The notes below the pieces were generated by a model that ran no database searches, was not told the DNA's origin, and saw nothing but the letters and a program-made list of their open reading frames with translations. Below are positions 1 through 64,000 of a DNA stretch of 64,000 nucleotides, piece after piece; position 1 is the stretch's first letter, and every line of letters starts with the position of its first letter. The translations under genes were made by a program, and so were the position numbers. Source of the DNA: Brachybacterium endophyticum (GTDB lineage Bacteria; Actinomycetota; Actinomycetes; Actinomycetales; Dermabacteraceae); NCBI RefSeq assembly GCF_003130585.1, contig NZ_QFKX01000008.1, forward strand, positions 1-64,000. The letters are read 5' to 3'.

Positions 1-81
1 GTCTCCCGGGCGCTCGAGCGCAGCGGCGCCCACGTGGTGGACGTCGTGCCCGACGACCTGCCGCAGGCCGTGGCCGATCAG
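1..81 (+). CDS. C-terminal fragment of a DUF58-like protein (partial)
   Basis: Frame 1 at the left edge reads a short peptide containing GAHVVDVVPDDLPQAVADQ. This resembles the end of DUF58-domain proteins, where a similar stretch is followed by about ten residues and a stop. Here the similarity stops near base 81 and no stop codon follows in this frame until 1302, so the natural end seems to be missing or shifted. DUF58 proteins are von Willebrand A-like proteins often encoded near MoxR ATPases; their function is poorly defined. The identification rests on about 26 residues recalled from the family, so it is tentative. Confidence 0.35.
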
Positions 82-364
82 AGCCGAGCAGCCCACCCGC
101 GCACTGCCCACCTCCGACCGGGAGGCCCCGCCCTCCCGCGGGGTCCGCCACCACGAGGGAGGTGCCGGCGGCAGCATCCCCGTCGGCAGCGCCTCGGCCG
201 GTCGCGCCACCGGCAGCGGCCGGACCGCTCGCGGCGGCGCCGCGGGCGGCGGCTCGGACACCCCTCCGCCCACGGATCCCACCGGGCCCTCCGGTCCCCG
301 CGGGCCCCGTCGGCGCTCCCGTGTCCCGCGACCCGCACGGCTCGGGGCGACGCTGATCGCCCTC

Positions 365-1264
365 GTGCTGATCGTGGTGATCGGCTGGGGCGCGGGCCTC
401 GCCCTGTGGGCGGACTCGCGCATCCACCACGTCGACGCGCTCTCGGAGGCGTCCGACACCGCCGGGACGACGTACCTGATCGCCGGCTCCGACGCCCGCG
501 GCGGCAAGAGCGTGAAGGACGACGGCACCACCGGCGGCCGCGCCGACACCATGATGCTGCTGCACCGCGCCCCCAACGGGAAGTCCTACCTGGTCTCCCT
601 CCCGCGCGACACGCTCGTCGACATCCCCGGGAAGGGCAAGTACAAGCTCAACGCCGCCTACTCCATGGGCGGACCGAAGCTCCTGGTCCAGACGGTCGAG
701 AAGTTCACCGGTCTGAGCGTCGACCACTACGTGGAGGTCGGGTTCGACGGCGTCACCGACACCGTCGACGCGGTCGACCACGTGAACCTGTGCATCGACA
801 AGGACGTGGACGACGAGAAGTCGGGTCTGAAGATGACCAAGGGCTGCCACGACGTGGGCGGCGAGCAGGCCCTCGCCTTCGTCCGCGCCCGCTACTTCGA
901 TCCCACGGCCGACATCGGCCGGCAGCAGCGCCAGCAGCAGTTCGTCGGGGCCCTCATGGACCGCGCCACCTCCCCCGCCGTGCTGCTGAACCCGTTCGCC
1001 CAGGCGAAGCTCGCCGGCGCCGGCTCGGGTGCGCTGCTGACCGACGACCACACCGGCCTGGTGGACCTGGGCCGGGCGGGTCTGACGATGCGGCGCTCGA
1101 TGAAGGACGAGACCAACCTCTCGATCCCGATCGTCAGCGAGAACTTCCAGACCCAGAACTCCGGGGTCGCGATCCAGACCGACGAGGACCAGGTCCACTC
1201 CTTCTTCGACGCGATCGGCAAGGGGACCGCGACCAAGGACTCCGGCGGGTCCTCGTCCTCCTGA
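365..1264 (+). CDS. LCP (LytR-CpsA-Psr) family glycopolymer transferase
   Basis: LCP enzymes move polyprenyl-phosphate-linked glycopolymers onto peptidoglycan outside the membrane. A single membrane helix near the N-terminus is followed by an extracellular domain with family motifs: DTMMLL, SLPRDTLVDIPG with its conserved Arg, AYSMGG, and FVRARYFDPTADIGRQQRQQ with the phosphate-binding arginines. The frame is open from base 2 and upstream of 365 encodes a Gly/Pro/Arg-rich cytoplasmic tail plus the first half of the helix, so the true start is almost certainly upstream. No ATG, GTG or TTG exists in that frame between 2 and 365, so 365 (GTG) is only the first formal start. It lies beside the sugar-polymer cluster, which fits a ligase for that polymer. 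Confidence 0.85.
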   Translation: MLIVVIGWGAGLALWADSRIHHVDALSEASDTAGTTYLIAGSDARGGKSVKDDGTTGGRADTMMLLHRAPNGKSYLVSLPRDTLVDIPGKGKYKLNAAYSMGGPKLLVQTVEKFTGLSVDHYVEVGFDGVTDTVDAVDHVNLCIDKDVDDEKSGLKMTKGCHDVGGEQALAFVRARYFDPTADIGRQQRQQQFVGALMDRATSPAVLLNPFAQAKLAGAGSGALLTDDHTGLVDLGRAGLTMRRSMKDETNLSIPIVSENFQTQNSGVAIQTDEDQVHSFFDAIGKGTATKDSGGSSSS

Positions 1265-1279
1265 GGAGGCGGCCCGGCC

Positions 1280-1987
1280 TCAGCGGAAGAGCATGTCGAT
1301 GATGATGTTCACCGAGTTCAGCATCGACTGGCCCTTCCCGCGCGAGTAGTCGGTGTACAGGATGTGCACCGGGTGCTCGCGCACGCTGAGGCGCTGGCGG
1401 CCGATCTCGTCGACGATCTCCGAGGCGTGCGCCATCCGGTTCTGCTCGATCACCAGGCGCGCACAGGCGTCGCGGCCGATCACCCGCAGCCCGTTGTGGG
1501 CGTCCGTGAGCTTCACGCCGCTGGTCAGGTTCGTGTACAACACGGCGGAGCGCAGCACGAGGCGCTTGACGAGACCCGGGCGGGTGCGTTCGTCCAGGAA
1601 ACGCGACCCGAGCACGACGTCGACCCCCTCCGCCTCGCGCAGCGCGATCATCGAGGCGGCGTCCTCGACCCGATGCTGACCGTCCGCATCGAACGTGACG
1701 ATCTGGCGCATCTCCGGATCACGCAGCGCGTAGTCCATGCCGGTCTTCAGGGCCGCGCCCTGGCCCATGTTGAAGGGATGTCGCACCACCGCCGCACCGG
1801 CCGCGGCCGCGATCGCGGCCGAGCCGTCCCGGCTGCCGTCGTCGACGCACACCACCAGCGGGTACCGCGTGCGCAGATCGCGCACCACGTCGCCGATCAC
1901 GGCGGCCTCGTTGAACAGGGGGATCACGAACCACGTCGACGCGGACCCCGGGGCACGCTGCTCGGGCCTCTGCGAGGGCTGGTGCAC
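1280..1987 (-). CDS. Glycosyltransferase family 2 (polyprenyl-phosphate sugar synthase type)
   Basis: A 235-residue GT2 enzyme without membrane spans, related to dolichol-phosphate mannose synthases. It would move a sugar from a nucleotide donor to a lipid phosphate on the cytoplasmic side. Visible motifs are VIPLFNEAAVIGDV, the donor-site VDDGSRDGS, the metal-binding FDADGQH and LGSRF. The GTG start is chosen because AGGAGG sits six bases upstream. It is convergent with the LCP gene and divergent from the sugar dehydrogenase gene. In many bacteria such a GT2 is paired with a DUF2304 protein, and one is encoded 1.5 kb away (3471-3854). Confidence 0.85.
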   Translation of the reverse strand: MHQPSQRPEQRAPGSASTWFVIPLFNEAAVIGDVVRDLRTRYPLVVCVDDGSRDGSAAIAAAAGAAVVRHPFNMGQGAALKTGMDYALRDPEMRQIVTFDADGQHRVEDAASMIALREAEGVDVVLGSRFLDERTRPGLVKRLVLRSAVLYTNLTSGVKLTDAHNGLRVIGRDACARLVIEQNRMAHASEIVDEIGRQRLSVREHPVHILYTDYSRGKGQSMLNSVNIIIDMLFR

Positions 1988-2143
1988 TGCATCCCTCCTG
2001 GGGCGGACGGGGCCGGCGGTGAGCGCGCCGTCGCCGTGCGCTCAGGGCCAGGAGGATACCCTGTCCACCGGGTCGCGCAGCGCACCCCGACCCCCGCCAC
2101 CACGCACTCACACGCGCCCGTCCACGGGAGGAAGCAGGTACCG

Positions 2144-3469
2144 GTGAACACTGCCGTCGTCGCTCTGGGGAAGATCGGGCTGCCGTTGGCCGTCCAGTTC
2201 GCGGAGGCCGGGAACCAGGTCGTCGGGGTGGACGTGAACCCCCGTCAGGTCGAGGCGATCAACGCCGCCCGCGAGCCGTTCCCCGGGGAGGCGCAGCTGG
2301 CCGAGAAGCTCACCGAGCTGGTGCCGACCGGGCGCCTGCGCGCGACCACCGAGTACGCCGAGGCGATCCCCCAGGCCGACACGGTCGTGCTGGTGGTCCC
2401 CCTGTTCGTGGACGAGGAGACCAGCGAGCCGGACTTCGGCTGGATGGACGACGCGACCCGGTCCCTGGCCGAGCACCTCACCCCCGGCACGACCGTCGTC
2501 TACGAGACCACGCTGCCGGTGGGGACCCTGCGGGATCGCTTCACCCCGATGATCGAGGAGATCTCCGGGCTGCAGGAGTCGAAGGACTTCTTCATGGTGT
2601 TCTCCCCGGAGCGGGTGCTGACCGGTCGGGTGTTCGCCGACCTGCGCCGCTACCCCAAGCTGATCGGAGCGATCGGCGAGGAGGGCACGCGGCGGGCGCG
2701 GGAGTTCTACGAGTCGGTGCTGACCTTCGATGCGCGGCCGGACCTCCCCCGCGAGAACGGGGTGTGGGACCTGGGCTCGCCGGAGGCGGCGGAGCTCGCC
2801 AAGCTCGCCGAGACCACCTACCGGGACGTCAACATCGCACTCGCGAACGAGTTCGCCCTCTTCGCCCAGGACAACGGCATCGACGTCTACAAGGTCATCG
2901 AGGCCAGCAACTCCCAGCCCTACTCACACATCCACCAGCCGGGCATCGCGGTGGGCGGGCACTGCATCCCCGTGTACCCGCGCCTGTACCTCTCGACCGA
3001 TCCGCACGCGGAGACGGTGCGGACCGCGCGGGCGCTGAACGCCTCGGTGCCCGGCCGTCTGGTGCAGCGGGCCGAGGAGCTGCTGGGCTCCCTCTCGGGA
3101 CTGCGGGCGGTGGTGCTGGGCGCCTCGTACCGCGCGGGGGTGAAGGAGACCGCGTTCTCCGGGGTCTTCCCCGTGGTCGCCGAGCTGGAGGAGCGCGGCG
3201 CGCAGGTCAGCGTGCAGGATCCCTTCTACACGGACGAGGAGCTGTCCGGGTACGGCTGGGCCGCATGGCACCAGGGGGACCCCGCGGACCTCGTGATCGT
3301 CCAGACCAACCATCCCGAGTACCGCGAATTCGCGCCCGCGGACGTCCCGGGGGTGCGACTGCTGATCGACGGCCGCGACATCACCGACGCGGACGCCTGG
3401 CAGGGCACGCCCCGGCTCGTCCTGGGCGACGGCTCCACCTCGACCCACCGCGCGGCAGCGGAGGACTGA
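2144..3469 (+). CDS. wbpA: Nucleotide-sugar 6-dehydrogenase (WbpA/WecC type)
   Basis: A 441-residue UDP-sugar dehydrogenase that oxidises C6 of a UDP-HexNAc to a uronate with two NAD. The N-terminal Rossmann motif reads ALGKIGLPLA, with Ala in place of the usual first Gly. FSPERVLTGR and the GGHCIPVYP active-site loop (Cys274) are present, and the C-terminal UDP-binding domain carries GASYRAGVKETAFSG. The GTG start has a strong GGGAGGAAG ribosome site. It opens a three-gene run with the DUF2304 and DUF6541-like genes. With WbpB, WbpE, WbpD and WbpI homologues in the same cluster it probably makes UDP-GlcNAcA as the first pathway step, although a UDP-ManNAc dehydrogenase role is not excluded by sequence alone. 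Confidence 0.85.
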   Translation: MNTAVVALGKIGLPLAVQFAEAGNQVVGVDVNPRQVEAINAAREPFPGEAQLAEKLTELVPTGRLRATTEYAEAIPQADTVVLVVPLFVDEETSEPDFGWMDDATRSLAEHLTPGTTVVYETTLPVGTLRDRFTPMIEEISGLQESKDFFMVFSPERVLTGRVFADLRRYPKLIGAIGEEGTRRAREFYESVLTFDARPDLPRENGVWDLGSPEAAELAKLAETTYRDVNIALANEFALFAQDNGIDVYKVIEASNSQPYSHIHQPGIAVGGHCIPVYPRLYLSTDPHAETVRTARALNASVPGRLVQRAEELLGSLSGLRAVVLGASYRAGVKETAFSGVFPVVAELEERGAQVSVQDPFYTDEELSGYGWAAWHQGDPADLVIVQTNHPEYREFAPADVPGVRLLIDGRDITDADAWQGTPRLVLGDGSTSTHRAAAED

Positions 3470-3470
3470 C

Positions 3471-3854
3471 ATGGTCGGGGTGGTGGGCTCGACCCTGGTC
3501 ATCCAGATCCTGCTGATCCTCGGCATCCTGGGGATCACCTTCTGGCTGTTCCGCACCCGCGGTGCCCGCCAGCTCGCCGTGCGGCGACTGCTGATCATGG
3601 GCTTCGCCGTGTTCGCCGTGGCCGCGGTCGCCTTCCCGCGCCTGCTCACCCGCCTCGCGCACCTGGTGGGCGTCGGCCGCGGAGCCGACCTGCTGCTGTA
3701 CGCGACGGTGATCGTCCTGCTGGGGCTGATCGCCCTGCAGGAGGTGCGCGCGAAGAACGAGGAGAAGCGCATCACCCATCTCGCCCGCCGCATCGCCCTG
3801 GACGAGGCCGAGTCGCCGCAGGCGTACCGAGAGCGGACCGACCGCAGCGCATGA
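3471..3854 (+). CDS. DUF2304 family membrane protein
   Basis: A 127-residue protein with three likely membrane helices (about residues 5-22, 38-55 and 68-87) and a charged C-terminal tail. The overall shape matches DUF2304, small membrane proteins commonly encoded beside polyprenyl-phosphate GT2 enzymes. No catalytic motif is visible. A membrane-anchoring or partner role for the GT2 at 1280-1987 is an inference from family context. The start follows the dehydrogenase stop by one base, and the stop overlaps the next start (ATGA), so the genes are translationally coupled. Confidence 0.75.
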   Translation: MVGVVGSTLVIQILLILGILGITFWLFRTRGARQLAVRRLLIMGFAVFAVAAVAFPRLLTRLAHLVGVGRGADLLLYATVIVLLGLIALQEVRAKNEEKRITHLARRIALDEAESPQAYRERTDRSA

Positions 3855-5836
3855 CCGACCTCCTGCTGCTGATCCTCGCCGGCGGCGTGGTGCTCGCCGC
3901 CGCCCTGGTCCCCGGTTTCCTGGCCGTGCGCGTGCTGGGCGGCGGTCGCCTGCTCGCCCTCGCCCTGGCGCCCTCGCTCGGCGCGGCGATCGCCGGGGTG
4001 GGCGCCGTGATCGCGGGCACGGTCGGGGTCCCGTGGTCGCTGGCCACCTTCGGGGTGCTCGCGGCCCTGATGATCGCGATCGGGTACCTCGCGCGCCGCC
4101 TCGGCATGCGTCTGCCCGCGACGGTGCTCGACGTCGAGCCCACGCCCCAGGGTCCCTCGGGCGGGCGTCGCGTCCCCGGCGCTCCCTGGTGGATCGCGGG
4201 CGCGGCCCTGGTGGCGCTGGTCCCGATCGCCTACGCCGCCGGCGGCGCCGACCGCGTCCTGGAGCGCTGGGACACGCTCTACCACCTCTCCGCCCTGGAG
4301 CGGATCCGGGAGACGCACGACGCCTCCTCCCTGGTGATCGGGACGGTCGCGAGCACGACGGGATCACCGAACCCCTACCCCGGCGGGTTCCACGCCCTCG
4401 CCTCCCTGGTGCCGATGGTGCCGATCCCCGTGGTGCTGAACGCCGCCTGCCTGGTGCTCGCCGTGGTGCCCTGGGTGACGGGGATGGCCCTGCTGGCCCG
4501 CGCCCTGTGGCCCGAGGTCGCCTGGGGGCCGTTCGCCGCGAGCGTCACCGGTCTGCTCGCCCCCGCCGCGCCCTGGGACGAGTGGATCCACCTCTCGGCC
4601 ATCCCCAACATGGTCGGCTTCGCGATGCTGCCCGGGGTGACCGCGGCGATCGTCGCCCTGTGGGGTGCCCTGCTGCGGGAGGTGACCGGCGCGGCGCCGG
4701 GGAGCGGCACCGACGTCGGTGCGGCCGCCGGCGCAGGCACGGCGAGTGCGGGAGGGCCCGCGCGGCGTCATCTCGCCTCGGTGCTGGCCCTCCTCGGCGC
4801 CGGTCTGGGACTGGCGCTGATGCACCCGAACGTCGCGGTGAGTGCGCTGTGGCTGATCGCGGCGCTGAGCGCCGTCACCGCGCTCCCCCATCTGCGCTCC
4901 CGTCCACTGCTCGCCGCCGTGCCGATCGCGGCCCTGGTGCCGGTCGCGCTGCTCACCTGGACGCCGCTCGCCTCCGTCGTCACCGGGTTCGCGGGTGGTC
5001 TCCAGGTCCCGTGGTGGTCCGGTGTCGGAGAGCTCCTGCTCGGACTGCTCACCGTGTGGCCGATGGCCCTCGGGGTCGTGCTCGCCCTGCTGTGGTGGCC
5101 CGGGCTGGTCGCCTCCTGGCGCAGCCCGCAGCGCTGGCTGGTGGTGGCCTGGGTGGTGATGGGCGCGCTGTACCTCGATGCCGCCGTGGACTCCCCCCTG
5201 AACCTCTCGACCCTCTTCTACCGCGGTCAGGACCGCCTGGCCATGCCCGTCACGATGCTCACCTGCGTGCTGGTGATCCCTGGTCTGCGCGCCTGGTCGC
5301 GGGTGCTCTCCCCGCACCGCGAGGCCGTGCCGCGGTGGGTGGTCACCGCCCTCGCGCTGCTCGCCGTGGTCGCCGCCGCCAGCTCGGTGCCCACCCGCAT
5401 CGGCAACGCCCAGCAGAACCTCGCCTGGACCTCCGAGGGACGCGGCCGCTTCCTCCAGCAGGACGAGGTCGAGGCGTGGGCGAGGGCGGCCCCCGGGATG
5501 GACCATTCCAAGAAGGTGCTCGCGAGCCCGTTCTCGGGGGCCTCCCACATGTACGCGATCCACGGCCAGCAGGCGTACTTCCCGGTGGCGGGGATGGCCC
5601 TGACCCAGCAGGACCGCTCCCTGCTCTACTCCCTGGCCGGGACCGACGGCGCCGTGCCGCTCGCGACGCAGTGCGGGATGCTCGCCGACGCGGACGTCGG
5701 CTACATCTACAAGGAGTACGAGACCTACTCGTGGTCCTCGACCTTCGACCTCGTCAATCGCGCCGATCCCGCTCTGGGCCACGTCGTCTTCCGCACGGAC
5801 CATTCGGAACTGATCGAGGTGGACTGCTCCGCGTGA
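3851..5836 (+). CDS. Polytopic membrane protein, DUF6541-like; possible GT-C glycosyltransferase or polymerase
   Basis: A 661-residue protein with roughly 12-14 hydrophobic segments and a C-terminal, probably external, domain of about 170 residues. It resembles actinobacterial DUF6541 proteins of unknown function. After the fourth hydrophobic segment the first large loop has RWDTLYHLSALERIRE (Asp141, His145), followed by NPYPGGFHAL. This arrangement recalls the acidic first-loop motif and YPP-type motif of GT-C glycosyltransferases, which use lipid-phosphate sugars outside the membrane. Its place beside a polyprenyl-sugar synthase, DUF2304 and a sugar dehydrogenase supports a polymer-assembly role, but the enzyme activity is inferred. 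The start overlaps the preceding stop. Confidence 0.65.
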   Translation: MTDLLLLILAGGVVLAAALVPGFLAVRVLGGGRLLALALAPSLGAAIAGVGAVIAGTVGVPWSLATFGVLAALMIAIGYLARRLGMRLPATVLDVEPTPQGPSGGRRVPGAPWWIAGAALVALVPIAYAAGGADRVLERWDTLYHLSALERIRETHDASSLVIGTVASTTGSPNPYPGGFHALASLVPMVPIPVVLNAACLVLAVVPWVTGMALLARALWPEVAWGPFAASVTGLLAPAAPWDEWIHLSAIPNMVGFAMLPGVTAAIVALWGALLREVTGAAPGSGTDVGAAAGAGTASAGGPARRHLASVLALLGAGLGLALMHPNVAVSALWLIAALSAVTALPHLRSRPLLAAVPIAALVPVALLTWTPLASVVTGFAGGLQVPWWSGVGELLLGLLTVWPMALGVVLALLWWPGLVASWRSPQRWLVVAWVVMGALYLDAAVDSPLNLSTLFYRGQDRLAMPVTMLTCVLVIPGLRAWSRVLSPHREAVPRWVVTALALLAVVAAASSVPTRIGNAQQNLAWTSEGRGRFLQQDEVEAWARAAPGMDHSKKVLASPFSGASHMYAIHGQQAYFPVAGMALTQQDRSLLYSLAGTDGAVPLATQCGMLADADVGYIYKEYETYSWSSTFDLVNRADPALGHVVFRTDHSELIEVDCSA

Positions 5837-5840
5837 GCGC

Positions 5841-7013
5841 TCAGCCCCGACGCACCACCTCGAGGACGGCGGAGGCCGCCTTCTGCGCGGCACCTTGCAG
5901 GGATGCGTTCTGGAACGTCCACGCTCGCAGGTGGTCGGTCTCCGGTGCGCCCTCGCCGTCCAGGGCACCGAGCATCGCGCGGGCGACGGCTCCCGGCTCG
6001 TAGGCGCTCGCCCAGCCCAGGCCCTCGCCCTGCACCCGCTCGGAGGCGGCCCCCTCACCGGCATGGATCACCGGCGTCCCCGACGCGGTCGCGGCGTAGA
6101 TCTTGGTGGGGAGGGCGAACTCGTAGCCGAGGCCCGGGGTGATCGAGCTGAGCCCGGCGACGGCGCCGCGCAGCATCCGCGACATCTCGGCGGGGGCCAG
6201 CCGTCCACGGAACTCGATGCCCTCGATGCCCTCGGCCTCGACGGTCGCCGCCAGAGCCTCCTTGCCGCTGCCCTCGCTGAAGAACAGCAGGCGGACCCCG
6301 GGGCGCTCGGCGCGCACCCGGGCGAAGGCCTCGACGAAGACGTCGGCCCCCTGCCACTCGGAGACCGTGCCGCCGTAGACGAAGTAGGGCCCCAGCTCCG
6401 TCTCCTCCTCGGGCCCGGGCCCGTCGGGCGTGAAGACGTCCGTGTCGATGCCGTTGCCGACCATCCGCAGCGAGGGACGGCGGCCGATCAGCGCGGCGAC
6501 CCTGTCGTCCACCCCCGTCGAGATCGTGAGCACCCTCGCGGCGCGCTTCCAGGTGGTGGTCTCCATCCACCGCACCGCGGCGCGGACCGGGGCCGGCACA
6601 CCCTGGACGCTCTCGGTCGCATCCGACCAGACGTCGGCCGCGTAGAACACGGTGGGGACGCCGCGCAGCACGCCCAGGACCGTCGCGACGATGCCGGTGG
6701 TCGGCGGCGGCTCGGCGACGATCACGTCGGGCCGGCGCCGCAACAGCAGACGCAGTGCGAGGGGCACGTCGAAGCTCATGTAGCTGAGGTAGCCGCGCAC
6801 CTGCTGCTGGTGGTCGCGCTTGACGGGGAACCGGGAGACGGACCGCACCCGGTCCCTCCCCGCGACCCCGCGCGGAGGGCGCGTGGTCAGCACGGTGACC
6901 TCGGCGCCGGTCTCCTCGAGCGCGCGCACCAGGGCCTCGTTGCGGAAGGCGGCCGCGACCGCCTCGGGGGTGAAGACGCGGCTGGCGAGGACCACGTGGG
7001 GCCGGCGGCTCAT
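5841..7013 (-). CDS. Glycosyltransferase family 4, WbuB/FnlC-like
   Basis: A 390-residue GT-B fold retaining glycosyltransferase. The N-terminal domain starts with VVLASRVFTPEAVAAAF and contains the AEPPPTTG and YAADVWSDATE stretches seen in WbuB-type enzymes. The C-terminal domain has YGGTVSEWQGADVFVEAF and the donor-binding region LSSITPGLGYEFALPTKIYAATASG followed by GTPVI. WbuB proteins move amino sugars in O-antigen assembly; the substrate here is not known. The start at 7013 overlaps the stop of the upstream epimerase gene (ATGA), so the pair is one unit. Confidence 0.8.
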   Translation of the reverse strand: MSRRPHVVLASRVFTPEAVAAAFRNEALVRALEETGAEVTVLTTRPPRGVAGRDRVRSVSRFPVKRDHQQQVRGYLSYMSFDVPLALRLLLRRRPDVIVAEPPPTTGIVATVLGVLRGVPTVFYAADVWSDATESVQGVPAPVRAAVRWMETTTWKRAARVLTISTGVDDRVAALIGRRPSLRMVGNGIDTDVFTPDGPGPEEETELGPYFVYGGTVSEWQGADVFVEAFARVRAERPGVRLLFFSEGSGKEALAATVEAEGIEGIEFRGRLAPAEMSRMLRGAVAGLSSITPGLGYEFALPTKIYAATASGTPVIHAGEGAASERVQGEGLGWASAYEPGAVARAMLGALDGEGAPETDHLRAWTFQNASLQGAAQKAASAVLEVVRRG

Positions 7014-8077
7014 CGGCTGCGCTCGCGCAGGGCGTCGATCACGCGCTCGGAGGCGTGCCCGTCGCCGTAGTGCTCGGAGCGGCGGGCGATCGGTCGTGGT
7101 CGCTCGAGGGCCGCTGCGATGCCGCTCGGGTCGGGCACCAGCTGGTTCCAGCCGTCCGCGAGGGTCTCCACCCATTCGGTCTCGGTGCGCACGGTCACGC
7201 ACGGTGCTCCCAGCAAGTAGGCCTCCTTCTGGAGTCCGCCGGAATCGGTGACCACGGCGCGGGAACGGCGGACGGCGGCGACGAGATCGGGGTACGCGAG
7301 CGGATCGCCCACGTGCACCGACCCTCGTTCGAGCGTGATCCCGGCCTCCTGGGCCTTCGCGACCAGGCGCGGATGCGCGAACAGGGCGACGGGCAGCGGC
7401 GCCTGCTGCAGGGAGGCGAGGAGCGCGGCGAGCCGCTCGGGGTCGTCGGTGTTGTCGGCGCGGTGGATGGTGGCGACCGCGTAGTCCTCGGCGGGGTCGA
7501 TGCCCGCCGGAAGCATCGGCGTCCGGTCTGCGACGGCATCGGCCACGCGCAGGCAGACGTCGGTCATCACGTCCCCGACCACCAGGGTGCGGGTCTCGAG
7601 CCCCTCGTCGGCCAGGTGACCGCGGGCGACCTCGGTGGGGGCCAGCAGCAGATCGGCTGCGTGGTCGGTGAGCACGCGGTTGTGCTCCTCGGGCATGCGC
7701 CGGTTGAAGGAGCGCAGGCCCGCCTCGAGGTGGGCGACCTTCACGTGCATCTTCACCGCGGCGAGGGTGCCGGCGAGGGTGGAGTTGGTGTCGCCGTAGA
7801 CGAGCACCCAGTCGGGCCGGTGGGTCTCGAGGACCTCGTCCAGCGCCGTCAGCATCGCGCCGGTCTGGCGGCCGTGGCTGCCCGAGCCCGCGCCGAGGTT
7901 CACGTCGGGCGCGGGGATGCGCAGATCGGCGAAGAAGACGTCGCTCATCGCCGCGTCGTAGTGCTGCCCGGTGTGGACGATGACGTGCTCGACGTCCTCG
8001 TACTGCGCGGCGGCGTCGGCGACCGCGGCGAGCTTGACGAACTGGGGGCGCGCGCCCACCACCGACAGGATCTTCAT
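7010..8077 (-). CDS. wbpI: Non-hydrolysing UDP-GlcNAc-type 2-epimerase, WbpI/WlbD-like
   Basis: A 355-residue 2-epimerase of the WecB/MnaA superfamily, which inverts C2 of a UDP-HexNAc through elimination and re-addition of UDP. Motifs include YGDTNSTLAG, HLEAGLRSFNRRMPEEHNR, TIHRADNTDDPERL and VTDSGGLQKEA. The LRSFN-MPEE wording is what I recall for WbpI/WlbD enzymes acting on UDP-GlcNAc(3NAc)A, whereas MnaA-type enzymes usually differ at this place. With the WbpA, B, D and E homologues present it probably makes UDP-ManNAc(3NAc)A. It is divergent from the glycosyltransferase gene at 8158. Confidence 0.85.
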   Translation of the reverse strand: MKILSVVGARPQFVKLAAVADAAAQYEDVEHVIVHTGQHYDAAMSDVFFADLRIPAPDVNLGAGSGSHGRQTGAMLTALDEVLETHRPDWVLVYGDTNSTLAGTLAAVKMHVKVAHLEAGLRSFNRRMPEEHNRVLTDHAADLLLAPTEVARGHLADEGLETRTLVVGDVMTDVCLRVADAVADRTPMLPAGIDPAEDYAVATIHRADNTDDPERLAALLASLQQAPLPVALFAHPRLVAKAQEAGITLERGSVHVGDPLAYPDLVAAVRRSRAVVTDSGGLQKEAYLLGAPCVTVRTETEWVETLADGWNQLVPDPSGIAAALERPRPIARRSEHYGDGHASERVIDALRERSR

Positions 8078-8117
8078 GGGGCGCGTCCTCCTGGAGGGCT
8101 CGGGGCATGTGCGCAGG

Positions 8118-8123
8118 TACAGT
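8118..8123 (+). promoter_or_regulatory. Possible -10 box for the 8158 operon
   Basis: TACAGT lies 34 bases before the ATG in the 80-base gap between the divergent epimerase and glycosyltransferase genes. No convincing -35 hexamer is visible, so this is a weak call. Confidence 0.3.
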
Positions 8124-8157
8124 GTGCCCGACCCACCCTCCTCGTCCCAGGAGCGCC

Positions 8158-9540
8158 ATGCCCGAGCCTGCCCCCGCCCCGCGCGTCGCGGTGCTCGTGC
8201 ACAACGACGCCGCGAACGACTCGCGGGTCCTCAAGGAGTCCGCGTCACTGCGCGGCGCCGGGATGCGCGTGCGGATCATCGCCGTCGAGCGGCGGCTGAA
8301 GGGACACGCGGCCGGGATCACGGAGCTGGCCGAGCACCTGGACCTCCAGCGCGTCCCCGAGTTCGCTCTCGAACGGATCGCACCGCGGCTCACCCGGCTG
8401 ACGCGGCGTCCTGCCGGCGACGGGACGCCGGCGCCGGCCCCCGCCGCCGGGGGCGGTGCCGATCGACCTGTCCCTCCCCCGTCGCGGATCCGCGACGTGG
8501 CCGTGCGGACGGGCATGCGGATCGCCGCGGACCTCGGTCGGCGCGCCTACCGCACGGTCGAGCTGGGCACCTGGTGGTGGCGCTCGGCCCGGGCCGGGCA
8601 CGCCTTCGCGCCCCAGGTCGTGCACGCCAACGACACCAATGCCCTGGTGCCGGCCCTCGCGATCCAGCTGCTGGGCAGGCAGGCAGGGCGCGACGTGCGC
8701 CTGGTCCTGGATTCCCACGAGCTGTGGCGCCACCGCAACGTGCCCGAGCACAGGCTGCTCGCCCCGCTCCTGGACGCCCTCGTCGAGCATCTGGCCGTGC
8801 CCCGGGCCGACGCCGTCATGACGGTCTCCCCCTCGATCGCCGCCTGGCTGCAGCGCACCTACGCACTGCCGGAGCCGCCGGTCCTGGTGCGCAACGTTCC
8901 GGTCGCCGGTCCCGTCCCGGAGCGCTCCCAGGGGGTTCTGCGCGAGCGGGCGGGGCTCTCGTCGTCGGACCGGGTGATCGCCTACGGCGGACGGATCACG
9001 ACCTCCCGCGGGATCGAGGAGACCCTCGCCGCACTCCCCCATCTCCCGCCCGACGTGCACCTGGTGCTGCTGGGCTACGGCGAGGAGGACTACCTCGCCC
9101 GCGTGCAAGAGGCCGCGCGTGCCGCCGGGGTCACAGGTCGCCTGCACCTGGTGGGTGCGGTCGCCCCCGACCAGGTCTCGACGGCGCTGGCCGACGGCGA
9201 CGTCGCCGTCGTGCACGTGCAGCCGGTGTGCCTGTCCTACCGCTACGCGCTGCCCAACAAGCTGTTCGAGTCGATCCGGGCGGGCCTGCCGATCGCCGCG
9301 GCCGACCTGCCGGACATGCGGGCCGTCGTCGAGGAGCTCGGCGTGGGCGAGGTCTTCGCGAGCGAGGACCCGCGCGAGCTCGCCGCCGCCCTGCTGCGGA
9401 TCCTCGAGCACCCCGAGACCTACCGCGCGCGCGCCCGCGCCGTCGCCCCCGAGCTGACCTGGGAGCACGAGGCCGAGCGGATGCTCGAGGCCTATCGACG
9501 GGCGATGGCCGGCACCCGAGGGACGGAGGATCCGGCATGA
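8158..9540 (+). CDS. Glycosyltransferase family 4
   Basis: A 460-residue GT-B glycosyltransferase. The N-terminal domain carries VAVLVHNDAANDSRVLKE, then a Pro/Ala-rich linker (about residues 80-100) and VVHANDTNALVPALA. The C-terminal donor domain has YGGRITTSRGIEET, HLVLLGYGEED and YALPNKLFESIRAGLPI. An ATG further upstream at 8107 is possible, but the ATG at 8158 is favoured because CAGGAG precedes it and the family similarity begins there. It leads a three-gene coupled run with the genes at 9537 and 10658. Its HANDTNAL and LPNKLFE segments resemble those in the gene at 11798-12922, suggesting related enzymes. The substrate is unknown. Confidence 0.85.
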   Translation: MPEPAPAPRVAVLVHNDAANDSRVLKESASLRGAGMRVRIIAVERRLKGHAAGITELAEHLDLQRVPEFALERIAPRLTRLTRRPAGDGTPAPAPAAGGGADRPVPPPSRIRDVAVRTGMRIAADLGRRAYRTVELGTWWWRSARAGHAFAPQVVHANDTNALVPALAIQLLGRQAGRDVRLVLDSHELWRHRNVPEHRLLAPLLDALVEHLAVPRADAVMTVSPSIAAWLQRTYALPEPPVLVRNVPVAGPVPERSQGVLRERAGLSSSDRVIAYGGRITTSRGIEETLAALPHLPPDVHLVLLGYGEEDYLARVQEAARAAGVTGRLHLVGAVAPDQVSTALADGDVAVVHVQPVCLSYRYALPNKLFESIRAGLPIAAADLPDMRAVVEELGVGEVFASEDPRELAAALLRILEHPETYRARARAVAPELTWEHEAERMLEAYRRAMAGTRGTEDPA

Positions 9541-10661
9541 GGGCGACGCTGGTGACCACCTGGTTCCCGACCGCGATCGCGCCCTCGCGCGGCTCCTTCG
9601 TGGCGCGCGACGCGCTCGCGATCGCCGAGCACGCCGAGGTGCGCCTGGTGCACCTGGTGCCCCCGGCCGACGACGACGGCACCCGGCGCCTGGTCCACGA
9701 GGGCATCGACGTGCTGCGGGTCCCGATGGACCCCCGTCGGCCCGACCAGATCCTGCGCGCCTCCCGGACGCTCGCTGCAGCCATGGCGGACGCGGACGTG
9801 GTCCACTCGATGGCCTTCTCGACGCTGCTGCCCCTCGCCCTGCGCCGTCCGCGCGCCCCGTGGCTGCATACCGAGCACTGGTCGGCCCTGACCACGCCGG
9901 GGACGCTGTCCGCGCCGGCCCGTCTCGCCCTGCCCGCGCTCACACGCCTGCTGGCCGGCCCGGACCGCGCGACGGCGGTCTGCGAGTACCTCGCCGAGCC
10001 GCTGCGGCGAGCGCGCGGGCACCGCCCCACCGACGTGGTGCCCTGCGTCGTCGACCCGGGCCCGCTGGTCCCGCGACGCGCCCGGAGCGACCGCACCCTG
10101 CGCCTGGTCTCCACCGGCGGGCTCATCGACCGCAAGGACCCGCTGACCGCCGTGCGCACGCTCGCCGTGCTCGCGGCGCGCGGTGTCGACGTGCACCTCG
10201 AGTGGCTCGGCGAGGGCCCGCTGCGCGAGCGCACCCTCACCCTGGCCCGCGAGCTGCAGGTCGCACATCGACTCTCCCTGCCGGGGACGGCGAGCCCCGA
10301 GGGGGTGCGGGAGGCCCTCGGCCGCGCCGACGTGTTCTTCGGACCCACCCGGGCCGACAACTTCTTCGTCTCGGCCGCCGAGGCGATCGTCGCCGGGCGC
10401 CCCGTGGTGCTCGGCGCGACCGGAGGCCAGGGCGAGTACGTCGAGGAGTCCGTGGGCGCGCTGATCGACGCGCAGGACCCGGAGCGGTACGCCACCGCGA
10501 TCACCGACCTCGACGCCCGCACGCGGGAGCTCAGCAGCGAGCAGATCGCCGCGACCATCGGCGAGCGCTTCTCCTCCCGGGCCGTCGGAGCGGCCTACGC
10601 CGCCCAGTACACGCGCCTGCTCGACGAGGCGGAGGGCGAGCGCGCGGAGGGCGAGCGATGA
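9537..10661 (+). CDS. Glycosyltransferase family 4
   Basis: A 374-residue retaining glycosyltransferase. It begins TLVTTWFPTAIAPSRGSFVARDA, typical of the GT4 acceptor domain. HTEHWSALTTPG and TAVCEYLAEPLRR follow. The donor domain has STGGLIDRKDP, EWLGEGPLRE and FFGPTRADNFFVSAAEAIVAGRPVV; the E-x-x-x-AGRPVV part contacts the nucleotide sugar. Both ends overlap neighbours through ATGA, so it is co-translated with the glycosyltransferase genes on either side. Sugar and linkage cannot be told from sequence. Confidence 0.85.
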   Translation: MRATLVTTWFPTAIAPSRGSFVARDALAIAEHAEVRLVHLVPPADDDGTRRLVHEGIDVLRVPMDPRRPDQILRASRTLAAAMADADVVHSMAFSTLLPLALRRPRAPWLHTEHWSALTTPGTLSAPARLALPALTRLLAGPDRATAVCEYLAEPLRRARGHRPTDVVPCVVDPGPLVPRRARSDRTLRLVSTGGLIDRKDPLTAVRTLAVLAARGVDVHLEWLGEGPLRERTLTLARELQVAHRLSLPGTASPEGVREALGRADVFFGPTRADNFFVSAAEAIVAGRPVVLGATGGQGEYVEESVGALIDAQDPERYATAITDLDARTRELSSEQIAATIGERFSSRAVGAAYAAQYTRLLDEAEGERAEGER

Positions 10662-11791
10662 GCACACCCCGTCCGAGCGCACCCGATGCGACCACCGGGC
10701 AGAAGCCGGTCGACGTCGTCATCGCCTGCCACACCCCTGAGCGGCCCGTCGGCCGCGCGGTCGCCTCGATCCTCGAGGGCAACGCCGAGCACGCCGACGT
10801 GACCGTCGTGGCCCACAACCGCCCCGCCGAGGAGATCCGCGGAGCGATCCGGCCCGAGCACCGCGAGAGCGTGCGGATCCTCGAGCACCGCGACACCCTC
10901 CGCTCCGCCTCCGGCCCCTTCAACGCAGGGATGCGGGAGGACGGCGCCCCCTTCGTGGCGATCATGGGCTCGGACGACACCCTCGCCCCCGGTGCGGTGG
11001 CCTCGTGGCTCGCCGTGCAGGAGGCCACCGCCGCGGAGTTCGTGATCACCCGCCTCGCCCTCGGGACCGCGGGGCACGGCGTGCCGACACCCGCGGTGCG
11101 GATGCTGCGCAGCGGGCGCGTGGACCTGGTGCACGATCGCCTGGCCTACCGCTCGGCGCCGCTGGGGCTGATGAGCCGGGCCATGCTGCGCCGCACCGGC
11201 GCGCAACTGGTCGAGGGTGCCACCGTCGGCGGCGACGTCGCCATGGTGACCCGCCTGATGGCGAGCGTGCCCACGGCCTACGACCGCTTCGGCCCGCCCT
11301 ACGTGATCGGCGAGGACGCCGGCGACCGCGTCACCTACGTGATCCGCCCGATGCGCGAGCAGCTCGGCTTCTTCCCCGACCTGCTCGAGGCCGACTGGTT
11401 CGCCGCGCTCCCCTGCCCCGCGCGCCGCGCGATCGGCACCAAGCTGCTGCGCATCCACGTGTTCGGTGCCGTCTTCTACCGCCAGGACGCCCGCATCTGG
11501 ACCGCGGAGGAGCGCGAGTCCCTCGCCCGGATCACGGCCGACGTGCTCCGCGCAGCACCCGGCTGCGAGCGTCCGCTCTCGCGCGCGGACCGGCGGCTGC
11601 TCGATGCCTGCGGGGATCCTGCGATCGACGCCGCCGAGCTGATGACCGCCGCGCGCGACCGCCGCCGACACGGACGGCCCGCGACGCTGTTGCCCCGCGA
11701 GATCACCCAGCTGCTCGCCCGCGAGGCACCGCCGCGGTTCATGGCATCGTCGCTCGCCGTGCAGATGCTGCCGCGACTGCGCAGGGGCTGA
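10658..11791 (+). CDS. Glycosyltransferase family 2
   Basis: A 377-residue inverting GT2-type enzyme. Visible are VDVVIACHTPERPVGRAVASI at the N-terminus, RSASGPFNAGM, and the donor/metal motif IMGSDDTLAPGAV near residue 105. The C-terminal half, with YVIRPMREQLGFFPDLLEADWF, has no motif that I recognise. No membrane helix is evident, so it works on the cytoplasmic side. The start overlaps the preceding stop. Its end is six bases from the convergent gene at 11798, with no room for a separate terminator. Confidence 0.8.
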   Translation: MSTPRPSAPDATTGQKPVDVVIACHTPERPVGRAVASILEGNAEHADVTVVAHNRPAEEIRGAIRPEHRESVRILEHRDTLRSASGPFNAGMREDGAPFVAIMGSDDTLAPGAVASWLAVQEATAAEFVITRLALGTAGHGVPTPAVRMLRSGRVDLVHDRLAYRSAPLGLMSRAMLRRTGAQLVEGATVGGDVAMVTRLMASVPTAYDRFGPPYVIGEDAGDRVTYVIRPMREQLGFFPDLLEADWFAALPCPARRAIGTKLLRIHVFGAVFYRQDARIWTAEERESLARITADVLRAAPGCERPLSRADRRLLDACGDPAIDAAELMTAARDRRRHGRPATLLPREITQLLAREAPPRFMASSLAVQMLPRLRRG

Positions 11792-11797
11792 GGGCCC

Positions 11798-12922
11798 TCA
11801 TTCCCCCAGGATCGCCGCGACGGCCTTCTCCCACGTCCGGACCTGCCGTTCGGCGCTGAGCGCGGACGCGGCCGCGTCGGACGCCTGCTTCCACCGGTCG
11901 ATGGTCTCGTCCGTCAGGCCCGCGATCTGCAGATGCATCGCCGCCGCGTCGGCAGCGGGCAGCACCTCGCCGATCCCGTGCTCGCGCACCAGCTCGGCCA
12001 TGTCCGGGGAGGGGCCGACGATCACGCCCGTGCGCGCCTGCACGGCCTCGAACAGCTTGTTGGGGAGGGAGTGGGTCAGGTTGAAGGTCGTGTTCGGGAA
12101 GACCACGAGGGAGACGTCGTACTCGGCGACGGTGTCCACGAGCTGCGGGTAGGGCACCGGGTCGCGCAGCGCGACACCGGGGACCTCCTCGGCCAGAGCC
12201 CTCAGGCGCTCGATGTACCCGGGCTCGCTGGGCATCAGCATGAGGTCGAGCCTCGCGTGCCCCTCGAGTCCGCGCATCGCCTCGATCATCGCCTCGAGGT
12301 GGCGGTTGGCGCGGGCGACGCCCGTGTGGAGGAGCCGGATCGGGGCGCCCGTCGGCCGCACGGGCAGGTCCCGCTCGGCGGAGGCGTTGGTGACGACCTC
12401 GACCTCGATGCCGAAACGGGCGGAGTACTCGCGGGCGAGCCCCGGGGAGACCGTGGTCGCCGAGGCGACCCGCGGCAGGCACGTGCGGCACAGCCAGCGC
12501 TGGTAGGGCGCGACGAACCAGCGCCAGGAGCGCTGGTGCTCCTTCTCGCGGGGCGCGTACTCGTGCAGGTCGGCGTGCACGCCCCGTCGGGGCCGGAGCC
12601 AGAGGGCGAGCGGCAGGGTGTTGGTGTCGTTGGCGAGCACCGCGTCCATCGTGCCCACGCGGTCGGCGAGGAGGTCACGGGCGGCGCGGACGGCGCTCAT
12701 CCCCCAGTAGGCGCCGCGGAAGCGACGGGTGAGCAGGTGCTGCTTGGAGCTGGGCCAGGCGCGCGTGCCCTCGGGGATCTCCACGTGCTCCACGTCCGGG
12801 TGCGGGCGCGGCCCGAAGCCGACCGTCGTCACCCGGTACCGCGGGGCGAAGAGGTCGATCTGCCGCTGCACCCGCGGATCGCTCTCCAGACGGGAGAAGG
12901 ACAGGATCAGCAGCCTGCTCAT
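11798..12922 (-). CDS. Glycosyltransferase family 4
   Basis: A 374-residue GT-B glycosyltransferase starting MSRLLILSFSRLESDPRVQRQI, the opening typical of GT4 enzymes. AVLANDTNTLPLALWLR, DLHEYAPREKEHQRSWRWF and the donor-domain motif FNLTHSLPNKLFEAVQARTGVIVGP (shown in part) are present. The similarity of its NDTN and LPNKLFE blocks to the gene at 8158 suggests a shared ancestor. The start overlaps the stop of the ABC exporter by four bases, so export and transfer functions are co-expressed. The substrate is unknown. Confidence 0.8.
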   Translation of the reverse strand: MSRLLILSFSRLESDPRVQRQIDLFAPRYRVTTVGFGPRPHPDVEHVEIPEGTRAWPSSKQHLLTRRFRGAYWGMSAVRAARDLLADRVGTMDAVLANDTNTLPLALWLRPRRGVHADLHEYAPREKEHQRSWRWFVAPYQRWLCRTCLPRVASATTVSPGLAREYSARFGIEVEVVTNASAERDLPVRPTGAPIRLLHTGVARANRHLEAMIEAMRGLEGHARLDLMLMPSEPGYIERLRALAEEVPGVALRDPVPYPQLVDTVAEYDVSLVVFPNTTFNLTHSLPNKLFEAVQARTGVIVGPSPDMAELVREHGIGEVLPAADAAAMHLQIAGLTDETIDRWKQASDAAASALSAERQVRTWEKAVAAILGE

Positions 12923-14772
12923 CGCTCGCCCACTCCCTGCTCCCCCGTCTCCTGCTGCGCGTCCGAGCGCTGCACGCCGCCTCCGAGACCTGCGAGCGCC
13001 GCCTGCTCGGCGAAGGCGGGCACGGCCGCGACGACCTCCTGGAAGCTGCCCTGGGCGAGCACCTGGCCCTCCTGCATGTAGAACACGACGTCGCAGTGCT
13101 GGATGGTCGCCAGGCGGTGGGCGATGGTGATGGTGGTGACCTGCTCGCCGAGCTCGCGGATGCCCGCAGTGACGGCTGCCTCGGTGGCGGTGTCCAGCGC
13201 GCTCGTTGCCTCGTCGAGCACGAGCACGCGGGGTTCGGCGTACAGGCCGCGGGCGATGCCGAGCCGCTGGCGCTGACCGCCGGAGAGGGTCGTGCCCCGC
13301 TCGCCGACGCGGCCGTGGATCCCCTCGGGTCTCTCCTCGATGACCTCCAGCAGCTGGGCGCGCTGCAGGGCCTCGCGCACCCGGTCCTCGTCCACGTCCG
13401 CGGGATCCCACGTGAGCGCCACGTTCTCCCCCACGGAGACGTCGAACAGGGCGACCTCCTGGGGGACGTAGCCGACCTGGGAGCGCCACTGCCGCATGAC
13501 GGTGGTGATGTCCTGGCCGCCCACCAGGATCCGGCCGCGGCTCGGCGCCAGCAGGCCCAGCAGCAGGTCGACCATCGTGGACTTCCCGGCCCCGGAGGTC
13601 CCCACGAAGGCGACCGAGGACCCCGCCGGGATCCGCAGGGAGACGTCCCGGACGGCGGGCTCCTCGCGGCTGGGGTAGACGAAGGAGACGTCCTCGAGGA
13701 CGATGTCGCGCCGCTCGTCGGCCCCGAGCTGCGCGGAGTCGGGGCTCTCGGTGCGGGTGACGGCCTCGCGGGCCTGCTCGATGTCGTCGATGATGTAGTC
13801 GGAGAACGCGGCGTTGGTGAGGATGCGGTTCTGGGTGGACTGGAAGCGGGTCAGCGAGGGCACCAGACGGAAGCCCGCGACGCCGAACAGCGCGACCGAG
13901 GACAGGGCGCCCTGCGGCCCGCCCGAGAGGTAGCCGACCCCGCCGACGACGACGAAGCCGCCCACCAGCCCCGCCTCGAGCACGAAGCGCGGCATCTGGT
14001 TGTAGTACTGGGCGAAGGCGCGGGTCTGGGAGGCCAGATCGCGGCGGTCGGCGACGATCTGCTCGACCTGCTTCTCGTTCCCCTTCAGGGTGATCTCCTT
14101 GAGGGAGGAGAGCACCTCGCCGAGCAGGCGCACCACGCGGATCGAGTTGTCGCGGTTCACGGCGCCGTTCCTCACCGCCAGCGGCGAGATCACGCGGGAC
14201 ATGACCAGGGCGACCAGGCCCAGGTAGAGCGTGGTCGCGAGCGCGAGCTTCCAGTCCATGACGAACAGGCCCACGGTGATCACCGCGATCGTCGCGAACT
14301 CGCTGACCACGGTCATCGACGGCATCAGGACGTTGGCGACGACGGCCGCGACGCCCGAGTCGACCATCCGGATGATCTCCTGGCTGGAGCGGGAGGTGCG
14401 GTCGACCCAGGGGGCCGACATGTAGGAGCGGAACAGCATCTGGCCGATGGCGACCTCGTGCTTGGCGAAGCGTTTGGTGGCCTCCCGGATCGCCAGCAGG
14501 TTCAGCGCGCTCTTGACGATGGTGAGGACGACGAAGACGCCGACCAGAGCGACGATCTGCCCGAAGCCCACGAAGCGCCAGTGCACGATCGGGATCGTCA
14601 CCACGTCCTTGCCGCCGATCAGTCCCTGCAGGGCGACGGCCATAGCGCCGAGGGCGACCACGTCCAGTAGCGCGAGCAGGCTCATGATGATCGCGAAGGT
14701 CCACAGGAACCGGCGGGCGTCCCGCGGGAGAACGGACAGCGTGCGCAGCACGGTCTGGACGGTGCGCTTCAC
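12919..14772 (-). CDS. ABC exporter, fused membrane and ATPase domains (PglK-like flippase type)
   Basis: A 617-residue half-transporter that should dimerise. The first 330 residues hold about six membrane helices. The ATPase domain follows, with Walker A GTSGAGKST near residue 395, Q-loop YVPQEVALF, signature LSGGQRQR, Walker B VLVLDEATSALD and the H-loop AHRLAT. The layout matches lipid-linked oligosaccharide flippases such as PglK and lipid A exporters. Inside a glycosyltransferase cluster, moving an undecaprenyl-linked sugar unit across the membrane is the likely job. The GTG start has GAAGGAAGG upstream. A TAGCGT box at 14860-14865 (minus strand) may be its -10 element. Confidence 0.85.
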   Translation of the reverse strand: MKRTVQTVLRTLSVLPRDARRFLWTFAIIMSLLALLDVVALGAMAVALQGLIGGKDVVTIPIVHWRFVGFGQIVALVGVFVVLTIVKSALNLLAIREATKRFAKHEVAIGQMLFRSYMSAPWVDRTSRSSQEIIRMVDSGVAAVVANVLMPSMTVVSEFATIAVITVGLFVMDWKLALATTLYLGLVALVMSRVISPLAVRNGAVNRDNSIRVVRLLGEVLSSLKEITLKGNEKQVEQIVADRRDLASQTRAFAQYYNQMPRFVLEAGLVGGFVVVGGVGYLSGGPQGALSSVALFGVAGFRLVPSLTRFQSTQNRILTNAAFSDYIIDDIEQAREAVTRTESPDSAQLGADERRDIVLEDVSFVYPSREEPAVRDVSLRIPAGSSVAFVGTSGAGKSTMVDLLLGLLAPSRGRILVGGQDITTVMRQWRSQVGYVPQEVALFDVSVGENVALTWDPADVDEDRVREALQRAQLLEVIEERPEGIHGRVGERGTTLSGGQRQRLGIARGLYAEPRVLVLDEATSALDTATEAAVTAGIRELGEQVTTITIAHRLATIQHCDVVFYMQEGQVLAQGSFQEVVAAVPAFAEQAALAGLGGGVQRSDAQQETGEQGVGER

Positions 14773-14952
14773 AGGGGCCTTCCTTCGAGGGTGGTGCGAT
14801 CACGACCGGGTCCGACGTCGGCCGACGGGACCTCGGCGCGGGATGCGCACGGTGCGCTCACGCTACCGTGCCGAGCCCCGCAGAACGCGCTCACCGGGGC
14901 GCGTGCGGCGCTCGGCACAGCGACGATCGCTCTGCGGCCACCGCTGCTGCGC

Positions 14953-16482
14953 TCAGGCCTGTGGCGCGGACAGCGCTGCGACGTAGCGCTCGGCGACGAC
15001 GTCCGGGGAGCGGCGGCGCACCACCCAGTCGCGTCCGGCGCGAGCGTGCTCGGCGTGCGAGCCCGTCCGCTGGATGCCCAGCACGCGAGCCGTGGCGGCC
15101 TCGAGGTCCTCGACCACCCAGTCCTCCGGGTAGATCAGTCGCGCGCCGCCGTAGTCGCGGACGTCCGGCCAGTCGCGCACGATCGGCACGCACCCCGCTG
15201 CCAGTCCCTCCATCACGGCCTCGTGGACGGCCTCGACCAGGGAGGAGGAGATGATCCAGCCGGCCCCGGCGAGCAGCTGCGGGACGTCGTCCCGGCTGCC
15301 CAGGATCTCGACGGCGCCCTCGTCGAATCCGGCGAGGCGCTCGCGCACGGCTCGCTCGTGGAAGCTGTCCTCGTCGGCCGAGGCCGGCAGCGGCGGGCCG
15401 ATCAGCAGCAGACGGTAGCGCGGGTCCTCGGCGCGCAGGCGCGCGAGCAGGTCGAGGGTGAACAGCACGTCCTTGACCGGGCGCACCCAGCCCACCTGGG
15501 CGAGCAGGTGCGGGTCGCCGTGGCCGTCCGGCTCCTCCCCCAGCCCGCGGCCGAGGAAGTTGTCGACCTCGATGATCTCGCCGGCGCTCGCGAGATTCCC
15601 CGTGACGTGCTCGAGCAGCGAGCGCACGGGCGGGGAGACGAACAGGACGCGGTCCACGACCGGGAACACGGTGAGCAGCGGGAAGGGCGTGTAGACCTCG
15701 AAGCGGTGGAACCGGGCGACGGTGCGGCGCGGCATCGTCTGCAGCATCGAGACCCAGGTGAGGACGTGGTGCCCCCATTCGACCAGGACCGTGTCAGCCC
15801 ACTCGAACTGTTCGCGCAACGACTCGGGGGTGGGCAGGCGCTCCCCGGTCAGCGCAAGGCGCAGGCGTGCGCTCAGCACCCGTTCGCGGGTGGGGCGCTG
15901 ATCGGCGGGGAGGTCGTCGACCTCGAAGCGGCGGACGGCGAAGCCGCGGGAGCCGAGAGCCTCGATCACGGGCTCGGCGAACGTCCAGTTGCGCTGGGCG
16001 ATCACGAGCAGTCGGGTCGGCTCGCCCGACCTCGACCTCGACCCGGCGCCCGCCTGCTCGCCGCCCCCGTGTCCTCGGGGTGCGGGACGCTGCGGGCCCT
16101 GGTCCGTCTTCGGCAGGGCGAACAGCTCCCGGCCCACGGCGCTGTCGCGGAACGGAGCGAGGAACGCCGAGGGGTCGGCGGTCAGCGGTGAGGCCGACTC
16201 GGAGTAGTGGAGCGTGGGGTGGTAGGCGATCCGCAGTGCCTTGTCGAACCACAGCAGGCTCGCGGTGTGGTCGCCGGAGCGGAACAGGGCCGAGGAGCGC
16301 TCGAGCTCCTCCCGCATCTCGCGGTCCCGACCGGCGGGGTCCTCGCCGCCGTCCAGGCGGGCGACCAGGTCGAGGTAGCGGGCGCGGGCCCCGGCCGCCC
16401 CGGGCAGCACGCGGCCGGCCCGGGCACCGATGCGCAGGGCATGGCCTCGGGCCGCGCGCACGACCCCACGGGCACTGCTCAC
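14953..16482 (-). CDS. Glycosyltransferase, GT4-like with divergent N-terminal half
   Basis: A 509-residue protein. The C-terminal half is GT-B like: LAQVGWVRPVKDVLFTLDLL, YRLLLIGPPLP, ISSSLVEAVHEAVMEGLAAG and CVPIVRDWPDVRDYGG, which fits a donor-binding domain. The N-terminal half has the sequence LLVIAQRNWTFAEPVIEAL and a Gly/Arg-rich linker near residues 130-155. No signal peptide is seen. The start overlaps the stop of the wbpB-like gene (ATGA), linking it to the sugar-nucleotide genes. It may transfer the sugar they make; this is inferred from position. Confidence 0.75.
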   Translation of the reverse strand: MSSARGVVRAARGHALRIGARAGRVLPGAAGARARYLDLVARLDGGEDPAGRDREMREELERSSALFRSGDHTASLLWFDKALRIAYHPTLHYSESASPLTADPSAFLAPFRDSAVGRELFALPKTDQGPQRPAPRGHGGGEQAGAGSRSRSGEPTRLLVIAQRNWTFAEPVIEALGSRGFAVRRFEVDDLPADQRPTRERVLSARLRLALTGERLPTPESLREQFEWADTVLVEWGHHVLTWVSMLQTMPRRTVARFHRFEVYTPFPLLTVFPVVDRVLFVSPPVRSLLEHVTGNLASAGEIIEVDNFLGRGLGEEPDGHGDPHLLAQVGWVRPVKDVLFTLDLLARLRAEDPRYRLLLIGPPLPASADEDSFHERAVRERLAGFDEGAVEILGSRDDVPQLLAGAGWIISSSLVEAVHEAVMEGLAAGCVPIVRDWPDVRDYGGARLIYPEDWVVEDLEAATARVLGIQRTGSHAEHARAGRDWVVRRRSPDVVAERYVAALSAPQA

Positions 16483-17522
16483 GGCAGGTGCACCTGGTCC
16501 ACCGGGACCATGCGTCCCTCCTGGGCCGAGCGCAGCACCGCTTCGACGGCGCGGACCGTCTGCAGCCCCTCGCGCATGGTGACGATGTTGGACGCATCGC
16601 CGTTCACGGCATCGCGGAAGGCGGCGTGCTCGGTGGCGAGCGGTTCCGTGCGCCGCAGCGAGTAGCGCACCATGTCGCCCTCGCTGACACCGCGGAAGGA
16701 GGCCATCGACTCCCAGAGGTTGGTGGTGGCCTCGGCGTTGGCGTGGAAGCTGAGGTCGGCGTTGACGGTGTCGGCGACCAGCGCCCCCTTCTCGCCGGTG
16801 ACCACGGTGGTGCGTTCCTTGAACGGGGAGAGCCAGTTGACCAGGTGGCTGGTGACGGTGCCGTTGCGCAGCCGTCCGGAGACGCTGACCATGTCCTCGT
16901 CCTCGCGTCCCGAGCGGCGTGTCGAGAAGGCGGCGACGTCGGAGAAGTCGCTGTCGGCGACCCAGGCGGTGAGATCGAGGTCGTGGGTCGCCAGATCCTT
17001 GACGACGCCGACGTCGGCGATGCGGGCGGGGAACCCGCCCTGGCGGCGCGTGGAGATCTGGTAGATCTCCCCGAGCTGTCCGTCCGCGAGCCGGCGGCGC
17101 ATCTCCTGCAGGGCCGGGTTGTAGCGCTCGATGTAGCCCACGGCGCCGACCAGTCCGGCGCGCTCGTAGACGGTGGCGATCTCCTCGGCCTCGTCGATGT
17201 CGAAGGCGAGGGGCTTCTCCACCAGGCAGTGCACGCCCGCCTCGGCGAAGGCCAGGGCGACGTCGCGATGGAACTGGGTGGGCACGGCGATCACCGCGTA
17301 GTCGATGCCCGCCGCGATCAGGGCCGCGGCGTCGGGCAGGACGTCGTAACCGGCGGCGGCCCCGTGCGGGTCGCCCTGCGGATCGGCGACGGCGACCAGC
17401 TCGACGCCCTCGAGGGAGCGCAGGTTGCGGGCGTGGTGACGGCCCATCATGCCCAGGCCGATGAGGCCCGCCCGCAGCGGCCGGCCGCCGGTTGCTGCCG
17501 TCGCGGATCCCGTGGCGCTCAT
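16479..17522 (-). CDS. wbpB: Gfo/Idh/MocA oxidoreductase, WbpB-like UDP-GlcNAcA 3-dehydrogenase
   Basis: A 347-residue NAD(P)-dependent sugar oxidoreductase. The Rossmann motif is LIGLGMMGRHHARNL, the family motif is VEKPLAF with its catalytic Lys, and GYIERYNPA and KDLATHDLDL (DxxxH) lie in the substrate domain. WbpB/WlbA oxidises C3 of UDP-GlcNAcA so that an aminotransferase can add the 3-amino group. The wbpE-like aminotransferase gene lies directly upstream with an ATGA overlap, which strongly supports this role. Other Gfo/Idh/MocA enzymes have similar motifs, so the exact substrate relies on context. Confidence 0.85.
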   Translation of the reverse strand: MSATGSATAATGGRPLRAGLIGLGMMGRHHARNLRSLEGVELVAVADPQGDPHGAAAGYDVLPDAAALIAAGIDYAVIAVPTQFHRDVALAFAEAGVHCLVEKPLAFDIDEAEEIATVYERAGLVGAVGYIERYNPALQEMRRRLADGQLGEIYQISTRRQGGFPARIADVGVVKDLATHDLDLTAWVADSDFSDVAAFSTRRSGREDEDMVSVSGRLRNGTVTSHLVNWLSPFKERTTVVTGEKGALVADTVNADLSFHANAEATTNLWESMASFRGVSEGDMVRYSLRRTEPLATEHAAFRDAVNGDASNIVTMREGLQTVRAVEAVLRSAQEGRMVPVDQVHLP

Positions 17523-18637
17523 GCTCCGCCTCCCGCGCTCGCGACCGTGCGCACCGCGGTGACGATCCGTTCGAGGTCCGCCTCGCCCAGGCTGGGATGG
17601 ACGGGCAGGGAGAGCACCTCGCGGGTCAGTCTCTCGGTCACCGGCAGGTCCAGGTCGAGCTCGTAGGAGGGCAGGCGGTGCACGGGGGTCGGGTAGTAGA
17701 CCCCGCAGCCCACGCCGTGCTCCTCGCGCAGGGCGGTGGCGAACGCGTCGCGCTGCGCGGCCGATGCGCCGTCCACGCGGATCGTGTACTGGTGGTAGAC
17801 GTGCTCGGCGCCCTCCCGCACGACGGGGGTCACCACCCCGTCGAGCCCGGCGAGCCCCTCGTCCAGACGGGCGGCGTTGCGGCGACGCTCCTCGGTCCAG
17901 CCGGCGAGCCGGGTCAGCTGCACCCGCCCGATTGCGGCGTGCAGATCGGTCATGCGGTTGTTGAAGCCCGCGACCTCGTTGGCGTACTGGACCTCCATGC
18001 CCTGGTTCCGCAGCAGCTTCACGCCACGGGCGAGGTCCTCGTCCGCGCAGGCGACCATGCCGCCCTCGCCGCTGGTCATGTTCTTCGTGGGGTACAGGGA
18101 GAACATGCCGAAACGGCCGAAGGTGCCGACCTGCCGCCCCTGCCAGGTGGCGCCGTGGGCCTGGGCGGCGTCCTCGGCGATCCACAGGCCGTGACGGTCG
18201 GCGATCCTCACCAGGGTGTCGATCTCCGCGGGGTGGCCGTAGAGGTGCACGGGCTGGATGCCCACGGTGCGCTCGGTGATCGCGGCCTCGACGGCGGCGG
18301 GGTCCAGGCAGAACGTCTCGGGGTCCACGTCGACGAACACGGGGGTCGCGCCGCTGACCGCGACCGCGTTGGCGGTGGCGGCGAAGGTGAAGGAGGGGAC
18401 GATGACCTCGTCCCCGGGGCCGAGACCCAGGGCGAGCATCCCCAGGTGCTGGCCGGAGGTCCCGGAGTTCACCGCGACCGTGGGGCGGCCCGCCGCGAGC
18501 TGCACGGCGAACTCCTCCTCGAAGGCGGCGACCTCCGGGCCCTGGGCCACCATGCCGCTGCGCAGCACGCGGTCCACGGCCTCGCGCTCCTGGTCACCGA
18601 TGATCGGCTTGGCGGCGGGGATCATCGGCTGGTCCAT
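17519..18637 (-). CDS. wbpE: DegT/DnrJ/EryC1/StrS sugar aminotransferase, WbpE-like
   Basis: A 372-residue PLP-dependent sugar aminotransferase. It has AVNSGTSGQHLGM, SFTFAATANAV, EDAAQAHGA and the PLP-lysine motif LYPTKNMTSGEGG (Lys185). WbpE transfers an amino group from glutamate to C3 of UDP-3-keto-GlcNAcA. The ATG at 18637 is preferred because GACGAGG precedes it; a second ATG at 18625 would give an exact ATGA overlap with the acetyltransferase gene and cannot be ruled out. It lies between the acetyltransferase and wbpB-like genes in one coupled run. Confidence 0.85.
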   Translation of the reverse strand: MDQPMIPAAKPIIGDQEREAVDRVLRSGMVAQGPEVAAFEEEFAVQLAAGRPTVAVNSGTSGQHLGMLALGLGPGDEVIVPSFTFAATANAVAVSGATPVFVDVDPETFCLDPAAVEAAITERTVGIQPVHLYGHPAEIDTLVRIADRHGLWIAEDAAQAHGATWQGRQVGTFGRFGMFSLYPTKNMTSGEGGMVACADEDLARGVKLLRNQGMEVQYANEVAGFNNRMTDLHAAIGRVQLTRLAGWTEERRRNAARLDEGLAGLDGVVTPVVREGAEHVYHQYTIRVDGASAAQRDAFATALREEHGVGCGVYYPTPVHRLPSYELDLDLPVTERLTREVLSLPVHPSLGEADLERIVTAVRTVASAGGGA

Positions 18638-19347
18638 GCGCCCTCGTCCTCTCCCTGGTCGTGGATGTCCATGTCGGTCGCGCCCCCGGCGGGGCTGGGG
18701 ACGGCATCGGAGGCCAGGCGCAGGCCCCCGGTGGCCTCGTCGGCCACGTACCACTCGCCGGTGGACGGGCACACCCACGAGTCGGTGCCGTCCGCGGCGG
18801 GCTGGAGCTTCTCCCCCGAGCGGCCGACCCAGGCGAGGCGGCGCGCGGGGACCCCGGCGACGAGCGCGTACGGGGGGACGTCGCGGGTCACGGTGGAGCC
18901 CGCCGCGACCATCGCCCATTCGCCGATGGTCACCGGGGCGACGCAGACGGCGCGCGCGCCGATCGACGCACCCTGTCGGCAGGTCACGCCCACGGGCTCC
19001 CAGTCCTCGGCCGACTTCGGGCTGAGGTCGGGGTTCACGGCGCGCGGACGGTGGTCGTTGGTGAACACCGCGGCCGGCCCCACGAAGACGCCCTCGGCCA
19101 GTTCGGCCGGCTCGTAGACCAGCGCGTAGTTCTGCACCTTGCAGCCGTCGCCCATGTGCACACCGGTGCCGACGTAGGCGCCCCGGCCGACGATGCAGTC
19201 GCTGCCGAGCTCGGCGTCCTCCCGGACCTGGGCGAGGTGCCAGATGGAGCTGCCGGCACCGATGCGGGCGGTGTCCGCGACGTCGGCGGAGTCGACGATG
19301 CGCACGCCGTCTCGGGGCACGCGGGCGGACGGGGTGCTCTCGTTCAT
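18622..19347 (-). CDS. wbpD: Left-handed beta-helix N-acetyltransferase, WbpD/WlbB-like
   Basis: A 241-residue hexapeptide-repeat acyltransferase. Residues 20-170 show repeats of the type IGAGSSIWH and VGRGAYVGTGVHMGDG. The signature FTNDHRPRAVNPDL and the PPYALVAGVPARRL end of the helix match WbpD/WlbB, which acetylates the 3-amino group of UDP-GlcNAc3NA using acetyl-CoA. A C-terminal extension of about 60 residues contains WVCPSTGEWY, reminiscent of the degenerate metal-ribbon tail in some homologues. A TAGGTT box sits seven bases before the ATG, suggesting a leaderless operon start for wbpD-wbpE-wbpB and the downstream glycosyltransferase. Confidence 0.85.
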   Translation of the reverse strand: MNESTPSARVPRDGVRIVDSADVADTARIGAGSSIWHLAQVREDAELGSDCIVGRGAYVGTGVHMGDGCKVQNYALVYEPAELAEGVFVGPAAVFTNDHRPRAVNPDLSPKSAEDWEPVGVTCRQGASIGARAVCVAPVTIGEWAMVAAGSTVTRDVPPYALVAGVPARRLAWVGRSGEKLQPAADGTDSWVCPSTGEWYVADEATGGLRLASDAVPSPAGGATDMDIHDQGEDEGAWTSR

Positions 19348-19354
19348 ACCAGCG

Positions 19355-19360
19355 AACCTA
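19355..19360 (-). promoter_or_regulatory. -10 box of a probably leaderless transcript (wbpD operon)
   Basis: On the minus strand TAGGTT ends seven bases before the ATG at 19347. There is no Shine-Dalgarno between them, so transcription would start at or next to the start codon. Confidence 0.45.
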
Positions 19361-19374
19361 TCGGAGCGTCGCCC

Positions 19375-19926
19375 TCAGGACAGGGATCCCCGCAGCGTTT
19401 CGCCCTTGGCGTGGGCGAGGTCGCGCAGCTCGCCCTGGAACTGCGTCATGCGCTCGCGCAGGCGGACCCCGTCGGCGTCGTCGGCGGCGCCCAGGATGCG
19501 CGCGGCCAGCAGCCCGGCGTTGCGGGCCCCGCCGATGGACACCGTCGCGACCGGCACCCCGGCGGGCATCTGCACGATCGAGAGCAGGGAGTCCATGCCG
19601 TCGAGGTGCTTGAGCGGGACGGGCACCCCGATCACGGGCAGCGGGGTGAGCGCGGCGAGCATGCCGGGCAGGTGGGCGGCGCCGCCCGCGCCGGCGATGA
19701 TCACCCGCAGTCCGCGGTCGGCGGCGGTGCGACCGAAGTCGACCATGTCCTCGGGCATGCGATGGGCCGAGACCACGTCGACGTGGGAGTCCAGGCCGAA
19801 CTCCTCGAGGGCCTCGCGGGCGGGGCTCAGGGTGGGCCAGTCGGAGTCCGACCCCATCACGATCGCGACCCGCGGGGTCGGGGCACCGGTCCCGGTCTCG
19901 GTCTCGGCGTTGACCTGCTCGGTCAT
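19375..19926 (-). CDS. purE: N5-carboxyaminoimidazole ribonucleotide mutase
   Basis: A 183-residue class I PurE that converts N5-CAIR to CAIR in purine synthesis. After a 17-residue variable lead it has the substrate motif MGSDSDWPT, the SAHRMP loop with the catalytic His, and [12 protein letters not shown]. The gene overlaps purK by four bases (ATGA), so the two enzymes, which act in sequence, are made together. The length and motifs are ordinary for the family. Confidence 0.95.
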
Positions 19927-21179
19927 GCGTTCTCCTCCGTTGCGGCGCCGCCCTGGTCCTCGACGGACCTCCGGCCCTCGATGATCAGCCGCTCGGCCCG
20001 GTGGGCGCGCGCGAGCAGCTCCTCGGGGTCCTCGCCCGCGCAGCTGACGTGACCGACCTTGCGGCCGGGGCGCACGTCCTTGCCGTAGAGGTGGACCTTG
20101 AGGGAGGGATCCTGCGCCATGGCCTCGCGGGCCCCGGCGGCGAGGTCATCGCGGGAACCGCCCAGCAGGTTCACCATCACCGCGTGGGGTGCGGTGCGGG
20201 CGGGCGACCCCAGCGGGAGATCGGCGACAGCCCGCAGGTGCTGCTCGAACTGCCCGGTGACCGCACCGTCCATCGACCAGTGCCCGGTGTTGTGAGGGCG
20301 CATGGCGAGCTCGTTGACGAGCACGCGGCCGTCGGCGGTCTCGAACAGCTCGACGGCGAGCATCCCGGTCACGTCGAGGTCCTCGGCGATCGCCCGCGCC
20401 AGGTCCTGGATGCTGCGCTGGGCTGCGGGGTCGAGATCGGGCGCGGGGGCGATCACCTCGAAGCAGACACCGTCCTGCTGACGCGAGCGGACCACCTCGA
20501 AGGGAACGGTCTCGCCGCCGGGGCGACGGGCGACCTGCGCGGAGAGCTCACGGGTGAAGGGCACGAGCTCCTCGACCAGCAGCTCACCGTGCTCGGTGAA
20601 CCAGTCGGCCACGTCCTCGCCGGAGGAGACCACGCGCACGCCGTGGCCGTCGTACCCGCCCCGGGGGGTCTTCACGACCACACGTGCGGAACGGCGGTCG
20701 GCCCCCTCCGCGGCGACGTCGTCCAGAGCGGCCTCGACGTCGGCCGGGCCCGTCGCGCGCCACCAGCGCGGGCACGGGTGGCCGAGCGCGGTCAGCCGCT
20801 CGCGCATCAGCAGCTTGTCCTGGGCGTGCACGAGGGCGTCGGGGCCGGGGCGCACCGCGGCGAGGCCGTCGCGCACGAGGCCGTGGAGGATCGGCGGCGG
20901 CACGTGCTCGTGGTCGAAGGTGAGCACGTCGACCTCGTCGGCGAGGGCGCGCACGGCCTCCTCGTCGTCGTGGCGTCCGATCCGCACCCGGGCGGCGCCC
21001 TGGGCGGCCGATTCGGCGGGGCCGGTGGCGAGCACGGTCACCTCGAGGCCGAGCTCGATCGCCGGGCCCAGCATCATGCGGGCGAGCTGCCCGCCGCCGA
21101 CGACCCCGATCCTCACGGGACCGTGCGCTGCTGCGGGTGCGGGCGGGGTCTGCGGGGGCTGGCTGTTCGTCTCGGGCAC
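19923..21179 (-). CDS. purK: 5-(carboxyamino)imidazole ribonucleotide synthase
   Basis: A 418-residue ATP-grasp enzyme that makes N5-CAIR from AIR, bicarbonate and ATP. It has the N-terminal [13 protein letters not shown], the ATP-grasp stretch [15 protein letters not shown], and [36 protein letters not shown] (in parts) with the metal-binding Glu and Asn residues. The GTG start is used because the conserved N-terminus begins shortly after it and a TAGGAT box lies six bases upstream. It is followed by purE in an overlapping pair. Confidence 0.95.
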
Positions 21180-21185
21180 GGCCCC

Positions 21186-21191
21186 ATCCTA
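21186..21191 (-). promoter_or_regulatory. -10 box of a probably leaderless purK-purE transcript
   Basis: Minus-strand TAGGAT ends six bases before the GTG at 21179. The box overlaps the last codons of the histidine kinase gene. No ribosome site is seen. Confidence 0.45.
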
Positions 21192-22583
21192 GGAGTGGGA
21201 GCGCTCGTCCCGCGCGTGCGTCCGCCCGCCGTGCCCGAGCCGCCGACGCCGCGGCAGAACGGCTCCCTGCGGGAGCGAGCCCAGCTCATCGCTGCGCTCG
21301 CCGCCCAGCACCGTGTCCTCGTCCTCGGTGCTCTCCTCGTCGGGCGCGGAGATCAGGAACACGCCGAAGGTGGCGGGCTGCTCGCTGAGCAGTTCGAGGC
21401 GGCCGCCGTCGTCCTCGACCAGGGTGCGCGCAAGGGCGAGACCGACCCCGGTGCCGGAGGTCCGACCCGAGACCGAGCGCTCGAAGACCCTCTTGCCCAG
21501 TGCGGGATCGATCCCGCGGCCCTCGTCGGAGATCTCGACGACGGTGGACTTGTCGTTGCGCCGCACCTTCACCAGCGTGCGACCGCCGCCGTGGGTGAGC
21601 GAGTTCTCGACGAGGGTCGCGACCACCTGGGTAAGCGGCCCGGTCGATCCCCACACGGCCGCGGCGCGCGGCACCTGGATGCGCAGTTCACGGCCCGCGG
21701 CGCGGTAGGCCGGGGACCACTCCTCGCTCTGCTGGGTGAGCACGGTGCGCAGCTCGACGACGCCCGGCGTGCGGCGCTGGGAGGCGCGCGGGGCGTTGAT
21801 CAGGTCGTGGACCACCTCCGTCAGGCGGTCGATCTGCTCGAGGGAGATGCGGGCCTCGTCGCGCACCCATTCCTCGGAGCTGGTCGCGAGGATCTCGTCC
21901 AGGCGCATCGACAGGGCGGTCAGCGGCGTGCGCAGCTGGTGCGAGGCGTCGGAGGCGAGCCGGCTCTCGGCCTCGAGACGTTCGGTGAGCTGCGCGCCGG
22001 AGTTCGTGAGCTCCTCGGCGACGGTGTCGATCTCGCTGATCCCGCTGGGACGCCAGGGGCCGCGGGCGCGGCCCGATCCCATCTCCTCGGCGCGGCGGGT
22101 GAGGCGGGCCAGCGGCGCCGAGATCCGCTGCGCCTGCCACAGGGCGACCGAGACGCCGATCGAGATCGCGGCGAGCCCGGCCACGATGATCAGCACCGCC
22201 GCGCTCGCGGTGTGGGCGCGCACGTCCGCGCGGGTGATGGTGACGGTGACGTTCTGTCCCGAGGTCCCGGGGGTGGAGATCACCTTGGTGGAGTCGCCCG
22301 GATCGGGCCCGGCCTCGATCGTGCGTCCCTCGTAGGTGACGGTGATGTGGACGGCCAGGTCGGGCTGGGAGTCGGCGGTCTGCTGGAGCAGCGCCCTGTC
22401 GATGGGCCGATCGTCGCTGATGCGCTTCTCGGTGGTGGTGCTGACCTCGTTGGCGATGGAGGTGGCGCGGGCGGTGAGGTTCTGGTCGGTCAGCTGGAGC
22501 CATGAGTAGGCCAGCGGGATTCCCAGCAGCAGGACCGTGAGGATGACCGTGATGACCGTCGCCTGCAGCACTCGCGTGCGCAC
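21189..22583 (-). CDS. Two-component sensor histidine kinase
   Basis: A 464-residue membrane sensor kinase. Helix one is about residues 7-28, an external sensor region of about 120 residues follows, and helix two is about residues 128-150. A HAMP linker follows with RISAPLARLTRRAEEM. The kinase core has H-box ASDASHQLRTPLTAL with the phosphorylated His, N-box TLVENSLTHG, G1 SDEGRGID and G2 GTGVGLALARTLV. The C-terminal tail is charged and unlike known domains. The GTG start lies three bases after the response-regulator stop. The signal sensed is unknown. Confidence 0.9.
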   Translation of the reverse strand: MRTRVLQATVITVILTVLLLGIPLAYSWLQLTDQNLTARATSIANEVSTTTEKRISDDRPIDRALLQQTADSQPDLAVHITVTYEGRTIEAGPDPGDSTKVISTPGTSGQNVTVTITRADVRAHTASAAVLIIVAGLAAISIGVSVALWQAQRISAPLARLTRRAEEMGSGRARGPWRPSGISEIDTVAEELTNSGAQLTERLEAESRLASDASHQLRTPLTALSMRLDEILATSSEEWVRDEARISLEQIDRLTEVVHDLINAPRASQRRTPGVVELRTVLTQQSEEWSPAYRAAGRELRIQVPRAAAVWGSTGPLTQVVATLVENSLTHGGGRTLVKVRRNDKSTVVEISDEGRGIDPALGKRVFERSVSGRTSGTGVGLALARTLVEDDGGRLELLSEQPATFGVFLISAPDEESTEDEDTVLGGERSDELGSLPQGAVLPRRRRLGHGGRTHARDERSHS

Positions 22584-22586
22584 GCG

Positions 22587-23291
<705 letters not shown>

Positions 23292-23388
23292 CCTACGTGC
23301 CGACCTCCGTGCCCGTGCCGAGCCGGTGCTCGTCGGGCGAGGCGGAGGACGCCGGAGCGGTCGCGATCCGGGGCCGTGACGGCCGCCC

Positions 23389-24621
23389 TCACAGGCCCAT
23401 GTCCAGCGGCGCGGAGCTGCCCCGGGACAGGGCCACGGCCTCGACCGTGCCGATGCCGTGCAGCTCGGTGGGGCGGATCTCGGAGGCGGTGAACCCTCCG
23501 GGCAGGGCGCGCTCGACGGCCTCGGAGGTCTCGAGGTCCACGAGCACCCCGCCGGGGTCGGCCACCGACTCCAGGCGGGCGGAGAGGTTCACGGTGGGGC
23601 CGAAGACGTCCCCGTAGCGGGAGAACATCGAGCCCCAGCACATGCCGACGCGGGCGGAGGGGAGATCGGGATCGTCACGGATCGCCTCGGCGATCGAGAC
23701 GGCGATCTGGGCGCCGTCCTCGGGGGCGTCGGCGAGGAACATGATCTCGTCGCCCACGGTCTTGACGACCCGGCCGCCGCCCACGGAGATGATGTCGCGG
23801 CAGGTGACCTCGAACTTGGTGACGACGTCGGCGAGCTCGGCCCCGCCCAGGGACCTCGAGAGCCGCGTGAACTGGACCAGGTCGGCGAAGCCGACGGCGC
23901 GGTGGAGCGGGAAGACCTCGTCGTGGGTGCCGTTCTCCCCCGCCTGCAGCACCTCGGAGCCCGCGCGGGCGGAGTAGGCGGCGAGCTGGCGACGGAAGGT
24001 GAACAGCACCTGGGTCTCGAGGGTCTCGATGAGCTGGGGGACGGTCTGCAGCATCTGCTCGCGCGCCTCGCCGTCGTCCTTGCCGTCGCGGCTCTTGGCC
24101 TCCTCGACGAGCGCCTCGGTGATCCACATGGCGAGGCGTCCCATGTGGTAGCCCAGGCCCCGGGAGATCGAGGTGAAGGCGCGTTCCGAGATCGCCCCGT
24201 CGTCGACCATCGCGACCAGGTCGCCGATCGCGAAGGCGTCCTCGTCGGTGAACACGACGGTGTCCTCGTCGACGGGTCCGAAGCCCAGTGAGCGCCAGTA
24301 GGTGGAGATCAGCCGCTCGGGGATGCCCTGCTGCTCGGCGAGGTCGCGCCTGGAGTGCTCGCGCGGCCCCTGCAGCAGCACCTTCTCCAGAGCGCCGACG
24401 CTGCGCCGCACCGCCTGGAAGCGCCGGTTCAGAGCCGCCATCTCCTCGGAGGAGATGTCGGCCCCGCTCAGCCCCTGCCCGCCCCCGAGGTCGTCCAGCG
24501 CCTCGAGGGCGTTGTGCGGGACGCGCTGCGAGGCGGGCGTCTCCGCGTCCACGGGGTCCCCCTGGTGCTCGCGCGCATCGGGCTCGAGGTCCGAGGCGAG
24601 GTCCGGGTTCTCATCGGTCAC
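23389..24621 (-). CDS. Class III adenylate/guanylate cyclase with N-terminal regulatory domain
   Basis: A 410-residue soluble protein. The C-terminal cyclase domain keeps the key residues: the first metal Asp in VGFADLVQFT, the purine-selecting Lys and second metal Asp in VVKTVGDEIMF, and FGPTVNLSARLE with the transition-state Asn and Arg. This predicts cAMP formation from ATP. The N-terminal 200 residues include RRDLAEQQGIPERLISTYWRS and FTDEDAFAIGDL, similar to the autoinhibitory, pH-responsive domain of mycobacterial Rv1264; that comparison is from memory. The GTG start overlaps the birA stop (GTGA). Confidence 0.88.
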   Translation of the reverse strand: MTDENPDLASDLEPDAREHQGDPVDAETPASQRVPHNALEALDDLGGGQGLSGADISSEEMAALNRRFQAVRRSVGALEKVLLQGPREHSRRDLAEQQGIPERLISTYWRSLGFGPVDEDTVVFTDEDAFAIGDLVAMVDDGAISERAFTSISRGLGYHMGRLAMWITEALVEEAKSRDGKDDGEAREQMLQTVPQLIETLETQVLFTFRRQLAAYSARAGSEVLQAGENGTHDEVFPLHRAVGFADLVQFTRLSRSLGGAELADVVTKFEVTCRDIISVGGGRVVKTVGDEIMFLADAPEDGAQIAVSIAEAIRDDPDLPSARVGMCWGSMFSRYGDVFGPTVNLSARLESVADPGGVLVDLETSEAVERALPGGFTASEIRPTELHGIGTVEAVALSRGSSAPLDMGL

Positions 24622-25559
24622 GGATGGATCTCCTGATGGTCGGGGAGGCTCGTCGAGGTGGTGCGCAGATGGCGGATGTCGCCGGCCGAGACGCTGCGCT
24701 CGTCACCGTCCGGGGTGCGCAGCACGAGGCCCCCGTCTGCATCGATCCGCACGGCGGTGCCGGCACCTGCGGAGGAGTCGGCGGCGGGATCGGCGACGGT
24801 CGCCGCATGGAAGCGCACCCCACAGCCCAGTGTGAGGCACGCCATAGAGTAGCGGCTGTGCTGCCCGCTGGCCACGGCGTCCCCTTCGTGGACGTCCAGG
24901 AGGCGCAGCTCGTCCTCGATCCGCGCCGCGAGCGCCGCGGCGAGCGCACCCTCCCGGTCGTCCTCGGCCCCGGCGGCCTCCCCCTCGGGGCCGGCGTCGG
25001 CGTGTCCGTGAGCGACTCCGCCCTCGCCGTGGAGCCAGGCCGGCGGGAGCGCCGAGGGGTCCTCGAGGACGATGGGCCCGCGCAGGTTCAGCCCCACCCC
25101 GACCAGGAGGTGCTCCTGGCCCTCCGCCTCGAGCAGGATCCCACCGAGTTTCCGCCCGTCCGGGGTGAGCAGGTCGTTGGGCCACTTGAGCCCGAGCTCC
25201 GCCGTCCCGGCGAGCGCCTCGAGCACGCCGAGTCCGACCACGAGCGGGTACCAGGAGCGCCGGTCGGGGCGCAGGGAGCTGGTGCGCGCGAGGGTGAGGG
25301 CGAGACCGCCGCCCGGCGGGGTCCGCCACGGACGGCCCAGGCGTCCCCGGCCGCCTCGCTGATCGAGGGTGTGGACGGCGAACGGCGTCGCGGCACCGTC
25401 CCGCAGCATCTCGCGGGCCGCGTCCTGGGTCGAGGAGGTGGTCTCCAGCACGTGCAGCGGAGGCGGGGCAGGGCGCTCGTCGGGCGCCGGCCCCGGGCGG
25501 TCGCCCCCGTGCCCCAGGTCGCTCCGCCCCGGGCCCACCTGCTGTTCTGCTGGCGCCAT
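24618..25559 (-). CDS. birA: Biotin--[acetyl-CoA carboxylase] ligase
   Basis: A 313-residue biotin protein ligase that activates biotin with ATP and attaches it to the lysine of BCCP. It has TSSTQDAAREML, DQRGGRGRLGRPW (the biotinyl-AMP loop) and LKWPNDLLTPDGRKLGGIL. There is no N-terminal helix-turn-helix, so it is a monofunctional ligase. A low-complexity Gly/Ala/Glu-rich insert of about 30 residues interrupts the region after WLHGEGG. It faces the carboxylase gene accD across 126 bases, and its substrate is probably the BCCP domain of the 30162 gene. Confidence 0.92.
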   Translation of the reverse strand: MAPAEQQVGPGRSDLGHGGDRPGPAPDERPAPPPLHVLETTSSTQDAAREMLRDGAATPFAVHTLDQRGGRGRLGRPWRTPPGGGLALTLARTSSLRPDRRSWYPLVVGLGVLEALAGTAELGLKWPNDLLTPDGRKLGGILLEAEGQEHLLVGVGLNLRGPIVLEDPSALPPAWLHGEGGVAHGHADAGPEGEAAGAEDDREGALAAALAARIEDELRLLDVHEGDAVASGQHSRYSMACLTLGCGVRFHAATVADPAADSSAGAGTAVRIDADGGLVLRTPDGDERSVSAGDIRHLRTTSTSLPDHQEIHP

Positions 25560-25638
25560 GCTGCTGCCCGCTCTCCTCGATGTCCGTGCACTCCCGCGAC
25601 CTCGCCGGGGCTCCGGGTGCCGAACGGGAGCGCCTGGG

Positions 25639-25649
25639 TAGCGTAGTAT
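25639..25649 (+). promoter_or_regulatory. Possible -10 region for accD-accE
   Basis: Two overlapping TANNNT hexamers, TAGCGT (25639-25644) and TAGTAT (25644-25649), lie about 37-47 bases before the GTG of accD. The matching -35 element is not clear. Confidence 0.4.
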
Positions 25650-25685
25650 CCCTGTGTTTCCCTGACGGTCCGCACAGGAGGTTCC

Positions 25686-27275
25686 GTGACCGACGCCCCC
25701 CGGCCTCTGAACACGGCTGAACGACTCGCCGACCTGCAGAATCGCGAGGACCGAGCCGTCCACGCAGCCGATGTGGTCGCGGTCGAGAAGCAGCACGCAC
25801 GAGGCAAGAAGACGGCCCGCGAGCGCATCACCGATCTGCTCGACGACGGTTCCTTCGTCGAGACCGACCGTTTCGTGACGCATCAGTCGCACGCCTTCGG
25901 CCTCGAGCGCAAGCGCCCCGAGGGCGACGGCATCGTCACCGGCTACGGCACCATCGACGGCCGCCAGGTCTGCGTGTACTCCCAGGACTTCACCGTCTTC
26001 GGCGGCTCCCTCGGCGAGGCCCACGGCCGCAAGATCCAGAAGATCCAGGATCTCGCCCTGTCCACCGGCGTCCCGATCATCGGGATCCTGGACGGCGGCG
26101 GCGCGCGCATCCAGGAGGGCGTGGCCTCCCTGGCGATGTTCGCCGGGATCATGCGGCGCAACACCCGCGCCTCGGGCGTGATCCCGCAGATCTCCCTGGT
26201 GATGGGCCCGGCGGCGGGCGGCGCCGTGTACTCCCCCGCCCTGACCGACATCATCGTGATGGTCGAGAAGACCTCGCACATGTTCATCACCGGCCCCGAC
26301 GTGATCCGCACCGTCACCGGCGAGGACGTCGGCTTCGAGGAGCTCGGCGGCGCCCGCACGCACTCCACCCGCTCGGGCGTCGCCCATTACATGGCGCCCG
26401 ACGAGGACGAGGCCATCGAGTACGTCAAGGACGTGCTGAGCTACCTGCCCGCGAACACGCTCAGCCCCGCGCCGTCCTTCCCCACGCCCTTCGACGAGCA
26501 GCCCACCGCCGAGGACCGCGCGCTCGACCAGCTGATCCCGGACTCGCCCAACCAGCCCTACGACATGCAGCGGGTGCTGCGCACGGTGCTGGACGACGGC
26601 GAGTTCCTCGAGGTCCAGCCCGGTTTCGCCCAGAACATCATGGTCGGGTTCGGGCGCGTCGAGGGCAGCAGCGTCGGCATCATCGCCAACCAGCCCTCGC
26701 ACTTCGCGGGCACGCTGGACATCGACGCCTCGGAGAAGGCCGCCCGCTTCGTGCGCCTGTGCGACGCCAACAACATCCCGGTGCTGACCTTCGTGGACAC
26801 CCCCGGCTTCCTGCCCGGCACCGACCAGGAGTTCGGCGGCATCATCCGTCGCGGCGCGAAGCTGCTGTACGCGTACGCGGAGGCGTCGGTCCCCCTGGTC
26901 ACCGTGATCACCCGCAAGGCCTACGGCGGCGCCTACATCGTGATGGGGTCCAAGGACCTCGGCGCCGACATCAACCTCGCCTGGCCCACCGCGCAGATCG
27001 CCGTGATGGGCGCCCAGGGCGCCGTGAACATCCTGCACCGCCAGAACCTGAAGAAGGTCGCGGAGGAGGGCGGCGACATCGAGGCCGAGCGAGAGAAGCT
27101 GCAGACGGAGTACGAGGAGCGGTTCGCGACCCCGTACGCCGCGGCCGAGCGGGGCTGGATCGACAGCGTCATCGAGCCCTCCGCGACCCGTGTGCAGATC
27201 GCTCGCGCCCTGCGCATGCTGAGCACGAAGCGCCAGTCGCTGCCCACCAAGAAGCACGGGAACATCCCGCTGTGA
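25686..27275 (+). CDS. accD: Acyl-CoA carboxylase beta subunit (carboxyltransferase)
   Basis: A 529-residue carboxyltransferase subunit of the acetyl/propionyl-CoA carboxylase type. It transfers the carboxyl group from carboxybiotin to an acyl-CoA. The N- and C-terminal crotonase-like halves are complete: [34 protein letters not shown] and [11 protein letters not shown] in the first, and [34 protein letters not shown] (in parts) in the second. AGGAGG precedes the GTG start. It overlaps accE by GTGA and faces birA. The acyl-chain preference cannot be told from what is visible. Confidence 0.93.
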
Positions 27276-27547
27276 TCGAGCCCTCCAGCAGCACCGGCGC
27301 CGTGCGCACGGGCAGCGGGGACGTGCGCCTGGTCGCCGGGCGCCTGTCGGACGACGAGCTGGCCGCGATCGCGGTCGCCGTCTCCGCGCTGAGCGTCGCC
27401 AGCCGCCTCGAGGCCGACGAGCGCGTCCTCAGCGAGCAGCACCGTGCGGGCGCGGGCGTCTGGAACGACGCCATGCACAGCTTCCCCCGCGGGCACACGC
27501 TGCGCGGGCGCCCCTCGGAGTCCGCCTGGGTGTTCTCCGACCGCTGA
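27272..27547 (+). CDS. accE: Acyl-CoA carboxylase epsilon subunit
   Basis: A 91-residue protein. The core [21 protein letters not shown] matches the short actinobacterial epsilon subunit, which binds the beta subunit and boosts carboxylase activity. The C-terminus ends in SAWVFSDR, a Trp-containing tail common in this family. The GTG start overlaps the accD stop by four bases, as expected for a subunit pair. Confidence 0.85.
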
Positions 27548-27617
27548 CGTGCACGGTCCTCGGGGCCGGGCATGGCTGCTGGGACGAATTCCCGCCCCGT
27601 CACGCTGCCGCCGCTCG

Positions 27618-27623
27618 TAGACT
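27618..27623 (+). promoter_or_regulatory. -10 box of a probably leaderless transcript (DUF885 gene)
   Basis: TAGACT ends seven bases before the ATG at 27631, with no Shine-Dalgarno between them. Confidence 0.45.
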
Positions 27624-27630
27624 CGCGAGC

Positions 27631-29307
27631 ATGCCCGCATCCCCGAGCGCACAGCGCTCCCGCACCGCCCTGGACGCCGTCGCCGACGAGTACGTCGAGC
27701 GCGCCGTCGCCGCCGACCCCTTCCTCGCCACCGAGCTCGGCATCCCCGGCCACGAGTCCGAGGTGACCGACTACTCCCCCGCCGCCGTCGCCGAGCGCAC
27801 GGAGGACACCCGCCGCACCCTCGCCCGGCTCGAGGAGACGCCCGACGAGGACGCCGTGGACGCGGTCACCCGCGCCGCGATGCGCGAGCGCCTGGGGCTC
27901 GAGCTCGAGCTCGCCGAACAGCGCCTCGACGTCGCGGCCGTCAACAACCTCGCCTCGACCCTCCAGATCCGCGACGTCCTCGACCAGATGCCGGCGGAGA
28001 CCGCCGAGGACTGGGACGTCATCGCCGAACGCCTCACGAGGTTCCCGCAGGCCCTGTCCGGCTGGGCGGAGTCGCTGCGCGAGGCCGCTGACCGCGGCGT
28101 GGTCGCCTCCCGTCGCCAGCTCGAGCTCGGTGCGACCCAGGCCCGCGGCTATGCCGAGGACTTCTTCCCCGCCTTCGCGAGCGAGGCCGTGGGCGAGCAG
28201 TCCCGGCGCGATGCGGTCGCAGCGGCCGCCGAGGAGGCCGCCCGCGGGTACCGCGAGATCGCCGACGTCCTCGACTCGCTCCGGGAGCGGGCACCGCAGT
28301 CCGATGCCGTGGGCCGGGAGCGCTATGCGCTCGCCTCCCGCGTGTTCCTGGGCGAGGAGGTCGATCTCGAGGAGACCTATGCGTGGGGCATCGACGAGCT
28401 GCGCGGGATCATCGCCGAGCAGGAGACGGTGGCGCGCCGACTCAACACGCACTACGGCAACGACGGGGGCTCCTCGATCGAGGCTGCTCGTGCCTCCCTG
28501 GACGCCGACCCCGCGCGGATCCTGCACGGCACCGACGCCCTGCAGGAATGGATGCAGGGGCTCTCCGACACCGCGCTGCGCGAGCTGGCGGGCAGCCACT
28601 TCGAGATCCCTGAGCCGCTGCGGCGCCTCGAGTGCAGGATCGCCCGCACCGGTTCGGGCGGCATCTACTACACCGGACCGAGCGAGGACTTCACGCGACC
28701 CGGCCGGATGTGGTGGGACGTGCCGCCGGAGAACACCGAGTTCCGCACCTGGACCGAGACCACGACCGTCTACCACGAGGGCGTCCCCGGCCATCACCTG
28801 CAGGTGGGCACCCAGACCCTGCAGGCGAGCACGCTGAACCGCTGGCGTGCCCTGATGTGCTGGGTCTCCGGCCACGGCGAGGGCTGGGCGCTGTACGCCG
28901 AGAAGCTCATGGACTCCCTGGGCTACCTCGAGGACGACGGCGACCGCCTCGGCATGCTCGACTCCCAGCGCATGCGCGCCGGCCGCGTGGTCCTGGACAT
29001 CGGCCTGCACCTGCAGCTGCCGATGCCCACGGGTCTGCCGGGCGCGGACGGCGGCAGCTGGACGTACGAGACGGCCTGGGACTTCATGGCGCCGAACTGG
29101 GGTGCGAGCGAGGCCGAGCGCCGCTTCGAGCTGAACCGCTACACCGGCTGGCCCGGCCAGGCACCCTCCTACGCCGTGGGACGGCGCACCTGGGAGACGC
29201 TGCGCGGGGACCACGTCGCACCGGGCGAGGACCCGCGGGACTTCCACCGTCGCGCCCTCGAGCTGGGAAGCCTGCCGCTGTCCGTCCTGAAGGAGGCCCT
29301 CGCATGA
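27631..29307 (+). CDS. DUF885 family protein, putative zinc carboxypeptidase
   Basis: A 558-residue protein of the DUF885 family. The first 230 residues are helical and Ala/Glu-rich. The metal-site motif VYHEGVPGHHLQ near residue 378 resembles the HExxH region of M32-type carboxypeptidases, and GHGEGWALYAEKL follows. No signal peptide is present, so it should be cytoplasmic. Some family members are peptidases, but the substrate here is unknown. It overlaps the Maf gene by ATGA. Confidence 0.85.
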   Translation: MPASPSAQRSRTALDAVADEYVERAVAADPFLATELGIPGHESEVTDYSPAAVAERTEDTRRTLARLEETPDEDAVDAVTRAAMRERLGLELELAEQRLDVAAVNNLASTLQIRDVLDQMPAETAEDWDVIAERLTRFPQALSGWAESLREAADRGVVASRRQLELGATQARGYAEDFFPAFASEAVGEQSRRDAVAAAAEEAARGYREIADVLDSLRERAPQSDAVGRERYALASRVFLGEEVDLEETYAWGIDELRGIIAEQETVARRLNTHYGNDGGSSIEAARASLDADPARILHGTDALQEWMQGLSDTALRELAGSHFEIPEPLRRLECRIARTGSGGIYYTGPSEDFTRPGRMWWDVPPENTEFRTWTETTTVYHEGVPGHHLQVGTQTLQASTLNRWRALMCWVSGHGEGWALYAEKLMDSLGYLEDDGDRLGMLDSQRMRAGRVVLDIGLHLQLPMPTGLPGADGGSWTYETAWDFMAPNWGASEAERRFELNRYTGWPGQAPSYAVGRRTWETLRGDHVAPGEDPRDFHRRALELGSLPLSVLKEALA

Positions 29308-29999
29308 GCACCCCCACCGATCCGATCACGCCCGCCGAGGAGCACGACGAGGAGTCCCTGCCCCTGCTGCTGCTCGCCTCCGCCTCCGCCGGCAGGCGCA
29401 GCACCCTCGAGCGCGCCGGCATCGAGTTCGACCAGGCGGCGGCCGACCTCGACGAGGAGGGCATCCTCCGGGCGGCCCGTGAGGCCGCCGAGGGTGAGCT
29501 GGAGCCCACCGAGGCGGTGCTGTTGCTGGCCCGTGAGAAGGCCCACGCCGTCGCCGACGCCTCCGAGGGTGGATACGTGGTGCTCGGCTGCGACTCGATG
29601 CTCGAGCTGGACGGCGAGGTGATCGGCAAGCCGCACACGCCCCAACTCGCCCGGGAGCGCTGGCGGGCGCTGCGCGGACGCACCGCCGTCCTGCACAGCG
29701 GGCACTGGCTCGTGGACGACCGCGACAGCGAGGACGAGGGCACGGGCGCGACCATCGGCGCGACCGCGAGCACCGAGGTCGTCTTCGCAGATCTCTCCGA
29801 GGACGAGATCGACGCGTACGTGGGCACCGGCGAGCCCCTCGGGGTGGCGGGCGCCTTCACGATCGACGGGCTCGGCGGCCCGTTCATCACCTCGGTGACG
29901 GGCGACCCGCACGCCGTCGTGGGTCTCAGCCTGCCGCTGCTGCGCGAGCTGCTCGGCCAGATCGGCATCGGCATCCACGAGCTCTGGCAGGACGCCTGA
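29304..29999 (+). CDS. Maf-like nucleoside triphosphate pyrophosphatase
   Basis: A 231-residue Maf/Ham1-fold enzyme that hydrolyses non-canonical or pyrimidine nucleoside triphosphates to monophosphates. LLLASASAGRRSTLERAG matches the N-terminal substrate loop, although the common SPRR is changed to SAGRR. The metal-binding and catalytic stretch GCDSMLELDGEVIGKP and the C-terminal GVAGAFTIDGLGGPFI are kept. An acidic 20-residue lead precedes the fold. It is co-translated with the DUF885 gene. Confidence 0.9.
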   Translation: MSTPTDPITPAEEHDEESLPLLLLASASAGRRSTLERAGIEFDQAAADLDEEGILRAAREAAEGELEPTEAVLLLAREKAHAVADASEGGYVVLGCDSMLELDGEVIGKPHTPQLARERWRALRGRTAVLHSGHWLVDDRDSEDEGTGATIGATASTEVVFADLSEDEIDAYVGTGEPLGVAGAFTIDGLGGPFITSVTGDPHAVVGLSLPLLRELLGQIGIGIHELWQDA

Positions 30000-30097
30000 G
30001 CCGCACGATCGTGCGATCTCTCACCCCGCCGAGGCCGTCCACCTCGTGTCAGCGTGGCCTGCACGGTCGGGCTCTGCGGCGCGACGCGCGGGGCGGA

Positions 30098-30126
30098 TTC
30101 GACGCGCGCGCACGCTGAACTACACT
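30098..30126 (+). promoter_or_regulatory. Promoter of the biotin carboxylase gene
   Basis: A -35-like TTCGAC (30098-30103) and a -10-like TACACT (30121-30126) are separated by 17 bases. They lie 36 bases before the ATG at 30162, leaving room for a short leader with a GGAAGGA ribosome site. Confidence 0.55.
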
Positions 30127-30161
30127 CGGACCCGTTCATCTCCCCCGGAAGGACCCGCCCC

Positions 30162-31943
30162 ATGGCATCACGCAGCTCCCAGCACCGCCCCTTCGGATCG
30201 GTGCTCATCGCCAATCGCGGGGAGATCGCGGTGCGTGTGGCACGGGCGTGCAAGGACGCGGGACTGCGCTCGATCGCGGTCTACGCCGATCCCGATCGCG
30301 ACGCCCTGCACACCACGGTGGCCGACGAGGCCTACGCCCTGGGCGGCGAGACCGCGGCGAACTCGTACCTCGTGGTCGACAAGCTGCTGGACATCGCCGA
30401 GCGCTCGGGCGCCGAGGCGGTCCACCCCGGGTACGGCTTCCTCTCCGAGAACGCCGAGTTCGCCCAGGCCGTGATCGACGCGGGCCTGGTGTGGATCGGC
30501 CCGCCGCCCTCGGCGATCGAGTCCCTGGGCGACAAGGTCTCGGCCCGTCACATCGCCGAGCGCGCCGGCGCTCCGCTGGTCGCCGGTACGAAGGATCCGG
30601 TCGCCGGCAGCGACGAGGTCGTCGCCTTCGCCCGCGAGCACGGGCTGCCGATCGCCATCAAGGCGGCCTTCGGCGGTGGCGGCCGCGGCCTCAAGGTCGC
30701 CCGTGAGGAGTCCGAGGTCCGCGAGCTGTTCGATTCCGCCGTGCGCGAGGCGGTCGCCGCCTTCGGTCGCGGCGAGTGCTTCGTCGAGAAGTACCTCGAC
30801 TCCCCGCGCCACGTCGAGACGCAGTGCATCGCCGACATCCACGGCAACGTCCAGGTCGTCTCCACGCGCGACTGCTCCCTGCAGCGTCGCCACCAGAAGC
30901 TCGTCGAGGAGGCCCCCGCGCCCTTCCTCACCCGTGAGCAGAACGCCGAGCTGGTCGCGGCCTCGAAGTCGATCCTCTCGGAGGCCGGATACTACGGCGC
31001 CGGGACCTGCGAGTTTCTCGTCGGGACCGACGGCACGATCTCCTTCCTCGAGGTCAACACGCGCCTGCAGGTCGAGCACTGCGTGTCCGAGGAGGTCGCC
31101 GGGGTCGACCTGGTGCGCGAGCAGTTCCGCATCGCCGCCGGGGAGAAGATCTCCCAGGTCGACCCGATCCCGCGCGGCCACTCCTTCGAGTTCCGTCTGA
31201 ACGGTGAGGACGCCGGCCGCGGCTTCCTGCCCTCCCCCGGCCCCGTGAAGGTGTTCTCGGCGCCGTCCGGCCCGGGAGTGCGCGTGGACTCCGGCGTCCG
31301 CGCAGGGGACGAGATCTCCGGCTCCTTCGACTCGATGCTCGGCAAGCTGATCGTCACCGGCGCCACCCGCCAGGAGGCGCTCGAGCGCTCGCGTCGTGCG
31401 CTGGACGAGTTCCGCATCGAGGGCCTGCCCACGGTGCTGCCGTTCCACCGCAAGGTCGTCACCGACCCCGCCTTCGCCCCCGAGGACCCCTCGACCCCCT
31501 TCGAGGTCCACACCCGCTGGATCGAGACCGAGTTCGACAACGACATCCCGCCGGCCGCGCTGCCCTCCCCGCCGGAGGAGCCGGAGGGCCGCGAGTCCGT
31601 GGTGGTCGAGGTCGACGGCCGACGCGTCGAGGTCAGCCTGCCCGCCTCGCTGCGCGCTCCCCAGATGCCGGCGCGTCAGCGCCGCAAGGTCGGCCAGCGC
31701 AGCACCGAGGGCGCCGCAACCGCCGGCGGCGGCGCGGTGACGGCCCCGATGCAGGGCACGATCGTCAAGCTCATGGTGGAGAACGGCCAGAGCGTCGCCG
31801 ACGGCGACCTGGTGCTGGTCCTCGAGGCGATGAAGATGGAGCAGCCGATCACCGCGCACCGCTCGGGTGTCGTCTCGGGGCTCGACGCGGAGGTCGGCGC
31901 GACCGTCTCGGCCGGCGCCGTGCTCTGCCAGATCGAGGACTGA
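30162..31943 (+). CDS. accA3: Acyl-CoA carboxylase alpha subunit (biotin carboxylase plus BCCP)
   Basis: A 593-residue fused subunit. Residues 10-450 are biotin carboxylase: [17 protein letters not shown], the ATP-grasp glycine loop [25 protein letters not shown], and [12 protein letters not shown]. The C-terminal 80 residues are a biotin carrier domain with the biotinylated Lys in [11 protein letters not shown]. It makes carboxybiotin, which is handed to the beta subunit, presumably AccD encoded 3 kb upstream. GGAAGGA precedes the ATG. It is a single gene with its own promoter, and a large hairpin follows it. Confidence 0.93.
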
Positions 31944-31954
31944 GACCCACCGTC

Positions 31955-32006
31955 CCGCCGGGTCGGCTTCCCTGAGCGCCTGCTCCCCGGGAACGCCACC
32001 CGGCGG
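31955..32006. terminator. Possible shared terminator between convergent genes
   Basis: A nine-base stem (31955-31963 with 31998-32006) with a long, GC-rich loop lies between the convergent carboxylase and quinone-reductase genes. There is no T-run, which is usual in this group, so it is only a candidate. Confidence 0.35.
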
Positions 32007-32024
32007 AGCTGTGCTCGGGGGCTG

Positions 32025-33491
32025 CTACTCCTCCGCGGGCCTGCGGGCCGCCTCCGCGATCGACCCGGTCAACGAGGGGTACACGGTGAAGGCCGAGGCG
32101 AGGTCGTGGGCCGTCATCCTCTGGGCGACCGCGAGGGTGATGGGATGGATCAGCTCGCTCGCCCGCGGGGAGACCACGACGCCGCCCACCACGGTGCCCG
32201 ATCCCGGGCGCACCACGAGCTTCACGAAGCCGTGGGCGAGGCCCTGCATCTTCGCGCGGGGGTTGGTGGCCAGGGGCAGCATGTGCACCTCGCCGTCGGC
32301 GCCCTCGGCCAGCTCGCGCGCGCCGACCCCGACCATCGCGATCTCCGGGCTCGTGAACACGGCCGAGGAGACCTGCTGGTGGATCAGGGGACTGACGGCC
32401 TCTCCGAGCGCATGGGCCATCGCGATCCGTCCCTGCATCGCGGCGACTGAGGCCAGCGGGTGCACCCCCGTGCAGTCCCCCGCCGCATAGACCCCGCGCA
32501 ACGACGTCCGCGAGACCCGGTCGGTCTCGATGTGGCCGCTCGGACGCAGGCGCACGCCGGCCTCCTCGAGGCCCAGGTCGGCGGTCGCCGGGACCGCGCC
32601 GAGGGCCATCAGCACGTGGCTGCCGTGGATCTCCCGTCCGTCCTCGAGCATGACCACCACGCCCTCCTCGGCGCCCTCCCCGACCTGACGGGCCGCGGCG
32701 GCGCGGCTGCGCGACCACACGGAGATGCCGCGGCGGGCGAAGGCGTCCTCGAGCACCTCCGCCGCGTCCTCGTCGCTGCCCGGCAGCACTCGTTCGCGGG
32801 AGGACACCAGGGTGACCTCGCTGCCCAGCGCGCGGTAGGCGCTCGCGAACTCGGCCCCGGTGACCCCGGAGCCGACCACGATCAGATGCGAGGGCAGCTC
32901 CGCGAGGTCGTACAGCTGGGTCCAGGAGAGGATCCGCCGGCCGTCGGGCCTCCCCTCGGGCAGTTCCCGTGGGCGCGCGCCGACGGCGAGCAGCACGACG
33001 TCGGCGCGCAGGGTCTCCTGCTCACCGCCGCCCTCGGGGAGCAGCCTCACGTGGTCGGCGTCCAGCAGGTGGCCGCGGCCCTTGCGCACCTCCACACCGG
33101 CGGCGCGCAGCGAGGCGGTGACGTCGTGGGACTGGGCGTCGGCGAGGTCCCGCAGACGGGCGTTGACGCGCGCGAGGTCCACGGTCAGCGACTCCGCGAC
33201 GGGCTCGCCGGCGTCCTCGGCGTCGCGGATGCCGAGCCCGGCGGAGGCCCCCACCTGGTCGAGGACGTCGGCCGTCGCGATCAGGCTCTTGGAAGGGACC
33301 ACGTCGGTGAGCACGGCGGCCCCGCCGATGCCGTCGGCCTCGATCAGCGTGACGCGGGCGCCCTGGCGAGCGGCCGTCAGCGCGGCCTCGTACCCGCCGG
33401 GGCCGCCGCCGATGATCACCACCCGTGGCGCGTCCTCGTCGACCACGCGTCGCGACGGGTCCGGGGGCAGGGCGGTGCTCGGATCGGCCAT
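32025..33491 (-). CDS. LpdA-like NAD(P)H:quinone oxidoreductase (lipoamide-dehydrogenase relative without redox cysteines)
   Basis: A 488-residue flavoprotein of the pyridine nucleotide-disulphide family. The FAD motif VVIIGGGPGGYEAALTAA and the NAD motif VVGSGVTGAEFASAYRALG are intact, with YAAGDCTGV for flavin binding. The usual CxxxxC pair is absent: the equivalent segment reads GIGGAAVLTDVVPSKSLI. This matches mycobacterial LpdA (Rv3303c), reported as a quinone reductase. It should not act on lipoamide. It is divergent from the purine nucleoside phosphorylase gene with a 40-base gap. Confidence 0.88.
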   Translation of the reverse strand: MADPSTALPPDPSRRVVDEDAPRVVIIGGGPGGYEAALTAARQGARVTLIEADGIGGAAVLTDVVPSKSLIATADVLDQVGASAGLGIRDAEDAGEPVAESLTVDLARVNARLRDLADAQSHDVTASLRAAGVEVRKGRGHLLDADHVRLLPEGGGEQETLRADVVLLAVGARPRELPEGRPDGRRILSWTQLYDLAELPSHLIVVGSGVTGAEFASAYRALGSEVTLVSSRERVLPGSDEDAAEVLEDAFARRGISVWSRSRAAAARQVGEGAEEGVVVMLEDGREIHGSHVLMALGAVPATADLGLEEAGVRLRPSGHIETDRVSRTSLRGVYAAGDCTGVHPLASVAAMQGRIAMAHALGEAVSPLIHQQVSSAVFTSPEIAMVGVGARELAEGADGEVHMLPLATNPRAKMQGLAHGFVKLVVRPGSGTVVGGVVVSPRASELIHPITLAVAQRMTAHDLASAFTVYPSLTGSIAEAARRPAEE

Positions 33492-33497
33492 CGGTCC

Positions 33498-33503
33498 ATT
33501 GTG
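33498..33503 (-). promoter_or_regulatory. Possible -10 box of a leaderless lpdA-like transcript
   Basis: Minus-strand CACAAT ends six bases before the ATG at 33491. It matches TATAAT at four of six positions, so this is weaker than the facing box. Confidence 0.3.
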
Positions 33504-33518
33504 GCCCACGGACCGCCG

Positions 33519-33524
33519 TAGGCT
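33519..33524 (+). promoter_or_regulatory. -10 box of a probably leaderless purine nucleoside phosphorylase transcript
   Basis: TAGGCT ends seven bases before the ATG at 33532, with no ribosome site in between. Confidence 0.45.
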
Positions 33525-33531
33525 TGGCCGC

Positions 33532-34359
33532 ATGAGCGAACTCGACGTCGACCCCCACGCCGCCGCCCGCACGGCCGCCGAGAGGATCGCCGCCCTCAGC
33601 GGCATCGATCACCACGACATCGCCCTGGTCCTGGGCTCCGGGTGGGGAGGGGCCGCCGATCTGCTGGGCGAGACCGTCTGGGAGGCGCCCGCGACCGAGG
33701 TCCCCGGCTTCCGCGCCCCCGCTCTGGCGGGCCATGTCGGGACCCTGCGGTCGATCGCGATCGAGGGCACGGACACCCACGCCCTCGTGATCGGTGCGCG
33801 CACCCACTACTACGAGGGAGCCGGGGTGGAGGCCGTCGTGCACGGCGTGCGCACCGCCGCCGCGACGGGCGCGGGCACGATGGTGCTCACCAACGGCTGC
33901 GGCGGGATCGACGAGTCCTGGTCGCCCGGCACGCCCGTGCTGATCAGCGACCAGATCAACTTCACCGGGACGTCCCCGCTGCGCGGCGCCACCTTCGTGG
34001 ACGTCACCGATCTGTACACCCCGCGCCTGAGGGAGATCGCCCGCGAGGTCGATCCGGAGCTCGCCGAGGGCGTCTACATGCAGTTCCGCGGCCCCAGCTA
34101 CGAGACGCCTGCCGAGGTGCGCATGGCCCGGACGCTGGGCGCGACCCTGGTGGGCATGTCCACGGCCCTGGAGGCGATCGCCGCCCGCGAGGCGGGCATG
34201 GACGTCCTGGGGATCTCCCTGGTCACGAACCTCGCCGCGGGCATCAGTGCGACCCCGCTCAGCCACGAGGAGGTCGTCGAGGCGGGACGCGAGGCGGGCC
34301 CCCGCATCGCAGCCCTGCTGGCCCGCGTGGTCCGGAAGGTCGCCGAGGAGGCCGCATGA
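33532..34359 (+). CDS. punA: Purine nucleoside phosphorylase (trimeric PNP-I type)
   Basis: A 275-residue enzyme that splits purine (deoxy)nucleosides with phosphate into base and (deoxy)ribose-1-phosphate. It shows LVLGSGWGGAADL (phosphate loop), GARTHYYEGAGVEAVVHGVRTA, TNGCGGIDESW, the purine-site segment MQFRGPSYETPAEV, and LVTNLAAGIS with the conserved Asn. It overlaps the next gene by ATGA; that partner is a phosphohexomutase-family enzyme, which suggests that the pentose-1-phosphate product is isomerised next. Confidence 0.92.
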   Translation: MSELDVDPHAAARTAAERIAALSGIDHHDIALVLGSGWGGAADLLGETVWEAPATEVPGFRAPALAGHVGTLRSIAIEGTDTHALVIGARTHYYEGAGVEAVVHGVRTAAATGAGTMVLTNGCGGIDESWSPGTPVLISDQINFTGTSPLRGATFVDVTDLYTPRLREIAREVDPELAEGVYMQFRGPSYETPAEVRMARTLGATLVGMSTALEAIAAREAGMDVLGISLVTNLAAGISATPLSHEEVVEAGREAGPRIAALLARVVRKVAEEAA

Positions 34360-36089
34360 TCCCCGAGCAGCTGCGCGAGCAGGCCCGGGCCTGGATCGAG
34401 GACGACCCCGACGCCGCGACCCGCACGGCGCTGACGGGCCTGCTCGACCAGGCCGCCGGCTCCGGCCCCGAGGCCGAGGAGGCCGCGGCGGAGCTGGAGG
34501 ACGCCTTCGACGGCACGCTCGCCTTCGGCACCGCCGGACTGCGCGGGAGGATGGGGCCGGGATCGAACCGGATGAACCTGGCGGTCGTCTCCCGCGCCGC
34601 CCGCGGCCTGGCGGACTTCCTGCTCGGCGAGCTCGGGGGCGCAGGCACCGAGCAGGCGCCGCTGGTGGTGATCGGCCACGACGCCCGCCACAACTCCGCG
34701 GCCTTCGCTCTCGCCTCGGCGCAGATCATGACCGCCGCCGGCTGCCGGGTGGTCCTCACCGACGGCCACTGCCCCACCCCGCTGATCGCCTTCGCGACCC
34801 GCCACCTCGACGCCGACGCGGGCGTGGTCGTCACCGCCTCGCACAACCCGCCGGCCGACAACGGCTACAAGGTCTACCTGGGCGGTCGGGCGAGCGAGCC
34901 CGACGGCCGCGGTGTGCAGATCGTGCCGCCCTCGGATGCGCGGATCGCCGAGGCGATCGCGGCCGTCGGCCCCGTCCGGCAGATCCCCCGCAGCGAGGAC
35001 GGCTGGGAGCTGATGGATCCCGCCGTGCCCGAGGCCTACCTCGACGCGATCGGCGACGTCGTGCTGCCCGATGCCCCGCGCGAGGTGCGGATCGTCCACA
35101 CGGCGATGCACGGCGTGGGCGGGGCGACGGCGTTCGCGGCGCTGCACCGCAGCGGCTTCACCGACGTGCACGCGGTCGCCAAGCAGGCCGATCCGGATCC
35201 CGACTTCCCCACCGTCGCCTTCCCGAACCCCGAGGAGAAGGGGGCGATCGATCTCGCCCTCGAGCTCGCCCGCACCCTCGAGGCCGACGTGGTGATCGCC
35301 AACGATCCCGATGCCGACCGCTGCGCGGCCGCCGTGCACGACCCGCACCTGGGCGCCTGGCGGATGCTCAGCGGCGACGAGCTCGGCGTGCTGCTCGGGG
35401 CCCGACTGCTCCGCGCGCACGGCACCCGCGGCGTGTTCGCGAACTCCGTGGTCTCCTCGCGCTGGCTCTCCCGGATCGCCCGGGCCGAGGGCTGCCGGAG
35501 CGCGACCACCCTGACCGGCTTCAAGTGGATCGCGCGCACCCCGGGGATCGTGTTCGGCTACGAGGAGGCGATCGGTTACTGCGTGCTGCCCGACGTGGTG
35601 CGCGACAAGGACGGGCTGTCGACCGCCCTGCTGGTCGCCGAGCTCGCGGCCGACGCCAGGGCCCGCGGCCGCTCCCTCGTGGACGACCTCGACGACCTCG
35701 CGCGGGACACCGGCCTGTTCGCGACCTCCCAGCTGTCGATCCGGGTCCAGGACCTCGCCGACCGCGACGTGATGATGGCGCGCCTGCGCGAGCAGCCGCC
35801 GCTCTCCCTCGCGGACTCGGAGATCATCGAGGTGCAGGATCTCGCCGAGGGCTCGGTGGCGACCACCGGCCTCCCGCCCACGGACGGCGTGCTGCTCGCG
35901 ACGAGCGACGACGCCCGCGTGATCGTGCGTCCCTCGGGCACCGAGCCGAAGCTCAAGTGCTACATCGAGGTCCATGAGGACGTCGTCGCCGACGCGGACC
36001 GGGCGGCGCTCGGCGAGATCCGTCTCGAGGCCTCGGCACATCTGGAGCAGATCACCGAGGAGATGCGCGCAGCGCTCACCGGGGCGTGA
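34356..36089 (+). CDS. Phosphoglucomutase/phosphomannomutase family enzyme, possible phosphopentomutase
   Basis: A 577-residue alpha-D-phosphohexomutase. It has the entry motif FGTAGLRGRMGPGSNRMN, the phosphoserine loop TASHNPPADNGYKVYLGG, the metal loop ANDPDADRCAAAV, the sugar loop FGYEEAIGY and the phosphate site VRPSGTEPKLKCY. The length fits the PgcA-like group. It is fused by ATGA to the purine nucleoside phosphorylase, and no classical deoB lies in the window, so it may convert ribose-1-phosphate to ribose-5-phosphate. That use is inferred; glucose or mannose phosphates remain equally possible from sequence. Confidence 0.9.
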   Translation: MIPEQLREQARAWIEDDPDAATRTALTGLLDQAAGSGPEAEEAAAELEDAFDGTLAFGTAGLRGRMGPGSNRMNLAVVSRAARGLADFLLGELGGAGTEQAPLVVIGHDARHNSAAFALASAQIMTAAGCRVVLTDGHCPTPLIAFATRHLDADAGVVVTASHNPPADNGYKVYLGGRASEPDGRGVQIVPPSDARIAEAIAAVGPVRQIPRSEDGWELMDPAVPEAYLDAIGDVVLPDAPREVRIVHTAMHGVGGATAFAALHRSGFTDVHAVAKQADPDPDFPTVAFPNPEEKGAIDLALELARTLEADVVIANDPDADRCAAAVHDPHLGAWRMLSGDELGVLLGARLLRAHGTRGVFANSVVSSRWLSRIARAEGCRSATTLTGFKWIARTPGIVFGYEEAIGYCVLPDVVRDKDGLSTALLVAELAADARARGRSLVDDLDDLARDTGLFATSQLSIRVQDLADRDVMMARLREQPPLSLADSEIIEVQDLAEGSVATTGLPPTDGVLLATSDDARVIVRPSGTEPKLKCYIEVHEDVVADADRAALGEIRLEASAHLEQITEEMRAALTGA

Positions 36090-36116
36090 GCGCGGCACCC
36101 GGGGCGTCCCTCCGAC

Positions 36117-36794
36117 TCAGTCGCCGCGCCGACGGTTCCAGAGCTGATGGGTGCGGCCGCTGGGCAGCGTGACCGACCGGATGTCGAAGTCCTCGGCCGA
36201 GGGGATGCCGTCCTCGAGGAGGCGGGTGCCCACGCCGATCGTGACGGGCACGATCACGAGGTGCATGGTGTCGACGAGATCGGCCGCGAGGAACTCCCGC
36301 ACGGTGGTGGGCCCGCCACCGATCCGCACGTCCGCGCCCGGGGCCAGCTCGCGGGCGCGCCGCAGGGCTTCTTGCGGCGAGGCGTCGAGGAAGTGGAAGA
36401 CGGTGCCGTTGTCGAACGCGATCGGCTCGCGCTCGTGATGGGTGAGGACGATGACCGGTGTGCGGAACGGCGGCTCCTCGCCCCACCAGCCGCGCCAGCC
36501 GTCCTCCGTCCAGGGACCCGACTGGGGACCGAACTTCCGTCTGCCCATGATCTCGACGCCGATGCCCTGGTCGAACATGCTCGCCATCGCGCCGTCGAAG
36601 GTGATGTCCTCGATGTTGCCGATGCCATGGATGGCGCGGCCGTCGTGGCCACGGGTGAGGGCCATCGCTTCCCCGAAGGGCTCCTCGAGCGTCACGTAGG
36701 TGCCCGCGGCGAACCCGTCGAGCGAGACGAACATGCCTTGCACCCGGGTCTTCGAGGTGGCGCCGGGATCGTTGACGGCCGTGTCTGTGTTCAT
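36117..36794 (-). CDS. Dihydrofolate reductase family protein (RibD C-terminal fold)
   Basis: A 225-residue protein of the RibD_C/DHFR-like superfamily of NADPH-dependent reductases. It has GMFVSLDGFAAGTYV, IMGRRKFGPQSG, RTPVIVLTHH and VRIGGGPTTVREFLAADLVDTM (in part), typical of stand-alone family members. True folate reduction is not implied. The gene is convergent with the mutase gene and probably leaderless, with CATACT six bases before its ATG. The substrate is unknown. Confidence 0.85.
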   Translation of the reverse strand: MNTDTAVNDPGATSKTRVQGMFVSLDGFAAGTYVTLEEPFGEAMALTRGHDGRAIHGIGNIEDITFDGAMASMFDQGIGVEIMGRRKFGPQSGPWTEDGWRGWWGEEPPFRTPVIVLTHHEREPIAFDNGTVFHFLDASPQEALRRARELAPGADVRIGGGPTTVREFLAADLVDTMHLVIVPVTIGVGTRLLEDGIPSAEDFDIRSVTLPSGRTHQLWNRRRGD

Positions 36795-36800
36795 GGATCG

Positions 36801-36806
36801 AGTATG
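36801..36806 (-). promoter_or_regulatory. Possible -10 box of a leaderless transcript (DHFR-like gene)
   Basis: Minus-strand CATACT ends six bases before the ATG at 36794. No ribosome site is visible. Confidence 0.35.
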
Positions 36807-36938
36807 GGGCTGCCGGCTGGTCCGCGGATGCTCTTTCCTGCGGCTTGGCGCCCGTCCTGGGGCCTCGCACCATCAAGGGGCCGGATCCGCACCGGGCCCG
36901 TCCACTGCACGGGCCCACGCCTGGGGGTCCGATCCCGC

Positions 36939-37703
36939 TCAGCGTCCGCGCGCAGCCACCCGGCCGAGCAGGCCTGCCGGGAGGAAGCGGGACGCGGCGA
37001 CGATCGCGCGATAGCGACGGCTCGGCACCGAGACCGCCACGCCGCGAGCGACATCCCGCAGGGACTCCTCGACGACCCGGGGCGCATCGAGCCACATCCA
37101 GCCGGGGATGCCCTCCTTCCCCTTCGCCAGTCCCATCCGCGCGTGGAACTCCGTGTGGGTGAACCCCGGGCAGACCGCCGTGACGGTGACGCCGCGGGGA
37201 CGGTAGCGGGCGTTGGCCCAGCGGGAGAAGCTGACCAGCCAGCCCTTGGAGGCGGCGTAGGTCGAGCGCGGGGTGAAGGCGGCGACCGAGGCGATGTTCA
37301 GGATCCTCCCCTCGCCCCGCTCGAGCATGAGCGGCAGCACCGCATGCATCAACCGCATCGGGACCTCGTCGTGCAGCCGCAGGTGGCGCACCTCGTCCTC
37401 GATGTCATTCCTCTCGAAGGCGAGCGGCAGTCCGAAGCCCGCGTTGTTGATCAGAGTGGACACGGGCCGTTCCTGGTCCGTCAGGCGCCCGACGACGCTC
37501 GCGACGCCGTCGTCCTGCGAGAGGTCGGCCGGGAGCGTCTCGACCGCCGCCGCCCCGAGTCGCGCGAGCTCGACGGAGAGCTCCTCGAGGGCCTCGGCGC
37601 GGCGGGCGACGAGGACGAGTCGCTCGCCACGACGTGCCAGAGCACGGGCGTACTGCGCGCCGAGGCCCGCGCTGGCCCCGGTGATCAGGGACGTGGTCGC
37701 CAT
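36939..37703 (-). CDS. Short-chain dehydrogenase/reductase
   Basis: A 254-residue classical SDR. Features are the cofactor loop SLITGASAGLGAQYARAL, NNAG in LINNAGFGLPLAF, and the catalytic YAASK with Ser in NIASVAAF. ARRAEALEEL at the end of the second strand favours NADP. The C-terminal 45 residues have an amphipathic, Arg-rich character and a hydrophobic segment, as in some membrane-associated SDRs. It lies 23 bases downstream of deoC on the same strand, but no link to nucleoside metabolism is evident. Confidence 0.88.
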   Translation of the reverse strand: MATTSLITGASAGLGAQYARALARRGERLVLVARRAEALEELSVELARLGAAAVETLPADLSQDDGVASVVGRLTDQERPVSTLINNAGFGLPLAFERNDIEDEVRHLRLHDEVPMRLMHAVLPLMLERGEGRILNIASVAAFTPRSTYAASKGWLVSFSRWANARYRPRGVTVTAVCPGFTHTEFHARMGLAKGKEGIPGWMWLDAPRVVEESLRDVARGVAVSVPSRRYRAIVAASRFLPAGLLGRVAARGR

Positions 37704-37726
37704 CGGCCTGCCTCCTGCTGGTCCGC

Positions 37727-38395
37727 TCAGTAGCCGGAGCCGCCGGCCTGGCCCTCGAGCACGCCGCGCGATCCCGAGAGGCCGAGGCGGCTGGCGCCGG
37801 CGGCGACCATGGCCTCGGCGGCCTCGCGGGTGCGCACCCCGCCGGAGGCCTTCACGCCCAGGCGATCGCCGACCGTCCTGCGCATGAGGGCGACCGCGTG
37901 CTCGGTGGCGCCGCCCGCGGGGTGGAAGCCGGTGGAGGTCTTCACGAAATCGGCGCCGGCACGCTCGGCGGCCTCGCAGGCGCCGACGATCTGCTCGTCG
38001 CTCAACGCCGCGGACTCGATGATCACCTTGAGCACGACGGGCGCGGGCGCGGCATCGCGCACCTCCCGGATGTCGGCCTCGACGGCCTGGAAGTCCCCGG
38101 CGACGGCGAGGCCCACGTTGATGACCATGTCGACCTCGTCGGCCCCGCGTCGGACCGAGTCCGCGGCCTCGGCGGCCTTGATCTCGCTCTGGTGCTGGCC
38201 CGAGGGGAATCCGCACACGGTCGCGACCTTGACGCTGGTCTGCACGGGAAGCATCGAGGGCGAGACGCAGATCGAGTAGGTCCCGAGCTCCTCGGCCTCG
38301 CGCGCCAGGGCGTCGACGTCGGCCCGGGTGGCCTCGGGCTTGAGCAGGGTGTGGTCGATCATCGGGGCGAGCTGTGCGGCATCGAGGTTCGTCAT
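37727..38395 (-). CDS. deoC: Deoxyribose-phosphate aldolase
   Basis: A 222-residue class I aldolase that splits 2-deoxyribose-5-phosphate into acetaldehyde and glyceraldehyde-3-phosphate. [28 protein letters not shown] (catalytic Asp), [10 protein letters not shown] and the Schiff-base Lys in [15 protein letters not shown] are all present. The gene completes deoxynucleoside breakdown with the phosphorylases in this window. AAGAAT seven bases before the ATG and the lack of a ribosome site suggest a leaderless start. Confidence 0.94.
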
Positions 38396-38402
38396 GGGGG
38401 CG

Positions 38403-38408
38403 ATTCTT
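38403..38408 (-). promoter_or_regulatory. Possible -10 box of a leaderless deoC transcript
   Basis: Minus-strand AAGAAT ends seven bases before the ATG at 38395 and matches TATAAT at four of six positions. Confidence 0.35.
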
Positions 38409-38531
38409 CCACGTCGCGCCGCGTCGACTCGTGCATCGGCGGTGCCGTCGGCACCCGAGTGCAGGGTGTGCCCGGCGAGCCCCGGATGCTGCCGCCCTCC
38501 GCAGCGAGAGACCATCCCACCCAACCTGTGT

Positions 38532-38546
38532 ACCTATACGATAGGT
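38532..38546. promoter_or_regulatory. Palindromic operator candidate upstream of the Nramp-like transporter
   Basis: ACCTAT-ACG-ATAGGT is a perfect six-base inverted repeat with a three-base centre. It is embedded in an AT-richer patch, and the embedded TACGAT (38537-38542) could be a -10 box. It lies 118 bases before the transporter ATG. The FadR-type regulator encoded at the end of the same operon is the natural candidate to bind it. Confidence 0.45.
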
Positions 38547-38663
38547 TGTGCCTGTTGCCCATCGAGGTGCACACCTGGTCCGGATCCGATCGCCGTCGCG
38601 CGGTCACCCGGAACCGGATCCCTCACCCGGGCACCCTGTCGCCCCTCCTGAGGAGATTCGTCG

Positions 38664-40079
38664 ATGACGACGCCCGCACAGACCTCATCGCCCACGCACG
38701 CCACGATCCCGGCGCGCGTCGACCCCTACCGGGTGGACGGCTCGCAGATCACCGACCCGCCCCGCAGTTTCCGTGGGAAGCTGCGCTTCCTCGGTCCCGG
38801 CATGATCACCTCGGCCGCCGTGGTCGGCTCCGGTGAGCTGCTGACGGCCACCACGCTCGGCGCGCAGGTCGGCTTCATGCTGCTGTGGCTCGTGCTGGTC
38901 TCCACGTTCCTGAAGGTCTGGGTGCAGATCGAGCTCGCGCGCTGGTCGATCTCCACGGGCCGGGTCGCGATCGACGGCTACGACGACGTCCCGCCGAGGA
39001 TCCTCCGGCGCGGGTGGATCTCCTGGCTCGTGCTGCTGATGTTCCTGCAGTTCTTCATCGGCCAGGCCGGCGTGATCAGTGCCTCCGCCTTCGCCTTCAG
39101 CTCGCTCCTGCCCATCGGCCCCGACCCGTACTCCCTGCTCTCCATCGGCGCCTGGGTCGCGATCCTCGTCGTCATCGCCGTCGGCATCCACGTCGTGAAC
39201 CGCTACGCGGTCGTGGAGAACATCTCCACCGTCCTCGTCCTGGTCGTCACCGCCTTCGCGATCCTCATGCTCTTCCTGCTGAACGGCACCGAGTTCGCCT
39301 GGGGCGTCGGGGACCTCGCCGACGGCATGCGCTTCGAGATCGCCGCGGGCTCGGCGGGCGTGGCCCTCGCGATGTTCGGCATGACGGGCGTGGGCGCCGG
39401 GGAGACCACGGCCTACACCTACTGGGTGGTCGAGAAGGGGTACGCCGCATGGACCGGTGTCAACGACGGGTCCCAGGCGTGGATCGACCGCGCCCGCGGC
39501 TGGATCTCCGTGATGAAGGTCGACGTCTGGGTCTCGTGGCTGATCTACACCTGCTCCACGGCCGCCTTCTACATGCTGGGGGCCGCCGTGCTGCATCCGC
39601 AGGGGATCGTCCCCGAGGGCAACCAGGTGATGGTCACGATCTCCTCCATCTTCGACTCGACCGTGGGGACCTGGGGCGGGGTCGTCTTCCTGACGGGTGC
39701 GGGCCTCGCACTGTTCAAGACGATCCTCGCGAACGTCCCCAGCCTCGGCCGACAGGTCGGCCACACGCTCGCCGTCTTCGGCGCCTACGACTGGTCCGAC
39801 CAGGCCGCCCGGGACCGCTGGCAGCGAGTCATCATGATCGTCCTCCCGGTCGGCTGGGGCCTGTTGGGCACGCTCGTCTCCTCACCCCTCACGCTGGTGG
39901 TGATCGCCGGCATCCTCAACGCGATCTTCCTGATCGGGGCGGCCATCGCGACCCTGTACCTCGCCCATGTCCAGACCGACCCCGCGATCCGCGACGGCCG
40001 GCCGACGTCCGTGATGCTGTGGATCTCAGCCGTCGCGATCATCCTGGTGGGCGTCAGCGGGTTGGTGACCTCGCTGTGA
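38664..40079 (+). CDS. Non-canonical Nramp-like membrane transporter
   Basis: A 471-residue protein with about 11 membrane helices, alignable to the Nramp fold from FLGPGMITSAA onward. The first-helix metal-binding DPGN of true Nramp proteins is replaced by GSGE (residues 55-58), and the helix-six MPH motif is replaced by FGMTGVGAGETTAY. Metal transport in the usual way is therefore doubtful. AGGAG precedes the ATG within a small CTCCT-G-AGGAG repeat. The GTGA overlap ties it to a FadR-type regulator. The substrate is unknown; databases would probably name it an Nramp divalent metal transporter. Confidence 0.8.
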   Translation: MTTPAQTSSPTHATIPARVDPYRVDGSQITDPPRSFRGKLRFLGPGMITSAAVVGSGELLTATTLGAQVGFMLLWLVLVSTFLKVWVQIELARWSISTGRVAIDGYDDVPPRILRRGWISWLVLLMFLQFFIGQAGVISASAFAFSSLLPIGPDPYSLLSIGAWVAILVVIAVGIHVVNRYAVVENISTVLVLVVTAFAILMLFLLNGTEFAWGVGDLADGMRFEIAAGSAGVALAMFGMTGVGAGETTAYTYWVVEKGYAAWTGVNDGSQAWIDRARGWISVMKVDVWVSWLIYTCSTAAFYMLGAAVLHPQGIVPEGNQVMVTISSIFDSTVGTWGGVVFLTGAGLALFKTILANVPSLGRQVGHTLAVFGAYDWSDQAARDRWQRVIMIVLPVGWGLLGTLVSSPLTLVVIAGILNAIFLIGAAIATLYLAHVQTDPAIRDGRPTSVMLWISAVAIILVGVSGLVTSL

Positions 40080-40918
40080 GCATCTCCGGTCCCGACCCCT
40101 CGACCCCCTCGTCCGGGGACACCTCCCCGGCCGGTCCGTCCTTCGCGTGGACGTACCTCGCGGCCGACGAGCCGGCCCCCGGGGACACCACGCTCGCCCG
40201 TGACTCCCTGGCCGCCCGCGTGCGTCAGGCCGTCCTCGATCTCATCGACACCGAGGGGCTCGGGGTCGGTGACGCCCTCCCCTCCACCGGCGTGCTCGCC
40301 GAGCGCTTCGGGGTCTCGCGCACCGTCGTCCGCGAGGCCCTCAGCGCCCTCGCCGCACTCGGCATCATCGAGATCTCCAACGGCCGCAGCGCGACGGTGC
40401 GCGCCCCCGATCCCACTCTGGTGCGGTTCTACCTCACGCGCGCCCTCCGGGAATCCCCCGGCGGCAGCTTCCGCGCACTCATGGACCTGCGCGCTCCGCT
40501 CGAGGGGCGCGCGGCCCGCCTGGCCGCCTCGGCGCTCGCCCCCGAGGAGCGCCGAGCGGACAGGGACGCGCTGCGGGCGCTGCTGGAGGAGATGGGCGAT
40601 GCCCTCGAGGACCCGAGCCGCTACCCGCAGCTCGACCTGCACCTGCACCGGGAGATCGCCCGCCTCAGCGGCAACGGCGCTCTGCACGGGATCCTCGAGG
40701 CGGTGAGCCCTCCCCTGTTCCGGGCGATGCGCGACCTGCGCGTCGCCCGTCACTCCCGAGGACTGATGGGCGCCGAGCACGCCGAGCACGTCCGCATCGT
40801 CGGCGCGATCCTGGAGGGCGATCCCGATGCGGCCGAACGGGCGATGGACGAGCACATGGACGCCGTGGCGGCGCTGGATTCGTCGACGTTCCCCGGCTCC
40901 GCCCTCCCGCCCCGGTGA
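40076..40918 (+). CDS. GntR-family transcriptional regulator, FadR subfamily
   Basis: A 280-residue regulator. A 45-residue variable lead precedes a winged-helix domain with [38 protein letters not shown] (in parts) and an FCD-type all-helical ligand domain. DLHLHREIARLSGN and HAEHVRIVGAILEGDPDAAERAMDEHM (in parts) provide the metal/ligand-binding residues. FadR-type regulators respond to small carboxylates or sugar acids. The gene overlaps the transporter by GTGA, so it probably controls that transporter and itself through the upstream palindrome. Confidence 0.88.
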   Translation: MSISGPDPSTPSSGDTSPAGPSFAWTYLAADEPAPGDTTLARDSLAARVRQAVLDLIDTEGLGVGDALPSTGVLAERFGVSRTVVREALSALAALGIIEISNGRSATVRAPDPTLVRFYLTRALRESPGGSFRALMDLRAPLEGRAARLAASALAPEERRADRDALRALLEEMGDALEDPSRYPQLDLHLHREIARLSGNGALHGILEAVSPPLFRAMRDLRVARHSRGLMGAEHAEHVRIVGAILEGDPDAAERAMDEHMDAVAALDSSTFPGSALPPR

Positions 40919-40941
40919 CCTGATCGAGGAGGGCGATCCCC

Positions 40942-40947
40942 TAGACT
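40942..40947 (+). promoter_or_regulatory. -10 box of a probably leaderless transcript (uridine kinase-Nudix gene)
   Basis: TAGACT ends eight bases before the ATG at 40956; the intervening bases contain no ribosome site. The same TAGACT-CG sequence precedes the DUF885 gene. Confidence 0.4.
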
Positions 40948-40955
40948 CGGACCCC

Positions 40956-42101
40956 ATGACCGACCCCGCAGCGCTCGCTTCCCCGCCCCGCCGGATCGTC
41001 CTGGTGGCCGGCCCCTCCGGGAGCGGCAAGGGAGTCATGACGCAGCGCAGCGGGCTCCCCCTGGTTCCGCTGGACGAGTTCTACCGCGACGGCGACGACA
41101 CCTCCCTCCCCCACCGCTTCGGGATCGTCGACTGGGACGACCCGGCCTCCTGGAACGTCGGCGCCGCCCTCGAGGCCCTCACGGCCCTCGCCCACGCGGG
41201 CGCAGCCGAGATCCCCGAGTACTCGATCTCCCTCTCGCGTCGCACCGGGACCCGGTCGATCACCCTCGAGCCCTTCGACGCAGCCCCGCTGATCGTCGCG
41301 GAGGGCATCTTCGCTGCCGAGCTGATCGCGCCTCTGCGCGAGGCGGGCCTGCTGGCCGACGCCCTCGTCGTCGATCGTCCCGCCCCGCTCGTGTTCGGGC
41401 TGCGGCTCGCGCGCGACCTCTCCCAGTCCCGCAAGCCGCCACTGACCCTGGTCCGGCGCGGCTGGGGGCTCGCGCGCGACCAGCGCGGCGACGTGGCCCG
41501 CTGGTGCGATGCCGGGATGCAGCAGGTGGGCCTGCGCGAAGGCGTCATCCGGCTGAAGGGCCTCGCCGACACCGCCCGTGCCGAGGCACGCCATCGGGCG
41601 GGGACCGGATCGACCGATTCCTCTGCCGCCGCTCCCCTGGATCACGAGGCGGGCCGCCCGGAGCAGACGGCGAAGGTCCCGGCGGTGCTGACGATCGCCG
41701 CGGTCTGCTTCCTGCGCGAGGGCCCCACGGGCCTCGAGCTGTTCGCCGTGCGCAAGCGGGACACCGAGTCCTTCATGCAGGCCGGCGGGAAGCTCGAACC
41801 CGGCGAGAGCGCCCGGGAGGCCGCAGTGCGCGAGGTCATCGAGGAGCTCGACGTGGTCCTCGAGGAGGACGACCTCGAGCTGCTCGGCGAGTTCGAGGCA
41901 CCCGCGGCGAACGAGGACTCCACGATCGTGCGGGCGAGCGTGTTCGTCGCGCCCTCGGACTCCCTGCCCCGCGACGTCGCCGTGCAGGCCGAACTCGAGG
42001 ACTGCCGCTGGTTCCCCCTCGAGGAGGACCACACGGACGTGCGGCTCGCGCCGCTGATGACCGACCACATCGTCCCGCGGCTGCGGGAGCTGCTGAGCTG
42101 A
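40956..42101 (+). CDS. Uridine kinase-like / Nudix hydrolase fusion protein
   Basis: A 381-residue two-domain protein. Residues 10-205 resemble actinobacterial uridine kinase: LVAGPSGSGKG at the P-loop, PLDEFYRDGDD and GIVDWDDPASWN. The P-loop Ser/Thr that normally follows Lys25 is Gly26, which could weaken ATP/Mg binding. Residues 240-380 form a Nudix domain with the box GGKLEPGESAREAAVREVIEELDV (in part; residues 278-300), with Asp at the usual Gly near the end. The linker is Ala/Thr-rich. Neighbours are nucleoside salvage genes. The activity of each half is inferred from family. Confidence 0.85.
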   Translation: MTDPAALASPPRRIVLVAGPSGSGKGVMTQRSGLPLVPLDEFYRDGDDTSLPHRFGIVDWDDPASWNVGAALEALTALAHAGAAEIPEYSISLSRRTGTRSITLEPFDAAPLIVAEGIFAAELIAPLREAGLLADALVVDRPAPLVFGLRLARDLSQSRKPPLTLVRRGWGLARDQRGDVARWCDAGMQQVGLREGVIRLKGLADTARAEARHRAGTGSTDSSAAAPLDHEAGRPEQTAKVPAVLTIAAVCFLREGPTGLELFAVRKRDTESFMQAGGKLEPGESAREAAVREVIEELDVVLEEDDLELLGEFEAPAANEDSTIVRASVFVAPSDSLPRDVAVQAELEDCRWFPLEEDHTDVRLAPLMTDHIVPRLRELLS

Positions 42102-42136
42102 CCCCGCCGGGCCGACCCCGCCGGGCCGACCCCGCC
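42100..42136. repeat. 14-base tandem repeat, about 2.6 copies
   Basis: The unit GACCCCGCCGGGCC starts within the stop codon of the preceding gene and is repeated at 42114 and partly at 42128. It fills much of the 105-base gap before the thymidine phosphorylase end. No function is evident. Confidence 0.6.
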
Positions 42137-42206
42137 CCGGCGCTCCTGCCTTCCGGCGCTTCGGTCCTCCGGCGATCCGGTGACCTGACCCCGTTCCGCG
42201 ATCCGG

Positions 42207-43493
42207 TCAGGCGATCCGGTCCAGGACGATGCTGCGCTGGCGCTCGGCGGCGTCCGCCCGGATGGTCCAGGCCCCGTCGATGGACTCCACGGCGCGCTCG
42301 AAGCGGTCCGGGGTGTCGGTGTGCAGGGTCGCCAGAACGTCGCCCGCGTGCACCGTCTCCCCCACCACCCGGTGCAGCTCCACGCCCGCGCCGGCCTGCA
42401 CGGCCTCGCCCGGACGCGACCGGCCGGCCCCGAGCCGCCAGCCCGCCACCCCCACCTGGAGGGCGTCCAGGGCGGTGACGACCCCGTCGGCCTCGGCGCG
42501 GATCTCCTGGGTGTGGGCGGCGATCGGCAGCGGGGCGTCGGGATCCCCGCCCTGGGCGCGGATCATCTCCTTCCAGGTGTCCATGGCGCGGCCGTCGGCG
42601 AGCGCGGCCTCGACGTCGACGTCCTTCTTCCCGGCGGCGGCGAGCATCTCGCGCGCCAGGGCGGTGGTCAGCTCGACGATGTCGGCGGGCCCGCCGCCGG
42701 CGAGGACCTCGACACTCTCGCGCACCTCCAGGGCGTTGCCGACGGTGCGTCCCAACGGGGTCGACATGTCGGTGAGCAGGGCGACCGTGGTCACGCCGGC
42801 GTCGGTGCCGAGGTCGACCATGGTGCGGGCGAGCTCGCGGGCGTCGGCCTCCTCGCGCATGAAGGCGCCGGCACCGGTCTTGACGTCCAGGACCAGCGCG
42901 GCCGTGCCCTCGGCGATCTTCTTGCTCATGATGGAGCTGGCGATCAGCGGGATCGCCTCGACGGTGCCGGTGACGTCGCGCAGGGCGTAGAGCTTCTTGT
43001 CGGCCGGGGCGAGACCGGAACCGGCGGCGCAGACGACGGCGCCCACGTCCTCCAGCTGGGACATCATCTCGGCGTTGGAGAGGTCGGCCCGCCACCCCGG
43101 GATCGACTCGAGTTTGTCGAGGGTGCCGCCGGTGTGGCCGAGGCCGCGTCCGGAGAGCTGTGGGACGGCCACCCCGAAGCTCGCCACCAGGGGCGCGAGG
43201 GGCAGCGTGATCTTGTCGCCGACGCCGCCGGTGGAGTGCTTGTCGGTGGTGGGCTTGGACAGGGCCGCGAAGTCCATGCGCTCCCCGGAGGCGATCATGG
43301 CGCTGGTCCAGCGGGCGATCTCGCGGCGCTCCATGCCGTTGAGGAAGATCGCCATGGCGAGCGCGGCCATCTGCTCCTCGGCGACGACCCCGCGCGTGTA
43401 GGCGTCGATCACCCAGTCGATCTTCTCGTCGCTGAGGTGCTCGCCGTCGCGCTTGGAGCGGATGACGTCGATGGCGTCGTAGGCCTCTGCCAT
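42207..43493 (-). CDS. deoA: Thymidine phosphorylase
   Basis: A 428-residue pyrimidine nucleoside phosphorylase that releases thymine or uracil and a pentose-1-phosphate. The family signature SGRGLGHTGGTLDKLESIPG (in part) and DKHSTGGVGDKITLPLAPLV (in part) are intact, as are SSIMSKKIAEG and LDVKTGAGAFM. AGGAG precedes the ATG. It lies downstream of cdd and the nucleoside ABC transporter on the same strand, giving a pathway from cytidine to uridine to uracil. The length is normal. Confidence 0.94.
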   Translation of the reverse strand: MAEAYDAIDVIRSKRDGEHLSDEKIDWVIDAYTRGVVAEEQMAALAMAIFLNGMERREIARWTSAMIASGERMDFAALSKPTTDKHSTGGVGDKITLPLAPLVASFGVAVPQLSGRGLGHTGGTLDKLESIPGWRADLSNAEMMSQLEDVGAVVCAAGSGLAPADKKLYALRDVTGTVEAIPLIASSIMSKKIAEGTAALVLDVKTGAGAFMREEADARELARTMVDLGTDAGVTTVALLTDMSTPLGRTVGNALEVRESVEVLAGGGPADIVELTTALAREMLAAAGKKDVDVEAALADGRAMDTWKEMIRAQGGDPDAPLPIAAHTQEIRAEADGVVTALDALQVGVAGWRLGAGRSRPGEAVQAGAGVELHRVVGETVHAGDVLATLHTDTPDRFERAVESIDGAWTIRADAAERQRSIVLDRIA

Positions 43494-43588
43494 GGTGTGA
43501 CTCCTGTTCGGTGGGACGATTCTCGCCGTGGGATCGCAGCGTGCGGGCATCCGGCCCCCGGCGGGTCAGGGGCATCCGGCCCCGGCGG

Positions 43589-44014
43589 TCAGGTCTCCAG
43601 GTCGGCGGGGCCGAACGCCTGCGGCAGCAGTCCGTCGAGGTCGAGCACGCCCTGCGGGCTGAGCATCGTGAAGCCCGGGCCGGCGTGCTCGGAGAGCAGC
43701 TGGCGGCAGCGGCCGCAGGGCATGATCACCGCGCGACGGTCCGCGGGGTCGCCGTCCGGCGCCCCGACGCACACGAAGGAGCGCAGCCGGCCGCCGCCTC
43801 CGGCGATCAGGTCGCTGACCAGCCCGCACTCGGCGCACAGCGTGACGCCGTAGCCGGCGTTCTCGACGTTGCAGCCGACGACCAGGCGACCGTCCTCGGT
43901 GTAGCCGGCGGCTCCCACCCGGAAGTGGGAGTAGGGGCAGTAGGAGCGGTCCGCGATCGTGCGCGCGGCGGCGGTCAGCTCGTCGAACTCCGATGCGCTC
44001 GCTGTGCTCGTCAT
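43589..44014 (-). CDS. cdd: Cytidine deaminase
   Basis: A 141-residue zinc deaminase that turns cytidine and deoxycytidine into uridine forms. The zinc ligands are visible as CAECG (first Cys with catalytic Glu) and MPCGRCRQ. CPYSHFRVGAA and VVGCNVENAGYG form the substrate pocket. It sits four bases after the permease gene and before deoA, as in a nucleoside operon. The size fits the tetrameric group. Confidence 0.93.
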   Translation of the reverse strand: MTSTASASEFDELTAAARTIADRSYCPYSHFRVGAAGYTEDGRLVVGCNVENAGYGVTLCAECGLVSDLIAGGGGRLRSFVCVGAPDGDPADRRAVIMPCGRCRQLLSEHAGPGFTMLSPQGVLDLDGLLPQAFGPADLET

Positions 44015-44018
44015 GGCC

Positions 44019-45359
44019 TCACTGTTTCACGTAGGGGACGCCGTCTGCCGCGGGAACCCGCACGCGCCCCACCACGCCCGCGACCGCGAACAGGGTCACG
44101 ATGTACGGGAGCATGAGCAGGAACTGGCTGGGGATCCCCGCGCCGGTGCCCGAGGGCAGGGAGGAGAGGTTCAGCTGCAGCGCGTCGGCGAAGGCGAACA
44201 GCAGCGCCGCGAGCAGCGCCCCTACCGGGTGGTAGCGGCCCAGGATCATCGCGGCCAGGGCGATGTACCCCTTGCCGGCGCTCATCTCCTCGCCGAAGGC
44301 GACGCCGGTGCCGATGGTCAGGGTCGCCCCGCCCAGACCCGCGACGGCGGAGCCCAGCAGCACGTTGGACCAGCGGGTGCGGCCGACGTCGATCCCGACG
44401 GTGTCCGCGGCCCTCGGGTGCTCGCCCACGGCTCGCACCCGCAGGCCCCAGCGGGTGCGGAACAGGGCGACGGTGAGCGCGGCGACGATGATCCACATCA
44501 GATAGACCAGCACCGTCTGCTCGAACAGGACCCGGCCGACGATCGGGATGTCGGCGAGCAGCGGGATCCGGATCGTCGGCAGTCGCAGCGGCCGGTTGAA
44601 CAGCCCGGGGTTCTGCTTCATGACGGTGCCGAAGAAGAAGCTCGTCAGCCCGATCGCGAACACGTTCAGGACCACGCCCACGATGATCTGCTGGACCTGG
44701 TAGCCGATCGCGAACAGGGCCAGTAGGGCGCCGATCACGAGCGCCATCACCGGGGCGGCGAGGAGCCCCGCCCAGGCGCTGCCGGTGACGGAGCCGACAA
44801 GGACGGCGCCGAAGGCGCCGAACAGCAGCTGGCCCTCGATCGCGATGTTGATGACGCCCGCGCGCTCGGAGAGCACGCCCGAGAGCGCCCCGAAGGCGAG
44901 GGGCACGGCGAGCAGCATCATGGTCTGGAGGAGTCCGCCGAGGTCGACGACCGCTCCCTTGTAGGCCCAGGTGAGGAACGAGAGCACCCACAGCACACCG
45001 AAGAGCACGAGCAGGGTGATGCGGGCGCGTCCGCCCGGCATCCGTCCAGCCGCGGCGCGCACCCAGAGCAGGACGGCGACGGCGAGCGCGAGCAGCGCCA
45101 GGACGATCGCCGCGACGCGCGTGGGCACCGGGACGTCGCCGGGGATGATCCCGCCGGGGTTGACGTCCCCCGGTGCGGCGATGCGGTAGCCGGTCTGGGC
45201 CCCGCCGGGCGCGAGCACCCCGAAGACGAGGACCGCGAGCACGGCGAGGACGCTCAGCACGGTGGGCAGCAGCCACCAGCGGCGGGGTCGTTCCGGGCGC
45301 GCCGTGGCCGCGGTCGCTGCCGGCCCCTGGGGTGCGGTGGGGCGCTCGATCGTGGTCAT
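44019..45359 (-). CDS. Nucleoside ABC transporter permease (NupQ type)
   Basis: A 446-residue membrane protein with an N-terminal extension and about ten helices. The branched-chain-permease core contains LSERAGVINIAIEGQLLFGAF, VGIDVGRTRWSNVLLGSA, and GYIALAAMILGRYHP (in parts), all typical of the BmpA-NupOPQ nucleoside importer family. It pairs with the second permease gene, which overlaps it by ATGA, and with the ATPase. The family imports purine and pyrimidine nucleosides. Its N-terminal 130 residues are longer than usual. Confidence 0.88.
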   Translation of the reverse strand: MTTIERPTAPQGPAATAATARPERPRRWWLLPTVLSVLAVLAVLVFGVLAPGGAQTGYRIAAPGDVNPGGIIPGDVPVPTRVAAIVLALLALAVAVLLWVRAAAGRMPGGRARITLLVLFGVLWVLSFLTWAYKGAVVDLGGLLQTMMLLAVPLAFGALSGVLSERAGVINIAIEGQLLFGAFGAVLVGSVTGSAWAGLLAAPVMALVIGALLALFAIGYQVQQIIVGVVLNVFAIGLTSFFFGTVMKQNPGLFNRPLRLPTIRIPLLADIPIVGRVLFEQTVLVYLMWIIVAALTVALFRTRWGLRVRAVGEHPRAADTVGIDVGRTRWSNVLLGSAVAGLGGATLTIGTGVAFGEEMSAGKGYIALAAMILGRYHPVGALLAALLFAFADALQLNLSSLPSGTGAGIPSQFLLMLPYIVTLFAVAGVVGRVRVPAADGVPYVKQ

Positions 45360-46857
45360 CGCTCCTGCCCTCCTCTCGTGGTGTCCTCGTCCGTCGGCGC
45401 CGCCGTGTGCTGCCCGCTCGCTCCGGGCGGGCCGGCGTCGTCCGGCGGGGTCTCGGCGACCGGCTCGCCGTCGCCCTCATCGGCGGTCCCCGCCGACTCG
45501 GGCTCCGTGGTCACAGCGCGGCGACGGGCCGCTCGGACCCGGGTCGCCCGGCCGGGCTGGTCGATCCGGCGCAGGCCCACCAGGAAGCGCACGAGCGGCG
45601 GGGCGGCGATGAACAGCACGACGAGGGCCTGGATGACCTGCACGAGGTCGATCGGGACGCCCTGCGAGGTCTCCATGAAGCGCCCGCCCGTGGACAGCGC
45701 TGCGAACAGGATGCCCGCGAGCAGGATGCCGATCGGCCCGGAGCGCCCCAGCAGGGCGACGGTGATGGCGTCGAAGCCGATGGACCCGGCGATCGAGCCG
45801 GTCAGTCGATGCTCGGTGCCCAGCACGTGCACGGCCCCGGCGAGGCCCACGAGCGCTCCGGCGACGACCATGACGCCGACCGCGCTGCGGCCCACGTCAA
45901 TGCCCGCGACCTCCGCGGCGCGGGGGTTGGATCCCACGGCGCGGAAGCGGAAACCGATCGTCGAGCGGCTCATCAGCCACCACAGGAACACGATCGCGAG
46001 CAGGGCGATCAGCAGCCCGAGGTTCAGCCGGAACTGGCTGCCGGCGATCAGCGGCAGACGGGCGCTGGAGAGCACGGAGGGCGAGGTCGGCTGTGACTTG
46101 TTCGAGCCGGTGAACGCCGTCGTCGTCAGCGCGAAGGCGAGGCCGTAGGTCGCGATCCAGTTGAGCATGATCGTCGAGATCACCTCGCTGGAGCCGAAGC
46201 GGGCCTTGAGGAAGCCGGCGATGCCGCCGTAGAGGCCACCCGCCACGATCCCCACCACGAGGCAGACCAGCAGGTGGAGGACGGGCGGGAGCGGCACGGC
46301 GAAACCGACGTAGCCGGCCGCGGCGGCCCCCACGATCAGCTGTCCGGTGCCGCCGATGTTGAACAGGCCCGAGCGGAAGGAGACGGCCATGCCGACCGAG
46401 GCGATGATCAGCGGGGTCGCGACCGTCAGGGTCTCCAGCAGCGGCTTGATGCCGCGGGCCAGCGCGGGCAGCAGCACGTAGGTTCCCGAGCCGCCGCGCT
46501 CGCGCAGGTCGTCGGCGACGCGGGAGGCCGCCTGGTAGTCGAAGATCGAGCCGCGGAACATCGCCGCGTAGGCCTCGCTGATCGCGCTCCACCCGGCGCT
46601 GAAGGTGTCCGAGGGGCGGGCGAAGAAGTAGCCCACGGCCGTGCGCAGCTCCGCGTCCGAGACCAGGATCAGGATCGACCCCACGACGAAGGCGAAGACG
46701 AACGCCAGCACGACCACGAACACGTTGCCGCGGGCGATGCGCTGGGCGAGCCCGGGGCCGGAGACCGCATCCGGGGTCTCCCCCGGCGTGCCGGGATCGC
46801 CGGGCTGCACCGCGGTGCCGGGGGCGACGGGGCGGACCTCGCCGTCGATGCTCGCGC

Positions 46858-46861
<4 letters not shown>
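45356..46861 (-). CDS. Nucleoside ABC transporter permease (NupP type)
   Basis: A 501-residue membrane protein. About ten helices lie between residues 45 and 420, with FRSGLFNIGGTGQLIVGAAAAG (in part), VISTIMLNWIATYGLA and NPRAAEVAGIDVGRSAVGVM (in part) as family marks. A C-terminal cytoplasmic tail of about 75 residues is Asp/Glu/Gly/Pro-rich and looks disordered. The gene overlaps the ATPase and the other permease by ATGA, so the three are translated together. Confidence 0.88.
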
Positions 46862-48429
<1,568 letters not shown>

Positions 48430-48508
48430 GCCTGCTCTTCTCCTGGTGGGGCGGGTGGGTGGGCCCGTGCGGGCCTGCGCGGCCGACGTCCGCGACGGCG
48501 GCGAGGTG

Positions 48509-48565
48509 ACGGCCCCGTCGCGACCGGAGGGTGCAGCGGTGCACCGGTCCGGCCGGCGGGGCCGT
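48509..48565 (-). terminator. Intercistronic hairpin between bmp and the ATPase gene
   Basis: An outer nine-base stem (48509-48517 with 48557-48565) encloses an inner hairpin (48524-48552, GGTGCA with TGCACC). It lies between the binding-protein and ATPase genes. Such hairpins in ABC operons often stop part of the transcription, so that the binding protein is made in excess. Confidence 0.5.
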
Positions 48566-48599
48566 CGGATCCTGGGCGAGGGACCGAGGGTCCCCCGCC

Positions 48600-49712
48600 T
48601 CAGGAGAGGTTCTGCGGGGAGGCGTCGGACTCGACGGTGATCTTCCCGTCGATGATGTCCTGCTTGAGCCCGTCGACCTCCTTCTGGAGGTCCGCGGGGA
48701 CCTTGGAGTCGAGGTCGTGGTACGGAGCGAGATCCACGCCGCCGTTCTCGAGGGTGCCCACGTACGGCTCGTTGTCGAAGGAGCCCGAGCTCGCCGACGT
48801 CGTGACGTCCTCGACCGAGGTGCCGATGCCCTTCTGCACGGAGGTCAGGATCAGCGGCTTCGCCTTCTTGTCGCTCACCGACTCGTAGCCGTCGGAGTCG
48901 ACCCAGATCACGTACCGGCCCTTGTCCTCCTTGGCCGAGGCCAGCGTGCCCGAGCCCACGGGACCAGCGACGGGCATGACGATGTCGGCGCCCTGGGAGT
49001 AGAAGCTGTCGCTGAGGGCCTTGCCCTTGGACTGGTCCTCGAAGTTCCCGACGAAGGAGCCCTTCTGGGACTTCTTGTCCCAGCCCAGCAGCTTGACGTC
49101 CTTCTTGTGGACCTCGTTGTACTTGGCGACGCCGTCGGCGAAGCCGTCCATGAAGATGGTGACGGTCGGGATCTGGATGCCGCCGTAGGTGGCGACGGTG
49201 CCGGTCTCGGTGGTGCCCGCCGCGACGTAGCCCGCGAGGTACGCGGCCTGGGCGGTGTCGAAGGAGAGCGGCTTGACGTTGTCGACCTCGATGGCCTTGC
49301 CGTCCTCGTCCTGCGCGGTCGAGTCGATGATCGCGAACTCGACGTCCGAGTTGGCCTTGCCCGCGGTGCCGGTGGCCGGAGCGAGCAGGAAGCCGACGGT
49401 GAAGATGAGCTTGCAGTCCTGGTTCACGAGATTGTCGATGTTGGTCGAGAACTGCGAGGGGTCGGTGGACTCGGCCGTCGCGGTCTGGATCTTCAGGTCC
49501 TTCTCGGACGCCTTGAGACCCTCGTACCCGGACTCGTTGAACGACTTGTCGTCGAAGCCGCCGGAGTCGGAGACCATGCAGGCCTTGAAGTCGGAGGAGG
49601 GCTCGCCGCCGCCGTCGCTGCCGGAGGAGGCCTCCTGCGGGGCGCTGCCGCAGGCGGCGAGGGCGAGGGCGCTGACGCCGGCGAGGGCCAGGGTGCGGGA
49701 CAGGATCTTCAA
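48600..49712 (-). CDS. BMP family substrate-binding lipoprotein
   Basis: A 370-residue lipoprotein with a signal peptide ending in LAAC (Cys21), the lipid attachment site, and a Ser/Gly/Asp-rich spacer. The mature part matches the basic membrane protein family: CMVSDSGGFDDKSFNES, FTVGFLLAP, VATYGGIQIPTVTIFMDGF (in part) and FSQG-like DIVMPVAGPVGSGTL. BMP proteins capture nucleosides for the NupOPQ-type importer, encoded immediately downstream. TACTGT (49871-49876 on the minus strand) is a possible -10 box. Confidence 0.92.
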   Translation of the reverse strand: MKILSRTLALAGVSALALAACGSAPQEASSGSDGGGEPSSDFKACMVSDSGGFDDKSFNESGYEGLKASEKDLKIQTATAESTDPSQFSTNIDNLVNQDCKLIFTVGFLLAPATGTAGKANSDVEFAIIDSTAQDEDGKAIEVDNVKPLSFDTAQAAYLAGYVAAGTTETGTVATYGGIQIPTVTIFMDGFADGVAKYNEVHKKDVKLLGWDKKSQKGSFVGNFEDQSKGKALSDSFYSQGADIVMPVAGPVGSGTLASAKEDKGRYVIWVDSDGYESVSDKKAKPLILTSVQKGIGTSVEDVTTSASSGSFDNEPYVGTLENGGVDLAPYHDLDSKVPADLQKEVDGLKQDIIDGKITVESDASPQNLS

Positions 49713-50005
49713 CGTGTCCTCCAGGGATGGAGCGGAAGGGATGGGAGAGCTGCGGTGACCGGGGTCGGCTCGGCCCGGGCGCTGACGTTCTCTCAGGGGC
49801 CGTGGGGAGGAGGGAAAGCTGGGGAAGGCTCCCGTGCCCCGGTCGTCGTCGTCCGGGACGCGCGGCGTTCACAGTAGCCGTCAGCCACGTCACAACGCGC
49901 CGGTTCTGCGCAGTGTGCCCGAACCGTTATCAGACTGTGGCCGCGCCCGCATCGACCGTCCGCTCCTCGGTGTCGGCCGGGGCCTCCGCAACCCGCGAGC
50001 GCCCC

Positions 50006-51232
50006 TCAGGCGAGCGGCGTGTCCCGCAGCAGGCAGACGTGAGCGAGCACGTCCGCACCGATCGCGATCGCTCGCTCGTCGACCGTGAAGTCACCCATGT
50101 GCAGGTCGTAGGTGCGACCGCCGGGTGTGCGCGTGCCGAGGCGAGCGAGCGCACCCGGCACCTTCTCGAGGTACCAGGCGAAGTCCTCGCCGCCCAGGGA
50201 CTGGCGCGCCGTGTCCAGCTGCTCGCGCCCGCACACGTGGATCACCGCGTCCTCGAGGAAGCGGACGCTCAGGGGGTCGTTGGAGACCGGCGGCACCCCG
50301 CGGTCGTGCTGCACGGTCGCGGTCACGCCCCACATCCGGGCGATCTCCCCCATCAGCTCCTCGAGCAGCTCCTCGGCGCGGTCCCAGGCCTCGTGGTCCA
50401 GGCAGCGCAGCGTCCCCTCGAGGACGCCGGAGGACGGGATCGCGTTGAAGGCGGAGCCGGCGTGGATCGAGCCCCAGGTGAGGTTCACGCCGCTGCGCGG
50501 GTCCATGCGCCTGCTGAACGCGGCGGGCACCTGGGTGACGATCTGGCCCAGGGCGTAGATCAGGTCCTGGGTGAGGTGGGGGCGGGAGGTGTGCCCGCCG
50601 GCCCCGCGCACCTCGATGCGCACCGGATCGGTCGCCGAGGTGATCGGGCCGGGCTTGAGGCCGACGTGCCCGACGTCGACGCCCGGATCGCAGTGCAGGG
50701 CGAAGATCGAGTCGACGCCGTCGACCACGCCCTCGCCGATCAGCTCGAGCGCGCCGCAGGGGTGCTTCTCCTCCGAGGGCTGGTAGATCAGCCGCACGGT
50801 GCGCCGCAGCGCGCCCGTCTCGGCGACCCGCACGAGGGCCATGGCAGCCCCCAGCACGGCGCTCATGTGCACGTCGTGGCCGCAGGCGTGCGAGACGCCG
50901 TCGACCGCGGAGCGGTAGGAGACGCTCGAGAGCTCGGGGATGCCCAGGGCGTCCATGTCCGCACGCAGGGCGACGGCCGGAAGGCTCGGGTCGCTGCCGG
51001 GGATGTCGCAGATCAGACCGGTGCGCGGCATCCGCACGGGGGCGAGGCCGAGCGCGCGCAGGTGCTCGTCGATGACGTCCGTGGTGGCGTGCTCGGCGTG
51101 GCTGAGCTCGGGGTGGCGATGGAGATGGCGGCGCACCTCCCGCAGCTCGTCCTCCCGTTCGCGCAGGGTGCGACGGATCAGCCCGTCGGCCCCCAGCATC
51201 GTGCGCATCCGCTCGTCGACACCACTGTCCAC
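50006..51232 (-). CDS. M20-family amidohydrolase
   Basis: A 408-residue metallohydrolase of the M20D type (N-acyl-amino acid amidohydrolases such as HipO). Metal ligands are in SHACGHDVHMSAVLGAA, QPSEEKHPCGA and FALHCDPG. The dimerisation domain has GAGGHTSRPHLTQD and a later LGGEDFAWYL with the final metal His region. No signal peptide is seen, so it is cytoplasmic. The GTG start is the longest choice; AAGGA lies 14 bases upstream, so a later start cannot be excluded. The acyl substrate is unknown. Confidence 0.88.
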   Translation of the reverse strand: MDSGVDERMRTMLGADGLIRRTLREREDELREVRRHLHRHPELSHAEHATTDVIDEHLRALGLAPVRMPRTGLICDIPGSDPSLPAVALRADMDALGIPELSSVSYRSAVDGVSHACGHDVHMSAVLGAAMALVRVAETGALRRTVRLIYQPSEEKHPCGALELIGEGVVDGVDSIFALHCDPGVDVGHVGLKPGPITSATDPVRIEVRGAGGHTSRPHLTQDLIYALGQIVTQVPAAFSRRMDPRSGVNLTWGSIHAGSAFNAIPSSGVLEGTLRCLDHEAWDRAEELLEELMGEIARMWGVTATVQHDRGVPPVSNDPLSVRFLEDAVIHVCGREQLDTARQSLGGEDFAWYLEKVPGALARLGTRTPGGRTYDLHMGDFTVDERAIAIGADVLAHVCLLRDTPLA

Positions 51233-51289
51233 GGTCGCGACCGTCCTTCCCTGCTGCCCCTCGTCCCGGTGCCGCCGGCCTCCCTGCGC

Positions 51290-52516
51290 TCAGCGCAGGT
51301 CGGCGTGCCCCGTCTCCTCGAGGCGGGCGACGAGCTCGGCGAGGGCGCGGGGGTCGTCGTCGCCGACGACCAGCAGCACGTCGTCGGTCTCGACGACGCT
51401 CACGCCGTCCACCCCGACCAGGGCGATCGGACGCTGCGAGGAACCGTACACCGTGGCGCGGGCGCGGCGATCGAGCGTCCGCACCGAGCCCACGACGGCC
51501 ACGTCGGACCCCTCTCCCCCGCTCCCCTGCTCCCGGTCACCGTCGCCGCGGGCGCGTCGCACCTGTCGCGCCAGGGCGGCGTAGTCGCCCACGTCGTCCC
51601 AGTCGAGGGCCGCGGGCACCACCGCGACGCGCCCCTGGGCGGCGAGCGGCTCGGCCAGGGCGTGGTCGATCGGGATGCGGGTCAGCGCGGGCCAGGTCTC
51701 GGCGAGGACGGGCGAGGCGGGATCGTCCTCGAGGGCCGCAGCGATCCGGCGCACCCCGGAGGCGAGCGAGGGGATCTGCTCGGCGAGGGAGTCCAGCAGC
51801 ACGCGGGCACGCACCACGAACATGCCGGCGTTCCACAAGTGCCGACCCCCGGCCAGGAACTGCGCGGCACGTTCGGCATCCGGCTTCTCCACGAAGCTGG
51901 CCACCAGGCGGGCGCCGGTGCCCTCGAGGGACGGCAGCGGCGAGGGGGCGTGCCCCTCGGACCGTTCGATGTACCCGAAGCCCGTCGCCGGGCGGGTGGG
52001 AGTGATGCCGATCGTGGCCAGGTAGCCGCGCTCGGCGGCGCGCCTGGCCGAGGCCACCGCGGCGCGGAAGGCACCCTCGTCGCCGATCTCGTGGTCGGCG
52101 GCGAAGGACCCGATCACGGCATCGGGCGCTTCGCGCTCGATCACCGCCGCGGCGAGGGCGATCGCGGGCATCGAGTCGCGTGGCGAGGGCTCGGCGAGCA
52201 CGCGCACCGCGGCTCCGTCGACCTGCTCGCGCACGGCGGCCACGTGCTGCTCACCGGTGACCACGCAGGGCGGGGCATCGGCGAGATCGGAGAGACGATC
52301 CAGGGTCTTCTGCAGGAGCGAGCGGCCTCTGCCCGTCGGATCCAACAGGAACTTGGGGCGCCCCTGCCGTGAGAGTGGCCACAGACGGGTGCCCGCACCA
52401 CCGGCCGGCACCACGGGGACGAAGGGGGCGGGATCCTCCGTCTGACGTCCTGACACGGCGTCAGCAGCCTGGTTCTCCGGGGTCGCGCGGTCGTCGGGGC
52501 TCTCGTCCTCGGGCAT
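51290..52516 (-). CDS. manC: Mannose-1-phosphate guanylyltransferase
   Basis: A 408-residue nucleotidyltransferase that makes GDP-mannose from mannose-1-phosphate and GTP. The signature PAGGAGTRLWPLSRQGRPKF (in part), GYIERSEG, SFVEKPDAE and WNAGMFVVRA are present. It lacks the C-terminal cupin domain of bifunctional enzymes. The N-terminal 30 residues are acidic and variable. TAGCCT ends seven bases before the ATG, suggesting a leaderless mRNA. It is divergent from sdhC. Confidence 0.9.
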   Translation of the reverse strand: MPEDESPDDRATPENQAADAVSGRQTEDPAPFVPVVPAGGAGTRLWPLSRQGRPKFLLDPTGRGRSLLQKTLDRLSDLADAPPCVVTGEQHVAAVREQVDGAAVRVLAEPSPRDSMPAIALAAAVIEREAPDAVIGSFAADHEIGDEGAFRAAVASARRAAERGYLATIGITPTRPATGFGYIERSEGHAPSPLPSLEGTGARLVASFVEKPDAERAAQFLAGGRHLWNAGMFVVRARVLLDSLAEQIPSLASGVRRIAAALEDDPASPVLAETWPALTRIPIDHALAEPLAAQGRVAVVPAALDWDDVGDYAALARQVRRARGDGDREQGSGGEGSDVAVVGSVRTLDRRARATVYGSSQRPIALVGVDGVSVVETDDVLLVVGDDDPRALAELVARLEETGHADLR

Positions 52517-52523
52517 GCGGTCC

Positions 52524-52529
52524 AGGCTA
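52524..52529 (-). promoter_or_regulatory. -10 box of a probably leaderless manC transcript
   Basis: Minus-strand TAGCCT ends seven bases before the ATG at 52516; no ribosome site is present. Confidence 0.45.
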
Positions 52530-52570
52530 TCCGGAGTGTCGCCGACGCCCGGCGCGACCTGCGGCGGTGC

Positions 52571-52576
52571 TACTCT
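52571..52576 (+). promoter_or_regulatory. Possible -10 box of the sdhCDAB operon
   Basis: TACTCT lies 132 bases before the sdhC start in the divergent gap with manC. A clear -35 is not seen, so the call is weak. Confidence 0.3.
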
Positions 52577-52708
52577 GGCAGAGCCCCACGCCGGGCACGA
52601 TGAGGACGTCGTCGTGGTCACGGGCACTGGCTCGTGGACATCGCTGTTCCGCCTGAACTGCGCAGGTCGGAGCATCCCGGCACACACCAGTCACAGTCGG
52701 AGGAATCC

Positions 52709-53089
52709 GTGGCATCAGCAGAGGCCGGGACGCTCTATCGCGGACGCGAGGGCATGTGGTCCTGGGTCGCGCACCGTATCTCAGGAATGCTCATCTTCTT
52801 GTTCCTGATCGTGCACGTCATGGACACCGCCCTCGTGCGCGTGTCCCCCGAGGCCTACAACGAGGTGATCGGGCACTACAAGACCATCGTCTTCGGGCTC
52901 GGCGAGATCGGCCTGGTCGGCGCGATCTGCTTCCACGCCCTCAACGGCATCCGGGTGATCCTGGTCGACTTCTGGGCCCAGGGCGCACGCCGCCAGCGCA
53001 TGATGTTCTGGAGCGTCGTCGGCCTGTGGGTGCTGCTCATGATCGGTTTCGTGCCCCGCCAGCTGGGCCACATGTTCGGATGGTGGTGA
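52709..53089 (+). CDS. sdhC: Succinate dehydrogenase cytochrome b subunit
   Basis: A 126-residue membrane subunit with three helices. GREGMWSWVAHRISGM near the N-terminus, HVMDTALV and FHALNGIRVILVDF fit SdhC of actinobacteria, with His residues available as haem ligands. It anchors the catalytic subunits and passes electrons to menaquinone. GGAGGAATCC is placed just before the GTG at 52709, which decides this start over the longer ATG reading at 52634. It opens sdhCDAB. Confidence 0.9.
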   Translation: MASAEAGTLYRGREGMWSWVAHRISGMLIFLFLIVHVMDTALVRVSPEAYNEVIGHYKTIVFGLGEIGLVGAICFHALNGIRVILVDFWAQGARRQRMMFWSVVGLWVLLMIGFVPRQLGHMFGWW

Positions 53090-53093
53090 CCTG

Positions 53094-53543
53094 ATGACCG
53101 CGACCCAGATCCCTGATCCGACCAAGCGCTATCAGCGCACCGGACTGCGCGGACGCAACATCGAGATGCTCTCGTGGCTGTTCATGCGCTTCTCGGGCGC
53201 CGTGCTCGTGATCCTCGTCTTCGGGCACCTCTTCGTGAACCTGTGGCTGGGCGAGGGCGTGCAGCGCATCGACTTCGCCTTCGTCTCCGGCAAGTGGGCG
53301 AACCCCTTCTGGCAGCTGTGGGACCTGTGCATGCTGTGGCTCGGCATGCTCCACGGCGGCAACGGCGTGCGCACGATCATCAACGACTACGCCCGCGGCC
53401 CCCGGCTCCGGCTGGTGCTCAAGGCCCTGCTCTACATCGCCGTGGTGGCGACCGTGGTCCTGGGCACGCTGGTGATCTTCACGTTCTCACCGTGCCCCGC
53501 CGGCGCCGAGCCCTCGCTCCTGCCCTCCATCTGCTCCGAGTGA
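53094..53543 (+). CDS. sdhD: Succinate dehydrogenase membrane anchor subunit
   Basis: A 149-residue membrane protein with three helices (about residues 28-52, 71-92 and 107-129). FMRFSGAVLVILVFGHLF and MLHGGNGVRTIINDYAR match SdhD of actinobacteria; the His in GHLF and LHGG are possible haem or quinone contacts. It starts four bases after sdhC and precedes sdhA by 18 bases. Confidence 0.88.
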   Translation: MTATQIPDPTKRYQRTGLRGRNIEMLSWLFMRFSGAVLVILVFGHLFVNLWLGEGVQRIDFAFVSGKWANPFWQLWDLCMLWLGMLHGGNGVRTIINDYARGPRLRLVLKALLYIAVVATVVLGTLVIFTFSPCPAGAEPSLLPSICSE

Positions 53544-53561
53544 TCCTGGAGACCCCCTGAC

Positions 53562-55334
53562 ATGCAGACGCATTCCTACGACGTGCTGATCGTCGGCGCC
53601 GGCGGCGCCGGCATGCGTGCGGCCCTCGAGGCCGGCCCCCGTGCCCGCACCGCCGTCATCACGAAGCTGTACCCCACCCGCTCCCACACCGGCGCCGCCC
53701 AGGGCGGCATGTGCGCCGCCCTCGCGAACGTCGAGGAGGACAACTGGGAGTGGCACACCTACGACACCGTCAAGGGCGGGGACTACCTGGTCGACCAGGA
53801 CGCCGCCGAGGTCATGGCCAAGGAGGCCATCGACGCGGTGCTCGACCTGGAGAAGATGGGCCTGCCCTTCAACCGCACCCCGGAGGGCCGGATCGACCAG
53901 CGTCGCTTCGGCGGCCACACCCGTGAGCACGGCGAGGCGCCCGTGCGGCGTTCCTGCTACGCCGCGGACCGCACCGGCCACATGATCCTGCAGACGCTCT
54001 ACCAGAACTGCGTGAAGCAGAAGGTCGAGTTCTTCAACGAGTACTACGCGCTGGACGTGCTGCTGAGCGGCGACCCCCGCACCGACGAGAACGTCCGCGC
54101 CGCCGGCATCGTCGCCTACGAGCTCGCCACCGGCGAGGTCCACATCTTCCGGGCGAAGTCCGTCGTCTTCGCCACCGGTGGGTTCGGCAAGATGTTCAAG
54201 ACCACCTCGAACGCCCACACGCTGACGGGCGACGGTCCCGCCATGGCGCTGAACCGCGGCATCCCGCTCGAGGACATGGAGTTCTTCCAGTTCCACCCGA
54301 CGGGTCTCGCGGGCCTGGGCATCCTGCTCTCCGAGGCGGCCCGCGGCGAGGGCGGCATCCTGCGCAACAGCAACATGGAGCGGTTCATGGAGACCTACGC
54401 TCCGACCCTCAAGGACCTCGCTCCCCGTGACGTCGTCGCCCGCGCGATGGCCAACGAGGTGCGGGAGGGGCGCGGGTGCGGGCCCAACAAGGACTACGTG
54501 CTCCTCGACCTCACCCACCTCGAGCCCGCGCACATCGATGCGAAGCTCCCGGACATCACCGAGTTCGCCCGCACCTACCTCGGCGTCGAGCCCTACACCG
54601 AGCCGGTCCCCGTCTTCCCGACGGCGCACTACGGCATGGGCGGCATCCCCACGAACATCAAGGGCGAGGTGCTGCGCAACGAGACCGACGTGATCCCCGG
54701 CCTGTACGCGGCCGGCGAGGTCGCCTGCGTCTCGGTCCACGGCGGCAACCGCCTGGGGACCAACTCCCTGCTGGACATCAACGTCTTCGGCAAGCGCGCG
54801 GGCGTGGCCGCGGCCGAGCACGCGCAGACGGTGGAGTACCCCGAGCTGCCCGAAGGGGTCGAGACCCCGATCGTCGAGCAGCTGCAGCGTCTGCGCGACC
54901 GTCCTGCGACCGAGGACCGGATCGCCGACATCCGCAAGGAGCTGCAGGAGACCATGGACGCCAACGTCCAGGTGTTCCGCACCGACGAGACCTGCCGGAA
55001 GGCCCTCGCGGACATCAAGAAGCTCAAGAAGCGCTACGAGACCGTCGCCGTCCAGGACAAGGGGCTGCGGTACAACCTCGATCTGCTCGAGGCGGTCGAG
55101 CTGGGCTTCCTGCTCGAGCTCGCCGAGGTCGTCGCCCTCGGGTCGCTCGAGCGCAAGGAGTCGCGCGGCGGCCACTTCCGCGAGGACTTCCCCACGCGAG
55201 ACGACGTCAACTTCCTCAAGCACACCATGGCCTACAAGACGCTCGACGGCGAGGGCCTGGAGGGCACGGACATCGTGCTGGGCACCAAGGACGTCGTCAT
55301 CACCCGTTACGAGCCGAAGGAGCGCACGTTCTGA
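53562..55334 (+). CDS. sdhA: Succinate dehydrogenase flavoprotein subunit
   Basis: A 590-residue flavoprotein that oxidises succinate to fumarate. DVLIVGAGGAGMRAAL binds FAD, RSHTGAAQGG carries His42 for covalent flavin attachment, and the active-site segments RRFGGHTREHGEAPVRRSCYAADRTG (in parts), PTAHYGMGGIPTN and HGGNRLGTNSLLDI are complete. It should form the soluble part of complex II with SdhB. The stop and the sdhB start share one base (TGATG). Confidence 0.96.
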   Translation: MQTHSYDVLIVGAGGAGMRAALEAGPRARTAVITKLYPTRSHTGAAQGGMCAALANVEEDNWEWHTYDTVKGGDYLVDQDAAEVMAKEAIDAVLDLEKMGLPFNRTPEGRIDQRRFGGHTREHGEAPVRRSCYAADRTGHMILQTLYQNCVKQKVEFFNEYYALDVLLSGDPRTDENVRAAGIVAYELATGEVHIFRAKSVVFATGGFGKMFKTTSNAHTLTGDGPAMALNRGIPLEDMEFFQFHPTGLAGLGILLSEAARGEGGILRNSNMERFMETYAPTLKDLAPRDVVARAMANEVREGRGCGPNKDYVLLDLTHLEPAHIDAKLPDITEFARTYLGVEPYTEPVPVFPTAHYGMGGIPTNIKGEVLRNETDVIPGLYAAGEVACVSVHGGNRLGTNSLLDINVFGKRAGVAAAEHAQTVEYPELPEGVETPIVEQLQRLRDRPATEDRIADIRKELQETMDANVQVFRTDETCRKALADIKKLKKRYETVAVQDKGLRYNLDLLEAVELGFLLELAEVVALGSLERKESRGGHFREDFPTRDDVNFLKHTMAYKTLDGEGLEGTDIVLGTKDVVITRYEPKERTF

Positions 55335-56101
55335 TGACTGCTGTCGCAGAGAGGGCCGAGGCAGAGCCCGAGGCGGAGGAGATCCCCTCCTTCGATGTCA
55401 CGCTCAAGATCAGCCGCTTCAACCCCGACGCCGAGGGCAAGCCCAAGCCCTACTGGCAGGAGTTCACCGTCACCATGCACGGCACCGACCGTGTGCTGGA
55501 CGCGCTCCACGAGGCCAAGTGGCACCAGGACGGCTCGCTGACGTTCCGTCGTTCGTGCGCGCACGGCGTGTGCGGCTCCGACGCCATGCGCATCAACGGC
55601 CGCAACCGCCTGGCCTGCAAGACCCTGCTGAAGGACCTGGACATCTCCAAGCCCATCACGGTCGAGCCGATCAAGGGCCTGCCGGTCGAGAAGGACCTCA
55701 TCGTCGACATGGAGCCCTTCTTCGACGCGTACCGCGAGGTCATGCCGTTCCTCGTGTCCGAGGGGCAGGAGCCCAGCCGGGAGCGTCTGCAGTCGGCCGA
55801 GGAGCGCGAGCGCTTCGACGACACCACCAAGTGCATCCTGTGCGCGGCGTGCACGTCCGCATGCCCGATTTTCTGGACCGACGGCCAGTACTTCGGCCCG
55901 GCCGCGATCGTCAACGCCCACCGCTTCATCTTCGACTCGCGCGACGACGCCGGTGAGCAGCGCCTGGAGATCCTGAACTCCAAGGAGGGTGTGTGGCGCT
56001 GCCGCACCACCTTCAACTGCAGCGAGGCGTGCCCGCGCGGCATCCAGATCACCAAGGCGATCGCCGAGGTCAAGCAGGCCGTCATCCGCGGCCGGGTCTG
56101 A
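55334..56101 (+). CDS. sdhB: Succinate dehydrogenase iron-sulphur subunit
   Basis: A 255-residue iron-sulphur protein. The [2Fe-2S] ligands are in RRSCAHGVCGSDAM and RLACKT, the [4Fe-4S] motif is CILCAACTSACP, and the [3Fe-4S] region is FNCSEACPRGI. It carries electrons from the flavin to the membrane subunits. An acidic 20-residue lead is unlike Gram-negative SdhB. The gene closes the operon and is followed 46 bases later by a perfect palindrome that could act as terminator. Confidence 0.95.
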   Translation: MTAVAERAEAEPEAEEIPSFDVTLKISRFNPDAEGKPKPYWQEFTVTMHGTDRVLDALHEAKWHQDGSLTFRRSCAHGVCGSDAMRINGRNRLACKTLLKDLDISKPITVEPIKGLPVEKDLIVDMEPFFDAYREVMPFLVSEGQEPSRERLQSAEERERFDDTTKCILCAACTSACPIFWTDGQYFGPAAIVNAHRFIFDSRDDAGEQRLEILNSKEGVWRCRTTFNCSEACPRGIQITKAIAEVKQAVIRGRV

Positions 56102-56146
56102 CGGAGCGCTGAGGGAACCCCGTCGGCACCTGGGCCCTTCCCACCG

Positions 56147-56204
56147 CCTATAGGAGAGTTCCGTGCCGAGAAGCCCGCTTCTCGGCACGGAACTCTCCTA
56201 TAGA
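56147..56204. repeat. Perfect 27-base palindrome after sdhB (copy 1 of a repeat family)
   Basis: The arms 56148-56174 and 56177-56203 are exact reverse complements with two central bases. The left arm begins CTATAGGAGAGTTCCG. The hairpin could end transcription of sdhCDAB and of the convergent hydrolase. A related, imperfect copy is at 57435-57492, so it may be a dispersed element rather than a simple terminator. Confidence 0.75.
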
Positions 56205-56259
56205 GGGGTCATCGGACGGACAGCAGGGGTCATCCGGCGGATAGGGGTCATCGGGCGGA
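56204..56259. repeat. Three imperfect 17-base direct repeats
   Basis: The units start at 56204, 56225 and 56243 with consensus AGGGGTCATCSGRCGGA. They follow the palindrome and run toward the end of the hydrolase gene. They could be protein-binding sites or decayed repeat DNA; no gene is present here. Confidence 0.65.
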
Positions 56260-56321
56260 GAGCGCGTGCAACCGGTCGGGCAGTTGCCGGTCCCCCGGCC
56301 GAACTCGCAACGCCGTAGCCC

Positions 56322-57206
56322 TCAGGCAGCGGCGTCCAGCACCTCACGCAGGCGTCGGGCGAAGGCCTCGGGCTCGCCCGGGTTCAGGGGATTCCCGCGC
56401 ATGAAGCCGCCGTGGTCCCCGGGGAAGACGACTGCCTCGGACCCGAGCAGATCGGCGGTCGCGCGCGTGGTGCGGGCAGTGATGGTGTCGCCGCTGCCCT
56501 CCCCCACGGCGAGGACGATCCGGCTGGTCGTAGTCGGCAGAGCCCGCAGCGCCTCGACGTCCGGCTGGTACTCGGAGACGGCCCTGCTGCTGCCGGAGAG
56601 CAGCGGATCCTCGCGCCGTCCATCGTCCTCGGCCGGCATCCCGAAGCGGGACGGGTCCGGCGGCGCGGCGGCGAGGAATTCCTCGGTGAAGGGGCCCTGC
56701 CACGTGACCATCCCCAGGAACGCGGCCATGCCCGCTCCCCATCCACGGTCGTGGTACGCGGCCGTGACGGCGTGGTCGGCCCGTGCGGCGAGGTCCGCGT
56801 CGGGCAGCACGTTCCGCAGCGGCGGTTCGTGGGCGACCAGCACGTTGACGTCGTCGGGGTGGGCGGCGATCAGCGCGAGCCCGGTGACCGCGCCGCCGCT
56901 GCTGCCGAAGACATCGACGGGGCCGCCCAGTTCCGAGATCAGCCGGTGGAGGTCCTCGGCCTGCACACGTGGATCGTTCTCGCGGCTCCCGTCGCGCCGT
57001 GTGCTCGCTCCGAGCCCGCGGGGATCGTAGGAGACCACCGTCCGATCGGGGAACTGCTCGGCGAGGTCCGTGAAGCCCTCCGAGGTCATCGGCTGCCCGA
57101 TCATCAGAAGCGTGGGAACGTCGCCGGTCGGCGGCAGCGGGCCCCGGATGGTGTACGCGATGTCCGCGTCAGCCAGGGCGAGGGTGCGGTTCTCGGTGGT
57201 GACCAT
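56322..57206 (-). CDS. Alpha/beta hydrolase
   Basis: A 294-residue alpha/beta-hydrolase fold protein. The nucleophile elbow is DVFGSSGGAVTGLAL with Ser near residue 103, and the oxyanion region LLMIGQPMTSEGF precedes it. SYDPRGLGAS is a common motif in this group. The C-terminal GDHGGFMRGNP holds the likely catalytic His. No signal peptide is evident. AGGAGG lies before the ATG. The substrate is unknown. Related palindromes lie on both sides of the gene, which is unusual for its neighbourhood. Confidence 0.85.
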   Translation of the reverse strand: MVTTENRTLALADADIAYTIRGPLPPTGDVPTLLMIGQPMTSEGFTDLAEQFPDRTVVSYDPRGLGASTRRDGSRENDPRVQAEDLHRLISELGGPVDVFGSSGGAVTGLALIAAHPDDVNVLVAHEPPLRNVLPDADLAARADHAVTAAYHDRGWGAGMAAFLGMVTWQGPFTEEFLAAAPPDPSRFGMPAEDDGRREDPLLSGSSRAVSEYQPDVEALRALPTTTSRIVLAVGEGSGDTITARTTRATADLLGSEAVVFPGDHGGFMRGNPLNPGEPEAFARRLREVLDAAA

Positions 57207-57382
57207 CGGTGTCCTCCTGAGGGAGCAGGTCCGCCGTCGCCACCAGTATCCGCCGGCCTCGCGAGAGGGGGACGACTTCCTGACGAGAAGGACCACGCCG
57301 GACGGACCCACCGCGGTCCGCATCGGGCGAAGGCTCTGTCGCCTTGCCCCATACCCCACGCCTCGGGCCTCGCGCCTCGTAT

Positions 57383-57422
57383 CCCGTGCCCCGTGCCCCG
57401 GCCCGTGCCCCGGCCCAGGCCC
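57383..57422. repeat. Short GC-rich imperfect tandem repeats
   Basis: CCCGTGCCCCG-like units of about 11 bases recur several times in this stretch. This looks like slippage-prone simple sequence. Confidence 0.4.
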
Positions 57423-57434
57423 TTACCCAGGCCG

Positions 57435-57492
57435 TCTATATGAGAGTTCCGAGCCCAGAATCGCTGTTCTTGACTCGGAACTGTCATTTAGA
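57435..57492. repeat. Imperfect palindrome (copy 2 of the repeat family)
   Basis: Arms 57435-57460 and 57467-57492 pair at 22 of 26 positions around a six-base loop. The left arm CTATATGAGAGTTCCGAGCC matches copy 1 at 22 of 26 aligned bases. It follows the end of the exonuclease III gene and lies upstream of the hydrolase. Confidence 0.7.
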
Positions 57493-57556
57493 AGGGGTTC
57501 CGCCGCGGGCCGTGACGACGCCGCCACCGTCCCGGCCGACGCCTTCCCCTCCCTCG

Positions 57557-58423
57557 TCAGCTGTAGCTGATCACGAGCGGAGCGTGGTCCGACCAGCGGG
57601 TGTCGTAGCTGGGGGCCCGGTCGACCGTCGCGCTCGTCGCGCGGGTGGCGAGGTCGGGGTCCGCGAGCTGGTAGTCGATCCTCCAGCCGGAGTCGTTGTC
57701 GAAGGCCTTCCCGCGCTGCGACCACCAGGTGTACGGGCCGGGGCCCTCGCCGACGAGGCGGCGCTGCACGTCGACCCACTCGGCCCCCTCACCGGTGCCG
57801 CCGCCCTCGGCGCGCACAGTGGGCCCGTCGGTGCCGACCAGGCGGTCGAGGTAGGCACGCTCCTCGGGGAGGAAGCCGGCGGACTTCAGATTGCCCTTCC
57901 AGTTCTTGATGTCCCATTCGGTGTGGGCCACGTTGAGGTCGCCGGTGAGCACCACGTGGCGACCGTCGGCCCGCAGATCGGCCAGACGCTGCATCATCAC
58001 GTCGAGGAACGCGTACTTGTCGGTCATCGTCTGCGGCTTCTCGGTGTTGCCGGAGTGCATGTAGCAGGAGATCACCGTCAGAGCGCGGCCGTCCCCGAGG
58101 GGCTCGGACAGGTCCGCCTCGAGCCAGCGCCCGGTGTGGGTGGGCTCGGTGAGGCCGGGGAGCCCGGATCGCACGCCGTCGAGGTCGATCGACGGCACGC
58201 TCGTGCGGGCGGCGATCGCCACGCCGGCCCGGCCCTTCAGCTCGGAGGGCAAGCCCACGATGCGCCAGTCCTCCCCCACGAGATCCGCGAGGAGCTCCTC
58301 AGGAGCGCGCACCTCCTGGAGGGTGATGACGTCGGCAGGGGTGGCAGCGAGCCAGTCGGCCATTCCCTTGCGGGCGGCGGCGCGCAGGCCGTTCACGTTG
58401 ACGGTGGCGAGGGTGAAAGTCAT
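57557..58423 (-). CDS. xth: Exodeoxyribonuclease III
   Basis: A 288-residue exonuclease/AP endonuclease of the EEP fold that cuts abasic sites and trims 3' ends. VNVNGLRAAARKG, LQEVRA (metal Glu), TGDLNVAHTEWDIKNWKGN (in part) and the catalytic SDHAPLV are intact. It is probably leaderless, with a -10-like box seven bases before its ATG. It is followed by a palindrome that could serve as terminator. Confidence 0.93.
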   Translation of the reverse strand: MTFTLATVNVNGLRAAARKGMADWLAATPADVITLQEVRAPEELLADLVGEDWRIVGLPSELKGRAGVAIAARTSVPSIDLDGVRSGLPGLTEPTHTGRWLEADLSEPLGDGRALTVISCYMHSGNTEKPQTMTDKYAFLDVMMQRLADLRADGRHVVLTGDLNVAHTEWDIKNWKGNLKSAGFLPEERAYLDRLVGTDGPTVRAEGGGTGEGAEWVDVQRRLVGEGPGPYTWWSQRGKAFDNDSGWRIDYQLADPDLATRATSATVDRAPSYDTRWSDHAPLVISYS

Positions 58424-58430
58424 GCCCGCC

Positions 58431-58436
58431 AGTATT
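58431..58436 (-). promoter_or_regulatory. Possible -10 box of a leaderless xth transcript
   Basis: Minus-strand AATACT ends seven bases before the ATG at 58423, with no ribosome site. Confidence 0.4.
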
Positions 58437-58472
58437 CCAGTCGGGGACGACACGGCGCGCCGCCCGCTCCGC

Positions 58473-59372
58473 TCAGCCCTGCGGCGCGATCCCCGCGGCG
58501 CGCTCGGCCGCCTCGACGACGTTGGTCATGAGCAGTGCGACGGTCATCGGCCCGACCCCGCCGGGGTTCGGCGAGAGGTGGCCGGCGGTCTCCTCGACGC
58601 CGGGGGCGACGTCGCCGTACACCTTGTACTTGCCGGTCTCGGGGATCTTCTCGCCGCGGGTGACGCCCACGTCGAGCACGGCAGCGCCCGGCTTCACGTC
58701 CTCGGGTCGCACCAGGTGCTTGACCCCGGCGGCGGCCACGATGACGTCGGCCCGGCGCAGGTGGGAGGCGAGGTCGACGGTCCCGGTGTGGGTGAGGGTG
58801 ACGGTCGCGTTGAGCTCGCGGCGGGTCAGGATCAGACCGATCGAGCGGCCGATGGTCACGCCGCGGCCGACGACCACGACGTGCTTGCCCTTGAGGTCGA
58901 CGTCGTGGCGCAGCAGCAGCTCGATGGCGGCGCGCGGCGTGCAGGGCAGCGGGGAGGTGATGGGGCCGTTGACGTTCAGGACGAGGCGTCCGAGGTTGGT
59001 CGGGTGGAGGCCGTCGGCGTCCTTGTCGGGGTCGATGCGCTCGAGGATGGCGTCGGTGTCCAGGTGCTTCGGCAGCGGCAGCTGCACGATGTAGCCGTGG
59101 CACTCGGGGTCGGCGTTGAGGCGGTCGACGACCTCCTCGACCTCCTCCTGCGTCGCGGTGGCCGGCAGCTCGATCTGGATCGAGTTCATGCCGATCGACT
59201 CGGAACGGCGGTGCTTCATCCCCACATACAACGCCGATCCGGGGTCGTCTCCGACCAGGACGGTGGCGATCCCGGGGGTGATGCCGCGCTCCTTGAGCGC
59301 TGCGACGCGCTCGGAGAGCTCCTGGGTGATCTGCTTGGCCGTGGCGCGGCCGTCGAGCTTCTGTGCGGTCAT
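58473..59372 (-). CDS. folD: Methylenetetrahydrofolate dehydrogenase / methenyltetrahydrofolate cyclohydrolase
   Basis: A 299-residue bifunctional folate enzyme. [16 protein letters not shown] contains the catalytic Lys, and [15 protein letters not shown] and [12 protein letters not shown] form the active site. [17 protein letters not shown] is the NADP-binding loop. It interconverts 5,10-methylene- and 10-formyl-THF. glyA, which feeds methylene-THF, is directly upstream on the same strand but separated by a hairpin, so expression may be only partly linked. AAGGAGT-like sequence (ggagttc) precedes the ATG. Confidence 0.94.
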
Positions 59373-59425
59373 GGGAACTCCTTGCTGCGGGCGGGGCCCG
59401 GGCGACGGATCGGGTGCGGCCGAAC

Positions 59426-59465
59426 GGACGGGGCGCCCGCGGCGTGGTGCCGCGGGCGCCCGTCC
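59426..59465 (-). terminator. Strong hairpin after glyA
   Basis: A 13-base stem (59431-59443 with 59449-59461) around GTGGT continues after a one-base bulge with GGAC/GTCC (59426-59429 with 59462-59465). It begins six bases after the glyA stop and lacks a T-run. It should end or reduce transcription from glyA into folD. Confidence 0.6.
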
Positions 59466-59470
59466 CGTTC

Positions 59471-60739
59471 TCAGTACTGCTGCAGGCCCGCGTACAGGGG
59501 CTTCTTCTCGGCGAGCGCACGGGTGCGGGAGCGCAGCGCCTCGACGTCCGGGGAGTCCTGGAGGGCCAGGGCGATGACGTCGGCGATCTCGGTGAACTCG
59601 TCGGCGCCGAAGCCGCGGGTGGCCAGCGCGGGAGTGCCGATGCGCAGGCCCGAGGTGACGCGCGGAGGCCGCGGGTCGTTGGGCACGGCGTTGCGGTTCA
59701 CGGTGATGCCGACCTCGTGGAGGCGGTCCTCGGCCTGCTGGCCGTCGAGCTCGGAGTCCACGAGGTCCACGAGGACGAGGTGCACGTCGGTGCCGCCGGA
59801 GAGGACCTTGACGCCGGCCGCGGCGGCATCGGTGGCCTGCAGACGATCGGCGAGGATCTGCGCGCCCTCGAGGGTGCGCCGCTGACGGTCCACGAAGTCC
59901 TCGCCCGCCGCGATCTTCAGTGCGACGGCCTTGGCCGCGATCACGTGCATGAGCGGTCCGCCCTGCTGACCGGGGAAGACCGCGGAGTCGATCTTCTTCG
60001 CCCAGTCCTGGGTGGACAGGATCATGCCGGAGCGGGGACCGCCGATGGTCTTGTGGATCGTGGTGGAGGTGACGTCGGCATACGGCACGGGGCTGGGGTG
60101 CAGGCCGGCCGCGACCAGGCCCGCGAAGTGGGCCATGTCCACCCACAGGGAGGCCCCGACCTCGTCGGCGATCGAGCGGAACGCCTCGAAGTCGAGCTGA
60201 CGGGGGTAGGCCGACCAGCCCGCGCAGATCACCTTCGGGTGGGTCTGCAGGGCCAGCTCGCGGACCTTGTCCATGTCGATGCGACCGGTGGCGGGATCCA
60301 GCTCGTAGGCGGCGATGTCGTACAGGCGCCCCGAGAAGTTGATCTTCATGCCGTGGGTGAGGTGGCCGCCGTGCGCCAGCGACAGGCCCATCAGCGTGTC
60401 GCCCGCGCGGGCGAGCGCATGCATGACCGAAGCGTTCGCGGTCGCCCCCGAGTGCGGCTGCACGTTCGCGTGGTCCGCGCCGAACAGGCTCTTCGCCCGC
60501 TCGATCGCGATCTCCTCGGCGACGTCGACCTCCTCGCAGCCGCCGTAGTAGCGCCGTCCGGGGTACCCCTCGGCGTACTTGTTGGTCAGCACCGACCCCT
60601 GTGCCTCCAGGACGGCCCGGGGCACGAAGTTCTCCGAGGCGATCATCTCGAGGGTACCGCGCTGGCGGTCGAGCTCGCGGTCCAGGACCCGTGCGATGTC
60701 GGGGTCGAGGTCGGCGATGGACTGGTCGAGGACGTTCAC
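59471..60739 (-). CDS. glyA: Serine hydroxymethyltransferase
   Basis: A 422-residue PLP enzyme that turns serine and THF into glycine and methylene-THF. [19 protein letters not shown] (in part), [18 protein letters not shown] (in part), HGGHLTHG and the PLP-Lys motif [15 protein letters not shown] are complete. AGGAGG lies before the GTG start at 60739. A TAGGAT box about 100 bases upstream is a likely promoter. folD follows beyond a hairpin. Confidence 0.96.
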
Positions 60740-60839
60740 GGGGCCTCCTGGGTGGTGCCGCACGGGTGGGCGGCACGGGGTCGCGGGGTTGCGGTGCGGG
60801 TCCCGGCCGGGCGCCGCGCGCTCCCGGGTCCACGCGGCC

Positions 60840-60870
60840 ATCCTAGGCGGGCGCGCCCCGCGACGGTCAG
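60840..60870 (-). promoter_or_regulatory. Possible glyA promoter
   Basis: On the minus strand CTGACC (60865-60870) and TAGGAT (60840-60845) are 19 bases apart. They overlap the end of murB, leaving a leader of about 95 bases before glyA. The wide spacer makes this moderate at best. Confidence 0.4.
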
Positions 60871-62042
60871 ATGTCCACGCCCCAGCGCACCGGCTCCGGT
60901 TCGAGCCGCACGCCGAAGCTCTTCTCGACCCCGTCGCGCACGGCCCGCGCCAGCTCGGCGAGGTCGTCCGCACTGGCGTCACCGCGGTTGGTCAGTGCCA
61001 GCGAGTGCTTGGTGGACAGGCTCGCGCGGGGGCCGACGGAGAACCCCTTGTCGAAGCCCGCGTGGCTGATCAGCCAGGCGGCGCTGGACTTGACCAGGCC
61101 CTCTCCGGCGGGGAAGCGCGGGGCGTCGTCGGGCAGCTGCTGGGCCTGCTCGATGGGGAGGATCGGGTTGGTGAAGAAGCTGCCCGCGCTCCAGGTGTCA
61201 TGGTCGGAGGGATCCAGGACCATGCCCTTGGAGGCGCGGATCTCCAGCACCGCCTGACGCACCCGTGCCATCGGGACCCGCTCCCCCACCTCGACGCCCA
61301 GGTACTGGGCGAGCTGACCGTAGCGGATGGGCTCGGACATCTCCCCCACGCGGTGCTGGAAGGACACCGAGAGCACCACGTAGCGGCCCGTCGGCGACGG
61401 GGCGGCTCCCTGGTAGCGGGTGCGCTTGAACAGGCTGTCGCGGTATCCGAACTCGCAGTCGGCCGCGTAGAAGGTGCGCACGGCCCCCTTCTCGCGGTCC
61501 CAGGTGCGTACCCGCGTGATCGTGGCGGAGACCTCCTGGCCGTAGGCACCGACGTTCTGGATCGGTGTCGCGCCCACGCTGCCGGGGATGCCCGACAGCG
61601 CCTCGATGCCGATCATCTCGCGCGCCACCGCATAGGCGACCGCGCGGTCCCAGCTGACGCCTGCGAAGTACTCGGCGGTCGCGCCTCCGCAGCTGGCGTC
61701 GAGGGGCGTCAGGTCGACGTCCCCGGCCGACGAGGGCCCCGCAGGGGACTCTCCCACGGCCTCCGCCGTGGTCACCGACGGGGTCGCGGGCGTGCCGGCG
61801 CCGTCGACGTCACAGGTCGCGTCGAGGACCGGGGCGTCGCCGGGGTCGGTCATCAGCACCACGGTGCCCTCGAACGGCTGATCGGAGGGCAGGAAGTTCG
61901 AGCCTCCTCCGAGCACGAGGAGCGGCCGGCCCGCTTCGTCGGCTGCTCGGATCGCCTCGATAGCCTGCTGCTCCTCGCGCGCGACGACGAGGTCCTGGAT
62001 CGCTCCGCCGACCCGCAGCGTGGTGAGCTCTGCGAGCTTCAC
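60867..62042 (-). CDS. murB: UDP-N-acetylenolpyruvoylglucosamine reductase
   Basis: A 391-residue FAD/NADPH enzyme that reduces UDP-GlcNAc-enolpyruvate to UDP-MurNAc for peptidoglycan. TTLRVGG and VLGGGSNFL bind [27 protein letters not shown] (in parts) carries the conserved Arg/Tyr region, and SAGSFFTNP holds the proton-donor Ser. An Ala/Gly/Pro/Thr-rich insert of about 40 residues near 90-130 makes it longer than usual. The GTG start overlaps the MaoC gene stop (GTGA). Confidence 0.93.
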
Positions 62043-62542
62043 GCGGCATCTCCGCCCGACGTGGCCGACGGCGACGTCGAGGCCGCACCGACCTGCTCCC
62101 CGTCGGGCACCCCGGTGTCCAGCGCGACGCTGGCACGGGCCCGGCCGAGCACCTTGGTGCCGGCGGCCTCGGCGGTCACGTCGAGCTCGGCGGTGCCTGC
62201 CTCGGCGTCGAGCGCACGCACGGTGACCACGATGCTCAGCGTCGTGGCCTCGAGGGCGGGCACCGGGACGGGCTTGGTGAAGCGCGTCGAGCACGCGTGC
62301 ACGGCGGCGGGATCGCCGACGGCGTCCACGACCGCGCTCATCGCCGTTCCCAGCGTGAGCATCCCGTGGGCGATGACGCCGGGCAGGCCCACCTGCTCGG
62401 CGAAGGCGTCGTTGTAGTGGATGGGGTTGAAGTCACCGGAGGCTCCCGCGTACCGCACGAGGCTGTCGCGGGAGATCGGGTACTCGCGCCGGGCCAGCTC
62501 CTGGCCCTTCTCGAGATCCGTGAGGCGGAGGCTGCTGGTCAT
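62039..62542 (-). CDS. MaoC-like hydratase/dehydratase (HadB-like)
   Basis: A 167-residue hotdog-fold protein. YAGASGDFNPIHYNDAFAEQVG (in part) holds the Asp-x-Asn-x-x-His catalytic set, and GVIAHGMLTLG follows. It resembles HadB, the catalytic subunit of mycobacterial (3R)-hydroxyacyl-ACP dehydratase. The ATG at 62542 is chosen over a GTG at 62563 because AAGGAG lies eight bases before it. C-terminal residues 150-167 are Ser/Ala/Gly-rich. It neighbours its likely partner, the HadA-like gene, and overlaps murB. Confidence 0.85.
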   Translation of the reverse strand: MTSSLRLTDLEKGQELARREYPISRDSLVRYAGASGDFNPIHYNDAFAEQVGLPGVIAHGMLTLGTAMSAVVDAVGDPAAVHACSTRFTKPVPVPALEATTLSIVVTVRALDAEAGTAELDVTAEAAGTKVLGRARASVALDTGVPDGEQVGAASTSPSATSGGDAA

Positions 62543-62550
62543 CTGGAGGT

Positions 62551-62556
62551 CTCCTT
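62551..62556 (-). promoter_or_regulatory. Ribosome-binding site deciding the HadB-like start
   Basis: Minus-strand AAGGAG, eight bases before the ATG at 62542. It would be coding sequence if the GTG at 62563 were used. Confidence 0.6.
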
Positions 62557-62559
62557 CGC

Positions 62560-63009
62560 TCACTCGCCGCGCACGACGATGACGGAGCGGACGGCGGCGA
62601 CGCTCTGTCCTGCCTCGTCCGCGACGTCCACTCGGGTGGTGATCATGGTGTGGCCGCCGGCCGCGCGGATGGACTCGACGGTGAGGGTGGGGACCAGGCG
62701 GTCGCCCGCGACGACGGGCCGGTGCAGCTCGAAGCCCTCCTCACCGTGGACCACGCGTGAGAAGTCGATGCCCGCGGCGGGGTCCTCGATGTAGGCCGCC
62801 TCGGTCGACTGGGCGAGGGAGACCAGGAAGGTCGGAGGGGCGACGAGACCGGCGTGACCGGCTGCCCGGGCCGCGGTCTCATCGGTGTGCACGGCGTCCG
62901 TGGCACCGGTGGCACGCGCGAACTCGGCGATCTTCGCGCCCGAGACGACGTGGACGGGGCCGCTGGGATAGGTGCGACCGGCGAAGGCCGGATCCGGCGT
63001 GGGACTCAT
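62560..63009 (-). CDS. MaoC-like N-terminal dehydratase domain protein (HadA-like)
   Basis: A 149-residue hotdog-fold protein like HadA/HadC. FARATGATDAVHTDETAARAAGHAG (in parts), PPTFLVSL and VVHGEEGFELHRPVVAGD are recognisable. The catalytic His/Asn set is absent, so it is probably the substrate-binding partner of the next gene. Mycobacteria use these proteins for long-chain fatty acid and mycolate synthesis. AGGAG precedes the ATG. Confidence 0.8.
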   Translation of the reverse strand: MSPTPDPAFAGRTYPSGPVHVVSGAKIAEFARATGATDAVHTDETAARAAGHAGLVAPPTFLVSLAQSTEAAYIEDPAAGIDFSRVVHGEEGFELHRPVVAGDRLVPTLTVESIRAAGGHTMITTRVDVADEAGQSVAAVRSVIVVRGE

Positions 63010-63167
63010 CTAGGCTCTCCTGGACTGCGGGGCGGGTCGACGACGTGGCGATCGGCTCTCGGAGCGATTCGCGACGGTCTCCATCCTGCCACCTCCGGCC
63101 TGCGACCTCGGCCGCCGCCGCGCACCGGCCGTGACACGTCGGGACCCCGCAGGCGCCCCCACAGACG

Positions 63168-63202
63168 ACGAGAGCCACCCGGGTTACCCGGGTGGCTCTC
63201 GT
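63168..63202. terminator. Long perfect hairpin after rpmG
   Basis: Arms 63168-63184 and 63186-63202 are 17-base exact complements around a single base. Read on the minus strand it starts 28 bases after the rpmG stop, so it should end the tRNA-rpmG transcript. Confidence 0.7.
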
Positions 63203-63229
63203 GGAAGCGTGCGTTCGCGCGCGGACCGT

Positions 63230-63400
63230 TCAGCGGGTCTCGCGGTGAGCGGTCTGCTTGTTGCAGGTGGGGCAGAACTTTGCCAGCTCGAGACGGTCGG
63301 GGGTGTTCCGACGGTTCTTCTTGGTGATGTAGTTCCGCGCCTTGCACTCGGTGCAGGCCATGGTGATCTTGGGACGCACGTCCGAGCTCTTGCTCGCCAT
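63230..63400 (-). CDS. rpmG: 50S ribosomal protein L33
   Basis: A 56-residue ribosomal protein. [20 protein letters not shown] opens it (in part), and [20 protein letters not shown] and [15 protein letters not shown] follow. CTEC and CPTC form the four-cysteine zinc site, so this is the zinc-containing (C+) form, usually made when zinc is plentiful. A ribosome site AGAAAGAGG precedes the ATG. It lies downstream of three tRNA genes, a common actinobacterial order. Confidence 0.96.
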
Positions 63401-63487
63401 GGTTCGCCTCTTTCTCCAAGGCGCGTCGTCCGCGCCACGTGGTCCCCGCGAAGGGGGCTGCGTTCGTGCACTCCGGCGGGGCCGGCG

Positions 63488-63564
63488 TGGTACCGAGGGC
63501 GGGGATCGAACCCGCGACCTCACGATTATGAGTCGTGCGCTCTGACCGTCTGAGCTACCCCGGC
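63488..63564 (-). tRNA. tRNA-Met (CAT)
   Basis: Cloverleaf with anticodon loop CTCATAA (anticodon CAT), a T-arm with GTTCGAT and an acceptor stem starting GCCGGGG. CCA is encoded at 63488-63490. The first acceptor pair is G-U rather than the C-A mismatch of initiators, so this is probably elongator tRNA-Met. Confidence 0.92.
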
Positions 63565-63617
63565 GCGATCGATGGAACGGCCCGATCTCTGCTGAGACCG
63601 GGCCGACCAACCATCAG

Positions 63618-63690
63618 AGCCCTGAAAGGGAATCGAACCCTTGACCTTCTCCTTACCATGGAGATGCTCTGCCGACTGAGCTATCAGGGC
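63618..63690 (-). tRNA. tRNA-Thr (GGT)
   Basis: A 73-base cloverleaf with acceptor GCCCTGA/TCAGGGC, anticodon loop ATGGTAA (anticodon GGT) and T-loop TTCGATT. CCA is not encoded. Confidence 0.93.
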
Positions 63691-63779
63691 AAGCCCCGAG
63701 AACATTACCGGCGGCCCCGCAGGGCGGCAAACCGCTGGTCGAACTCGGTGCCTGGGATCACACGGGGTGATCCTCGGCG

Positions 63780-63861
63780 TGGCAGGTGAGGGATTCGAAC
63801 CCCCGAAGGCAATGCCAGCTGATTTACAGTCAGATCCCTTTGGCCGCTTGGGTAACCTGCC
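63780..63861 (-). tRNA. tRNA-Tyr (GTA)
   Basis: An 82-base class II tRNA with a long variable arm (about 63798-63812), acceptor GGCAGGT/ACCTGCC and anticodon loop CTGTAAA (anticodon GTA). CCA is not encoded. Confidence 0.93.
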
Positions 63862-63918
63862 GAGTCCTGCCCGCTCGCTCCGAAGTCCTGGGACCCCGTC
63901 CGCTCGCGGACCTGAACT

Positions 63919-63948
63919 AGCATACTGGGCGCGCATCAGCAGGGCCAA
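63919..63948 (-). promoter_or_regulatory. Promoter of the tRNA-Tyr-Thr-Met-rpmG unit
   Basis: On the minus strand TTGGCC (63943-63948) and TATGCT (63919-63924) are 18 bases apart. They lie about 58 bases before the mature tRNA-Tyr 5' end. Confidence 0.55.
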
Positions 63949-63971
63949 CTCGATCGGCCTCCTGAGCGCAT

Positions 63972-63989
63972 GACGCTGCTCACAGCGTC
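63972..63989. terminator. Small perfect hairpin at the right edge
   Basis: Seven-base arms (63972-63978, 63983-63989) with a four-base loop. It may end a gene lying just outside the window; no coding sequence is seen after 63949. Confidence 0.3.
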
Positions 63990-64000
63990 CTGACCAGCAC

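Follow-up and report, generated by a model that had tools for sequence, protein, structure and literature searches.

Diaminouronic acids have been reported chemically in Haloferax and in actinobacteria other than the one considered here. For Streptomyces griseus, a 2025 report (PMC13274773) describes a polymer that contains both GlcNAc3NAcA and ManNAc3NAcA, the latter proven by NMR, and predicts a five-enzyme route to ManNAc3NAcA like that of P. aeruginosa. Polymers of this kind are surface epitopes, and the one of S. griseus serves antibacterial umbrella particles as their receptor (PMC13274773). The route is not new for actinobacteria, and the novelty of the locus described below is modest; the point of interest is the order of the reactions. 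The passages of PMC6113628 that were available make no link between Brachybacterium and teichuronic acid.

Gene set and layout of the locus

The window is the whole stretch of 64,000 nucleotides of Brachybacterium endophyticum that was analysed. A sequence-only reading of it had named five genes of a WbpA-B-E-D-I type pathway in three transcription units. The five reading frames are all intact, and family searches agree with the enzyme class proposed for each protein. A (2144..3469, plus strand) is a UDP-sugar 6-dehydrogenase of 441 aa (TIGR03026), and I (7010..8077, minus strand) is a WbpI-type UDP-GlcNAc3NAcA 2-epimerase of 355 aa by family search, residues and tree. The other three genes are on the minus strand: B (16479..17522) is a Gfo/Idh/MocA 3-dehydrogenase of 347 aa apparently nearest to GnnA and archaeal enzymes, E (17519..18637) is a DegT-family C3 aminotransferase of 372 aa, and D (18622..19347) is a WbpD/WlbB-type hexapeptide N-acetyltransferase of 241 aa with a CPxTGExY tail, matching 3mqg. 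All five frames were scored as coding in a scan of GC by codon position, which put the start of B at 17450. D and E overlap by 16 bases and E and B by 4 bases, so that the predicted layout by strand (A; I; D-E-B) is reasonable. A tRNA-Gly called by ARAGORN inside B (17013-17096) was rejected, as it is absent from the Rfam matches at gathering scores.

Neighbouring genes were scanned up to 45260, leaving out the gene at 29304-29999. Upstream of A lie a LytR-CpsA-Psr (LCP) protein (365..1264, plus strand; PF03816, 150 bits), which likely attaches the polymer to peptidoglycan, and a family 2 glycosyltransferase (1280..1987, minus strand; PF00535). A DUF2304 protein (3471..3854, plus strand; PF10066) directly 3' of A is followed by a DUF6541 protein of 661 aa (3851..5836, plus strand; PF20176, 251 bits). 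The family 4 glycosyltransferase at 5841..7013 (minus strand; PF13579, PF13692) overlaps I by 4 bases and, from its position, is a candidate transferase of the sugar. Three plus-strand genes fill 8191..11791, namely two family 4 glycosyltransferases found in the gene scan (8191-9540 and 9537-10661) and a protein with no Pfam hit (10658-11791). A glycosyltransferase (14953-16410), an ABC transporter of 617 aa (12919-14772) and another glycosyltransferase (11798-12922) lie 3' of D-E-B on the same minus strand. TagF-like matches sit on contig 10 of the same genome.

We believe, with a probability of about 0.87, that these enzymes are a five-step route of their own, which turns UDP-GlcNAc into UDP-2,3-diacetamido-2,3-dideoxy-mannuronic acid (UDP-ManNAc3NAcA), a rare acidic sugar, and feeds an acidic surface polymer. 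A would oxidise C6, B would oxidise C3, E would transaminate C3, D would add the N-acetyl group and I would epimerise C2. The nearby glycosyltransferases, ABC transporter and LCP protein may then build the sugar into an acidic, teichuronic-acid-like polymer. Enzyme classes, family placement, conserved residues and co-occurrence can be read directly from the sequence, and they lend support to the five-step route in a surface-polysaccharide cluster that had been proposed; from them we infer the product, the polymer and its attachment.

Family placement of the five enzymes

In the family search, I scored 356-359 bits against the UDP-GlcNAc3NAcA 2-epimerase entries and 242 bits against the next entry. 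By BLAST it scored 338 bits against the T. thermophilus enzyme versus 117 bits against E. coli WecB. It is 52% identical to the solved T. thermophilus UDP-GlcNAc3NAcA 2-epimerase (8sxv) and groups with that enzyme in the tree (99/92); E. coli WecB and the second WecB of the same genome are placed elsewhere. The conserved active-site residues Trp302 and Tyr94 are present and shared with 8sxv. Trp302 stands where WecB has an Arg binding the C3' hydroxyl, a Trp-for-Arg change named in PMC10622841. Trp was found there in 100 of 100 I-clade members with a letter at this position, and Arg in 18 of 18 other epimerases. The motif LRSFN-xx-MPEE, which had been tied to WbpI, is present in I and fits the six commonest forms, which cover 100 of the 101 clade loci (window included), and 17 of the 18 other epimerases have LRSFD or LRSGD instead of LRSFN. 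By clade and by Trp302, I is classed as a WbpI-type epimerase. Plasmid records and NCBIfam name such epimerases wecB. The residue and profile tests give a simple discriminator between WbpI and WecB, which the database names here fail to separate.

The third named position (Ala18 in 8sxv) is Leu in 101 of 101 I-clade loci (Leu16 in I) and Ala in seven reference WbpI-like epimerases; Leu or Met is typical of UDP-GlcNAc enzymes according to PMC10622841. This Leu, the NCBIfam label 'wecB' on I (above cut-off) and the identity of A, which is higher to WecC (33%) than to Pseudomonas WbpA (29%) by BLAST, would fit a WecB/WecC-like pair of A and I making UDP-ManNAcA, with D-E-B making an unrelated 3-amino sugar. 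Such a pair is very improbable and was rejected on residues, trees and genome profile: Trp replaces Arg in I, the trees hold A and I apart from WecC and WecB, and neither I nor A was found without B in 118 genomes. A separate WecB and WecC-like gene, about 16 kb apart, are also present on contig 10. A phylogeny placing epimerase and dehydrogenase with WecB/WecC only had been named as grounds for refutation; the trees did not give it, though the identities of A lean towards WecC.

A scored 297 bits against TIGR03026, above cut-off. Cys274 (GGHC), Lys220 and Glu156, which we take to be the catalytic residues, are invariant in 19 aligned sequences. The predicted structure of A has a mean pLDDT of 76.6, with less than 50 in the stretch around Cys274. 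In the tree, A is placed next to haloarchaeal and Priestia enzymes, outside WbpA/TviB and WecC. It is on the opposite side of a 99/96 branch from WbpA, with one annotated WbpA and one TviB (a long branch) as references, and its clade is separate from WecC (100/100). Several trees of the analysis carry long-branch warnings. By these placements, A is assigned to a clade of actinobacterial enzymes that is specific to the module and distinct from both WbpA and WecC.

B scored 204 bits against NF040723, below the cut-off of 450. It had no significant BLAST match to P. frederiksbergensis WbpB (E 0.5) and weak short matches to the WbpB-like enzymes of Deinococcus and Sulfitobacter; the tree splits it from WbpB at 100/100, with a long-branch warning attached. 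GnnA (7bvj), named a UDP-GlcNAc 3-dehydrogenase, ranks first for B in the sequence searches and by E-value in Foldseek. The identity is 33% over 213 residues and low over the whole chain (26-28%). Sequence scores were 112 bits for GnnA and 79 bits for B. pertussis WlbA. The two tie by VIA-align (Z 37.1 and 36.4), where GnnA ranks 8 and is outscored by 1,5-anhydrofructose reductases (39.0). The tree support for haloarchaeal enzymes plus GnnA is 50/28, with GnnA represented by a fragment only. The 50 structural matches listed for B hold no WbpB-titled entry, an absence that carries no weight.

D matched 3mqg with 141 bits over residues 20-204, and the next best match had 70 bits. The entry is named a lipopolysaccharide biosynthesis acetyltransferase and is presumably WlbB. 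D is classed as a WbpD/WlbB-type N-acetyltransferase, tail included. For five loci from Micromonosporaceae, the closest match to D has 47-52% identity; the CPxTGExY tail is missing in both of those that were aligned, and the tree places one away from the D clade. Lys185 of E (YPTKN), presumably the PLP lysine, is unchanged across 20 aligned sequences. By BLAST and tree, E is nearer to the haloarchaeal enzymes (48% Halobaculum, 45% Haloferax) than to Pseudomonas WbpE (37%), with Deinococcus at 43%, and the WbpE-type label is tentative for it. The label WbpA-B-E-D-I holds for the epimerase and the acetyltransferase; it is not supported for B and A. BLAST against the Pseudomonas wbp cluster excluded that all five are plain Wbp orthologues. 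Judged by family placement, the pathway is a mosaic, with I and D Wbp-type and A, B and E nearer to haloarchaeal enzymes.

Co-occurrence across genomes

Among 118 genomes from the class, the I clade was found in 21, A in 28 and B in 31; absences come from an initial pass with no more than 17 or 14 scored candidates per genome. The I count omits one genome (51%, query 144-354 only) and has another counted in two pieces; from the B count, two genomes (38-39%) are omitted. B is present in every genome with I and in every genome with A (Fisher p 5e-16 and 4e-24, respectively, kinship ignored). In 53 chosen genomes, B (at least 50% identity) was found in 20/20 sampled I-clade genomes and D (at least 60%) in 19/20, both with 0/15 for WecB-like ones. 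B and D are both present in the window's genome and in 17/17 genomes reached via named loci.

All five genes lie within the stretch fetched in 60 of the 101 I-clade loci, which are loci counts and not species counts because the window is among them and at least four contigs occur in duplicate. E-B is contiguous in 71/71 loci and D-E in just 41/63. B, E and D were absent at E 1e-10 from 17/17 WecB-like loci, 10 of which were kept by the 45% identity filter of the contiguity analysis. Across Actinomycetota, the five-gene set turns up far more often than chance would allow.

Some of the UDP-GlcNAc3NAcA might be consumed before epimerisation, leaving both epimers in the polymer. In seven of the 118 genomes A and B occur but the I clade does not, the 20 kb fetched from Halobaculum roseum contain D-E-B-A and no I, and both sugars occur in the S. 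griseus polymer (PMC13274773). I of the window is intact with conserved active-site residues, so this rather unlikely possibility could merely supplement the pathway to UDP-ManNAc3NAcA.

Reaction order and comparison with known systems

B resembles enzymes named UDP-GlcNAc 3-dehydrogenases (GnnA and archaeal ones), and for this reason an order with C3 first (B, E and D before A, with I last) is given roughly the same odds as that of Pseudomonas. Since A, B and E are nearer to those of a haloarchaeal operon and B appears GnnA-like, the C3 chemistry may precede C6 oxidation. We tentatively consider, at slightly below even odds, a second, mosaic actinobacterial route: a GnnA/archaeal-type B acting on UDP-GlcNAc, a late UDP-GlcNAc3NAc 6-dehydrogenase, and a WbpI-type epimerase with a site remodelled by Leu for Ala. 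The known substrates of Wbp-type D and I are uronates, which counts against C3 first. Whatever the descent of the enzymes, there is an even chance that the Pseudomonas order applies, with C6 oxidation by A first and then B, E, D and I. The Wbp-type D and I argue for it, as do the P. aeruginosa-like prediction for S. griseus in PMC13274773 and the kinship of B to WlbA, which was crystallised with UDP-GlcNAcA. Against it stand the lack of a significant match of B to Pseudomonas WbpB, the mere 29% of A to WbpA, and trees separating both from their Pseudomonas counterparts. If the actinobacterial oxidation steps do differ from those of Pseudomonas, annotation by WbpA/WbpB similarity would miss the route, and the question of what these two dehydrogenases act on would make a small, testable enzymology problem.

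Compared with the wbp cluster on the P. frederiksbergensis plasmid, identities are 51% for I, 40% for D and 37% for E, whereas the 3-dehydrogenase is unlike B and the 6-dehydrogenase comes from a different clade than A. The Pseudomonas order of genes is A-B-D-E-I, and the window has D-E-B with A and I apart. The order D-E-B is common to the window and the Haloferax mediterranei pHME505 operon (D-E-B-A-I), whose E, A, B and I are 45%, 37%, 31% and 48% identical; its D is another hexapeptide acetyltransferase (34%) without the CPxTGExY tail. The Streptomyces loci of this survey are 61-62% identical to the window in A and 56-58% in B. The S. griseus Utr (teichuronic-acid) locus, as described in PMC13274773, has the same five enzyme kinds with flanking glycosyltransferases, and the window likewise holds these five kinds in one locus; the glycosyltransferases and the gene order differ, and attachment to wall teichoic acid, by a UtrC-like transferase, belongs to the S. 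griseus module. The likeness is one of enzyme kinds as described there.

Gene cluster and its neighbourhood

The sequence-only reading had placed five genes for a route from UDP-GlcNAc to UDP-ManNAc3NAcA in the window, and all five were intact reading frames: the 6-dehydrogenase A (2144-3469, plus strand), the 2-epimerase I (7010-8077, minus strand), the 3-dehydrogenase B (16479-17522), the aminotransferase E (17519-18637) and the N-acetyltransferase D (18622-19347). The genes D, E and B overlap one another; they are on the minus strand, and purE lies 27 bases upstream of them. The G+C content of the window was 67-75% (2-kb steps), and the host genome is 3.55 Mb. The five genes are surrounded by those for an LCP protein, which would fix the polymer to the wall, an ABC transporter, several glycosyltransferases, DUF2304 and DUF6541. 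Within the glycosyltransferase run, a 377-aa protein (10658-11791) had no Pfam hit and by eye resembled a family 2 glycosyltransferase. ARAGORN called a tRNA-Gly inside B (17013-17096); Rfam did not report it, and the call is probably false. Contig 10 of this genome also carries, within 50 kb (about 283-331 kb), a second WecB together with a WecC-like 6-dehydrogenase and three matches of the TagF-like type. This stretch is a wall-polymer region separate from the window cluster.

Epimerase and acetyltransferase

NCBIfam labels the window epimerase wecB. Solved UDP-GlcNAc3NAcA 2-epimerases scored 356-359 bits in the sequence search (best other entry, 242) and 447-450 bits in the profile search (best other entry, 328). 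Its nearest named relatives were Brachybacterium proteins (76-85% identity), which marks the window as Brachybacterium-like. The actinobacterial epimerases grouping with it (I clade) joined the T. thermophilus enzyme (99/92), apart from E. coli WecB and the second WecB of the same genome. According to PMC10622841, three changes adapt the UDP-GlcNAc3NAcA 2-epimerase to its substrate, and two of these, Trp302 and Tyr94, were present in the window epimerase. Trp occupied its site in 100/100 I-clade members with a letter there, against Arg in 18/18 other actinobacterial epimerases; Tyr was found in 100/101, the remaining one having Phe. The third change, Ala in T. thermophilus and in seven reference WbpI-like epimerases, was absent from the I clade (Leu in 101/101). 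LRSFN-xx-MPEE, proposed earlier as an epimerase marker, proved a fair one within actinobacteria.

Seventeen loci with other, WecB-like actinobacterial epimerases all lacked D-E-B. These carried Tyr (15/17) and Ala (15/17) as in WbpI, but two further sites held Arg and Asn (17/17), and 14 of the 17 had another 6-dehydrogenase close by (34-37% to A). They may be UDP-GlcNAcA 2-epimerases making ManNAcA.

The sole close structure for D was 3mqg (141 bits; next, 70), which we take to be WlbB, and the match extended through the C-terminal CPxTGExY tail. The tree separated D and WbpD from haloarchaeal D (100/100); of ten actinobacterial rows, one fell outside the main clade.

Dehydrogenases, aminotransferase and haloarchaeal operons

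The reference was a cluster on a Pseudomonas frederiksbergensis plasmid in which a gene annotated wbpA is followed by those for a 3-dehydrogenase, an acetyltransferase, an aminotransferase and an epimerase; it has relatives in Deinococcus and Sulfitobacter. By BLAST, B did not match the P. frederiksbergensis 3-dehydrogenase significantly (E 0.5), and matches to the Deinococcus and Sulfitobacter enzymes were short and weak. B shared 33% identity with GnnA over 213 residues and 31-35% with haloarchaeal enzymes; its top NCBIfam model was NF040723 (archaeal UDP-GlcNAc 3-dehydrogenase; 204 bits, against a cut-off of 450). With the predicted structure (pLDDT 89), Foldseek ranked GnnA first (E 1e-27; B. 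pertussis WlbA, 2e-23), whereas in VIA-align 1,5-anhydrofructose reductases led (Z 39.0), GnnA ranked eighth (37.1) and WlbA scored nearly as high (36.4); by itself the fold is therefore not decisive. In Brachybacterium sp. Z12 (contig 1, about 2336021-2337003), the 3-dehydrogenase occupies two overlapping frames, reflecting either an error in the sequence or a gene that is broken.

A was 29% identical to WbpA, 33% to WecC and 37-39% to Priestia and haloarchaeal enzymes, which it joined in the tree (100/97 and 99/95). In the tree, a branch with 100/99 support put E with the haloarchaeal enzymes, yet E is not far from WbpE. The 3-dehydrogenase, aminotransferase and larger 6-dehydrogenase trees carried long-branch warnings.

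The Haloferax mediterranei plasmid pHME505 has the five genes consecutively as D-E-B-A-I (8267-13483 of the fetched stretch), and Halobaculum roseum has D-E-B-A, with I absent from the 20 kb fetched. The haloarchaeal D-E-B-A-I genes represent another lineage of this operon. Because A, B and E are nearer the haloarchaeal enzymes, D is Wbp-type and I is about equally near to all, the actinobacterial set looks, by sequence, like a mosaic. Thus, "WbpA-B-E-D-I type" suits D, and also I, which goes with UDP-GlcNAc3NAcA 2-epimerases, but BLAST and trees put A and B in other families.

Co-occurrence, reaction order and known systems

Among 118 genomes of the class, the I clade (at least 57%) occurred in 21, the 6-dehydrogenase (at least 48%) in 28 and the 3-dehydrogenase (at least 49%) in 31, the last being present in 21/21 I-clade and 28/28 6-dehydrogenase genomes. 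Seven carried A plus B but lacked I, and these may rely on GlcNAc3NAcA alone; three had just B. B occurred in 2/17 tabulated genomes with a WecB-like epimerase (43-50%), both also carrying the I clade. Among 53 chosen genomes, B was found in 20/20 sampled I-clade genomes and in 0/15 WecB-like ones at 50% or above (one at 39%), and D in 19/20 (two cut; the missing one is a 78%-complete genome) and 0/15 at 60% or above (one at 42%). The coordinates of B continued the fetched stretch within 1.6 kb in 12/12 Brachybacterium or Dermabacter genomes. In 84 further loci of the I clade, counting duplicates, A was retained in 72, B in 71, E in 69 and D in 62, whereas each of the glycosyltransferase, transporter and LCP genes of the window recurred in only 0-6. 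Therefore, these loci share one sugar module and probably make different polymers.

Whatever their order, the five reactions would take UDP-GlcNAc to UDP-ManNAc3NAcA. We put an order starting at C3 (B, E, D, then A, then I) at about even odds, because the nature of B favours it, while D and I, being Wbp-type, point to uronate intermediates.

According to passages of PMC13274773, a teichuronic-acid-like polymer of S. griseus contains ManNAc3NAcA, for which five enzymes are predicted in a route resembling the P. aeruginosa one; the window is therefore a further case of this actinobacterial kind. Those passages contain no statement that the oxidases are other than Wbp orthologues. Judged by sequence, what is new relative to the characterised Wbp pathway is that two of the five enzymes come from other families.
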